A stretch of DNA of 64,000 nt from Thunnus maccoyii (lineage: Eukaryota > Chordata > Actinopteri > Scombriformes > Scombridae), in the NCBI RefSeq assembly GCF_910596095.1, contig NC_056534.1:8246990-8310989 (forward strand), read 5' to 3'. Numbering within the stretch: the stretch's first letter is position 1; every line of letters begins with the position of its first letter. A program made the translations under genes and the position numbers. The notes under the pieces were generated by a model. It saw nothing but the letters and a program-made list of their open reading frames with translations, was not told the origin of the DNA and ran no database searches. Shown one piece after another: positions 1 to 64,000 of this stretch.

Positions 1-470
1 GTGATCAGATGGCAGAATCAGCTAATCATTAAAGCAGTAGTTGGAGCTCAGGGCAGGTTCACCAATGGATAAATATATCTGGATATAGCTGACTGAGGAG
101 AGGATTATAATGTGTAAGCTTATTCTACAGAGACATTAATTGTGAGGCAGTCAGTATGAGAGAGTGTCAGCTAAACGCATACAATACAAAATACTATTAA
201 CTAATTAGTTTACACTTTGTGTTTTATACTTAAAATCATTCTGGTGGTTTAGAAAATTTTAGCCCATTAATTACACCATTACATCACTTGACATTACTCC
301 ATCAACTTTCCATGCAGCACTTATATAATTTGAAAACAACAGGAAATCAGTTGAACCACCTGTATACTTTGCAAAATGTTAATTTACTGGCTAAATTGTG
401 CAAAACCACCTGTGTGGTGCTTTAATGTGCACATTAAATGAAATCACCCTCGTCGTCTTTCTGCCTCCAG

Positions 471-3271
471 TCAGATCAATGCTCGGGACACGTCAGGTCA
501 GACGCCGCTGCACTTGGCGTGTGAGCGCAGTGACTCTGCGTGTGTGAAGGAGCTGTTGGAGGAAAGCCAGGCTCGCACTGACATCAGAGATCGCAACGGA
601 GAGACGCCCATGCACAGCGCCGCCAAGCAGGATTCTCCTGCCATCATTCAGGTCAGTACATGCGAAGAGGTTTTAACTTATCATGAAATCAGGTTAGGGG
701 GCAAATGATGGATCAATCTCTCTTACTAATGTGTCGTCCATCCTCTTCTCATCCAGATCCTGTGCTCACGGTTGTGCTCCGGGGTGAATGAGCTGAACAA
801 CAACGGGGAGACGCCACTCCACGTGTCCTGCCGCTTGGGCCGAGTGGAGGCCGTCAAAGCTCTGTTGGGCGGCGGAGCCAAGTGTGATATCATCGGAGGC
901 AGCGGCTACGCCATCCACGCTGCCATGAAGTACAACGAGAAGGGGTGAGCTGATGGAGGGATGAGGGTGATGAACATAAGAGTTGTACGGCCTGTCCTGC
1001 ACTCTGTGGTGTATTTGCTTATTATTTTATTGTCCAAAATGTACATTTTCAGTTACCAGCTACAGAATCACAGGAACTGGGAGGAGTCTGTATTTTCCTC
1101 AATGACACTACAAAACACATGGTTTTGAAGTAATAGTTTCCCTGGTTACCCTGCTGCTCTTCTACCATTAAGGTAGATGAATGCTTGTACTCTTTTTTTT
1201 CTTCTCTTTTTTTGGCTGGACCGCAACAGAGGAGCCCTATAACCGCGTCTGTCCATCACTGAGTCACTGAGTCACTGAGTTACACCATTGTTTTTTTTAA
1301 ATAAAGCACTTCTGTGTTCATGGTAAATAAAACAAAAGCTATATAACAAATAAATGTATGAATGCAAACTTTACACACCTGAAACACACTGTATTAGGGT
1401 CATTTACACTCAGCATTAATGAGTAACTTGACAGTTACTGTAGTAAAACTATATTTTGGGTTGTGGGTAAGTGAAATAATATATAAAACATAAAAAATAA
1501 TCGTAACTCAACCCTTCTTACACCAGCACCATATAGTCTACACCTAAAATCTGGTACAATGTATTTAAGTATTTTTAATATTTTTTTATGTGTACAGCAC
1601 ATTGAGTTACAACTACTGCATGAAAAGTGCAATACAAATAAATAAAGTTAAAGCGATGTTCATGTCTGATGGTAACCAGGCGACGTACAAATTAAAATCC
1701 CTCTAGTGTTTCATACCCGGTCCAGCCATATACCAGGTTTTGACCTAGTCTTGTGAACAAATGCATACAGGACCAGTGTGTATTGACTTTGGTATAAGAG
1801 CAGCAAACCTATTTCATAATGCTGGAGAGAACCTCTCAGAAGCACTACATCCAATGAACATATAGGAGTGGTACTGGGTATCCGAATTATCAGAATATAT
1901 GTGGTCGGAAGGGAATCTGTAGAGGTTGTTAAATGCTTTTTCCACAGAACAAGGACAGTGCTTTTAAGAAATAAAGGCTTTTTAAATAGGTCACTGAAAT
2001 TGTCAGCATACAAAATAAAAACAAAGTGGATTTTTTGCAGTTTTAGAGATATTGAATGTTGTGCTTCAGCTAATGTTTTAAACTCCCAGAATACAAAGTC
2101 TATAGCTTTAAGTTAATAGTACATGTGACTAGTCTCTTTGTGTTTCTGTCAGGTGTGCGGAGGAGATCCTCAAAGCAGACCCAGGCCAGCTCCAGGCTGA
2201 GGATTCTGTATATGGTGGGACGCCTCTCCACTGGGCCAAAACTGCCGAGGTGAGGAACATCAAGTGTTTTGTGGTTAGAATTAGTAGTCTGACTCTAGAG
2301 AAACCAAAGCGTTGAAGCTTTGATAGGAGAATAATGGATCTATGACCTTTGATGACCTCTGTGAGCAAGCAGCCCAAGTTTGAACAACATTTACAAAACT
2401 AATTTCATCCTGTATGAGTTTATGTCACTGCTTCCAATCAGAAATGCTGGCCTGTCATTGAGGCGTCCCACACCAAGACATGCAAGTTAGGCTTTAGGAA
2501 GAAGTAACAGGAGAAGTCCTGTTGTTCTGTCCATTTAATAAAGTCTTCCTCTCTCTGTGCCAGATGTGTCGTTTGCTGCTGGAGCATGGCTGTATGGTGA
2601 ATTATCTCAGTAAGACCGGAGAGAGCGCCCTCCACATTCTGACCAAGAAGGGCCGCTTTGAGGCAGCCATGGTGTTACTCACCCACGGAGCCAACGCCAA
2701 CCTGAAGGGACAAGATGGGAACACAGCTCTGCACCTCGCTATGAAGGTGAGTGTACGAGATGTTACGTCTGCCTTGCTCTTATCTTCCAGGTGAAAACAA
2801 TAATCTTACTGATAATCAAAGTGTTCATGAAAGGGAGGACAAAATGTCAAGGAGTGATTTTGCTAAGTAGTGGCAACACAGTATCGGTATGAGGGGAAAA
2901 CACTAAGAGCTACAACTCAGATTACAGGAGATTTATCCTAAAAATCCCAAACAATAGGGAAATCAGGCTGCATTACACATAAGGACAAACTTCACAGATC
3001 TCCTTTTCTGTAACAGGCAGCATGCTTACACTACAAGAACATCACACATCAATGATATATATTAAAGAGAGCTGGATATTGTCATTCTGCTGTGGAAATG
3101 CAGACGTTTTTTTGAAAATAATAATAATGCAACACTTGTGTGACACTGTGCTCATTAATTAGATGGACCACATGGAGTTGATCAAAGCTCTGATTGTATT
3201 TGGTGCTGATGTGGAGATCCACAACGACTTGGGAGAAACGCCTGGATTGATCGCTGCACGCACCAGCAAAG
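471..3271 (+). CDS. pla2g6: Ankyrin-repeat exons of pla2g6 copy 1
   Basis: Five exons encode about seven ankyrin-like repeats. Repeat cores visible in order are TPLHLAC, TPMHSAA, TPLHVSC, AIHAAMK, TPLHWAK, SALHILT and TALHLAM, ending in GETPGLIAA. The family uses this array for oligomerisation and for regulation of the lipase domain. The last three exons (2153 onward) also exist in copy 2. The first two (471-651 and 757-944) are found only here. Confidence 0.9.
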
Positions 3272-6200
3272 GTAAGAGAGACAGGATGGATGGAAAGAGA
3301 GATATCAACTGTAAGGTATACAGAAGTTGAATCAGGAAAATAAGGAACAGAGTAGGAATTCTGAGTTAGGACAGTGAAAAGCTGTGTTATATTTATAGAA
3401 CTTAATGTGACTGACCTAACACGCCTGTTTGTTCTAGTTTAATCAGATTATAACATGTTAACCCATAGTCTCATTTAACAGCATGTATTCCAATGTAGAT
3501 GGTAAAGCCGATGCATGAAAATGGTTGTTATGATATAATGAAACAATCTTTAGTGCCTTGTCTCTAAATATAAAGACCAGTTGTACCACTCTTGCTACTA
3601 ATTCATTGTTTTGTGACTATTTAGAAGCAGCATGGTTACAAAGCTTCTTTTTAAAGGTGCATCATGCAACTTTACCGTGGATGATGTAAAAACACCACAC
3701 ACTCCATTGTACATTTGCAGCATATGTATAAAGCTTTGATTTGATCATTTCCAGCTACTCAGTGATTTCAGAGCTCGCTCTCTGATCTGTAAGGGGATTT
3801 TGTGGAAAACTTCTCAGTTGATGTAGCTCCAGTCTCCTTCTCCATCTGCACATGTTCTACCTGTTCAACAGCAGAGGGCAGCACTTACAAAACATTTCAG
3901 TTGCCAAAGCTGAAAACATTTGCTCTTACATCAGTGCCACGATTAAGATATTTGTATCAGGCTTTCAGCACATATTTCTGATTTCTGCTCGCGTAAGAAC
4001 AGCATCCCAAATGTACTATTTATTACATGAGTGCTGTATTGGATTACATTTTAGTGCACTGAGTGTTTTCTAATAAATTCAGTGTATTATGAGCATAGAA
4101 TATAAGGATATAAAGCAAAAAGTAAAGGCCTAAAGTTGTGGATGTGGAAAGTCAGAACTCTGTTGAGCTGTTCTCGATATGTTGACTTTTTAGTCTAAAA
4201 AAAAAAAAATTTCAACCTCTTCGGCAACATTTAATGTCTACCATAGCAACATTTACATTGCCATGCAAAAGGCAAAATAATTTGACATTTCAGTGATTTC
4301 TAATAAAGGTCTGTGCATTGTTTCTACTGGATCTGTCTGTCTATTGAAACAAGATGATTATATGAGCATATTTGTTGTTTTCACATGGAGACAAATGTGT
4401 ATGAAACCCCATACTCGATGCTCTGAAGCAGAAATGATGGTAAATGGAGTTTGCTGTCATTAATTGATTTTTGTAAATGCATGATAATTGCTAACATCCT
4501 GCTTACATTCTTGCTTTCTCTCTCTGTCTCTTATCTATCACCCTCTATCTCTTCTCCTCTGCTTTTTGTGGTGTTTGTGCATGTCTAACTCCATTTGCGT
4601 GCATGTGTGTGTGTGTTTTTTTCGTTAAAACGAAAGGTCCGAATAGAAAGATACTGCTGGACATGCTGTGTAGTGTAGGGGTCCAGCGGTGCCTCCCCCC
4701 CTCCCCTGCCAGTCCTCCCCCCATCTCCAACAAGGCCCCACCTCCAGGCATAGGTAACAACCAACGTCCCATCCTCTGCCTCCCCTTCACTGCACTCTGT
4801 TTCAATGTTTCTCTCATCTACAGAATATGTCTCTGTTTGAGCTCTTTTACATTTTCTGTAACTTTTTACATTTAGTTTGCTGATTAGTGAAAAAAATGTT
4901 GTGTGTGCAACTTTCGAATAATCCTTAATCCTGAAAATACCAAATAACAAAAAGAAGGAATGTGTGGAAAGTAGTTAACAGAAAGAGGTTATTTTTTTAG
5001 TGCTAGATTTGAATTATGACTTGAGTACACAAGTGACTCAACAAGAAATCTGAGCTGAGGAATGTGACAGTATGAGAGTGAGAAGCTCTTGTAAATTAAA
5101 TAAGATAAAGCAAGTATCCTTACATGAAAGCAACATGCACGCATATCTACTTGACATTCTTGGTATAACTCCCCTGTGGCTTGTAGAAAACCCAGTGACC
5201 CCTTTCCTTTTCCATCCTTTGTGCATGAATTTGATCAATACTGTTGCCATGTGTTGGTCCCACACCAATAGCTGTTATGATTGGCTCACAGGGTTTGAGG
5301 ACATCATGTTCGTGGGGGCTGCAGTCACTGCAATGAGCAGAGGCACATCTGAAGTGGACGGGCCCAAAACGGGGAAAAGGAAGTGAGTATGTTTGTAATT
5401 CCACAGTTTCTCGTCTGTTTTTCATGGTTAAAGCAAGACTATGTAACTTCTGCTGAGCAGCAGCAACAGCAGCCTCTGCTGCCACAAGTGGTAATTAAAA
5501 GACACTGATGCATTTAATTCTGTTGATATCTGAGCAGTGAGGATACCGCACTACTGTAACATGAGGGAACACTATTTGAAGGGGAACAGACTTCAACACT
5601 TGCTGTATCTAGACTGCAAGTGTGGCATGAGCAGCATGTTTAGCAGAGCAGCAGCAGCAGTGAGTGCTCCGTCTGTGTGTCTACACAGAATGTCTCCTGT
5701 GTAGACACACAGACGGAGCACTCGCTGCTACACTTGCGGTCTAGACACGGGGTTACTGTTGTGACATCCCTCGCTGTGCCTCTGGCTGATCTTATTTCTA
5801 TGATTGTCTGAACCCGCAGCACCTGTGTGCTAAAATGTAACTACTAACAGCTAGCGTTATACTGACCGACTTATGCTGCGATCCACATCATCTTCACACA
5901 CCACGGAAAATACAGTCTGGTGGCCGCTAGTATGTAACTTAATTCTATTGATACTAATATAGCTACATATTGGTGAGATAACACGTGATTATAATTTACC
6001 AAAGGGCTCATCAGGCACACCAGCTGTCGCTTATTAGCTGAACACCCACCTGCCAGTACTCATAGAACTGGAGTTACGTCCAGGTAACTACTATTTCTTG
6101 TGAAGGATCGTACCTGCTCAACCCAAGTTACATAGTGCAAGAACAGGTGTTCAGGGAGCGGAGTGGGAATGAAAGAGGCGCCTTTCTCTCTATTACAAGT

Positions 6201-9200
6201 CAGTGTACCATCAAAATGATTATGAAGCTGTTATTTTAAGGTAAATAGTTGTATAATGTTGCTTCAAAGTAAAGTTTGTTATTTGTATGTGTTTCTGTCT
6301 TAGATGAGACAAAAAGTTCTAGTGTAAAAAAAGTGATATCTCCTCTCCTCTGCAGGATGGAAAGACTGCTGTGTCTGGATGGTGGAGGTATAAAAGGCCT
6401 GGTGCTGATCCAGATGCTGATCGCTCTGGAGAGAGAGGCCGGTCGGCCCACCAGAGAGCTCTTCGACTGGGTGGCTGGCACAAGCACTGGGGGGATTCTG
6501 GCCCTCGCTATAATCCACGGTGAGTGTGTTTTTCTTTCTGCTTCCAAGAGTTTTCATACCCTAGCATCAAAACAATAATGGTGTCTCTTCAATGTGTAGG
6601 AAAGTCCATGGAGTACCTTCGCTGCCTGTACTTCAGGATGAAAGAGCAGGTGTTCAAAGGGTCACGACCCTATGAATCAGCACCACTGGAGGATTTCCTG
6701 AAGAAAGAATTCGGAGAGAACACCAAGATGACAGATGTCCAATACCCCAGGTAACTGTTCATGTCAAACTTATTGAAGTCCTTTCATCCTAGAAGAAATA
6801 TGTTTTTGTCGTTGTTACTTCACTTGAATGTTTGAGCTTCACTTAACAGAATGATGTATGTGCAGAGTTTGACACTAGAAGACTGTTGTCACATTCAACT
6901 GCTGAAGCTGGAAAGTTTCTGTGTTAAATGAAAAGTTGTGTACGTATGAGCATAATTTGTGACATCACAACTAGTTTGCTAATTCTGGTCCAGTATGAAA
7001 CTTACACAAGTGTGATGAGGAGATTTGAAACCTTCAGTGCACATACACTGAGAATGGACTTTTCAGTGAAGTAGGAGACATCTTGAAATAAAAAATATTT
7101 GCATATTCATAGAGTCTGGATTTTTCAGTGAGGTAGAAAGAGTAGATGTCATTTTAAGAATTTCTAACCACATCAGACACATTTTTATGTCTTAACACAA
7201 GTTTGAAGGGGATTTTAGGGTTAAATGTGTCCACTAGGCAATAGGCAGAAAAGTGTAAAAAGGCAGTAGAGACACTAGACATTTCACTAAATGTCAACCT
7301 CATAGTGGCGCTGGAGTAAAAGTCAGGCGATCACCAGAGTCAGTAGGATGCGTCCTCTGGGGACAATGGAGATCTGTTCAAAATGTCATGCCAATCTGTT
7401 CAGTAGTTATTGAGATATTTCATTCTGGACCAAAGTGGAGAGAAAGAAAGAATGAGTGACAGACCTCACCACCCCTTGAACAATGCTGCTAGCATGGCTA
7501 AAAACTAGTAGTAGAGGATCCAGAATCTGTAAATGAGCAAATTTTGGTGTCAAAATGCTGGTTTTTCAGGTTTTGATCAGAATGTTTTGTCAAACACTTT
7601 TATGATGAACAAAAGCTGAGATATCTGACTAAAATTCACCTTTTTATGTTAAACTCACATCTACTCTATTATCTTCTCACTCATACATTTGTTCTTGTAC
7701 AGGGTGATGGTGACCAGTGTTCTGGCTGACAGACATCCAGGAGAACTGCACATCTTCAGGAACTATGACCCTCCCTCCGTCCACAGAGAGCCCCCGTATG
7801 CCACCACGGCCACGTTCCAGCCTCTCACTGTCCCACAAGGTACTAGACCTACTGCACTAGTGCTCAGATGTTTTATGAATGGTGGGTGGTGGTGTGTGTT
7901 GCTGTCTGCCACAGTTTCCGTCATGTTGCCACCAGATGGTGACATATTAAAGTATTTTCTAACTCTACATATGGTGGTAAATTATACTCACTTCATTCAG
8001 GATTATATATTTATTTAGAAAACGAAGCCTGAGAAGTCCATTTGTGTTGTGTTGTTTGAGTGGCAACCATGTTGTTGTTACAGGATGGGAGGATGAGGAT
8101 GTGTTGATAGTAGGATACACAGTGGAGCCAACCAGAAAGCGTAGGAAGGTGACAGCTGAAGGTGTGTTTGTGAGTGAGAAACAAAGGAACAGGTTCACAA
8201 AGAACTTAACTTGGTCGGTCACAAAATTACCTCACAAACTCCCATTTGTTCACGTATAAATATTATCCAGAATACATGCTTTTGAATACTTTAAATAGCA
8301 AAGCAGCAAAAAACATGTTTCAGCCCCACACCCTTTTCAACATGGATGAATGTGTTCACTTCTTCACTGTTTAAAACTCGGTTATTGATACACAGTGACA
8401 TTTTGGCACATTTCACTTTGTACTTAAGCTTGCACCCAGAATGATAAACTAGTCGATTAGATTGATTGTTTCATGCCTTTTTAAAATCTTAATATCAGAA
8501 CAACTTGTGTGGCGAGCTGCCCGCTCCAGTGGTGCTGCCCCCACCTACTTCCGACCGATGGGCCGCTTTCTGGACGGAGGGCTATTGGCCAACAACCCGA
8601 CACTAGACGCCATGTCAGAAATCCATCAGTACAACAAAGCCTTAAAAGCAGAGGTAGGTAACCTAACACCTTACTTATCTAGTCCTCCTTTTAAAAAAAT
8701 CAAATAATCTATCATCTCTCTTTTTAACTCTTCTCTCTCAGGGCCATGGGACGGAGGTCAAGAAGCTGGGTATAGTGGTCTCCCTTGGAACTGGTAAGCC
8801 ACACAGTTTTGTCTGCAATGGCAAATAATGTAATTCACACTAACTTTTCTACATGCAAAACCAATGGCCACTTAGTTTAGTTAGCTTAGTTTATGTCTTA
8901 CCCCATCTTCACTATTCAACATGAGTCTATTAAAGTATAAGGCTGGTGGTTTTCTATATTTTTATTATTGTAAACAAATCTAATGTGCAGAGTCAAACCA
9001 ACAATGAACCTATCCTACTTACAAGTATTGTCTGTGTATCCAAAGCCTAATACATCATATTCCTCTCTGCCATAGACCTCTGTTGTTGTCCAAAAACTAT
9101 TAAAAACATGTCGATGAGCCACACCGCTGTGAGTGACATGTTCCTTCCCCCCGAAGGCAATAGTTACTGTAGTTTGTTTAGAAACGGCTCCAAAGATTAA

Positions 9201-10741
9201 TAACAGCAGTAACATTGTCAGTCTCAGGAGAGACGTTCCTTGTAATGCAGGTCCTACTGAGCGTGATGCATGCTAATGCATTGTGCTAAGGTGGCTTCAC
9301 CAGCTTGTTGTGCTAGATGTCACAACCTCTTGACTTTCAGTGCAAAGTCAAGAGATGATGATACGTCAAGATGAAAGGTCAATATGACGTGTTTTTAATG
9401 ACAACAGGGGAGCTCAGAGGAATAAGATGTATCAGGCTTTGGATAAACTCACAACACTTGTAAGTAGGATCAGTTCATTGTTGGTTCGGCTCTGCACATG
9501 AGATTTGTTGACAATAAGAAAACTATTGATTATTATTATTATTGCATAGATTAAAGGATGTTTTCAATTGCTGTTGGGGGGGGAAGGAAGAAACATGTCC
9601 TTACAAAGAGATATTAGAAATCTGACGCCTAATAAGAGTGATTTACATCCCTAACTCCTACTATGTTTGTACCTTGCTTTGACCACTGAAATAAACAATA
9701 AACATTAACACAACTCATTGTGAGTAACAAAATTTAGAAACTCCTCCTGCTCCTCCAGCTGTACAGTATCTGTGCTCCTGTGTGTCTCCAGGTAAACCTC
9801 CTCAGGTGGTGGTGAGCTCTGTGGATGTTTTCCGGCCTTCTAACCCTCTGGAGCTGGCCAAGAGCTTTGTAGGAGCCAAAGAGCTGGGCAAGATGCTGGT
9901 GGACTGTGTGAGTATAGTTTGAGCACCTGCTTTTAAATTTACCTTGCTCCTCGTGTAAATCAATGAGTGCTGGATGCTCATCATCCTCAGCTGAAACTAT
10001 ATGTTTTTTCATATTAATTCATCCTGTCAGAGTTGTGTTTTCCACTTTTTGTGAAGCCTTTTAATATTCCTGATATTTTGGACATGACAACCAGTATCAA
10101 TAACATTTCAGAAAGTGTCTCTTATTCTAATATTTCCTCTCTCTCTGACTGGACAGTGTACAGATTCTGATGGCTGTGCAGTTGACAGAGCAAGAGCCTG
10201 GTGTGAAATGATCGACACCATCTACCACAGGTCAGCTGACCATAAATCTGCAGCACTTCCGTTTTTTATTTACTGCTGTCTCTGCTCTCTGTTTTAACTC
10301 CAGCTGGTAAAGAGTAAATGATTATCTGCTATGTTCCTGGCCTAAACTAGACATCACTGCAGCTCTATAACATCATAGACAGTATAACTTTACCAACCAA
10401 CACCATCTGGCTTGAAGCTCGGGTGAAGCTCAGCTTGAGTGACCCACATCGTTACAGCCTGAGATGCATGTTAATCAAATTTGTTTCTGTTTGTGTTTGT
10501 CAAATGGGCATTTATAGTATTCATGGTTGGTCTATTATCTCTAATGTACTTCAAAACGATGTAAAATTCACTATTTATTTATTGTCTTTTGTACAGATTG
10601 AGCCCCCAGCTGTCTCAGGAGGTGATGTTGGATGAAGTGAGTGACGCAGTCCTGGTGGACATGCTGTGGGAAACCCAAATGTACCTTTATGAGAAGAGAG
10701 AAGTCCTCCAATCCCTGGCAAAAGTGCTAATGGACAACTGA
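471..10741 (+). CDS. pla2g6: Calcium-independent phospholipase A2 beta (iPLA2-VIA), copy 1, 5'-partial
   Basis: Hydrolyses the sn-2 acyl chain of phospholipids without calcium; the family acts in membrane remodelling at cytosolic and mitochondrial membranes. Exons read by eye: 471-651, 757-944, 2153-2249, 2564-2746, 3163-3271, 4637-4753, 5292-5382, 6356-6519, 6600-6750, 7703-7839, 8499-8653, 8742-8793, 9792-9907, 10157-10230, 10597-10741. All joins keep phase, giving about 650 residues. Seven ankyrin-like repeats ([36 protein letters not shown] and others) come first. A proline-rich linker follows, then the patatin domain with glycine motif CLDGGGIKG, nucleophile elbow GTSTGG and catalytic Asp in DGGLLANNP. 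The start codon and about the first 145 residues, judged against the mammalian protein, lie left of the window. The linker matches the long mammalian isoform (PPPIS). The gene converges on receptor Ig-1. No break was seen. Confidence 0.95.
945..2152 (+). other. pla2g6 copy 1 intron holding the left duplication breakpoint
   Basis: This intron has no coding. From 1245 onward it matches the left end of the second pla2g6 copy (33521 onward). Bases before 1245 have no match there. The duplicated block therefore began inside this intron. Confidence 0.8.
3916..4248. other. Intron segment present only in pla2g6 copy 1
   Basis: The two copies align on either side (…GTTGC-AAAGCTGAA… and …AACATTTACATT…), but these roughly 330 bases are missing in copy 2, where the flanks meet near 36226. 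It includes a run of A at about 4197-4209 and has no coding. It could be an insertion here or a loss there. Confidence 0.7.
5438..6136. mobile_element. MITE-like non-autonomous DNA transposon in a pla2g6 intron
   Basis: A 12-base perfect terminal inverted repeat is seen, ACTATGTAACTT at 5438-5449 and AAGTTACATAGT at 6125-6136. It is flanked on both sides by the 5-base direct repeat GCAAG (5433-5437 and 6137-6141), as expected of a target-site duplication. The interior has no transposase coding and holds a long foldback. The family cannot be named from sequence alone. Copy 2 carries the same left end with the same flank. Confidence 0.7.
5608..5745. repeat. Long foldback (hairpin) inside the MITE-like element
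   Basis: The inner arms 5656-5688 and 5697-5729 pair over 33 bases, with one G.T wobble, around an 8-base loop. Outer arms 5608-5623 and 5730-5745 pair at 15 of 16 positions, leaving a one-sided bulge. The inner part, about 5637-5812, is missing in pla2g6 copy 2. Confidence 0.85.
6356..6519 (+). CDS. pla2g6: pla2g6 copy 1 exon with the catalytic serine
   Basis: This exon reads [18 protein letters not shown], then [25 protein letters not shown] is the GXSXG nucleophile elbow of patatin-like lipases, and DGGGIKG is the glycine-rich oxyanion/nucleotide motif. The acceptor is placed at the AG ending at 6355, because the previous exon ends in phase 2 and an alternative acceptor after 'gtcttag' near 6303 would give an immediate TGA. 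Confidence 0.92.
8499..8653 (+). CDS. pla2g6: pla2g6 copy 1 exon with the catalytic aspartate
   Basis: The exon encodes [19 protein letters not shown] followed by [18 protein letters not shown]. The Asp of DGG is the second member of the patatin Ser-Asp dyad. The reading is nearly identical to the mammalian protein over this stretch. Confidence 0.92.
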
Positions 10742-11905
10742 AAGCACAAGAAAATCATGAGGAAAGGCTATGAAGATGGGGCTATAAGAGCAGAAAGGAA
10801 TGTGAAAGCAAAATGGAGAAAAGGAGAGCAAAGGAGAGTCTTTTGAGTGGAGTCAAAGACAAGAGTGATTGGATGACGCACAAAGATTAGTGAGCCACGT
10901 GTTTGAATCGAAACTATGATGTCTGTGGCGGTGTGCTCTTTCTTTAAGACAAACCCCTTGAGCCGATGTGACCACAGTGACTTTCATATTTACACTTAAA
11001 TGTCAGTACACGATAGCAAATGTATAAAACATGGCAGAGACTGAAATCTAACAGGAAAACAACTGACAGGATGTCGCCTATTGGAAGACAAGTTATGTAG
11101 CATCTTATGACCTTATCACTGACCTTATCAAGTTTAATGTGTTTGTATATAAACCACTGAATTAGAGTGTGGAGTTTCCCTCCTTTGGTATGTGAATACA
11201 GGGGAACTGTAGGAGGAAGTGGTTCCAACTAAATCATACTAAGATCAGTATACACTGTGACTGTGATAGTGTCAGTTTACTGTCACCCTCTCCCTCTCTA
11301 TAGTGTTGCGTGAGAAGTTTTTGAATCCAGTTCTCATTGGTTGTGATAAAACCATAACGCCCTTCGTCATTCTTCATTTTGTTGTTCCTCTTTCTTTTTT
11401 TTTTTACCCAAGTAGCTGCAAAGACAATGTACAGACATATTACTTAAGGCCATATCAGAAGGACCCTACAGTAGCACAACAAAATCTGCAATATACTGTA
11501 ACACAGCTTGGACGATGGTGATGATGAACCAGATCTGCCTTATGTGTCTGGGGCCCAAATTTGTACTGTTTTCTTTCATTCACATCACACTGTCATGCCT
11601 TTTTATAGGTTATTTAGACTGACTTTAAACATAACCTCACTCCCATTGCTAACTTGCTTGCACACTGTACACTTGTTACAACCTTTCATAAAGGTATCTT
11701 GAACAAATATTTAACATGTACTTGTACAACTGGAATTATACACTTGAATTATAAACTTACTTGAAAGACAAAGAAACAATACTGCACTGGTGTTTGTACA
11801 ACCTAAACTAGAAGTAACAAATTATTTACATATGTTTTTTTTTGTATATGGATTAATTACTGAAGTGTATACTGGTATGGTAATAAAATATATTAATATG
11901 GACTT
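10742..11905 (+). other. pla2g6: 3' untranslated region of pla2g6 copy 1
   Basis: The stretch after the TGA at 10739-10741 has no exon-like coding. An AATAAA signal lies at 11882-11887 and the end is placed about 20 bases after it. The same stretch, with few differences, follows pla2g6 copy 2. Short reading frames here are not conserved as protein. The true 3' end would need transcript data. Confidence 0.55.
11882..11887 (+). promoter_or_regulatory. Polyadenylation signal AATAAA, pla2g6 copy 1
   Basis: Canonical hexamer 1.1 kb after the stop codon, kept at the matching place in copy 2 (43711-43716). Confidence 0.55.
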
Positions 11906-12544
11906 CAGTTGTGTCCATGACTGTTTTGTTTCTTTGTTGTGCACTTGATTTTCAGCCGACATGTTATTTAACTCAGCACGGGTAAGATTAGATCCCTGTT
12001 TTATTAATTAAATGCTGTGTGACCATTGAAGAATTCAGAGCATCAGTTAAAGTAAGTCAACTTTATTTAAAGGTACAATCCATAGTAAAGAAAAGGGTCA
12101 TCCCACCATCAAAACTCAAAACATATAATTGCATTCAACTTTTGCATTCAACTTAGTTGAAAGACCCTTTAAGAAAAGCATTAAAGACAACTGCTAAAAA
12201 GCTTTAATTATTCTCTGATGCTTTGTAAGAGAAAGTAAAACCATTTTTTAATTGTAATGTCACATTGTGTTAAACAAAGAAATTCTGATTCATTTTCATC
12301 TTTAATGGAAACCTGTAATTATGAATTATTAACCATTTCATGGTTAGTCCAATATCCTTTTTTATAATCACGTGTTTTAGCAATTATACAATAGTACTTC
12401 GACCAAAATGTTGCAAGACACTAACATTACCTTTCAATCAATAATGTGACCATTTCAAAATTTCTGCTATCACCATGGCAACTGCTGTAACGTTATGCCC
12501 GAAAAATATATACCTTTAGCTGCTCTTAACGAAAGAAACAAACA

Positions 12545-13295
12545 AGAGAACACAAAACAAAAACTGACATACAAAATATGACCACTAAGGCTAATGTTAG
12601 TTAAGTTTGCTAATTAGCATGACTCATTGGCAATAAAGGTATCAACGCAGACAAATAATGTTGGATGAGTTTTTTTTTCATGAGCCATACATGAGCATAT
12701 TAAATACAGTATTGTTACCCATATAAGTTTTAACACAAACTAATAGCACAAGAAAGCTAATTTAAAGTAATTTACAGGAAAAAGTAGCTAATTTGCTTTA
12801 GCACCACAAAGAAGGCTGTAGCTTGTCAGTGTGTTGGTTTTAACTAGCATAGCTACTGCAAGCTAGCAATATAAAATAACTTACAGTTAGTTATTTAATA
12901 CAATGGCTCTCTAATAATGGCTACCAGTGAATCTTGCTCTTCAAATTTTTCCATTTTGTGAATAAATTTGAAAGGTAGGAGAGGCAAAAAAAATTTGAGA
13001 AACTTTTTTGTTGTGTGTTGATGTGTTTTTTGGTAATTTTCAAGATATTTACCAGGTATGATTGTGTTCTACTGGGCTGCACTGATTGAAATATTTTCAT
13101 AACTTTACAAAACTGTGTCCTTATTATGTTTTACAGAAGTGGTTGAAAGGTTTTTTTTCTGTGTATTGAAGAGCATTAGGTAGTCCTACTCTTGTATGTT
13201 GACACTATGAAAGTCTGCTCAACATTTCATGGCAATAGTGAAATTACTGTATTGAGTTAAAATGGTTTAACAGGATGGCTTGTAAAAGGTCCTTG
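12545..13295. other. Intergenic segment present only after pla2g6 copy 1
   Basis: Matching sequence after pla2g6 copy 2 jumps from the counterpart of 12544 to that of 13296 (around 44355-44372). These roughly 750 AT-rich bases are therefore specific to unit 1. No gene, terminal repeat or open frame of note is seen. It lies between the convergent ends of pla2g6 and Ig-1. Confidence 0.6.
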
Positions 13296-13572
13296 TTTCT
13301 ATGGATGTCCATCACTGCCAGTGTGCTCCTGAGGTGCTCGCTCATGTAACACCAGAAACATATCCCTTCGTACATCATGAAGGAAGGTTACATTCATTCT
13401 CTTTAAGTTTTTGTTTTCTGTATAATTTTAGGGATCCACCACCTGGCCATTATACCTGAAAAAAAAGAAAAGAATGTACTGTGTAAGTGTAATGTGGGTT
13501 AATTATGTTTCAAAGTAGGCTGTTTAAAAATATATAAGAAAAACAATTTTTACATCTCAAAATCTTTAACTA

Positions 13573-13618
13573 CTTAAAAGGTATGTATGTACTTTAAGGT
13601 ACACACATACCTTTTAAG
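13573..13618. repeat. Small inverted repeat near the 3' end of Ig-1
   Basis: Arms 13573-13592 and 13599-13618 (CTTAAAAGGTATGTATGTAC and its complement) pair at 19 of 20 positions around a 6-base loop. The matching places behind Ig-2 and Ig-4 have an unrelated short sequence, so the hairpin is specific to this copy. Confidence 0.7.
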
Positions 13619-13815
13619 CAAGTTTCATGAAAATCTGATCATTGGTGTGTTCAGTGATTATCAATGTAGATTTTAAACACCACAGTGAAAGAACTTAACC
13701 CACAAGTTTTATCAAAACAGTACCAGTAGGGTCTGAGATATCATATAGTCCAACCTATAATAAGCTACGTAATTCTTATTTCCCTCAAATATAATCAGTT
13801 GTAATGAAGAGATGC

Positions 13816-16800
13816 TTACTCAGGGGTTGTATTGGATCTAAAGTGGACAACAGCATAGGGGACATGCTCCTGTTCTTGGGGCTGATGTGGCTGGACGGTG
13901 GTGTAGAGCGGATCTGTCTGGTTCTTAGAGAAGTTGATTCTGCTGTAGTAAAGGTCATCCTGCTCTGTTGCTTGAGCTGAGATGTCTTCATACACAGGAC
14001 CAGGGTTTAGCTGATAAAGAAACAAAATAATATTACTTTACAGTACATTGTATTTAAAGTTTTGGCTGATCCTCCAAAACAAAGAAATATGCAACAATTC
14101 TGAGTAGAGCACAACTGATAATGGTTTTGGAAGAGATATTAAATGATTGTTACAACAGATGTTTGGTATCTTTATGTTCCAGTTTCATGAATAACAATAA
14201 AAATATTTTTCCCCATTTAGGGTTTCTCCAAGAGAATTATCAACACTGAAAATAATGATAAAACAGTGTTTAGTAAAGTAATAATCTGCGAGAAAAACAT
14301 TTAAAGAGGGTTGTGGTCAGTAATGTTTATTTTACCTGCTCCATATTGTCTGATGTTTCAAGTCTAGGAGAACGGCTGGAGGACCTCTTTCTTCTGTTTA
14401 GTGAAATGAGTGAATATAAAAATGAAAAGATGATGTCAGATTAGTGTGTAAATGTCATGACTCTGCAACAAAGCTCATTGTTTCTCACCTAATCCAGAAG
14501 AAGACAGTGAGTGGTATTATAACCAGGAGAGCAGCAACAACTCCTGCAACTGCTGGAGTTGTTGCTGTAACAACTCCAACAGTTGCAGGAGTTTTTGCCG
14601 TAACAACTCCAACTGCTGCTGTTGATGTTCCTGTGGTACTTTGGACAGTGAGAGTCTTTTCACCAGAGTTGATGTTTTGGTGGGTTTTGACAGCACATGA
14701 GTAGTTTCCTGCATGTTGAATGCTGACTGAGTCTAGAACCAGGTGTTTGTTTTGGCTCTCTGGCACTGTCAGAGGTCGACTGTTCAAGTACCAAATGTAG
14801 TTTGTGTTGTCAGTCAGAGGACAGCTGGTACTGCAGGTCAGTGTGACTCTCTGGCCCTCTGTCACCACAGCAGGATGCAACTTAACTTCCAAGCCTGAAA
14901 GATGATTAGATTAGTCAGTAAATGTAAAAGAGACGTATCATCTCAAAAGTCTTCATACCTAAATTACAAACTAGGTTTGTCACTGTCCTTCAAAACAACT
15001 CAGATGACATGATGATAAAAAAACAACTCATATACAGTAAGTGTTTTCTAATCTGCCACTCCTATGTTTAAGGTACAGACAGGTTTAGGTAACTAAAACT
15101 ACTGTACTTAGTTAAAATCACCATCATGGTTAAAAAAATGCTTTGTAGAAGATGAGACATGAAGCACAGACTCCTGTGTCAGAGTCACAGCCTTTGTAGG
15201 CTCATCCATCCATTCTGATCTCCTCTCTAACTATGGTGGCTGAGAGAGCTCAATGCACTGCAACTTATTAAAACACAAACAAATGAAGATCTTCGTCTTT
15301 TTGACACATATGTGACATGAAGAAATACACTGCAAATAAATAAACAATGCAAACTGTACAGAGTAGTAAATAGGCTTGTAGGCTACACACAAAATCAAAT
15401 TTGAAACTAAAACAAACATTGTTAGCTCAATTTTGAACACCAGACAGCAAGTCCTGACCTCAGTTTTTCATGTCTCCCAGACACTTCTTTATTTTTGTAA
15501 CTTCCCTTTTATCTGCTTGTGTTTCCTATATTAGAAGCACATTTCTTTATACTGTGTGTCACAGTGGTGAACATGTTTTCTTAATTTGCCTGTTAACATG
15601 CATTTTTTTAAGTTGCAGCATGTTGAACTCTCTCTCTCCTACACTGTTTTAGTGGAGATACAACTTCTACAATGATTTGACACATTTAAATGTGCATGAT
15701 GTTTTAATTAGACCACTGAGACAGTAGACAGAATGCAGGCTCCTAATTTAGTTAAAGTTGTGAAATTAAGATTTATCTGTTAAAGTTCTTAAAACGGTGA
15801 ATAATTGGACCATGGCTTCACTGTGAATGATTTATTGTGTGATATTTAAGAAATCACTGGTCTGATTTTGACAAAACACAGATGCATCTTTACACTTTGT
15901 TGTTATGAATTTCAGGTGGTGCACGACCCTGCATACAGCTTATTGTGTGCACTTAATTTAGCTACAGTTACATAATTTTGACTGTCTTTTGTTAGTGTTA
16001 TCATATTAAGCATGAACCAGCCTTTAGTCCTCTTGTAGGCATTAAAGAATAAAGTCTTCTGACTGCTGTTAGTACATGGTGAGGGAGCAGCACAGTCTCT
16101 ATTGAAAAGTATACAGACAGGAATTACCTGAGACAATCAGAGTCACTCCAGGTGGATTACCCTTCCGTACTTCATCATCTTTTAGGAGTCTGAATGTGTA
16201 TTCTGCTGAGTCAGTCTTCTTCAGGTTTTTGATTCTCAGGATGTGCTGGTTGTTCATGTTGTCATGATACTGCACGTGAACTGGATCCTCAGTCGGCTCC
16301 ACAGCTTCCTCCTCACCACTTCTCTTCATTTTATACCAAACTTTAGACACAGGCTGCTGGTTGTCAGGATGCAAATATTCACTTGAAATGTTCACTGAAG
16401 AGCCTTCCAGGGCACAGATTCTCCTACTGATGTAATTTACACTCCAGCAGTTCTCATCATCAACACCTGAAATATAGATGAAAGACTTAAAATAGGGTCA
16501 CTCTAAATAACTGCTAAAGTAGCCTTGCCTAATGCTTAAATAAAAAAAATCTGTGGTAGAAGTTCAGGTGTTTTTTATAAATCATGTTTTCTGCAAATCA
16601 GGAAATATCACATAATGTGAAAGCAGCGAAAGCACCTCTTTAAACACCTCATATTAGTTTTTTGCAAAAAATGTAACACATTGTTTGGATTTATACTGAA
16701 GCTTGCATTTAATTTTTCTTTATGGCACAATCTCTAAAATGAAATGGTTAAGTATCTTTAAATTTCTAATGTGTAATTATTGTGTAATTATTATGTGTTG

Positions 16801-18764
16801 TCGTTATACAGACTGTGATTAACAGCTTCACAAGCGAGTCATATCAACTCAAACACCAATCAGCAGTTCATGTTGTCTTTAATAAGACACACTGGTTACC
16901 AGCAGATCACCTCCATCACTGACTAAATCATAAGTCAGATAATGGATTAATAACACTACAAAGAAAATGAAAAGCAGGTTGAGTCGACACCTCTGAAATA
17001 TATTTCATGTTGCCCAATAAGCATGCAAACTAAAGACAAATGTGCCATCCTATAATATAACAGTAATAACAGACTGTAAGTTGGTTTATACTCACAGACT
17101 TCAGCAGAGTGCAGATCCTCGTGGTCTTTGACAGCACAGGAGAAGATATCAGGAGAGGAGTTGGGAACTAAAAGCTTCTCAGACATTAAGAGTCTGTTAT
17201 TGTACCATCTATAGGCAGTTTGGTTGTCAGCCAGTGGACAGCTGGTGTTACAGGTCAGTCTAGTATGATTCACCTCTGCAGGAGTCCTTTGTAGACCTAC
17301 TTCTGTTAAGCGATGTTAAAAACATTTTTCAACAGTTTATGTGTGTCATGTTGAATTAAATAAAAATAATATATTGATTACAAAATTAGTGCAGAAAAGA
17401 AGAATGTGTAGAATTGTAGTAAACATGTCAGTAACATAGTAAAATTAGAAAAGAAAGAAAGCAAAGATATGACAATTAGATGTCTGTTCTTAAAATATTG
17501 TTTTAAAGGTGTTCTAGGTGTGGGTGGTGGGAGTGGTGTTTGTGTAAATGTTTGTGGATGTTTGGAGAAAGTTAACCTCTGGGATATGTGATGGAGCAGG
17601 ACCCATCCACTGATGTCTGCTTTTTAGAACACATTCTTCCTTTAGCGTAGGTCACAGTAAAGCAGGTCGATGTGACAGAATCTGAACAAAAACAATTAAC
17701 ATTTAGTAATTTAACTGGTAAACACTTAGTTACAGTATTTCATAGGCTTTATAATTTAAGGCAAAGCTTAAATAGTAAAAATATTCTTGAAAGTGTTTAA
17801 CGTGAAGTTTTGTAACATGAAAAGGAGCCAAATGATGTCACTCACCCACTGAGACTTCAGGAGCTCTGAGATGCTTGTAGTCTTTGATAGCACAGGAGTA
17901 TCTGACTGCTTCCTCACTGCTGACCAGCTGTTGGTACCAGGGAGACCAGTCCTGATAGAGAAACTCTCCGTTCTTGTACCAGATGTAGGCTGCAGGGTTT
18001 TCAGTCAGAGGACAACTGGAGCTACAAATCAGTGATACTGTCTGTCCCTCTGTGGCAGGAATCACCTTCACCTGCAGGTCTGAGATGATGGTGAATAATG
18101 TAAGAATTCATATTCTGATTTCATTCTTAAAGTAATACATTAGTGAAAACCACCGTACCTGCAACATGGAGGAAGATTGTACTTTGCCTGCAGTCTTGTG
18201 GGTTTTCTGCACTCTCTCTACAGCAGTAAGACGTTGCATCATTGTCTGTCAGATCTTTGATTGTTAGAGTTGGATGACTCTCTTCAGACATGTTGTACGT
18301 TACACGATTTCCATCTGTAAACAGCTCATTGAGAACAGGCTTGGAGCCATCCTGGTATACAGTGAACCATTTCCTGCTTGAAGTGGGTTGTTCAGCTGAG
18401 CAGGGCAGATCCACTGATGAACCTTTTAAGGCACAGATGCTTTTGGCTTGTCCCTGAACCCCTTGAACAGAAGCATTGATTCATAATTATAACATTCTTC
18501 TCGTACTAATCACTAAATATTGATAGTATGAAATATTGTAAATGAAGGACATTTGATGTATAATCTGCAATTTTCTTCAAGTTGTGCACACTTTAACTCC
18601 TATAATCAAGTAAATCATTATTCTTTTTACAGATTACAGTTAATAATCTCATATTGTATATATCATGTTAACAGTCATTATATAAGAAGAAATAAACAAT
18701 AATTCATACCTGAGATGCACAGAATGAAAGCCATAAACACACAGCCAGCTTCTGCCAACAACAT
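13816..18764 (-). CDS. CD22/Siglec-like Ig receptor with ITIM tail, Ig-1 (type A), intact
   Basis: Likely an inhibitory surface receptor of leukocytes. Exons, in reading order from high to low: leader 18710-18764, V1 18159-18461, C2a 17846-18079, half-V 17577-17681, C2b 17096-17302, V3 16128-16466, C2c-stalk-membrane 14489-14894, tail-1 14336-14393, tail-2 13816-14010. The leader reads MLLAEAGCVFMAFILCIS. All ectodomain exons begin and end in phase 1. C2 exons show the paired TCSTSC cysteines typical of Siglec second domains. The membrane segment is AALLVIIPLTVFFWI, followed by basic RRKR. Tail tyrosines are VYEDI, LYYSRI (ITIM), LYTTV and VPYAVV (ITIM). No stop was found in any exon. Exact orthology (CD22 versus another Siglec) is uncertain. 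Confidence 0.85.
14538..14604 (-). repeat. 33-base coding minisatellite in the Ig-1 stalk
   Basis: Two units of 33 bases encode variants of VGVVTATTPAT between the last Ig domain and the membrane segment. The number of units differs among paralogs: two here, four in Ig-2, none in Ig-4. Confidence 0.85.
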
Positions 18765-20360
18765 GGCTGTTGTAGTCCCTCCGCTTCTAAACACAAAGTT
18801 GATCATATTAATTTTTTAATGGCCTTACCACACCTGCTGTGTTTATGAAAGTTCATAAAACATCAAAACTATAAAGAAATGGTCAAAATCAACAGCCGTC
18901 CTCTTACAGAGTAAAGACTTAAGAGGACAGAATGGACTGTTGGTCATTGTGAGAGTTGCGGGCAGATGTACAGCATGAAGCTCTGACACCTAAAATTCAC
19001 TTCCTTCTTGCTTCTTCCTCTAGTACAGAATCTACCTCACATAGTTCAGTATTTATTTGACGTCATATTCTGACAAGGAAAACGTTGATTTTAACTTGGA
19101 GGGCCATTATTTTTCTTACTCTGTATCTCATCACAATTATTACTGTTATTTTCTGTTTTTATAGTGTATTGGTTCTTCATGCCAGATATTTTAGTGTTGA
19201 ACTGCATTATATTTTCATTGAAAAGCTGTAAAAACTGCTGAAGTGAGAACAGAGAGATGTGAAGCTGTCTATTGACAGTGATGGTGGTTTCTGTGGTGGA
19301 AACTGCAGAAGTTTATGGTAACTTAAAACACTGCAGAGCATGCAGAATATGACTAATAATAGTATAATATGTTGTACATGAAGGACATCTGAAGAAAGCT
19401 TGAGAGCATTTTTGTTTTTTTATTCTTCCTTTCTGTTTTCTGTATCAATCTGCAATTTTCTACAAATTGTTCACACTATAACTCTTAAACTCCATTAAAC
19501 ATGTTATGTGTAAGTCTTACAGTTAACAGTAAATGATCATTACATCAGAGAGGATAAACATTTATATGTGAGATGTTGGGGCTGAAACCAGTAAACACAC
19601 ATCCAACTTCTGCCAACAACATGGTTGTTTTAGTCCCTCGCTTCTAATCAGTGGACCTTTTTCACAGCAAACACTTTGACTTTTTCAAGCAGGAAAAGTA
19701 CAGGTGTAAATAATAACATTAATGTTGCCACCAATACTGGGTCTATAAGTTGATTATAACAGTGTTTATATCTGCTGCTGACATTACTGAAGAGTCTAAA
19801 TTAAGAGCAGGTTTATAGAGAAATGACTGAAGCCAGAATGGTCTGTTGGTCAGTGTGAGGGCGGCTAGCAGACATGCTGCATGTAGCTCTGATACCAAAA
19901 ATAAACCTCCTTCCTCATTATAATTCTTAGTAAAACCACAGATAAACAATCTATGTAGTGCAGCAGTTGTTTAGTTATTTGATGTCATATTTTGACATGG
20001 AGAACCTTCATATTTACTTTAAGGTGTCATTGTTTCTTATTTTTAAGTAATGTATCGGCTCATCATGCAACATGCAGCAGTGTTAAGCTGCATCAAGTTA
20101 TCATAAAAGGTGTCAAAGTTGTCAACGTTGGTCAGAGAGGTGTGAGACTGTCTGTGTTTGTTTCATGGTGAAAAAAAAAACACTTGTGAAGAGGAAGCTG
20201 CAGACATAGTTTTTATGATCACATCATACACTACAGAACATACAGAGCAAAATGAGTTTTACAAAAGCATTTTTACAGTTATAGCTGCTAATCAAACAGA
20301 AAGCACAGTAATACAACATGAAGCACACCATAGCACACTACTATAAGTATTCTGTTCTCA
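18765..20360. other. Upstream region of Ig-1 with a duplicated leader/upstream block
   Basis: It holds two related stretches, about 18765-19560 and 19623-20360. Each follows a leader exon, and both share a run beginning near GGACTGTTGGTCATTGTGAG. Related blocks follow Ig-2, Ig-4 and Ig-5. The promoter probably lies in the first stretch. I see no clear TATA box and no other gene. Confidence 0.55.
19568..19622 (-). pseudogene. Second, decayed leader exon upstream of Ig-1
   Basis: On the minus strand it starts MLLAEVGCVFTGFSPNIS, clearly a copy of the Ig-1 leader about 860 bases further upstream. The hydrophobic core is weakened (FSPN) and the donor splice site is changed (CTCACATAT instead of CTCAGGTAT). 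Flanking upstream sequence is duplicated with it. Confidence 0.75.
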
Positions 20361-20930
20361 ATGATGCAACATGTCCGTCAACAATCCACAACAAATCTCA
20401 TTCTCAGTTCACATAGTGTTGGTTATGTCCTCTTAGTGATTAAAGACATCAGTCCATTTACAATATTCAGTATTTGGGAGGACCCATCATGCTGTGAAGT
20501 TTGTATTTCACTCAGAAACTGGAAACTAGAAAGCTGGACTAACTAGCTTCCACTCAGAAAGTGAGAGCTATGTAAACTAGCTTGTTAATGTTAGCACTGA
20601 TTCCCACAAGACGTCATTTTTGTTCACGTTATTTCAACTCCTGCTGAGTCATTCTGCACACTCAGTGCTGTGTTTGTCCCACATTATTAAAAGGAGGAGG
20701 TCTAGTTAGCATTAGCTGTCTCTCTTTCACAGGTCCAAATACAGTATGATGATGGAAAATGATCAGACTGTCAAAACTATAAGTTGAAACTAACAGCAAT
20801 GGGTCCTTTAATGTCAGCAGCCCCCCATGAATTTAATCAGGACACTGAGTAACATGCTGTAAACAGTGTTCAAATCACAGATGGGACCAAGTAACAGCTA
20901 ACAATGACTAGCAAGAACTAACAATGTATG
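20361..20930 (-). pseudogene. Scrap of a type B receptor gene (tail intron only)
   Basis: From 20407 the sequence matches the intron between the two tail exons of Ig-3 (from 30803), Ig-5 (from 49107) and Ig-6 (from 58606). Bases 20361-20400 match sequence downstream of Ig-3 (about 28995-29035). No exon survives. It marks where a type B gene once stood next to Ig-1. Confidence 0.7.
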
Positions 20931-21000
20931 AACCATTTGGATGAGTTGACTGTTGTTCAGTGTGAAGGTGGTTGCATGTGGATCTGACATCAAAATTTCA

Positions 21001-21457
21001 GACAGACCTCACCATCTCTTGAACAATGCTGCTAGCATGGCTAAAAATCAGTAGCAGAGAATCCAGAATCTGTAAATGAGCTAATTTTGATGTCAAAGTG
21101 CTGGTTTTTCAGGTTTTGATCAGAATGTGTTGTCAAACACTTTTAATATGAACTAAAGCTCACATTTACTCTATTATCTTTTGAGTCATACATTTGTTCT
21201 TGTACAGGGTGATGGTGACCAGTGTTCTGGCTGACTGACATCCAGGAGAACTGCACATCTTCAGGAACTATGACCCTCCCTCCGTCCACAGAGAGCCCCC
21301 GTATGCCACCACGGCCACGTTCCAGCCTCTTACTGTCCCACAAGGTACTAGACCTACTGCACGAGTGCTCAAATGTTTTATGAATGGTGGGTGGTGGTGT
21401 GTGTTGCTGTCTGCCACAGTGTCCTTAATGTTGCCACCAGATGGTGACATAGTAAAG
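21001..21457 (+). pseudogene. pla2g6 fragment: one exon plus flanking intron
   Basis: It matches pla2g6 copy 1 from about 7460 to 7955. The exon at 21208-21344 keeps both splice sites and reads VMVTSVLAD, then a stop (TGA at 21236-21238, where the intact copies have AGA), then [12 protein letters not shown]. No other pla2g6 exon lies nearby, so this is a relic of a third copy. Confidence 0.9.
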
Positions 21458-21807
21458 TCACCATTTTTAACTCCTGCAGTGTTTACTGACACAGAGCAGC
21501 CAGATATGGCTGTCAAAGAGTAAATGATTAGGTGCTATAGCTGACATTTTTCTCAGTTGATGCAGTCTCATCATACGTCTCACAATCTTTAACTACATTC
21601 TAGTAACCTTTTAAGCAAGATTCCTGAAAATCTGATCATTGGTGTGTTCAATGATTATCAATGTAGATTTTAAACACCACAGTGAAAGAACCCACAAGTT
21701 TTATCAAAACAGTACCAGTGGAGTCTGAGATATCATAAAGCCCAGCCTGTAATAAGCTACATAATTCTTATTTCCCTCAAATATAATCAGTTATAATGAA
21801 GAGATGC

Positions 21808-24800
21808 TTACTCAGGGGTTCTGTTGGATCTAAAGCGGACAACAGCATAGAGGACATGCGTCTGTTCTGTCTGGTTCTTAGAGAAGTTGATTCTGCTATA
21901 GTAAAGGTCATCCTGCTCTGTTGCCTGAGCTGAGATGTCTTCATACACAGGACCAGGGTTTAGCTGATAAAGAAACAAAATAATATTACTTTACATTACA
22001 TTGTATTTAAAGTTTTGGCTCCGAGTAGAGCACAACTGATAATGGTTTTGGAAGGTATATTAAATGATTGTAACAACAGACATTTGGTATCTTTATGTTC
22101 CAGTTTCATGAATAACAATAAAAATATTTTTTCCCATTTAAGGTTTCTCCAAGAGAATTATCGACACTGCAAATAATGATAAAACAGTGTTTAGTAAAGT
22201 AATAATCTGCAAGAAAAGCATTTAAACAGGGTTGTTGTCAGTAATGTTATGTAATGTAGCAGAATTGTTTAAATTATTTTATTTTACCTGCTCCATATTG
22301 TCTGATGTTTCAAGTCTAGGAGAACGGCTGGAGGACCTCTTTCTCCTGTTTAGTTAAATGAGTGAATATAAAAATGAATAGATGATGTCAGGTTAGTGTG
22401 TAAATGTCATGACTCTGAAACAAAGCTCATTGTTTCTCACCTAATCCAGAAGAAGACAGTGAGTGGTATTATAACCAGGAGAGCAGCAACAACTCCAACA
22501 GTTGCAGGAGTTGTTGCCGTAACAACTCCAACAGTTGCAGGAGTTGTTGCCGTAACAACTTCAACAGTTGCAGGAGTTGTTGCCGTAACAACTTCAACAG
22601 TTGCAGGAGTTGTTGCTGTAACAACTCCAACTGCTGCTGTTGATGTTCCTGTGGTACTTTGGACAGTGAGAGTCTTTTCACCAGAGTTGATGTTTTGGTG
22701 GGTTTTGACAGCACATGCATAGTTTCCTGCATGCTGAATGCTGACTGGGTCTAGAACCAGGTGTTTGTTTTGGTTCTCTGGCACCATCAGAGATTGACTG
22801 TTCAAATACCAAATGTAGTTTGTGTTGTCAGTCAGAGGACAGCTGGTACTGCAGGTCAGTGTGACTCTCTGGCCCTCTGTCACCACAGCAGGATGCAACT
22901 TAACTTCCAAGCCTGAAAGATGATTAGATTAGTCAGTTAATGTAAAAGAGATGTATCATCTCAAAAGTCCTCATACCTAAATTACAAACTAGGTTTGTCA
23001 CTGTCCTTCAAAACAACCCAGATGACATGATGATAAAAAAACAACAACTCATATACAGTAAGTGTTTTCTAATCTGCCACTCCAATGTTTAAGGTACAGA
23101 CAGGTTTAGGCAACTAAAACTACCGTACTTAGTTAAAATCACCATCATGGTTTAAAAAAATGCTTTGTAGAAGATGAGACATGAAGCACAGACTCCTGTG
23201 TCAGAGTCACAGCCTTTGTAGGCTCATCCATCCATTCTGATCTCCTCTCTAACTATGGTGGCTGATAGAGCTCAATGCACTGCAACTTATTAAAACACAA
23301 ACAAATGAAGACCTTCATCTTTTTGACACATATGTGACATAAAGAAACACACTGCAAATAAATAAACAATGCAAACTGTACAGAGTAGTAAATAGGCTTG
23401 TAGGTTACACACAAAATCAAATTCGAAACTGAAACAAACATTGTTAGCTCATTTTTGAACACTAAAAAGCAAATCCTGACATCAATTTTTCATGTCCCCC
23501 AGACACTTCTTTATTTTTGTAACTTTCCTTTTATCTGCTTGTGTTTCCTATTTTTGAAGCACATTTCTTTATACTGTGTGTCAAAGTGGTGAAAATGTTT
23601 TCTTCATTTGCCTGTTTACATGCTTTTTTTTTAAGTTGTAGCATGTTGAACTCTCTCTCTCTCCTACACTGTTTTAGTGGAGATACAACTTCTACAATGA
23701 TTTGACACATTTAAATATGCATGATGTTTTAATGAGACCATTGAGACAGTAGACAGAATGCAGGCTCCTAATTTAGCCAAAGTTGCGATATTAAGATTTA
23801 TCTGTTAAAGTTCTTAAAACGGTGAATAATTGGACCATGGCTTCACTGTGAATGATTTATTGTGTGATATTTAAGAAATCACTGTTCTGATTTTGACAAA
23901 ACACAGATACATCTTTACACTTTGTTGTTATGAATTTCAGGTGGTGCACGACCCTGCATACAGGTTATTGTGTGCACTTAATTTAGCTACAGTTATATCG
24001 TTTTGACTTTCTACTCTTTTGTTAGTGTTCTCATATTAAGCATGAACCAGCCTTTAGTCTTCTTGTAGGCATTAAAGAGTAAAGTCTGCTGACTGCTGTT
24101 AGTACATGGTGAGGGAACAGCACAGTCTCTATTGAAAAGTATACAGACAGGAATTACCTGAGACAATCAGAGTCACTCCAGGTGGATCACCCTTCAGTCT
24201 CCGTCTATCTTTTTGGAGTCTGAATATGTATTCTGCTGAGTCAGTCTTCTTCAGGTTTTTGATTCTCAGGATGTGCTGGTTGTTCATGTTGTCAAGATAC
24301 TGCACGCGAACTGCATCCTCAGTCGTCTCCACAGCTTCCTCCTCACCACTTCTCTTCATTTTATACCAAACTTTAGACTCAGGCTGCTGGTTGTCAGGAT
24401 ACAAATATTCACTTGAAATGTTCACTGAAGAGCCTTCCAGGGCACAGATTCTCCTTCTGATGTAATTTACACTCCAGCAGTTCTTATAATCAACACCTGA
24501 AATATAGATTAAAGACTTAAAATAGGGTCACTCTAAATAACTGCTAAAGTAGCCTTGCCTAATACTTAAATAAAAAAATCTGTGGGAGAAGTTCAGGTGT
24601 TTTTTATAAATCATGTTTTCTGTAAATCAGGAAATATCACATAATGTGAAAGCAGCTAAAGTGCCTTTTTAAACACCTCATATTAGTTTTTTGCAAAAAA
24701 TGTAAAACATTGTTTGGATTTATACTGAAGCTTGCATTTAATTTTTCTTTATGGCACAATCTCTACAATGAAATGGTTAAGTATTTTTAAATTTCTAATG

Positions 24801-27002
24801 TGTGATTATTGTGTAATTATTATGTGTTGTCATTATACAGACTGTGATTTACAGCTTCACAAGCGAGTCATATCAACTCAAACACTAATCAGCAGTTCAT
24901 GTTGTCTTTAATAAGACACACTGGTTACCAGCAGATCACCTCCATCACTGACTAAATCATAAGTCAGATAATGGATTAATAACACTACACAGAAAATGAA
25001 AATCAGGTTGAATCAACAACTCTGAAATATATTTCATGTTGCCCAATAAGCATACAAACTAAAGACAAATGTGCCATCCTATAATATAACAGTAATAACA
25101 GACTGTAAGTTGGTTTATACTCACAGACTTCAGCAGAGTGCAGATCCTCGTGGTCTTTGACAGCACAGGAGAAGACATCAGCAGAGGAGTTGAGAACTGA
25201 AAGCTGCTGTTTCTTCTCATACATTAAGTGTCTGTTCTTGTACCATCTATAGGCAGTTTGGATGTCAGTCAGTGGACAGTTGGTGTTACAGGTCAGTCTA
25301 ACATGATTCACCTCTGCAGGGGTCCTTTGTAGACCTACTTCTGTTAGGAGATGTTAAAAACATTTTTCAACAGTTAATGTGTGTCATGTTGAATTAAATA
25401 AAAATAATATATTGATTACAAAAGTTATTAAAGTGTGATTAGTGCAGAAAAGAAGAATGTGTAGAATTGTAGTAAACATGTCAGTAACAGTAAAATTAGA
25501 AAAGAAAGAAAGCAAATATATGACAATTAGATGTCTGTTCTTAAAATATTGTTTTAAAGGTGTTCTAGGTGTGGGGGGTGGGAGTGGTGTTTGTGTAAAT
25601 GTTTGTGGATGTTTGGAGAAAGTTAACCTCTGGGATATGTGATGGAGCAGGACTCATCCACTGATGTCTGCTTATAAGAACACATTCTTCCTTCAGTGTA
25701 GGTCACAGTAAAGCAGGTCGATGTGACAGAATCTGAACAAAAACAAATGGCCTTTCTTAATTTAACTGGTAAACACTTAGTTACAGTATTTCATAGGCTT
25801 TATAATTTAAGGCAAAGCTTAAATAGTAAAAATATTATTGAAAGTGTTTAACTTGAAGTTTTGTAACATGAAAAGGAGCCAAATGTTGTCACTCACCCAC
25901 TGAGACTTCAGGAGCTCTGAGATGCTCGTAATCTTTGATAGCACAGGAGTATCTGACTGCTTCCTCACTGCTGACCAGCTGTTGGTACCAGGGAGACCAG
26001 TCCTGATAGAGAAACTCTCTGTTCTTGTACCAGATGTAGGCTGCAGGGTTTTCAGTCAGAGGACAACTGGTTTTGCATATCAGTGATACTGTCTGTCCCT
26101 CTGTGGCAGGAATCACCTTCACCTGCAGGTCTGAGATGATGGTGAATAATGTAAGAATTCATATTCTGATTTCATTCTTAAAGTAATACATTAGTGAAAA
26201 CCACCATACCTGCAACACGGAGCTTAGTTCTGTTGTGCCAGCAGAGTTCTGGTGTCTCTGTAGTGTTGATGCAGCAGTAAAACTTTGCATCACTGTCTCT
26301 TAGACCATTTATTGTTAGATTTGGGTGACTCTCTTCAGACATGTTGTACGTTACGCGATTTCCATCTGCAGAGAGCTCAGTCTGAATATAGGTGAAGCCA
26401 GCCTGGTATACAGTGAACCATTTCATGCTTGAAGTGGGATGTTGAGCTGAGCAGGGCAGATCCACTGATGAACCTTTTAAGGCACAGATGCTGTTTGCTC
26501 GTCCCTGAACCCCTTTAACAGAAGCAAACATCTGGATCAAGCCATAATATATTCTTATAAAATTAGTCACTCTAAATAACTGCTAAAGTAGCCTTGCCTA
26601 ATACTTCAATAAAAAAATCTGTGGTAGAAGTTCAGGTGTTTTTTATAAATCATGTTTTCTGCAAATCAGGAAATATCACACAATGTGAAAGCAGCTAGCA
26701 AGCAAGCAGTGAAAGTGTCTCTTTAAATACTTTATATGGCTCCTTTACAAAAAATGTAAAACATTGTTTGGATTTATACTGAAGCTTGAATTTATTTTGA
26801 TAAAATAATTATTCTAAATAAAGGACATTTGCTGTATAATCTGCAGTTTTCTTAAAGTTGTGCAACTCCTATAATCAAGTAAAACATTTTTTTGTTGTTT
26901 ACATGTTTACAGCCATTATATAAGAAGAAATTAACAATAATTCATACCTGAGATGCACAGAATGAAAGCCATAAACACACAGCCAGCTTCTGCCAACAAC
27001 AT
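21808..27002 (-). CDS. CD22/Siglec-like Ig receptor with ITIM tail, Ig-2 (type A)
   Basis: Same plan as Ig-1. Exons: leader 26948-27002, V1 26210-26512, C2a 25897-26130, half-V 25628-25732, C2b 25125-25340, V3 24158-24496, C2c-stalk-membrane 22441-22912, tail-1 22288-22345, tail-2 21808-21963. All exons read open and in phase. C2b is three residues longer than in Ig-1 (EKKQQLSVLNSS). The stalk has four 33-base repeat units. The second tail exon lacks 39 bases in frame, which removes the DPLYTTVQPHQPQ stretch and so one tyrosine motif; LYYSRI and VLYAVV remain. It is probably a working gene whose signalling differs from Ig-1. Confidence 0.83.
22490..22621 (-). repeat. 33-base coding minisatellite in the Ig-2 stalk, four units
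   Basis: Four tandem units encode VGVVTATTPAT or VEVVTATTPAT. The array keeps frame, so growth or loss of units only changes the stalk length. Confidence 0.88.
26571..26800. repeat. Intron block copied within Ig-2
   Basis: These roughly 230 bases in the leader-V1 intron match the intron beside the V3 exon of the same gene (from about 24530) and of Ig-1 (from about 16500). The leader introns of Ig-1 and Ig-5 lack it. It looks like a local duplication or conversion. Confidence 0.7.
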
Positions 27003-27798
27003 GGCTGTTGTAGTCCCTCCGCTTCTAAGTTGATTATATTAATTGTTTAATGGCCTTACCACACCTGCTGTGTTTATGAAAGCTCATAAAACATCAAATC
27101 TATAAATAAATGGTCAAAATCAACAGCCGTCCTCTTACACAGTAAAGACTCAAGAGGACAGAATGGACTGTTGGTCATTGTGAGAGTTGCGGGCAGACGT
27201 ACCGCATGAAGCTCTGACACCTAAAATTCATTTCCTTCTTGCTTCTTCCTCTAGTACAGAATCTACCTTACATAGTTCAGTATTTATTTGATGTCATATT
27301 CTGACAAGGAAAACTCTGACTTTAACTTGAGGGTGTCATCATTTTTCTTACTCTGTATCTCATCACAATTATTACTGTTATTTTCAGTTTTTATAGTGTA
27401 TTGGTTCTTCATGCCAGATATTTTAGTGATAAACTGCATTATATTTTCATTGAAAAGTTTTAAAAACTGCTGACGTGAGAACAGAGAGATGTGAAGCTGT
27501 CTATGGACGGTGATGGTGGTTTCTGTGGTGGAGGTACAGAAGTTTATGGTAACTTAAAACACTGCAGAGCATGCAGAATAGGACTAATAATAGTATAATA
27601 TGTTGTACATGAAGGACATCTGAAGAAAGCTTGAGAGCATTTTTGTTTTTTTATTCTTCCTTTCTGTTTTCTGTATCAATCTGCAATTTTCTTCAAATTG
27701 TCCACACTATAACTCTCAAACTACATTAAAAATGTTATGTGTATGTCTTACAGTTTACAGTAAATGATCATTACATCAGAGAGTATACACATTTATAC

Positions 27799-27853
27799 GT
27801 GAGATGCTCGGGCTGAAACCAGTAAACACACATCCAACTTCTGCCAACAACAT
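27799..27853 (-). pseudogene. Second, decayed leader exon upstream of Ig-2
   Basis: It reads MLLAEVGCVFTGFSPSIS-like residues on the minus strand, about 850 bases upstream of the working leader, with an altered donor (CTCACGTAT). It is the counterpart of the copy behind Ig-1. Confidence 0.7.
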
Positions 27854-29676
27854 GGTTTTTTTAGTCCCTCGCTTCTAATCAGTGGACCTTTTTCACAGCA
27901 AACACTTTGACTTGTTCAAGCAGAAAAAATACAGGTGTAAATAACAGTGTTTGTATCTGCTACATCATAACTGCTGACCTTACTGAAGAGTCTAAATTAA
28001 GAGCAGGTTTATAGACAAATGACTGAAGCCAGAATGGACTGTTGGTCAGTGTGAGGGCGGCTAGCAGACATGCTGCATGTAGCTCTGATACCAAAAATAA
28101 ACCTCCTCCCTCATTATAATTCTTAGCAAAACCACAGATAAACAATCTATGTAGTGCAGCAGTTGTTTAGTTATTTGATGTCATATTTTGACATGGAAAA
28201 CCTTCATATTTACTTTAAGGTGTCAATGTTTCTCATTTTTAAGTAATGTATTGGCTCATCATGCAACATGCAGCAGTGTTAAACCGCCTCAAATCTTCAT
28301 CATAAAAAGGTGTCAAAGTTGCCAGCGTTGGTCAGAGAGGTGTGAGGCTGTCTGTGTTTGTTTCATGGTGAAAAAAAACACTTGTGAAGAGGAAGCTGCA
28401 GACATAGTTTTGATAATCATATCATACAGTACAGAACATGCAGAGTAGAACATGTTTCTGAGAGCAAAATAAGTTTGACAAAAGCATTTTTACAGTTATA
28501 CCTGCAAATCAAACAGAAAGCACAGTAATACAACATGAAGCACACCAGAAAAAAACACAAAATGCAAAGCTTACCTGGCATTGCATTGTGGTCTGGCAAT
28601 GCCAGTGGTTAATCTACTATAAGTATTCTGTACAGTTAGATGAGGAGTGATCAGTCTGTTCAATCATCCCTTGAGATGCTGCTTCATCTGCCTCTACAGG
28701 AGCTTTCAAACAGTCTGATTCAGCAGTGAAACGGTCAATGAGGAAGATAAATCTGTGGCCTTATAACCTCTAAATCATAGATTTTTTTCTCCAAATTTTC
28801 TTAGGGATTTTCAAGCAGTGTTGCATACTGAGCTGCACTCGCTTTTAGGTAATTGTGTTCTTGAATCTAACACATGGAAATTCGTGATATCTCCTTCTTG
28901 AGGATGTCTCCTAAAGAGCTTGACTTTGTTGACAAATATAAAGGTCCACCAAAATTTTCATCTTCCTCTGTTGATCCAAGTTAAGTCTGTCTCAATGATG
29001 CAACATGTCCGTCAACAATCCACAACAAATCTAAAAATCTACCCAAAGCGAGAAAGCATGTGAAAATGTGGTCCAAATATAAAAAAAATCGGTAGATGAT
29101 GCAGTGAAAAGTCCAAAAGTCTGGAAGTCAGGAGACAGGAACTTCACCTACTTCCAAGGTGCACGGAGAAGAGGAAAAAGTCTGAAGAGGTCGAAGCTCC
29201 AGCAGCACTTGTATTTTAAAGAACGACTTTATTGCGAGACCAATGTGTTTTGGCTGGTTTCACCCATATCCATCATTAAGCACACCCCTTATCTCTCTGC
29301 TAGTTTAGAAATATGACTAATCTGAAACCATATGACCATACCAATCCCATCTATGTGTGAGTAACCCACTGGCTTTTTGTTTCGTACATATCATACCTCA
29401 TCTCATTTAAATGTTCTTTGTGTTCCACTGATGAGGGACACAAGCCAAAACACATGGGTTTCACGATAAAGTTGTTATCTATACTACAAGTATTTTCTTT
29501 TTTCTAGCAAATGTGAAAAAGTTTTCAGATACACTCGATCTGCTGTTTCAAAGTGTTCAGTACTTTTGGGTAACTGCTGGTGAACATGGAGTGGAGTGTA
29601 ATGGTGCCAGAGATTAGAAACCTTGAAATGTGACATTGAAGTCTGGCATATATCAGACAGAAAGGTTGATGGTTGA
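27854..29676. other. Spacer between Ig-2 and Ig-3 with repeat-like blocks
   Basis: No gene is seen. Block 28642-28994 recurs at about 56430-56795 but is missing behind Ig-4 (flanks meet near 47410) and Ig-1 (near 20351). Block 29080-29390 recurs at about 56880-57185 and is also missing behind Ig-4 (near 47505). Both behave like insertions or deletions of mobile-like sequence. Confidence 0.6.
29222..29476. repeat. Inverted repeat pair downstream of Ig-3
   Basis: The left arm at about 29222-29256 (core ATGTGTTTTGGCT) is the imperfect complement of the right arm at about 29442-29476 (core AGCCAAAACACAT). About 34 bases pair with roughly five mismatches, separated by under 200 bases. The same pair lies at about 57020-57280. 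The left arm is missing near 47500. Confidence 0.65.
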
Positions 29677-32600
29677 TCACTTTGGGGTCCTGTTGGGTCT
29701 AAAGTTGACAACAGCATTAGCAACATTGTTCTGGTCTTTAGGCTGGTGTGGCTGGATGTGGGAGTAGAGAGGATGTGTCTGGGTCTTAGAGAAGTAGACT
29801 CTGCTATAGTGAAGATCATCCTGCTGTGTTGGTTGGGCTGAGATGTTTTCATTCACACGACCAGGGTTTAACTGATGAGAAGACAAGACAAATAACATTA
29901 GTTTACATTGTGGGGCACTAAACTGCTGACCTCACAGCCTTAGAAGGATAATTAGTTTGTCCAAAATATGTTTATTCTCTTTTACAGATAGTTTTTAGGT
30001 CAGAGTAATCTTCATGATATCAATGATGAATGATTAATGAATGAATGAATGAATGATTGATCCATATCAAATGATTTACAAATGGCTGATTTGTGTTGGG
30101 AGACTAATGTAGCTGTGTAATGTGGACTGCAGTAGAAGAAATTTTAGCTCTACAGCACATCTACGTTGCAAAATTTGGACCCATAAAACTAATGGTACTG
30201 TACAATGTAGTTCTGTGTTGTTTTGTGTCACTTGAAGGATCATCTCATCTGAGGGGAAACAGGACAGATGAAGGTGATGTTTTTCCAATGCAGCAGAATT
30301 TAAAATATTCTGTTCTTATAGAAGGAACCGCAAATCCTGCACACTCAGGTAAAAAATCCTACTTTCTTACTTGAAAGTCTATGAAGGCCCGAAGTGTTTT
30401 TAATTAATTAAGTAAAATTGACCTACAATGTGAGTTTTAAATCTTAGTGACCTGTCATTAAAGTCAAACTGAAATTTGAATTCTCTCCATATTTTGTGAA
30501 AGGAAATATAAACAATCATGAAACTGCAGATATTGTGCACAATTCTTAGTGTTTCAAAAGAAGATCAAACCGTTTTTGGACATATTTGCAGAAATAATCT
30601 CAGCGTCAGGCCTGTGGGTGGGTGTTTCCCTTTGTAGCAATTGACTGACATTTGAATGCTGTCGTTGTAAGGAGACACGCTGTCAGCTCGCTGCTGCTCA
30701 ACTGACTAGAGCACGTCATACTCTGTATAGCCTCTGATGTTGCTGATAAAGGGAAAAAACTGATCCTGTGTATCAGGACGTTTTTTCCCCTTATCAACAA
30801 GTTCACATAGTGTTGGTTATGTCCTCTTAGTGATTAAAGACATCTGTCTATTTACAATATTCAGTATTTGGGAGGACCCATCATGCTGTGAAGTTTGCAT
30901 TTCACTCAGAAACTGGAAACTAGAAAGCTGGACTAACTAGCTTCCACTCAGAAAGTGAGAGCTATGTAAACTAGCTTGTTAATGTTAGCACTGATTCCCA
31001 CAAGACGTCATTTTTGTTCACGTTATTCAACTCCTGCTGAGTCATTCTGCACACTCAGTGCTGTGTTTGTCCCACATTATTAAAAGGAGGAGGTCTAGTT
31101 AGCGTTAGATGTCTCTTTTTCACAGGTCCATATACAGTATGGTGATGGAAAATGACCAGACTGTCAAAACTATAAGTTGAAACTAACAGCAATGGGTCCT
31201 TTAATATCAGCAGCCCCCCATGAATTTAATCAGTGAGTAACGTACTGTAAGCAGTGTTCAAATCACAAATGGGACCAAGCAACAGCTAACAATGACTAGC
31301 AAGGACTAACAATTAATGAACCATTTTAGTGGCTGCTCACACTGATGTCGCACCAATAAAATTACCAAACCATCGTTGTCAGCTGGAGAACACTAATGTG
31401 GGGGGAGCTATTAAGGCACAATTGAATTGAATTTCTTCTTTTTGGTATTTACAGTACACAAGTATATAAGTCAAAACAAATACCAAGGACCTATATACAG
31501 AGTTCTCAGTGAAAATTAATTTTAACGTAATTTTGACTTTAAAAATTAAACGTTGTGCAAAATGTTTTTGAAATTTCTGTTCTTTACCTGCTCCATGTTG
31601 ACTGTTGCTTCGGTACCTTAAGTCCTTCTTTTCCTAGATAGTGAAACAAATGAATATATATACATGAATAAGTGATTTCAGGTTAGAAATTAAATGTAAT
31701 TTCTTGCAACAGAGCAGAGTCTTGCTTACCTCCTAATCCACAAGAAGACAAAAAGAGGTGTTATAACTAGGAGAGCAACAACAGCTCCTGCAGCTGCAGC
31801 TACTGTGCATTTACTTTCAACAGTAAGAGTCCTTTCACTGGAGTTGAAGTTCTTGTGAGATGTCACAGCACAGGAGTAGTTTCCTGCATGATGACTGCTG
31901 ACTGGGTCTAGTACCAGTTGTTTGCTTTGGCTGTGTGACAGGTTCACAGGTTGTTTGTTCAAATACCAAATGTAGGTTGTGTTGTCAGTCAGAGGACAAC
32001 TGGTCATGCAGGTCAGTGTGACTCTTCGGCCCTCTGCCACCGAAGCAGGATGCAACTTCACTCTCAGGCCTGAAAAATGGTTAGATTGGTCAGTAAATGT
32101 AAAGAAAAAGACATCCATAAGTCATCATACCTAAATAATAAATCCTTATTCCTAAATGACCAAATTCCTCATTTGTCAAACCTGTAACATTGGTGGAGGA
32201 AGTGTGGAGGAAATAATGATATTAGAAGTGTATTGTTGGAGAAATTACTATATTATTGTATTTTGATGATCATTAATCCAGTGTAGAAGTGTGATCAACT
32301 GATCAATTTTGTCTTTAAATAACATGATGCACTCTTGACCTTGTATATTGACGTTTATATGTCGTAATCACATTGTTCTGTTTTAAGTAAAATGTCTCGC
32401 ACCTTGTTAATGTAGGCAAATTAATGTCTAGTTTGTTAGGAAAGAAGAAATAGAAAAGGTTATCTGAAGTGAATGATACACGTTGACTCCGATTCTAAGA
32501 AGTGATAGTTAGAAAAAAATAAGTCATATATGATAAAATAAATCTTATTTCAGTTTTGAAGGTTTGTGCATTTTTCCGCTGTGAGCATGTGCAGTAAGTT

Positions 32601-33518
32601 GTAACTGTTGACAAGAGCACACTCCTCGCAGGCGCCTTTGTTCATTCAGAGTCACAGAAAAAACAGTCTAAGGCAATTTGTAAATTCAGTTAAATTTTCT
32701 GTTCTTTACAGTTGAGTGTTGTAGAAAGAAATGGTTTCATGAATTTATAGCTGTAGTCCAATTTGTAGTTTTATGAATAGCTTTATGATGAGAAAATGCT
32801 CCTGTTTCCCCTCATTGACTCTTTGATCAGACATGGTCGCACAGGGACATCTAGTGTCCACAAGTTATAAAAGCAACTTTTTAATATCTGCAAGATCATT
32901 ATTGCATCACAGAGTAGAGTGACCAACCCTACTTTCCAGAGCAACTTTTGGTTTATTCGCCTATTTGTGACACCCAGAGACCCTCATCAGCATAGTGATT
33001 GGGGATTTTTCAGGAAGTGAATAATGCATGAGTAGTGTCACTACGTCTCATGCAATCATCATACATACTAAGCCTACTGTAGGCTAAATAGTAAGTCAGG
33101 ATATTTGTGGTTAATGTAATAATGTGTATATGTTCATGACACAATCTCTAAAATGAAACGGTTAAGTATTTTTAAATTTCTAATGTGTAATTATTGTGTA
33201 ATTATTATGTGTTGTCATTATACAGACTGTGATTTACAGCTTCACAAGCGAGTCATATCAACTCAAACACCAATTAGCAGTTCATGTTGTCTTTAATAAG
33301 ACACACTGGTTACCAGCAGATCACCTCCATCACTGACTAAATCATAAGTCAGATAATGGATTAATAACACTACAAAAAAAATGAAAATGAGGTTGAATCG
33401 GCACCTCTGAAATATATTTCATGTTGCCCAATAAGCTTACAAACTAAAGACAAATGTGCCATCCTATAATATAACAGCAATAACAGACTGTAAGTTGGTT
33501 TATACTCACAGACTTCAA
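29677..33518 (-). pseudogene. CD22/Siglec-like receptor Ig-3 (type B), broken
   Basis: Exons left: C2c-membrane 31730-32069, tail-1 31588-31633, tail-2 29677-29871. Three breaks are visible. The V3 exon and about 1 kb around it are gone (the intron flanks meet near 32515). Tail-1 has TAA where Ig-5 and Ig-6 have TCA (Ser), just after RKRRT. Only the last nine bases of the C2b exon remain (33510-33518) before sequence switches to a pla2g6 intron. In tail-2 the ITIM tyrosine is changed (VANAVV against VAYAVV in Ig-5), while LHYSRV is kept. It has no leader and no V exon, so no working receptor is expected. Confidence 0.85.
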
Positions 33519-33521
33519 ATG
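33519..33521. other. Duplication junction: receptor exon joined to pla2g6 intron
   Basis: Left of here the sequence follows the C2b exon boundary of the receptors (as at 53123-53131). Right of here it follows pla2g6 copy 1 from 1245. Two or three unassigned bases lie at the joint. It marks a non-homologous rearrangement that cut both genes. Confidence 0.85.
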
Positions 33522-34454
33522 CGTCTGTCCATCACTGAGTCACTGAGTCACTTACAGTTACACCATTGTTTTTTGAAATAAAGCATTTCTGTGTTCATGG
33601 TAAATAAAACAAAAGCAATATAACAAATAAATGTATGAATACAAACTTTACACACATGAAACACACTGTATTAGGGTCATTTACACTTAGCATTAATGAG
33701 TAACTTGACAGTTACTGTATTAAAACTATATTTTGGGCTGTGGGTAAGTGAAATAATATATAAAACATATAAAAAATAATCTTAACTCAACCCTTCTCAC
33801 ACCAGCACCATATAGTCTACACCTAAAATCTGGTGCAATATATTTAAGTATTTTTATTATTTCTTTTATGTGTACAGCACATTGAGTTACAACTACTGCA
33901 TGAAAAGTGCAATACAAATAAATAAAGTTAAAGCGATGTTCATGTCTGATGGTAACCAGGCGACGTACAAATTAAAATCCATCTAGCGTTTCATACCCGG
34001 TCCAGCCATATACCAGGTTTTGACCTAGTCTTGTGAACTTATGCATACAGGACCAGTGTGTATTGACTTTGGTATAAGAGCAGCAAACCTATTTCATAAT
34101 GCTGGAGAGAACCTCTCAGAAGCACTACATCAAATGAACATATAGGAGTGGTACTGGGTATCCGAATTATCAGAATATATGTGGTCGGAAGGGAATCTGT
34201 AGAGGTTGTTTTTTTTGCTTTTTCCATAGAATAAGAAGAAATAAAGGCTTTGTGCTTACACAAATTATAGAGTTTTTTTAAAAATAGGTCAGTAAAATTG
34301 TCAGCATACAAGATAAAAACGGAGTGGATTCTGTGCAGTTTGTTTTAGAGATATTGAATGGTGTGCTTCAGCTTACGTTTTAAACTCCCAGAATACAAAG
34401 TCTATAGCTTTAAGTTAATAGTACATGTGACTAGTCTCTTTGTGTTTCTGTCAG
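33522..34454 (+). other. Truncated first intron of pla2g6 copy 2
   Basis: It matches copy 1 intron sequence from 1245 to 2152 with scattered changes. No coding, promoter or new first exon is evident ahead of the first retained exon. Confidence 0.75.
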
Positions 34455-37400
34455 GTGTGCGGAGGAGATCCTCAAAGCAGACCCAGGCCAGCTCCAGGCT
34501 GAGGATTCTGTATATGGTGGGACGCCTCTCCACTGGGCCAAAACTGCTGAGGTGAGGAACATCAAGTGTTTTGTAGTTAGAATTAGTAGTCTGACTCTAG
34601 AGAAACCAAAGCGTTGAAGCTTTGATAGGAGAATAATGGATCTATGACCTTTGATGACCTCTGTGAGCAAGCCCAAGTTTGAACAACATTTACAAAACTA
34701 ATTTCATCCTGTATGAGTTTATGTCACTGCTTCCAATCAGAAATGCTGGCCTGTCATTGAGGCGTCCCACACCAAGACATGCAAGTTAGGCTTCAGGAAG
34801 AAGTAACAGGAGAAGTCCTGTTGTTCTGTCCATTTAATAAAGTCTTCCTCTCTCTGTGCCAGATGTGTCGTTTGCTGCTGGAGCATGGCTGTATGGTGAA
34901 TTATCTCAGTAAGACCGGGGAGAGCGCCCTCCACATTCTGACCAAGAAGGGCCGCTTTGAGGCAGCCATGGTGTTACTCACCCACGGAGCCAACGCCAAC
35001 CTGAAGGGACAGGACGGGAACACAGCTCTGCACCTCGCTATGAAGGTGAGCGTACGAGATATTACGTCTGCCTTGTTCTTATCTTCCAGGTGAAAACAAT
35101 AATCTTACTGATAATCAAAGTGTTCATGAAAGGGAGGAGAAATTCAAGGAGTGATTTTGCTAAGTAGTGGCGACACAGTATCGGTATAAGGGGGAAACAC
35201 TAAGAGCTACGACTCAGATTACAGGAGATTTAGCCTAAAAATCCCAAACAATAGGGAAATCAGGCTGCATTACACATAAGGACAAACTTCACAGATCTCC
35301 TTTTCTGTAACAGGCAGCATGCTTACACTACAAGAACATCACACATCAATGATATATATTAAAGAGAGCTGGATATTGTCATTCTGCTGTGGAAATGCAG
35401 ACGTTTTTTTTGAAAATAATAATAATGCACCACTTGTGTGACACTGTGCTCATTAATTAGATGGACCACATGGAGTTGATCAAAGCTCTGATTGTATTTG
35501 GTGCTGATGTGGAGATCCACAACGACTTGGGAGAAACGCCTGGACTGATCGCTGCACGCACCAGCAAAGGTAAGAGAGACAGGAGGGATGGAAAGAGAGA
35601 TGTAAACTGTAAGGTATACAGAAGTTGAATCAGGAAAATAAGGAACAGAGTAGGAATTCTGAGTTAGGACAGTGAAAAGCTGTGTTATATTTATAGAACT
35701 TAATGTGACTGACCTAACACGCCTGTTTGTTCTAGTTTAATCAGATTATAACATGTTAACCCATGGTCTCATTTAACAGCATGTATTCCAATGTAGATGG
35801 TAAAGCCGATGCATGAAAATGGTTGTTATGATATAATGAAACAATCTTTAGTGTCTTGTCTCTAAATATAAAGACCAGTTGTACCACTCTTGCTACTAAT
35901 TCATTGTTTTGTGACTGTTTAGAAGCAGCATGGTTACAAAGCTTGCAGCATTTCTTTTTAAAGGTGCATCATGCAACTTTACCGTAGATGATGTAAAAAC
36001 ACCACACACTCCATTGTACATTTGCAGCATATGTATAGAGCTTTGATTTGATAATTTCCAGCTACTCAGTGATTTCAGAGCTTGCTCTCTGATCTGTAAG
36101 GGGATTTTGTGGAACCAAAACTTCTCAGTTGATGTAGTTCCAGTCTCCTTCTCCATCTGCACATGTTTTACCTGTTCAACAGCAGAGGGCAGCACTTACA
36201 AAACATTTCAGTTGCAAAAGCTGAACAACATTTACATTACTATGCAAAAGGCAAAATAATTTGATATTTCAGTGATTTCTAATAAAGGTCTGTGCATTGT
36301 TTCTACTGGATTTGTCTGCCTATTGAAACAAGATGATTATATGAGCATATTTGTTGTTTTCACATGGAGACAAATATGTATGAAACCGCATACTCGATGC
36401 TCTGAAGCAGAAAAGATGGTAAATGGAGTTTGCTGTCATTAATTGATTTTTGTAAATGCATGATAATTGCTAACATCCTGCTTACATTCTTGCTTTCTCT
36501 CTCTGTCTCTTATCTATCACCCTCTATCTCTTCTTCTCTGCTTTTTGTGGTGTTTGTGCATGTCTAACTCCATTTGCGTGCATGTGTGTGTGTGTTTTTT
36601 TCGTTAAAACGAAAGGTCCGAATAGAAAGATACTGCTGGACATGCTGTGTAGTGTAGGGGTCCAGCGGTGCCTCCCCCCCTCCCCTGCCAGTCCTCCCCC
36701 CATCTCCAACAAGGCCCCACCTCCAGGCATAGGTAACACCAACGTCCCATCCTCTGCCTCCCCTTCACTGCACTCTGTTTCAATGTTTCTCTCATCTACA
36801 GAATATGTCTCTGTTTGAGCTCTTTTACATTTTCTATAACTTTTTACATTTACTGTATTTTTTAGTTTGCTGATTAGTGAAAAAAATGATTTGTGTGCAA
36901 TTTAAGAATAATCCTTAATCCTTAAAATACCAAATAACAAAAAGAAGGAATGTGTGGAAAGTATTTAACAGAAAGAGGTTATTTTTTCAGTGCTAGATTT
37001 GAATTATGACTTGATTAAACAAGTGACTCAACAAGATCTGAATTTGACAGTATGAGAGTGAGAAGCTCTTGTAAATTAAATAAGATAAAGCAAGTATCCT
37101 TACATGAAAGCAACATGCATGCATATCTACTTGACATTCTTGGTATAACTCCCCTGTGGCTTGTAGAAAACCCAGTGACCCCTTTCCTTTTCCATCCTTT
37201 GTACATGAATTTGATCAATACTGTTGCCATGTGTTGGTCCCACACCAATAGCTGTTATGATTGGCTCACAGGGTTTGAGGACATCATGTTCGTGGGGGCT
37301 GCAGTCACTGCAATGAGCAGAGGCACATCTGAAGTGGACGGGCCCAAAACGGGGAAAAGGAAGTGAGTATGTTTGTAATTCCACAGTTCCCCGTCTGTTT

Positions 37401-40400
37401 TTCATGGTTAAAGCAAGACTATGTAACTTCTGCTGAGCAGCAGCAACAGCAGCCTCTGCTGCCACAAGTGGTAATTAAAAGACGCTGGTGCATTTAATTC
37501 TGTTGATATCTGAGCAGTGAGGATACCGCACTACTGTAACGTGAGGGAACACTATTTGAAGGGGAACAGACTTCAACACTTGCTGTATCTAGACTGCAAG
37601 TGTGGCATGAGCAGCAACCCACAGCACCTGTGTTCTAAAATGTAGCTACTAACAGCTAGCGTTATACTGACCGACTTATGTTGCGATCCACATCATCTTC
37701 ACACACCACGGAAAATACAGTCTGGTGGCCGCTAGTATGTAACTTAATTCTATTGATAACGATATAGCTACATATTGGTGAGATAACACGTGATTATAAT
37801 TCACCAAAGGGCTCATCAGGCACGCCAGCTGTCGCTTATTAGCTGAACACCCACCTGCCAATACTCATAGAACTGGAGTTACATCCAGGTAACTACTATT
37901 TCTTGTGGGGGATCGTACCCGCTCAACCCAAGTTATTTTAAGGTAAATAGTTGTATAATGTTGCTTTAAAGTAAAGTTTGTCTCATATTTTGTCCAAGAA
38001 TTCTGCGCATCTGGCTATGTGGTAGCAAAAGGATAATGAATAATAATAACAAAGTTGTGTTTTTAAAAATATATTATTATTACTTTAACGTGAAAACATG
38101 TTATTTGTATGTGTTTCTGTCTTAGATGAGACAAAAAGTTCTGGTGTAAAAAAAGTGATATCTCCTCTCCTCTGCAGGATGGAAAGACTGCTGTGTCTAG
38201 ATGGTGGAGGTATAAAAGGCCTGGTGCTGATCCAGATGCTGATCGCTTTGGAGAGAGAGGCCGGTCGGCCCACCAGAGAGCTCTTCGACTGGGTGGCTGG
38301 CACGAGCACTGGAGGGATTCTGGCCCTCGCTATAATCCATGGTAAGTGTGTTTTTCTTTCTGCTTCCAAGAGTTTTCATACCCTAGCATCAAAACAATAA
38401 TGGTGTCTCTTCAATGTGTAGGAAAGTCCATGGAGTACCTTCGCTGCCTGTACTTCAGGATGAAAGAGCAGGTGTTCAAAGGGTCACGACCCTATGAATC
38501 AGCACCACTGGAGGATTTCCTGAAGAAAGAATTTGGAGAGAACACCAAGATGACAGACGTCCAATACCCCAGGTAACTGTTCATGTCAAACTTATTGAAG
38601 TCCTTTCATCCTAGAAGAAATATGTTTTTGTCGTTGTTACTTCACTTGAATGTTTGAGCTTCACTTAACAGAACGATGTATGTGCAGAGTTTGACAGTAG
38701 AAGACTGTTTTCACATTCAACTGCTGAAGCTGGAAAGTTTCTGTGTTAATTGAAAAGTTGTGTACATATGAGCATAATTTGTGACATCACAACTAGTTTG
38801 CTAATTCTGGTCCAATACGCACTTACACAAGTGTGATGAGGAGATTTGAAACCTTCAGTGCACATACACTGAGAATGGACTTTTCAGTGAAGTAGGAGAC
38901 ATCTTGAAATAAAAAATATTTGCATATTCATAGAGTCTGGATTTTTCAGTGAGGTAGAAAGAGTAGATGTCATTTTAAGAATTTCTAACCACATCAGACA
39001 CATTTTTATGTCTTAAAACAAGTTTGAAGGGGATTTTAGGGTTAAATGTGTCCACTAGGCAATAGGCAGAAAAGTGTAAAAAGGCACTAGAGACACTAGA
39101 CATTTCACTAAAAGCTAAAAATGTCAACCTCATAGTGGCGCTGGAGTAAAAGTCAGGCGATCACCAGAGTCAGTAGGATGTGTCCTCTGGGGACAATGGA
39201 GATCTGTTCAAAATGTCATGCCAATCTGTTCAGTAGTTATTGAGATATTTCATTCTGGACCAAAGTGGAGAGAAAGAAAGAATGAGTGACAGACCTCACC
39301 ACCCCTTGAACAATGCTGCTAGCATGGCTAAAAACTAGTAGTAGAGGATCCAGAATCTGTAAATGAGCAAATTTTGGTGTCAAAATGCTGGTTTTTCAGG
39401 TTTAGATCAGAATGTCTTGTCAAACACTTTTATTATGAACAAAAGCTGAGATATCTGACAAAAATTCACCCTTTTATGTTAAACTCACATTTACTCTATT
39501 ATCTTTTCACTCATACATTTGTTCTTGTACAGGGTGATGGTGACCAGTGTTCTAGCTGACAGACATCCAGGAGAACTGCACATCTTCAGGAACTATGACC
39601 CTCCCTCCGTCCACAGAGAGCCCCCGTATGCCACCACGGCCACGTTCCAGCCTCTCACTGTCCCACAAGGTACTAGACCTACTGCACTAGTGCTCAAATG
39701 TTTTATGAATGGTGGGTGGTGGTGTGTGTTGCTGTCTGCCACAGTGTCCTTAATGTTGTCACCAGATGGTGACATAGTAAAGTATTTTCTAACTCTACAC
39801 ATGGTGGTAAATTATACTCACTTCATTCAGGATTATATATTTATTTAGAAAATGAAACCTGAGAAGTCCATTTGTGTTGTGTTGTTTGAGTGGCAACCAT
39901 GTTGTTGTTACAGGATGGGAGGATGAGGATGTGTTGATAGTAGGATACACAGTGGAGCCAGCCAGAAAGCGTAGTAAGGTGACAGCTGAAGGTGTGTTTG
40001 TGAGTGAAAAACAAAGGAACAGGTTCACAAAGAACTTAACTTGATCAGTCACAAAATTACCTCACAAACTCCCATCTGTTCACGTATAAATATTATCCAG
40101 AATACATGCTTTTGAATACTTTAAATAGCAAAGCAGCAAAAAACATGTTTCAGCCCCACACCCTTTTCAACGTGGATGAATGTGTTTACTTCTTCACTGT
40201 TTAAAACTCGGTTATTGATACACAGTGACATTTTGGCACATTTCACTTTGTACTTAAGCTTGCACCCAAAATGAAAAACTAGTTGATTAGATTGATTGTT
40301 TCATGACTTTTTAAAATCTTTACATCAGAACAACTTGTGTGGCGAGCTGCCCGCTCCAGTGGTGCTGCCCCCACCTACTTCCGACCGATGGGCCGCTTTC

Positions 40401-42584
40401 TGGACGGAGGGCTATTGGCCAACAACCCGACACTAGACGCCATGTCAGAAATCCATCAGTACAACAAAGCCTTAAAAGCAGAGGTAGGTAACCTAACACC
40501 TTAATTATCTAGTCCACCTTTGATCGTCTGTTAACTGCACGTTTAAACATGGATTTAAAAAAAAAATCAAATAATGTGTCATCTCTCTTTTTAACTCTTC
40601 TCTCTCAGGGCCATGGGACGGAGGTCAAGAAGCTGGGTATAGTGGTCTCCCTTGGAACTGGTAAGCCACACAGTTGTGTCTGCAATGGCAAATAATGTAA
40701 TTCACACTAACTTTTCTACATGCAAAACCAATGGTCACTTAGTTTAGTTAGCTTAGTTTATGTCTTACCCCATCTTCACTATTCAACATGAGTCTATTAA
40801 AGTATAAGGCTGGTGGTTTTCTATATTTTTATTATTGTAAACAAATCTAATGTGCAGAGTCAAACCAACAATGAACCTATCCTACTTACAAGTGTTGTCT
40901 GTGTATCCAAAGCCTAATATATCATATTCCTCCGTGACATAGACCTCTGTTGTTCTCCAAAAAATATTAAAAACATGTCAATGAGCCACACCGCTGTGAG
41001 TGACATGTTCCTTCCCCCCGAAGGCAATAGTTACTGTAGTTTTTTTAGAAACGGCTCCAAAGATTAATAACAGCAGTAACATTTTCAGTCTCAGGAGAGA
41101 CGTTCCTTGTAATGCAGGTCCTACTGAGCGTGATGCATGCTAATGCATTGTGCTAAGGTGACTCTGTTTACAGTGCTTCACCAGCTTGTTGTGCTAGATG
41201 TCACAACCTCTTGACTTTGTAAATTTCAGTGCAAAGTCAAGAGATGATGACACGTCAAGATGAAAGGTCAATATGAAGTGTTCTTAATGACAACAGGGGA
41301 GCTCAGAGTATTAAGATGTATCAGGCTTTGGATAAACTCACAATACTTATAAGTAGGATCAGTTCATTGTTGGTTCGGCTCTGCACATGAGATTTGTTGA
41401 CAATAGGAAAACTATTGATTATTATTATTATTGCATAGATTAGAGGATGATGATTCAATTGCTGTTGGGGGGGGGGGAGTGATTTACATCCCTAACTCCT
41501 ACTATGTTTGTACCTTGCTTTGACCACTGAACTAAACAATAAACATTAACACAACTCATTGTGAGTAACTCAATTTAGAAACTCCTCCTGCTCCTCCAGC
41601 TGTACAGTATCTGTGCTCCTGTGTGTCTCCAGGTAAACCTCCTCAGGTGGTTGTGAGCTCTGTGGATGTTTTCCGGCCTTCTAATCCTCTGGAGCTGGCC
41701 AAGAGCTTTGTAGGAGCCAAAGAGCTGGGCAAGATGCTGGTGGACTGTGTGAGAACAGTTGGAGCACCTGCTTTTAAATTTACCTTGTTCCTTGTGTAAA
41801 TCAATGAGTGCTTGATGCTCATCATCCACAGCTGAAACTATATGTTTTTTCATATTAATTCATCCTGCCAGAGTTGTGTTTTCCACTTTTTGTGAAGCCT
41901 TTTAATATTCCTGATATTTTGGACATGACAACCAGTATCAATAACATTTCAGAAAGTGTCTCTAAATCTAAAATTTCTTCTCTCTCTCTGACTGGACAGT
42001 GTACAGATTCTGATGGCTGTGCAGTTGGCAGAGCAAGAGCCTGGTGTGAAATGATTGACACCATCTACCACAGGTCAGCTGACCATGAATCTGCAGCACT
42101 TCAGTTCTTTATTTACTGCTGTCTCTGCTCTCTGTTTTAACTCCAGCTGGCAACGAGTAAATGATTATCTGCTATGTTCCTGGCCTAAACTAGACATCAC
42201 TGCAGCTCTATAACATCATAGACAGTATAACTTTACCAACCAACACCATCTGGCTTGAAGCTCGGGTGAAGCTCAGCTTGAGTGACCCACATTGTTACAG
42301 CCTGAGATGCATGTTGATCAAGTTTGTTTCTGTTTGTGTTTGTCAAATGGGCATTTATAGTATTCATGGTTGGTCTATTATCTCTAATGTACTTTAAAAC
42401 TATGTAAGATTCACTATTTATTCATTGTCTTTTGTACAGATTGAGCCCCCAGCTGTCTCAAGAGGTGATGTTGGATGAAGTGAGTGATGCAGTCCTGGTG
42501 GACATGCTGTGGGAAACCCAAATGTACCTTTATTAGAAGAGAGAAGTCCTCCAATCCCTGGCAAAAGTGCTAATGGACAACTGA
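34455..42584 (+). pseudogene. pla2g6 copy 2, 5'-truncated, with an early stop
   Basis: Thirteen exons: 34455-34551, 34863-35045, 35461-35569, 36616-36732, 37272-37362, 38178-38341, 38422-38572, 39533-39669, 40329-40483, 40609-40660, 41633-41748, 42000-42073, 42440-42584. The exons matching 471-944 and everything upstream are missing. Splice sites and catalytic motifs ([24 protein letters not shown]) are all kept. The last exon has TAG at 42534-42536 where copy 1 has GAG, which removes the last 16 residues. In exon 42000-42073 the conserved Asp of AVDRARAW is Gly. With no start it is probably a recent pseudogene, though a transcript from a captured promoter is not excluded. Confidence 0.85.
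37418..37935. mobile_element. Truncated MITE-like element in pla2g6 copy 2
   Basis: It has the left terminal repeat ACTATGTAACTT (37418-37429) after GCAAG, as in copy 1. The right end is cut within AAGTTA near 37935, and the inner foldback is gone. The element was therefore in place before pla2g6 was duplicated. Confidence 0.65.
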
Positions 42585-44877
42585 AAGCACAAGAAAATCA
42601 TGAGGAAAGGCTATGAAGATGGGGCTATAAGAGCAGAAAGGAATGTGAAAGCAAAATGGAGAAAAGGAGAGCAAAGGAGAGTCTTTTGAGTGGAGTCAAA
42701 GACAAGAGTGATTGGATGACGCACAAAGATTAGTGAGACATGTGTTCGAATCGAAACTATGATGTCTGTGGCGGTGTGCTCTTTCTCTAAGACAAACTCC
42801 TTGAGCCGATGTGACCACAGTGACTTTCATATTTACACTCAAATGTCAGTACACGATAGCAAATGTATAAAACATGGCAGAGACTGAAATCTAACAGGAA
42901 AACAACTGACAGGATGTCGCCTATTGGAAGACAAGTTATGTAGCATCTTATGACCTTATCACTGACCTTATCAAGTTTAATGTGTTTGTATATAAACCAT
43001 TGAAATAGAGTGTGGAGTTTCCCTCCTTTGGTATGTGAATACAGGGGAACTGTAGGAGGAAGTGGTTCCAACTAAATCATACTAAGATCAGTATACACTG
43101 TGACTGTGATAGTGTCAGTTTACTGTCACCCTCCCCCCTCTATAGTGTTGCGTGAGAAGTTTTTGAATCCAGTTCTCATTGGTTGTGATAAAACCATAAC
43201 GCCCTTCGTCATTCTTCATTTTGTTGTTCCTCTTTCTTTTTTTTTTTACCCAAGTAGCTGCAATGACAATGTACAGACATATTACTTATGGCCATATCAG
43301 AAGGACCCTACAGTAGCACAACAAAATCTGCAATATACTGTAACACAGCTTGGACGATGGTGATGATGAACCAGATCTGCCTTATGTGTCTGGGGCCCAA
43401 ATTTGTACTGTTTTCTTTCATTCACATCACACTGTCATGCCTTTTTATAGGTTATTTAGACTGACTTTAAACATAACCGTACTCCCATTGCTAACTTGCT
43501 TGCACACTGTACACTTGTTACAACCTTTCATAAAGGTATCTTGAACAAATATTTAACATGTACTTGTACAACTGGAATTATACACTTACTTGAAAGACAA
43601 AGAAACAATACTGCACTGGTGTTTGTACAACCTAAACTAGAAGTAACAAATTATTTACATATGTTTTTTTTTGTATATGGATTAATTACTGAAGTGTATA
43701 CTGGTATGGTAATAAAATATATTAATATGGACTTCAGTTGTGTCCATGACTGTTTTGTTTCTTTGTTGTGCACTTGATTTTCAGCCGACATGTTATTTAA
43801 CTCAGCACGGGTAAGATTAGATCCCTGTTTTATTAATTGAATGCTGTGTGACCATTGAACAATTCAGAGCATCAGTTAAAGTAAGTCAACTTTATTTAAA
43901 GGTACAATCCATAGTAAAGAAAAGGGTCATCCCACCATCAAAACTCAAAACTTACAATTGCATTTAACTTTTGCATTCAACTTAGTTGAAAGACCCTTTA
44001 AGAAAAGCATTAAAGACAACTGCTAAAAAGCTTTAATTATTGTTTGATGCTTTGTAAGAGAAAGTAAAACCATTTTTTAATTGTAATGTCACATCGTGTT
44101 AAACAAATAAATTCCGATTTCATTTTCATCTTTAATGGAAACCTGTAATTATGAATTATTAACCATTTCATGGTTAGTCCAATATCCTTTTTTATAATCA
44201 CGTTTTAGCAATTATACAATAGTACTTTGATCAAAATGTAGCAAGACACTAACATTACCTTTCAATCAATAATGTGACAATTTCAAAATTTCTGCTATCA
44301 CCATGGCAACTGTTGTAACGTTATGTCCGAAAAATACATACGTTTAGCTGCCCTGAAACAAACAAACCATTGTTTCTATGGATGTCCATCACTGCCAGTG
44401 TGCTCCTGAGGTGCTCGCTCATGTAAGACCAGAAAAATATCCCTTTGTACATCACGAAGGAAGGTTACATTCATTCTCTTGAAGTTTTTGTTTGCTGTGT
44501 AATTTTAGGGATCCACCACCTGGCCATTATACCTGAAAAAAAGAAAAAAGAAAAGAATGTACTGTCATTATGTTTCAAAGTAGGCTGTTCAAAAATATAC
44601 AAGAAAAGCGATTTTTCTCAGTTGATGCAGTCTCGTCATATGTCACACAATCTTTAACTACATTCTAGTAACCTTTTAAGCAAGTTTCATGAAAATCTGA
44701 TCATTGGTGTGTTCAGTGATCATCAATGTAGACTTTAAACACCACAGTGACAGAACCTAACCCACAAGTTTTATCAAAACAGTACCAGTGCAGTCTGAGA
44801 TATCATGTAGTCCAACCTGTAATAAGCTACGTAATTCTTATCTCTCTCAAATGTAATCAGTTGTAATGAAGAGATGC
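42585..44877. other. Copied 3' region of pla2g6 and convergent spacer
   Basis: It follows the 3' region of copy 1 closely up to about 44355, then skips about 750 bases and resumes with the sequence just behind the receptor. No new gene is seen. Confidence 0.6.
43711..43716 (+). promoter_or_regulatory. Polyadenylation signal AATAAA, pla2g6 copy 2
   Basis: Counterpart of the signal at 11882-11887, in the copied 3' region. Confidence 0.45.
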
Positions 44878-45800
44878 TTACTCAGGGGTTGTGTTGGATC
44901 TAAAGCGGACAACAGCATAGAGGACATGCGTCTGTTCTTGGGGCTGATGTGGCTGGACGGTGGTGTAGAGCGGATCTGTCTGGTTCTTAGAGAAGTAAAC
45001 TCTGCTGTAGTAAAGGTCATCCTGCTCTGTTGCTTGAGCTGAGATGTCTTCATACACAGGACCAGGGTTTAGCTGATAAAGAAAGTAAATAATATTATTT
45101 TACATTATGTTAAAGTTTTGGCTGATCCTCCCAAGCAATATGGAACAATTCCAAGTAGAACACAACTGATAATGGTTTTGGAAGAGATATTAAATGAGTG
45201 TAACAACAGACGTTTGGTTTCTTTATGTTCCAGTTTCATGAATAACAATAAAAATAGTTTTTCCCATTTAGGGTTTCTCCAAGAGAATTATCAACACTGA
45301 AAATAATGATAAAACAGTGTTTAGTAAAGAAATAACCTGCAAGAAAAGCATTTAAACAGGGTTGTTGTCAGAAATGTTATGTAATGTGGCAGAATTGTTT
45401 AAATTATTTTATTTTACCTGCTCCATATTGTCTGATGTTTCAAGTCTAGGAGAACGGCTGGAGGACCTCTTTCTCCTGTTTAGTGAAATGAGTGAATATA
45501 AAAATGAATAGATGATGTCAGGTTAGTGTGTAAATGTCATGACTCTGCAACAAAGCTCATTGTTTCTCACCTAATCCAGAAGAAGACAGTGAATGGTATT
45601 ATAACCAGGAGAGCAGCAACAACTCCAACTGCTGCTGTTGATGTTCCTGTGGTACTTTGGACAGTGAGAGTCTTTTCACCAGAGCTGATGTTTTGGTGCA
45701 GGGTCATGCACCACCTGCAATTCACAACAACAACAACAGCAGAGGGACAACAACATTGCTGTTGTTGTCCCTCTGCTTCTAAACACAAAGTTGATTATAT
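44878..45800 (-). pseudogene. CD22/Siglec-like receptor Ig-4 (type A), gutted
   Basis: Tail-2 (44878-45072) and tail-1 (45418-45475) are complete, with motifs VYEDI, LYYSRV, LYTTV and VLYAVV. The C2c-membrane exon is cut: 45571-45698 keeps only QNISSGEKTLTV, a stalk with no 33-base repeat unit, and the membrane segment. It then passes through filler into the remains of the leader exon and its upstream sequence (from about 45752). V1, C2a, half-V, C2b, V3 and most of C2c are lost. A short frame still runs from 45788 through the membrane segment, but it has no leader or Ig fold. Confidence 0.85.
45738..45777. repeat. Perfect hairpin at the Ig-4 deletion scar
   Basis: Arms AGCAGAGGGACAACAACA (45738-45755) and its exact complement (45760-45777) flank a 4-base loop. 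The right arm is leader-exon upstream sequence. The left arm appears to be a new inverted copy of it. Confidence 0.9.
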
Positions 45801-46525
45801 TATTTTTTTAATGGTCTTACTACACCTGCTGTGTTTATGAAAGTTCATAAAACATCAAATCTATAAATAAATGGTCAAAATCAACAGCAGTCCTCTTACA
45901 GAGTAAAGACTTAAGAGGACAGAATGGACTGTTGGTCATTGTGAGAGTTGCGGGCAGATGTACAGCAAGAAGCTCTGACACCTAAAATTCATTTCCTTCC
46001 TGCTTCTTCCTCTAGTACAGAATCTACCTCACATAGTTCAGTATTTATTTGATGTCATAATTCGAGAAGGAAGACTTTGACTTTAACTTATGGATGTCAT
46101 TATATTTCTTACTCTGTATCTCATCACAATTATTATTTTTATTTTCAGTTTTTATGGTGTATTGGTTCTTCATGCCAGATATTTTAGTGTTAAACTGCAT
46201 TATATTTTCATTGAAAAGTTGTAAAAACTACTGAAGTGAGAACAGAGAGATGTGAAGCTGTCTATGGACGGTGATGGTGGTTTCTGTGGTGGAAACTGCA
46301 GAAGTTTATGGTAACTTAAAACACTGCAGAGCATGCAGAATAGGACTCATAATAGTATAATATGTTGTACATGAAGGACATCTGAAGAGCTCATTCTGGC
46401 AGATGAAGTGAAAATGTTGAGAGCCTTTTTTTTATTCATCCTTTCTGTTTTCTGTATCAATCTGCAATTTTCTACAACAGTTAACAGTAAATGATCATTA
46501 CATCAGAGAGGATAAACATTTATAC

Positions 46526-46580
46526 CTGAGATGTTGGGGCTGAAACCAGTAAACACACATCCAACTTCTGCCAACAACAT
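46526..46580 (-). pseudogene. Second leader-like exon behind Ig-4
   Basis: It starts MLLAEVGCVFTGFSPNIS on the minus strand and keeps a usable donor (CTCAG then GTATAA). The duplicated upstream block follows it. With Ig-4 gutted, no gene body is left for it to serve. Confidence 0.65.
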
Positions 46581-47936
46581 GGTTGTTTTAGTCCCTCGCT
46601 TCTAATCAGTGGACCTTTTTCACAGCAAACACTTTGACTTGTTCCAGCAGAAAAAGTACAGGTGTAAATAATAACATAAATTTTGGCACCAATACTGGGT
46701 CTATGAGTTGATTGTATAACAGTGTTTGTATCTGCTACATCATAACTGCTGACTTTATGAAAGCTCATAAAAAATGTAATTGAAGAGTCTAAATTAAGAG
46801 CAGGTTTATAGAGAAATGACTGAAGCCAGAATGGACTGTTGGTCAGTGTGAGGGAGGCTGGCAGACATGCTGCATGTAGCTCTGAAACCAAAAATAAACC
46901 TCCTTCCTCATTACAATTCTTAGTAAAACCACAGATAAACAATCTATGTGTATCTATGTGTATTTTGACATGGAGAACCTTCATATTTACTTTAAGGTGT
47001 CATTGTTTCTCATTTTTAAGTAATGTATCGGCTCATCATGCAACATGCAGCAGTGTTAAGCTGCATCAAGTATCATAAAAAGGTGTCAAACTTGCCAGTG
47101 TTGGTCAGAGAGGTGTGAGACTGTCTGTGTTTGTTTCATGGTGAAAAAAAAAACACTTGTGAATAGGAAGCTGCAGACATAGTTTTGATAATCACATCAT
47201 ACACTGCAGAACATGCAGAGTAGAACATGTTTCTGAGAGCAAAATAAGTTTTACAAAAGCATTTTTACAGTTATGGCTGCAAATCAAACAGAAAGCACAG
47301 TAATACAACATGAAGCACACCAGAAAAAAACACAGAATGCTTCAATAAGCTTACATGGCATTGCATTGTGGTCTGGCAATGCCATTGGTTAATCTACTAT
47401 AAGTATTCTGTTCTCAATGATGCAACATGTCCGTCAACAATCCACAACAAATCTAAAAATCTGCACAAAGCAAGACAGCATGAGAAAATGTGGTCCAAAT
47501 ATATACATCATACTTCATCTCATTTAAATGTTCTCTGTGTGTTCCACTGATGAGGGACACAAGCCAAAACACATGTATCACAATAATTATTCTCTATATT
47601 ACCAATGTGGTCTTATTTCTAGCAAATGTGAAAAAGTCTTCAGATACACTCGATCTGCTGTTTCAAAGTGTTCAGTACTTTTGGGTAACTACTGTTAAAC
47701 ATGGAATGGAGTGTAATGGTGCCAGAGATTAGAAACTTTGAAATGTGACATTGAAGTCTGGCATATATCAGGCAGAAAGGTTTCCCACTGTGAAACATCT
47801 CACCAAGATTTATTAACATCAGACCTGTGGTGTGTCAGATACACCCCAACACTGTGTATTGAAGGGTTGTTGAAAATAGTACTGTTCAAGATGAGCAAGG
47901 TCACTAAGTGGATCTTGAATCAGTTGTAATCATTGA
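46581..47936. other. Spacer between the Ig-4 leader copy and Ig-5
   Basis: It contains the duplicated upstream block and sequence matching the spacers behind Ig-2 and Ig-5, but without the blocks found at 28642-28994 and 29080-29390. No gene is seen. Confidence 0.55.
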
Positions 47937-50900
47937 TCACTTTGGGGTCCTGTTGGGTCTAAAGTTGACAACAGCATAAGCAACGTCGTCCTGTTCTTTA
48001 GACTGGTGTGGCTGGACGTTGGAGTAGAGAGGATGTGTCTGGGTCTTAGAGAAGTAGACTCTGCTATAGTGAAGATCATCCTGCTGTGTTGGTTGGGCTG
48101 AGATGTTTTCATTCACAGGACCAGGGTTTAACTGATGAGAAGACAAGACAAATAACATTAGCTTACATTGTGGGGCATTAAACCTCTAATAATAATAAGT
48201 AACTGTTGACCTTACAGCCTTAGAGGTATACTTAGTTTGTCCAAAATATGTTTATTTTCTTTTACAGATAGTTTTTAGGTCAGTGTAATCTTCATGATAT
48301 CAATGATAAATGATTAATGAATGAATGAATGAATAATTGAAAATGAATTGAAATGAATAATTAATCCATATCAAATGATTTACAAATGGCTGATTTGTGT
48401 TGGAAGACTAATGTAGCTGTGTAATGTGGACTGCAGTAGAAGACATTTTAGATGTACAGCACATCTACGCTGCAAAATTTGGACCCATAAAACTAATGGT
48501 ACTGTACAATGTAGTTCTGTGTTGTTTTGTGTAACTTGAAGGATCATCCCATCTGAGGGGAAACAGGACAGACGAAGGTGATGTTTTTCCAATGCAGCAG
48601 AATTTAAAATATTCTGTTCTTTGAGAAGGAACTGCAAATCCTGCACACTCAGGTAAAAAATCTTACTTTCTTACTTGAAAGTCTATGAAGGCCCGAAGTG
48701 TTTTTAATTAATTAAGTAAAATTGACCTACAATGTGAGTTTTAGATCTTAGTGACCTGTCATTAAAGTCAAACTGAAATTTGAATTCTCTCCACTTTTTG
48801 TGAAAGGAAATATAAACAATCATGAAACTGCAGATATTGTGCATAATTCTCAATGTTTCAAAAGAAGATCAAACAATTTTTGGACATATTTGCGGAAACA
48901 ATGTCTTAGCTTCAGGCCTGTGGGTGGGTGTTTCCCTTTGTAGCAATTGACTGACATTTGAATGCTGTCGTTGTAAGGAGACACGCTGTCAGCTTGCTGC
49001 TGCTCAACTGACTAGAGCACGTCATACTCTGTATAGCCTTTAATGTTGCTGATAAAGGGAAAAAAACATCTTGTATCAGGATGTTTTTTCCCCTTATCAA
49101 CAAGTTCACATAGTGTTGGTTAAGTCCTCTTAGTGATTAAAGACATCTGTCCATTTACAATATTCAGTATTTGGGAGGACCCATCATGCTGTGAAGTTTG
49201 TATTTCACTCAGAAACTGGAAACTAGAAAGCTGGACTGACTAGCTTCCACTCAGAAAGTGAGAGCTATGTAAACTAGCTTGTTAAAGTTAGCACTGATTC
49301 CCACAAGATGTCATTTTTGTTCATGTTATTCAACTCCTGCTGAGTCATTCTGCACACTCAGTGCTGTGTTTGTCCCACATTATCAAAAGGAGGAGGTCTA
49401 GTTAGCGTTAGATGTCTCTCTTTCACAGGTCCATATACAGTATGATGATGGAAAATGACCAGACTGTCAAAACTATAAGTTGAAACTCACAGCAATAGGT
49501 CCTTTAATGTCAGCAGCCCCCCATGAATTTAATCAGGACACTGAGTAACGTACTGTAATCAGTGTTCAAATCACAAATGGGACCAAGCAACAGCTAACAA
49601 TGACTAGCAAGGACTAATAATGTATGAACCATTTTAGTGGCTGCTCACACAGATGTCGCACCAATAAAATTACCAAACCATCGTTGTCAGCTGGAGAACA
49701 CTAATGTGGGGGAGCTATTAAGGCACAATTGAACTAAATTTCTTCTTTTTGGTATTTACAGTACACAAGTATATAAGTCAAAACAAATACCAAGGACATA
49801 TATACAGAGTTCTCAGTGAAAATTAATTTTAACGTAATTTTGACTTTAAAAATTAAACGTTGTGCAAAATGTTTTTGAAATTTCTGTTCCTTACCTGCTC
49901 CATGTTGACTGTTGCTTCGTTACCTGAAGTCCTTCTTTTTCTAGATAGTGAAACAAATGAATATATATACATGAATAAGTGATTTCAGGTTAGAAATTAA
50001 ATGTAATTTCTTGCAACAGAGCAGGGTTTTGCTTACCTCCTAATCCACAAGAAGACAAAAAGAGGTGTTATAACTAGGAGAGCAACAACAGCTCCTGCAG
50101 CTGCAGCTAATGTATATTTACTTTCAACAGTAAGAGTCCTGTCACTGGAGTTGAAGTTCTTGTGAGATGTCACAGCACAGGAGTAGTTTCCTGCATGATG
50201 ACTTCTGACTGGGTCTAGTACCAGTTGTTTGCTTTGGCTGTGTGACAGTTTCACAGGTTGTTTGTTCAAATACCAAATGTAGGTTGTGTTGTCAGTCAGA
50301 GGACAATTGGTTATGCAGGTCAGTGTGACTCTTTGGCCCTCTGCCACCACAGCAGGATGCAACTTCACTCTCAGGCCTGAAAAATGGTTAAATTGGTCAG
50401 TAAATGTAAAAAAAGACATCCATAAGTCATCAAACCTAAATAATAAGTCCTTATTCCTAAATGACCAAATTCCTCACTTGTCAAACCTGTAACATGTGTT
50501 CCATAAGTGACTCGTATGAGCGTTTTCTGTTCTGCCACCCTGAGGTTCAAGGTCTGATTAAATGTAGGCAATTAAGGCTACTTTGTTGGAGGAAAGATCT
50601 CATTAAAAGAATCTAATGATGATTGGGACAAAAACACTGATTTTTGTTGCCAGTCACCTGGTTTGCATGACCAACCATCCACCCTACAATGAGACTTTCT
50701 GCAGTTTTGCTACTTTTGTTCCACCTTTATGCTAATGAGAGAGAACAGTTGCCATTATTCACAAGACACATGCAAAACAAAAAGTGCACCACAGATTGAC
50801 ACCTGTAGGAATGATGCATTTTGGGACTATTGTTAGGAGAAATACAAAAAGTATTAAGACCAAACTAGAGAGACAGTGTGGAAGAAATAATGATATTAGA

Positions 50901-53900
50901 AGTGTACTGTTGGAGAAAGTACTATATTATTGTATTAATATTTAGATGATCGTTAATCCAGTGTAGAAGTGTGATCAACTGATCGATTTTGTCTTTAAAG
51001 ATGCTTTGAACCTTGTTAATGTAGGCAAATTAATGTCTGGTTTGTTAGGAAAGAAGAAATAGAAAAGTTTATCTGAAGTGAATGATACACGTTGACTCTG
51101 ATTCTAAGAAGTGATAGTTAGAAAAGGGAACTAAATGCAAACTGGAAATTGTACAAGACAGGCATGACACAACATATGGAATTATTATTGATTATCTTAC
51201 AGGAAACAGATGTCTGCAGACAGAAGAGTATGACTATGCACAAAGTATGTGTGTTAACAGTTGTGTTGAGCAGAGGCTGAAAGTATAAAGTGTTTGTGTG
51301 AGCTGTTCAAGGTGTTCCTCTTGCTGCACAGCTCAGGGAGCTCGTATGCAAACACTTTACTGATTTATTAAAGGCAGTTGGACAGCAAGAAAAATACTGT
51401 GTCTCTGGTATTTAATTACCTTAATCACCTAACTAGACAAATTGATATTTCAGCTGCAGCTTTTGTTTATTTTTCCAATATGTAAAAATAAACAAAAAAC
51501 TGTAATCAATCAATCATTCTTGTTTCTATTTTTTAGACAAACCCACTCTGCAATCTGCATCATCACAAAGCATTTAAATTTAAGAATTACCTGTGACAAC
51601 CAAATTCACTCCAGAAAAATCTGACTGTTTCCGTCCTCCATGATGTCGTTCCAATCTGAATGTGTATTCTGCAGAGTCGTTCTTCTTCAGATGTTTGATT
51701 CTCAGGATGTGTTGGTTCTTCACACTGTCATGATACTTTACACGACCTGCAAGCTCAATCACCTTTTTAACTTCCTCCTCACCACCTGCCGTTATTTTAT
51801 ACCATAATTTTGACTTGGGCCTCTGCTTTTTAGGATACGAGTAATTACTTGAAATGTTCACTGAAGAGCCTCGCAGAGCACAGATCCTCCTCCTGACATA
51901 ATTCACACTCCAGCAGTTCTTATCCTCAACACCTGAAATGGACAGAACAGACTGAATAGACTTACAGTAGTTTTTAGGTTAAATGTCCGAATGACTATTC
52001 ATTCAGTTTCCACCATTGTCATTCTTTTGCAATGTCTTTAAATATCTTCAATCAATTATTTTATCCAATTTGGAAAATGTAAAAAGAAGTGTACAGTATA
52101 TGTTATGTATATATGTATATCTTATCAAAAAATAAGTCATATATAATAAATTAAATCTTATTTCAGTTTTGAAGGTTTGTGCATTTTTCTGCTGTGAGCA
52201 TGTGCAGTAAGTTGTAACTGTTGACAGGAGCACACTCCTCACAGGCGCCTTTGTTCATTCAGCGTCACAGAAAAAACAGTCTAAGGCAATTTGTAAATTC
52301 AGTTAAATTTTCTGTTCTTTACAGTTGAGTGTTGTAGAAAGAAATGGTTTCATCAATTTATAGCTGTAGTCCAATTTGTAGTTTTATGAATAGCTTTATG
52401 ATGAGAAAATGCTCCTGTTTCCCCTCATTGACTCTTTGATCAGACATGGTCGCACAGGGACATCTAGTGTCCACAAGTTGTGAAAGCAACTTTTTAATAT
52501 CTGCAAGATCATTATTGCATCACAGAGTAGAGTGACCAACCCTACTTTCCAGAGCAACTTTTGGTTTATTTGCCTATTTGTGACACCCAGAGACCCTCAT
52601 CAGCATAGTGATTGGGGATTTTTCAGGAAGTGAATAATGCATGAGTATTGTCACTACGTCTTATGCAATCATCGTACATACTAAGCCTACTGTAGGCTAA
52701 AGAGTAAGTCAGGATATTTGTGGTTAGTGTAATAATGTGTATATGTTCATGACACAATCTCTAAAATGAAACGGTTAAGTATTTTTAAATTTCTAATGTG
52801 TAATTATTGTGTAATTATTATGTGTTGTCATTATACAGACTGTGATTTACAGCTTCACAAGCGAGTCATATCAACTCAAACACCAATCAGCAGTTCATGT
52901 TGTCTTTAATAAGACACACTGGTTACCAGCAGATCACCTCCATCACTGACTAAATCATAAGTCAGATAATGGATTAATAACACTACAAAGAAAATGAAAA
53001 TGAGGTTGAATCGACAATTCTGAAATATATTTCATGTTGCCCAATAAGCTTACAAACTAAAGACAAATGTGCCATCCTATAATATAACAGTAATAACAGA
53101 CTGTAAGTTGGTTTATACTCACAGACTTCAGCAGAGTGCAGATCCTCGTGGTCTTTGACAGCACAGGAGAAGATATCAGGAGAGGAGTTGAGAACTGAAA
53201 ACTGCTGTTTCTTCTCAGACATTAAGAGTCTGTTCTTGTACCATCTATAGGCAGTTTGGATGTCAGTCAGTGGACAGCTGGTGTTACAGGTCAGTCTAAC
53301 ATGGTTCACCTCTGTAGGAGTCCTTTGTAGACCTACTTCTGTTAGGAGATGTTAAAAACATCTTTCAACAGTTTTTGTGTGAATTAAATAAAAATGATAT
53401 ATTGATTAAAAAGTTATTGAAGTGTGGTTGGTGAAAACAATAATGTGTAGAACTGCAGTAAGCATGTCAGTAACATAGTAAAATTAGAAAAGAAAGAAAG
53501 CAAATATATGACAATTAGATGTCTGTTCTTAAAATATTGTTTTAAAGGTGTTCTAGGTGTGGGTGGTGGGAGTGGTGTTTGTGTAAATGTTTGTGGATGT
53601 TTGGAGAAAGTTAACCTCTGGGATATGTGATGGAGCAGGACTCATTCACTGATGTCTGCTTTTCAGAACACATTCTTCCTTCAGCGTAGGTCACAGTAAA
53701 GCAGGTCGATGTGACAGAATCTGAACAAAAACAAATGGCATTTAGTAATTTAACTGGTAAACACTTAGTTAGAGTATTTCATAGGCTTTACAATTTAAGG
53801 CAAAGCTTAAATCGTAAAAATATTCTTGAAAGTGTTTAACTTGAAGTTTTGTAACATGAAAAGGAGCCAAATGTTGTCACTCACCCACTGAGACTTCAGG

Positions 53901-54803
53901 AGCTCTGAGATGCTCGTAGCCTTTGATAGCACAGGAGTATCTGACTGCTTCCTCACTGCTGACCAGCTGTTGGTACCAGGGAGACCAGTCTTGATAGAGA
54001 AACTCTCTGTTCTTGTACCAGATGTAGGCTGTAACGTTTTCAGTTGGAGGACAACTGGTATTGCATATCAGTGATATTGTCTGTCCCTCTGTGGCAGGAA
54101 TCACCTTCACCTGCAGGTCTGAGATGATGGTGAATAACGTAAGAATTCATATTCTGATTTCAGTCTTAAAGTAATACATTAGTGAAAACCACCGTACCTG
54201 CAATACGGAGCTCAGTTCTATTGTGCCAGCAGAGAATTGGTGTCTTTGTAGTCTTGCTGCAGCAGTAAGACTTTGCATCACTCTCTCTTAGATCATTTAT
54301 TGTTAGAGTTGGATGACTCTTTTCAGACATGTTGTACGTTCCACGATTTCCATCTGCAGAGAGTTCACTGAGAACAAGGTTGGAGCCATCCTGGTATACA
54401 GTGAACCATTTCATGCTTGAAGTGGGATGTTGAGCTGAGCAGGGCAGATCCACTGATGAACCTTTTAAGGCACAGATACTTTTGGCTTGTCCCTGAACCC
54501 CTTGAACAGAAGCATTAATTCATAATTATAACGTTCTTCTAATGTTAATCACTAAAATTTGATAGTATGAAATATTGTAAATGAAGGACATTATTTGTAT
54601 AATCTGCAATTTTCTTCAAGTTCTTCGAACTTTAACTCCTATAATCAAGTAAAACATTATTTCTTTTACAGATTACAGTTAATAATCTCATATTGAATAT
54701 ATCATGTTAATAGTCATTATATAAGAAGAGATAAACAATAATTCATACCTGAGATGCACAGAATGAAAGCCATAAACACACAGCCATCTTCTACCAACAA
54801 CAT
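47937..54803 (-). CDS. CD22/Siglec-like Ig receptor with ITIM tail, Ig-5 (type B), intact
   Basis: The only complete type B copy in the window. Exons: leader 54749-54803 (MLLVEDGCVFMAFILCIS), V1 54198-54500, C2a 53885-54118, half-V 53616-53720, C2b 53123-53338, V3 51591-51932, C2c-membrane 50037-50376, tail-1 49895-49940, tail-2 47937-48131. Phases match those of Ig-1 and no stop was found. The stalk is short (AAAAGA) and the membrane segment is VVALLVITPLFVFLWI, followed by RR. Tail motifs are LHYSRV and VAYAVV, both fitting the ITIM pattern, plus LYSNV; the first type A tyrosine (VYEDI) is VNENI here. It is likely an inhibitory leukocyte receptor. The ligand is unknown. Confidence 0.85.
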
Positions 54804-57472
54804 GGCTGTTGTAGTCCCTCCGCTTCTAAACACAAAGTTGATTATATTAATTTTTTATTGGCCTTACCACACCTGCTGTGTTTATGAAAGCTCATAAAAC
54901 ATCAAATCTATGAATAAATGGTCAAAATCAGCAGCAGTCCTCTTACAGAGTAAAGACTTAAGAGGACAGAATGGACTGTTGGTCATTGTGAGAGTTGCGG
55001 GCAGATGCACAGCATGAAGCTCTGACACCTGAAATTCACTTCCTTCCTCATTGTTATTCTTAGTCAAACCTCTATTAGAGAATCTACCTTACATAGTGTA
55101 GTGTTTATTTGATGTCATAATTTGAGAAGGAAAACTTTGACTTTAACTTATGGATGTCATTATATTTCTTACTCTGTATCTCATCACAATTATTACTGTT
55201 ATTTTCTGATTTTATAGTGTATTGGTTCTTCATGCCAGATATTTTAGTGTTAAACTGCATTATATTTTCATTGAAAAGTTGTAAAAACTGCTGAAGTGAG
55301 AACAGAGAGATGTGAAGCTGTCTATGGACGGTGTTGGTGGTTTCTGTGTTGGAAACTGCAGAAGTTTATGGTAACTTAAAACACTGCAGAGCATGCAGAA
55401 TAGGACTAATAATAGTATAATATGTTGTACATGAAGGACATCTGAAGAAATCTTGGGAGCATTTTTGTTTTTTTATTCTTCTTTTCTGTTTTCTGTAAAT
55501 CAATCCACAATTTTCTACAAATTGTTCACACTATAACTCTTAAACTCCATTAAACATGTTATGTGTATTTCTTACAGTTAACAGTAAATGATCATTACAT
55601 CAGAGAGGATAAACATTTATACCTGAGATGCTCGGGCTGAAACCAGTAAACACACATCCAACTTCTGCCAACAACATGGTTGTTTTAGTCCCTCGCTTCT
55701 AATCAGTGGACTTTTTTCACAGCAAACACTTTGACTTGTTAAAGCAGAAAAAATACAGGTGTAAATAACATTAATGTTGGCACCAATACTGCGTCTATAA
55801 GTTGATTATATAACAGTGTTTGTATCTGCTACATCATAACTGCTGACTTTATGAAAGCTCATAAAAAAATGTAATTGAAGAGTCTAAATTAAGAGCAGGT
55901 TTATAGAGAAATGACTGAAGCCAGAATGGACTGTTGGTCAGTGTGAGGGCGGCTGGCAGACATGCTGCATGTAGCTCTGATACCAAAAATAAACCTCCTT
56001 CCTCATTATAATTCTTAGTAAAACCACAGATAAACAATTTATGTGGTACAGCAGTTGTTTAGTTATTTGATGTCATATTTTGACATGGAAAACCTACATA
56101 TTTACTTCAAGGTGTCAATGTTGGTCAGAGAGGTGTGAGACTGTCTGTGTTTGTTTCACCGTGAAACAAAAAAACACTTGTGAAGAGGAAGCTGCAGACA
56201 TAGTTTTTATGATCACATCATACACTGCAGAACATACAGAGTAGAACATGTTTCTGAGAGCAAAATAAGTTTTACAAAAGCATTTTTACAGTTATGGCTG
56301 CAAATCAAACAGAAAGCACAGTAATACAACATGAAGCACACCAGAAAAAAACACAAAATGTTTCAATAAGCTTACCTGGCATTGCATTGTGGTCTGGCAA
56401 TGCCATTAGTTAATTTACTATAAGTATTCTGTGCAGTTAGATGAGGAGTGATCAGTCTGTTCAATCATCCCTTGCGATGCGGCTTCATCTGCCTTTACTT
56501 GAGCTTTTAAATAGTCTGATTCGACAGTGAAATGGTAAATGAGGAAGATAAATCTGTGGCCTTATAACCTCTAAATCATAGATTTTTTTCTCCAAATTTT
56601 CTCAGGGATTTTCAAGCAGTGTTGCATACTGAGCTGCACTCGCTTTTAGGTAATTGTGTTCTTGAATCTAACACATGGAAATGTGTGATATCTCCTTCTT
56701 GAAGATGTCTCCTAAAGAGCTTGACTTTGTTGACAAATATAAAGGTCCACCAAAATTTTCAGCTTCCTCTGTTGATCCAAGTTAAGTCTGTCTCAATGAT
56801 GCAACATGTCCGTCAACAATCCACTACAAATCTAAAAATCTACACAAAGCGAGAAAGCATGTGAAAATGTGGTCCAAATATAAAAAAAATCGGTAGATGA
56901 TGCAGTGAAAAGTCCAAAAGTCTGGAAGTCAGGAGACAGGAACTTCACCTACTTCAAAGGTGCATGGAGAAGAGGAAAAAGTCTGAAGAGGTTGAAGCTC
57001 AGGCAGCACTTTTAGTTTAAAGAACAACTTTATTGCGAGACCAATGTGTTTTGGCTGGTTTCACCCATATCCATCATTAAGCACACCCCTTACCTATCTG
57101 CTAGTTTAGAAATATGACTAATCTGAAACCAAATGACCATACCAGTCCCATCTATGTGTGAGTAACCCACTGGCTTTTTGTGTACTTATCATACCTCATC
57201 TCATTTAAATGTTCTTTGTGTTCCACTGATGAGGGACACAAGCCAAAACACATATGTATCACAATAATTGTTCTCTATACTACAAGTGTTTTCTTTTTTC
57301 TAGCAAATGTGAAAAAGTCTTCAGATACACTTGATCTGCTGTTTCAAAGCGTTCGGTACTTTTGGGTAACTGCTGGTAAACATGGAGTGGAGTGTAATTG
57401 TGCCAGAGATTAGAAACTTTGAAATGTGACATTGAAGTCTGGCATATAGCAGGCAGAAAGTTCAATGGTTGA
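54804..57472. other. Spacer between Ig-5 and Ig-6
   Basis: It holds the duplicated upstream/leader block and both repeat-like blocks shared with the spacer behind Ig-2 (about 56430-56795 and 56880-57185). No other gene is seen. Confidence 0.55.
55623..55677 (-). pseudogene. Second leader-like exon upstream of Ig-5
   Basis: It starts MLLAEVGCVFTGFSPSIS on the minus strand, with an intact donor (CTCAG then GTATAA), about 870 bases upstream of the working leader. The core is less hydrophobic, so it may be non-functional or an alternative first exon. Confidence 0.6.
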
Positions 57473-59148
57473 TCACTTTGGGGTCCTGTTGGGTATAAAG
57501 TTGACAACAGCATAAGCGACGTCGTCCTGTTCTTTAGACTGGTGTGGCTGGACGTTGGAGTAGAGAGGATGTGTCTGGGTCTTAGAGAAGTGGACTCTGC
57601 TATAGTGAAGATCATCCTGCTGTGTTGGTTGGGCTGAGATGTTTTCATTCACAGGACCAGGGTTTAACTGATGAGAAGACAAGACAAATAATATTAGTTT
57701 ACATTGTGGGGCACTAAACCTCTAATAATAAGGAGTAACTGCTGACCTCACAGCCTTAGAGGTATAATTAGTTTGTCCAAAATATGTTTATTTTCTTTTA
57801 CAGATAGTTTTTAGGTCAGAGTAATCTTCATGATATCAATGATAAATGATTAATGAATGAATGAATGATTTATCCATATCAAATGATTTACAAATGGCTG
57901 ATTTGTGTTGGAAGACTAATGTAGCTGTGTAATGTGGACCGCAGTAGAAGACATTATAGATGTACAGCACATCTACGCTGCAAAATTTGGACCCATAAAA
58001 CTAATGATACTGTACAATGTAGTTCTGCATTGTTTTGTATCACTTGAAGGATCATCTCATCTGAGGGGAAGCAGGACAGACGAAGGTGAATTTTTTCCAA
58101 TGCAGCAGAATTTAAAATATTCTGTTCTTTGAGAAGGAACCGCAAATCCTGCACACTCAGGTAAAAAATCCTACTTTCTTACTTGAAAGTCTATGACGGC
58201 CCAAAGTGTTTTTAATTAAGTAAAATTGACCTACAATGTGAGTTTTAGATCTTCGTGACCTGTCATTAAAGCCAAACTGAAATTTGAATTCTCTCCATAT
58301 TTTGTGGAAGGAAATATAAACAATCATGAAACTGCAGATATCGTGTATAATTCTCAATGTTTCAAAAGAAGATCAAACAATTTTTGGACATATTGTGGAA
58401 ACAGTGTCTTAGCTTCAGGCCTGTGGGTGGGTGTTTCCCTTTGTAGCAATTGACTGACATTTGAATAGTGTTGTTGCAAGGAGACACGCTGTCAGCTTGC
58501 TGCTGCTCAACTGACTAGAGAACGTCATACTCTGTATAGCCTCTGATGTTGCTGATAAAGGGAAAAAACATCTTGTATCAGGACGTTTTTTCCCCTTATC
58601 AACAAGTTCACATAGTGTTGGTTAAGTCCTCTTAGTGATTAAAGACATCTGTCCATTTACGATATTCAGTATTTGGGAGGACCCATCATGCTGTGAAGTC
58701 TGTATTTCACTCAGAAACTGGAAACTAGATAGCTGGACTAACTAGCTTCCACTCAGAAGGTGAGAGCTATGTAAACTAGCTTGTTAAAGTTAGCACTGAT
58801 TCCCACAAGACGTCATTTTTGTTCACACTATTCAACTCCTGCTGAGTCATTCTGCACACTCAGTGCTGTGTTTGTCCCACATTATTAAAAAGAGGAGGTC
58901 TAGTTAGCGTTAGCTGTCTCTCTTTCACAGGTCCATATACAGTATGGTGATGGAAAATGACTAGACTGTCAAAACTACAAGTTGAAACTAACAGCAATGA
59001 GTCCTTTAATGTCAGCAGCCCACCATGAATTTAATTTCGACTTTAAAAATTAAACGTTGTGCAAAATGTTTTTGAAATATCTGTTCTTTACCTGCTCCAT
59101 GTTGACTGTTGCTTCGGTACCTGAAGTCCTTCTTTTTCTAGATAGTGA

Positions 59149-59209
<61 letters not shown>

Positions 59210-62200
59210 GAATAAGCAATTTTAGGTTAGAAATTAAATGTAATTTCTTGCAACAGAGCAGGGTTTTGCTTACCCCCTAATCCACAAGGAGACAAAAAGA
59301 GGTGTTATAACTAGAAGAGCAACAACAGCTCCTGCAGCTGCAGCTAATGTATATTTACTTTCAACAGTAAGAGTCCTGTCACTGGAGTTGAAGTTCTTGT
59401 GAGATGTCACAGCACAGGAGTAATTTCCTGCATGATGACTTCTGACTGGGTCTAGTACCAGTTGTTTGCTTTGGCTGTGTGACAGGTTCACAGGTTGTTT
59501 GTTCAAATACCAAATGTAGGTTGTGTTGTCAGTCAGAGGACAATTGGTCATGCAGGTCAGTGTGACTCTTTGGCCCTCTGCCACCACAGCAGGATGCAAC
59601 TTCACTCTCAGGCCTGGAAAATGGTTAGATTGGTCAGTAAATGTAAAAAGAGACATCCATAAGTCATCAAACCTAAATAATAAGTCCTTATTCCTAAATG
59701 ACCAAATTCCTGACTTGTCAAACCTGTAACATGTGTTCCATAAGTGACTTGTATGAGCGTTTTAGTAGTAGTATGGTGGGGTTTTATTTATGACCACAAG
59801 GTGGGGCTATTGATGCCATGATTCAGTGTGTCGTGCAGATTCTCATGGAAAACCTGTCTACCAAGTTTCATTTCATTAAAGACAACAGAATTGCTGAAAT
59901 ATCAAGTTATAAGGTGAATTTAGTGCCCCCTGTGGGGAAAAATTTCATGAAATGTTACACACTTCTGACAGGTCACCTTGTGTACAAAATTCCCAAATTT
60001 GGTCACAATCCGACTCTTTATTGAGGAGTTATTGACCATTAAGTGCATTAGGCCACACCTTCAAAAGCTTGCTAACCAATAACAGACAAACCGAATGTGA
60101 TATCTGAAAACAAATGAATAAGTTGTGTTCAGGGTCCTCTAAACATGGTATGTACCATATTTGGTGAAGATTGGATGAAATATGTGCCAACAGAAGCAAA
60201 ACATATGTTTGTTGAAAAAAACAAAATGGCGGACAAATTTTATAGGCGCAAATGGGCGTGGCCCATATCAGTCTAATCAGCATCATCCAAGGAACATCCT
60301 GACCAAATTTTTTTTTTTTGATAGGACTTACCGTTCATGAGTTATTAGCCAAAACGCAAAACATTTAATAACTGACCACATGGTGATGCTATTGATACCA
60401 TATTTTAATATGTTAAGCATTTTCAAATGGGACACCTGTACTTTAAATATGAATAGCCTAGCACTTTTAGTTTTTGAGATATTAGCTTTCAAACATTCCT
60501 TCCATAGACTTTCCATTATAAATTTTAATGTTAAAAAAATATATATAAAATCACTGGATTAAGGTAGAAAGCTGAAAAGGTATAGCATAGATTTCCTGAA
60601 AGAGCTGAAAATTTTGATATTTGAATGGTTTATGTCGCTCAAAATATAGAGGAGTTGAAAGCTTTCAAAAAACGTACGGAAGAATAAGAAGAAAAAGAAG
60701 AACTAGAAAAAGCAATTTTTGTAGAAATTGTGTGTGATTGCTGAAAGCGAATTTAGATTGCATAACTGGAGGCTGAACAATATTGATTATTGTCACACAG
60801 CAATGCCAGGCTAGATTCTGGTGTTTACTCTATCAATTGCATGAAATTGACGAGAAAGCAGTCTTATTAAGCAGATTGACATCACCTGGAATCCTTCATC
60901 CTTCAACTCTACTGAGTTCTGCCTTAAGCGGGACTTGAACTCACAGCCTTTGGATCTAAAAGGAGTTGATATGTGACATGAGCCTAAACCAATGGCCTGC
61001 TCAGACAGGATCTGTTAAGTCAGAAAAGATGTATTTAACAAGAATAGCAATCCACAATTTAGGTAATAATGTTAATGTAAGCTAAAGAGGTATTGACTTA
61101 TGGTACATGATAGAGATGTAAAGCAACTTTGTACATGAGAGAAATATTCTGAGGAGTAAAGCAATGAGTGGGTATTGAACACACAACCTTATCATCTAAG
61201 GTGAAGCTGATCAGAAAACAGTGTTCTAAACCACTGAGCCAACAGACATTCCCAGTAAGGAAAGCAAAAAATCTCCATTTTGATGATGAAAATGTATTTG
61301 TCTCAAACTAGAGCTTGAAACCCAGAGATTTGTACATCATTAGTGAAAGCAAGACTAGTTTACCATGAGAATGAATAATATGTGTAAAAAGTGTTTGAAG
61401 GAAGAGAGAATCTGTAAGTTTAAGAAACCAGAGTGAGAGGAGACACGCATCCTGCAGACTGTATTACAGTCAATGAGAACATGACAGCAACTCTCTATCA
61501 ATTAAGGTTCAGATCTCAAAAATTATAAGTCCTATGTGAAATGTATTTACATTGTGAGAGAGAGGAGGCTTGTGGCAACATACTGAGGCAAGATATGTGC
61601 TTGTGGAGTTAAAATTGTGGGAGTGACAGCGTTTAGAAAAACATTTCTGGCCTAAAAACATCTGTGCTCTCCCATCTGTGCTCTCCACTGTGCCTGATTA
61701 CATGACACACTGGTGAGACCTGAAAAAGTCTGCAAAACCCCTGACTTTTGGCTTAAATTGCTGAAAAATAATAAAAGATATCACTAAACAATCTGATAAC
61801 TTTGAAAATTGAAAGTTTTGTGAACATTTTAAAGTTTGAATGGCGTCTGTAGGATAAGGGACATCCAAGCAGTTGAGTGTCAAAGTGACAATAGTTCAAA
61901 CTTAGGTGGATTGTTCGTCCCATAGTCTGCCATTACACAGATTGACAGTTAAATGGTTTTTATAGCACAAAGTACGCAGCAGTTGAAACGTGGCAAAAAA
62001 CGTATGGAAGACGGAATAAGAATAAAGAGTGAGAAGAACAATGTGTCATTGCTTCCAGCAATCACACAATAAAGATTTTGATGTATTTTGATGATCATTA
62101 ATCCAGTGTAGAAGTGTGATCAACTGATCGATTTTGTCTTTAAATAACATGATGCACTCTTGACCTTCTCTATTGACGTTTATGTGTCGTAATCACATTG

Positions 62201-63148
62201 TTCTGTTTTAAGTAAGATGCTTCGCACCTTGTTAATGTAGGCAAATTAATGTCTAGTTTGTTAGGAAAGAAGAAATAGAAAAGGTTATCTGAAGTGAATG
62301 ATACACATTGACTCTGATTCTAAGAAGTGATAGTTAGAAAAATGAACTAAATGCAAACTGGAAATTGTACAAGACAGGCATGACACAATATATGCAATTG
62401 TTATTGATTATCTTACAGGAAACAGGTGTCTGCAGACAGAGGAGTATGACTATGCACAAATTGTGTGTGTTAACAGTTGTGTTGAGCAGAGGCTGAAAGT
62501 ATAAAGTGTTTGTGTGAGCTATACAAGGTGTTCCTCTTGCTGCACAGCTCAGGGAGCTCGTATGCAAACGCTTTACTGATTTATTAAAGGCAGTTGGACT
62601 GCAAGAAAAATACTGTGTCTCTGGTATTTAATTACCTTAATCACCTAACTAGACAAATTGATATTTCAGCTGCAGCTTTTGTTTATTTTTCCAATATGTA
62701 AAAATAAACAAAAAACTGTAATCAATCAATCATTCTTGTTTCTATTTTTTAGACAAACCCACTCTGCAATCTGCATCAACACAAAGCATTTAAATTTAAG
62801 AATTACCTGTGACAACCAAAGTCACTCCAGAAAAATCTGACTGTTTCCGTCCTCCATGATGTTGTTCCAATCTGAATGTGTATTCTGCAGAGTCGTTCTT
62901 CTTCAGCTGTTTGATTCTCAGGATGTGTTGGTTCTTCACACTGTCATGATACTTTACACGACTTGCAAGCTCAATCACCTTTTTAACTTCCTCCTCACCA
63001 CCTGCCGTTATTTTATACCATAATTTTGACTTGGGCCTTGGCTTTTTAGGATACGAATAATTACTTGAAATGTTCACTGAAGAGCCTCGCAGAGCACAGA
63101 TCCTCCTCCTGACATAATTCACACTCCAGCAGTTCTTATCCTCAACAC
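57473..63148 (-). CDS. CD22/Siglec-like receptor Ig-6 (type B), 5' part outside the window
   Basis: Exons seen: V3 62807-63148, C2c-membrane 59274-59613, tail-1 59092-59137, tail-2 57473-57667. All are open and in phase. The tail reads LHYSRV, LYSNV and VAYAVV, nearly identical to Ig-5. Sequence from 63149 to the edge follows the V3-C2b intron of Ig-5, so C2b, half-V, C2a, V1 and the leader are expected to the right. The V3-C2c intron is enlarged by a 2.3 kb insertion. Confidence 0.8.
59154..59206. repeat. (AT)n microsatellite beside Ig-6 tail-1
   Basis: About 26 AT units. Ig-3 and Ig-5 have only four or so at the matching place (near 31655 and 49962). Confidence 0.95.
60928..61002 (-). repeat. 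tRNA-like sequence 1 in the Ig-6 intron insertion
   Basis: On the minus strand it has an A-box-like TTGGTTTAGGCTC, a stem CCTTT/AAAGG with a 7-base loop, and a B-box-like GAGTTCAAGTCCC. It is related to the second copy. There is no clean acceptor stem, so it is a tRNA-derived relic rather than a working tRNA. Confidence 0.45.
61166..61247 (-). repeat. tRNA-like sequence 2 in the Ig-6 intron insertion
   Basis: On the minus strand it has an A-box-like TTGGCTCAGTGGTTTAGAAC, a stem ACCTT/AAGGT with a 7-base loop that fits a long variable arm (Leu/Ser style), and a B-box-like TGTTCAATACCC. It is probably a SINE-type or tRNA-derived relic. Confidence 0.45.
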
Positions 63149-64000
63149 CTGAAATGGACAGAACAGACTGAATAGACTTACAGTAGTTTTTAGGTTAAAT
63201 GTCCGAATGACTATTCATTCAGTTTCCACCATTGTCATTCTTTTGCAATGTCTTTAAATATCTTCAATCAATTATTTTATCCAATTTGGAAAATGTAAAA
63301 AGAAAAAAACAGATCAAGCTTTTCTTTTTCCTGTTTTCTGTGGCCATCAAGAATAGAAAAATAGTGTATATCAGTGTTCAATGTACAGTATATGTTGAAT
63401 ACATGTATATAGGTTAGAGTATGTATGTATTCTTTTCTTCATTAGAACTTCAACTTCAGATGCAGTTTTTTTTCATTTTTGGTGAGTTGCCTTTATGGGC
63501 CCTTTTGGGCTTTTAAAATCTCACCAGCACAATCTATTTTTACTCCTTTAATGCATTATGTTTTTTTCATTCTTGTTATTTTTGCAAATAAACTACACAT
63601 AAAATCTTGAGGTGGACCACAAACCCCACCAAAAACTAAGTCATATGTTATAAAATAAATCTTATTTCAGTTTTGAAGGTTTGTGCATTTTTCCGCTGTG
63701 AGCATGTGCAGTAAGTTGTAACTGTTGACAAGAGCACACTCCTCGCAGGCGCCTTTGTTCATTCAGAGTCACAGAAAAAACAGTCTAAGGCAATTTGTAA
63801 ATTCAGTTACATTTTCTGTTCTTTACAGTTGAGTGTTGTAGAAAGAAATGGTTTCATCAATTTATAGCTGTAGTCTGATTTGTAGTTTTATGAATAGCTT
63901 TATGATGAGAAAATGCTCCTGTTTCCCCTCATTGACTCTTTGATCAGACATGGTCGCACAGGGACATCTAGTGTCCACAAGTTGTGAAAGCAACTTTTTA

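Follow-up and report, generated by a model that had tools for sequence, protein, structure and literature searches.

Probable tandem duplication of pla2g6 together with a pair of ITIM receptor genes in Thunnus maccoyii, with the enzyme gene as passenger

In a stretch of 64,000 nucleotides of Thunnus maccoyii contig NC_056534.1 (the window, analysed at its full length), the order pla2g6 (plus strand), receptor A (minus strand), receptor B (minus strand) is present three times, self-alignment giving collinear, same-strand matches among all units, as the initial annotation had claimed; multi-gene copies that are collinear and in the same orientation qualify the array as a tandem segmental duplication. 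The arrangement probably arose by tandem segmental duplication of a block made of pla2g6, receptor A and receptor B, within an array of CD22-like inhibitory receptors in which pla2g6 would be a passenger. This explanation starts from the order, copies, open frames and join sites observed in the window; the receptor genes would be what selection keeps and varies, while the extra pla2g6 copies would be by-products of array duplication. The window suggests that an enzyme gene was carried along during the expansion of an immune-receptor array, and would thus exemplify a conserved enzyme gene dragged through the copy-number churn of such an array.

In what follows, P, A and B denote pla2g6, receptor A and receptor B, the digit denotes the unit, and all boundaries, drawn from the self-alignment, are approximate. 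Unit 1 comprises P1 (1-12539, plus), A1 (13293-20330, minus) and B1 (20406-20938, minus); unit 2 comprises P2 (21001-21458, plus), A2 (21546-28547, minus) and B2 (28327-33517, minus); unit 3 comprises P3 (33521-44367, plus), A3 (44370-47411, minus) and B3 (47411-55870, minus). A fourth B copy, B4, starts at about 56 kb and continues past the right edge of the window. Between units, the block means of the P, A and B matches range from 90.7 to 96.4%, with total matches of 10.7 kb at 96.4% for P1/P3, 6.6 kb at 93.4% for A1/A2 and 4.9 kb at 94.4% for B2/B3; the long self-matches have an E-value of 0.0 and therefore are not due to chance. The order kept three times and the similar divergence in the P, A and B blocks bear out the joint duplication of pla2g6 with the ITIM receptor pair that had been proposed for this locus. 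It is plausible that three complete units once existed and were later trimmed; frames are open in P1, A1, A2 and B3, and broken in P2, P3, B2 and A3. The genes in the window are of vertebrate type, and the receptor layout is in keeping with a fish. Neither Rfam, at gathering scores, nor ARAGORN gave any match within the window.

P1 (471-10741, plus strand) has 15 exons in the window, placed by splice sites and frame and open throughout: 471-651, 757-944, 2153-2249, 2564-2746, 3163-3271, 4637-4753, 5292-5382, 6356-6519, 6600-6750, 7703-7839, 8499-8653, 8742-8793, 9792-9907, 10157-10230 and 10597-10741. Its product aligns to residues 149-395 and 418-750 of the 752 of the solved chain 6aun (E 4e-235), Pfam on the plus strand places Ank and Patatin above the cut-off, and exon 6356-6519 encodes GTSTG, a GXSXG serine motif; P1 therefore joins ankyrin repeats to a patatin-type catalytic domain, as PLA2G6/iPLA2beta (6aun) does, and is a pla2g6 gene. 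Two features set the locus apart from the latter, namely the linker (query residues 253-317), which is unaligned to 6aun, and the presence of two further, broken tandem copies. The claim of one intact pla2g6 stands insofar as P1 is open, but only from the residue matching 6aun 149: the window starts within the gene, and the exons for the first ~148 residues, according to the same alignment, lie left of base 1. A break of the P1 frame by a missing linker exon was ruled out by exon 5292-5382, a 91-base exon which was picked among four listed candidates, fits both phases, preserves the reading frame and is identical in P3.

The two other copies are the single exon of unit 2 and the 5'-cut copy of unit 3 described in the initial annotation. 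P2 (21208-21344, plus strand) is a copy of P1 exon 7703-7839 with an in-frame stop; the flanking homology spans 21001-21458, the self-match covers 465 bases, and the four of the 15 P1 exons searched there directly gave one match. P3 (33521-44367, plus strand) has 13 exons within 34455-42584, all with the lengths and splice sites of their P1 counterparts, and its catalytic exons, GTSTG included, are conserved; no counterparts of P1 exons 471-651 and 757-944 were found in it. It further carries D467G (codon 42027-42029, coordinates worked out from the exon table) and E514* (codon 42534-42536), the latter removing the last 16 residues; with two 5' exons absent and this stop, P3 is not a full working gene. 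Nothing in the window supports a functional coupling of enzyme and receptors, since each of the two additional pla2g6 copies carries a stop.

Among the A copies, A1 (13816-18764, minus strand) gives a 598-aa model open from leader to stop, with exons for the leader (18764-18710), D1 (18461-18159), D2 (18079-17846), D3 (17302-17096), D4 (16466-16128), D5 plus TM (14894-14489) and tail (14393-14336 and 14010-13816). A2 (21808-27002, minus strand) likewise gives an open model, of 610 aa, with leader 27002-26948, D1 26512-26210, D2 26130-25897, D3 25340-25125, D4 24496-24158, D5 plus TM 22912-22441 and tail exons 22345-22288 and 21963-21808. A3 (44370-47411, minus strand) is indeed gutted, as first described: it keeps the tail exons and a portion of the TM exon, joined to the upstream region, and D1-D4 were not found.

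The B copies are more unequal. B1, correctly taken for a scrap, is a 533-base piece of a B intron (20406-20938, minus strand), 95.5-96.1% identical to B2, B3 and B4. B2 (29677-33517, minus strand) retains D5 plus TM (32069-31730), a tail exon (31633-31588) that contains a TAA, and an ITIM exon (29871-29677) in which VAYAVV is changed to VANAVV with loss of the tyrosine; D1 and D2 are absent, D4 is missing at ~32514 and D3 is reduced to the last 8 bases of its exon. B3 (47937-54803, minus strand) yields a 576-aa model open from leader to stop, with leader 54803-54749, D1 54500-54198, D2 54118-53885, D3 53338-53123, D4 51932-51591, D5 plus TM 50376-50037 and tail exons 49940-49895 and 48131-47937. 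B4 (57473-64000, minus strand) has an open frame from D4 through the tail in its exons inside the window (D4 63148-62807, D5 plus TM 59613-59274, tail 59137-59092 and 57667-57473), and a private stretch of ~2.3 kb at 59764-62082. The earlier count of three intact receptors is therefore right if A1, A2 and B3 were meant, but B2 is a pseudogene.

The layout of A1, A2 and B3 comprises a V-type D1, C2-type D2 and D3, a V-type, CD22-like D4, D5 with the membrane span, and two tail exons. Pfam was run on D1-D5 and the ITIM exon of B3 and on the D4 and D5 exons of A1, the domain types of the remaining copies being assigned by alignment. Ig_CD22 scores on D4 (33.1 bits in A1 and 27.6 in B3, for a cut-off of 27) and yields no match to B3 D1 at E 0.05, so that the CD22-type V domain is not at the N terminus; D2 and D3 of B3 match Ig_2 below the Pfam cut-off only. 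With respect to the signature [I/V/L/S]xYxx[L/V], as printed in the accessible text of PMC7226832, the tails carry ITIMs: LHYSRV and VAYAVV in B3, VPYAVV in A1 and VLYAVV in A2. The top PDB matches of B3 are an Fc receptor-like 4 fusion (E 8.9e-7) and then CD22 d6-d7 (E 1.3e-6). From five Ig domains, one membrane span and an ITIM tail, the products are predicted to act as surface inhibitory receptors whose ITIMs would recruit SHP phosphatases. An F-R in D4 is invariant in all four copies, and its arginine may correspond to the sialic-acid-binding arginine of Siglecs; the structure model of D4 (mean pLDDT 51.9) is too poor to bear on this. That the receptors may be lectin-like is only a lead.

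Fish CD22-like (Siglec-2-like) receptors share with those of the window the V-set and C2-type Ig domains, the single membrane span and the ITIM tail, but differ in that here the CD22-type V domain comes fourth, preceded by one V-type and two C2-type domains. According to the accessible text of PMC4810170 and PMC7226832, ITIM receptors of both the CD22 and the LITR kind are already known in fish; teleost LITRs, fish Ig receptors with ITIMs that the first of these papers describes as distantly related to FcRL and Siglecs, are likened to the present ones by description only. A literature search, with most subscription journals outside its reach, returned no report of pla2g6 duplicated with CD22-like receptors and nothing on fish CD22-like paralog clusters with copy number, and the papers on teleost pla2g6 duplication, judged by titles and abstract openings, describe no such array.

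The units are joined abruptly. Comparison with B3, A1, A2 and P1 places the B2/P3 join within 33470-33560 (at 33517|33521), where B exon D3, 8 bases inside its 3' end, gives way to the pla2g6 intron downstream of exon 757-944, about 3 bases between them being unassigned; at 20938|21001 the partners are a B intron and the pla2g6 intron preceding exon 7703-7839, separated by about 60 unassigned bases. Each of these joins could be a post-duplication deletion or the original duplication breakpoint.

The substitutions in the truncated copies bear on this choice. The 13 exons shared by P1 and P3 show 20 differences in 1596 coding nucleotides (18 synonymous, 1 missense, 1 stop), and the introns 249 in 9005 bases; of coding changes arising by random mutation, with transitions as frequent as in the introns, 73% would be nonsynonymous or stop, so that 14.6 such changes would be expected among the 20, against the 2 observed (P 7e-9). 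Both residue changes fall on the P3 side, because 6aun has the P1 residue at both positions; a P3 branch without constraint would carry about 16 nonsynonymous changes (P(<=2) 1.6e-5), and, at the 5% level, no more than about 40% of the P3 branch can have lacked constraint. The B2 branch, over 579 coding bases, has 16 missense changes, 1 stop and 3 silent changes; nonsynonymous changes and the stop together make 17 of 20, close to the 14.6 expected from random mutation. The two ratios (2:18 and 17:3) differ by Fisher's test (P 3e-6), in a comparison of a pair distance with a branch in different genes; B3 and B4 together show 7 missense and 3 silent changes and thus also evolve with little constraint, which makes B2 weaker as a contrast. 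P3 probably worked until recently, to judge from its substitutions: purifying selection would have acted on it over most of the period following its split from P1, with inactivation coming late (5' cut, stop, D>G), while B2 would have evolved without sign of constraint along its branch. On the simplest account, the death of B2 came early and that of P3 late, the join being a late deletion; the late trimming of the unit 3 pla2g6, as initially held, is favoured by this signal. A single window would thus set two relative timings against each other, with constraint on a pla2g6 copy lasting until recently and the receptor copy beside it showing none.

These clocks are approximate. Divergence between P1 and P3 is over-dispersed (chi2 53.9, 18 df; 19 of 24 windows, exons included, the five with <400 aligned bases left out), being low at 7000 and 11500 and high at 1500; gene conversion has likely occurred in the array and could reset clocks. 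The Ks of 5.0% between P1 and P3 exceeds their intron divergence of 2.8%, which makes the neutral yardstick rough, and in block 32514-32883 B2 has changed less than B3 and B4 (3 vs 5 and 5 of 370).

Two variants of the preferred reading, with odds that overlap, deserve discussion. It is unlikely, though worth weighing, that the B2|P3 join is itself the original breakpoint, and that P3 persisted as a catalytically complete enzyme with a shortened N terminus, expressed from a new promoter, until the late stop. A duplication with its ends in the pla2g6 intron (at 1245) and in B exon D3 would truncate B2 and P3 in one step, in keeping with the abruptness of the join, the neutral look of B2 along its branch and the conserved P3 catalytic exons; however, the stop takes off the last 16 residues of P3, a single later deletion accounts equally well for both cuts, and no first exon or promoter of P3 was identified, the only scan (33000-34500) having used bacterial patterns that are uninformative for a fish gene. 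That the 5'-cut copy was for long a separate short iPLA2beta, in which the last ankyrin repeats preceded the catalytic domain, selected beside the receptors and lost recently, is more doubtful still.

Under the second variant, about as improbable as the first, P1 and P3 derive from long-separated haplotypes, each with a working pla2g6, that unequal crossing over has recently brought together in a receptor array whose polymorphism is maintained by selection. The accessible text of PMC9420404 describes a fathead minnow cluster of 'B-cell receptor subunits', for which its authors cite a CD22 review, as highly polymorphic with low FST and as evolving by substitution and copy number; it is a fish immune-receptor gene array likened to the present one by description only, and pla2g6 is absent from that part of its description. 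P1 and P3 do both look constrained until recently, and D1 with its preceding intron stands out among the receptor copies, 7-23% different vs mostly 2-6% elsewhere, in a block pattern like that of old alleles. Against this variant, B2 shows no period of constraint, and 2.8% in introns is a high divergence for alleles. An assembly artefact with allelic haplotypes placed end to end, to which the similarity of the copies might point, is very improbable: three A and four B copies, all mutually different, need more than two haplotypes, indels differ among units, and the joins are abrupt inside an exon and introns.

Beside the preferred duplication of a three-gene block, the receptor copies bear traces of exchange or homogenisation. 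The similarity between A and B switches sharply at 16719 in A1, 24748 in A2 and 52746 in B3: upstream (D1-D3) A1, A2 and B3 are 5.1-6.4% apart, like copies of the same type, while downstream the A-B matches are confined to little beyond the exons, with identities of ~77% in D4, ~83% in the Ig part of D5 and ~81% in the ITIM exon (88% in A2 over a shorter stretch). The distinction of two receptor types thus holds for D4, D5-TM and tail only, the 5' half being common to both; from this pattern, the 5' halves of A and B must have been exchanged or homogenised, leaving receptor copies with nearly alike 5' halves and still distinct 3' halves. For D1, Ka/Ks is 0.97-1.10 with Ks itself high (0.11-0.21), and positive selection is not claimed, the preceding intron being raised as well; nor is it for D4 of A1 vs A2 (Ka/Ks 4.6, from 19.8 and 1.2 changes; uncorrected P 0.043), a single row among 35 in a table from which the seven using D5TM of B2 and B4 were left out.

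Within types, pair distances are mostly 2.4-6.2% (extremes 1.6% and 7.3%), the three A copies being 4.6-5.3% apart in the 3' block and the four B copies 3.2-4.4% in the scrap block. Block distances give no consistent order of duplication: the closest pair is P1-P3 for the P block, A1-A2 for both main A blocks and A3-B3 for the inner spacer. The B3-B4 spacer differs by 3.6-5.6% from the A3-B3 and A2-B2 spacers, indicating that single receptor genes duplicate too, besides the three-gene unit.

The exon of the first Ig domain (D1), together with the intron preceding it, differs by 7-23% among the three complete receptor models, all on the minus strand (A1, 18159-18710; A2, 26210-26948; B3, 54150-54750), as opposed to mostly 2-6% in the flanking windows of the same window-wise comparison. 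In A2, the intron before D1 (26566-26798) was found by self-comparison of the window to be 86% like the stretch preceding the D4 exon, both in A1 (16497-16716) and in A2 itself (24527-24745), a likeness which suggests that intragenic exchange was its source.

Upstream of the first leader exon, at a distance of about 0.9 kb, A1 (19622), A2 (27853) and B3 (55677) have a second leader-like exon, also on the minus strand, and a copy is present in the remnant A3 (46580); this second exon ends in CAGGT in A3 and B3, in CACGT in A2 and in CACAT in A1, where the GT is lost. The stalk of receptor A contains a 33-base coding repeat (minus strand), with 2.4 copies in A1 (14536-14613) versus 4.4 in A2 (22488-22631). 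In B4, the receptor B copy running off the right window edge, self-comparison revealed no match of at least 150 bases elsewhere in the 64-kb window for a segment of about 2.3 kb between the TM (membrane-span) and D4 exons (59764-62082, minus strand).

Differences between the pla2g6 copies P1 and P3 (plus strand) are scarce at 7000-7500 (3) and 11500-12000 (2), about 12 being expected per window, and numerous at 1500-2000 (27); gene conversion may lie behind these uneven counts. A pla2g6 intron carries an inverted repeat of about 113 bases (arms 8953-9066 and 9416-9529; self-comparison), possibly a mobile element, and P3 has the same repeat.
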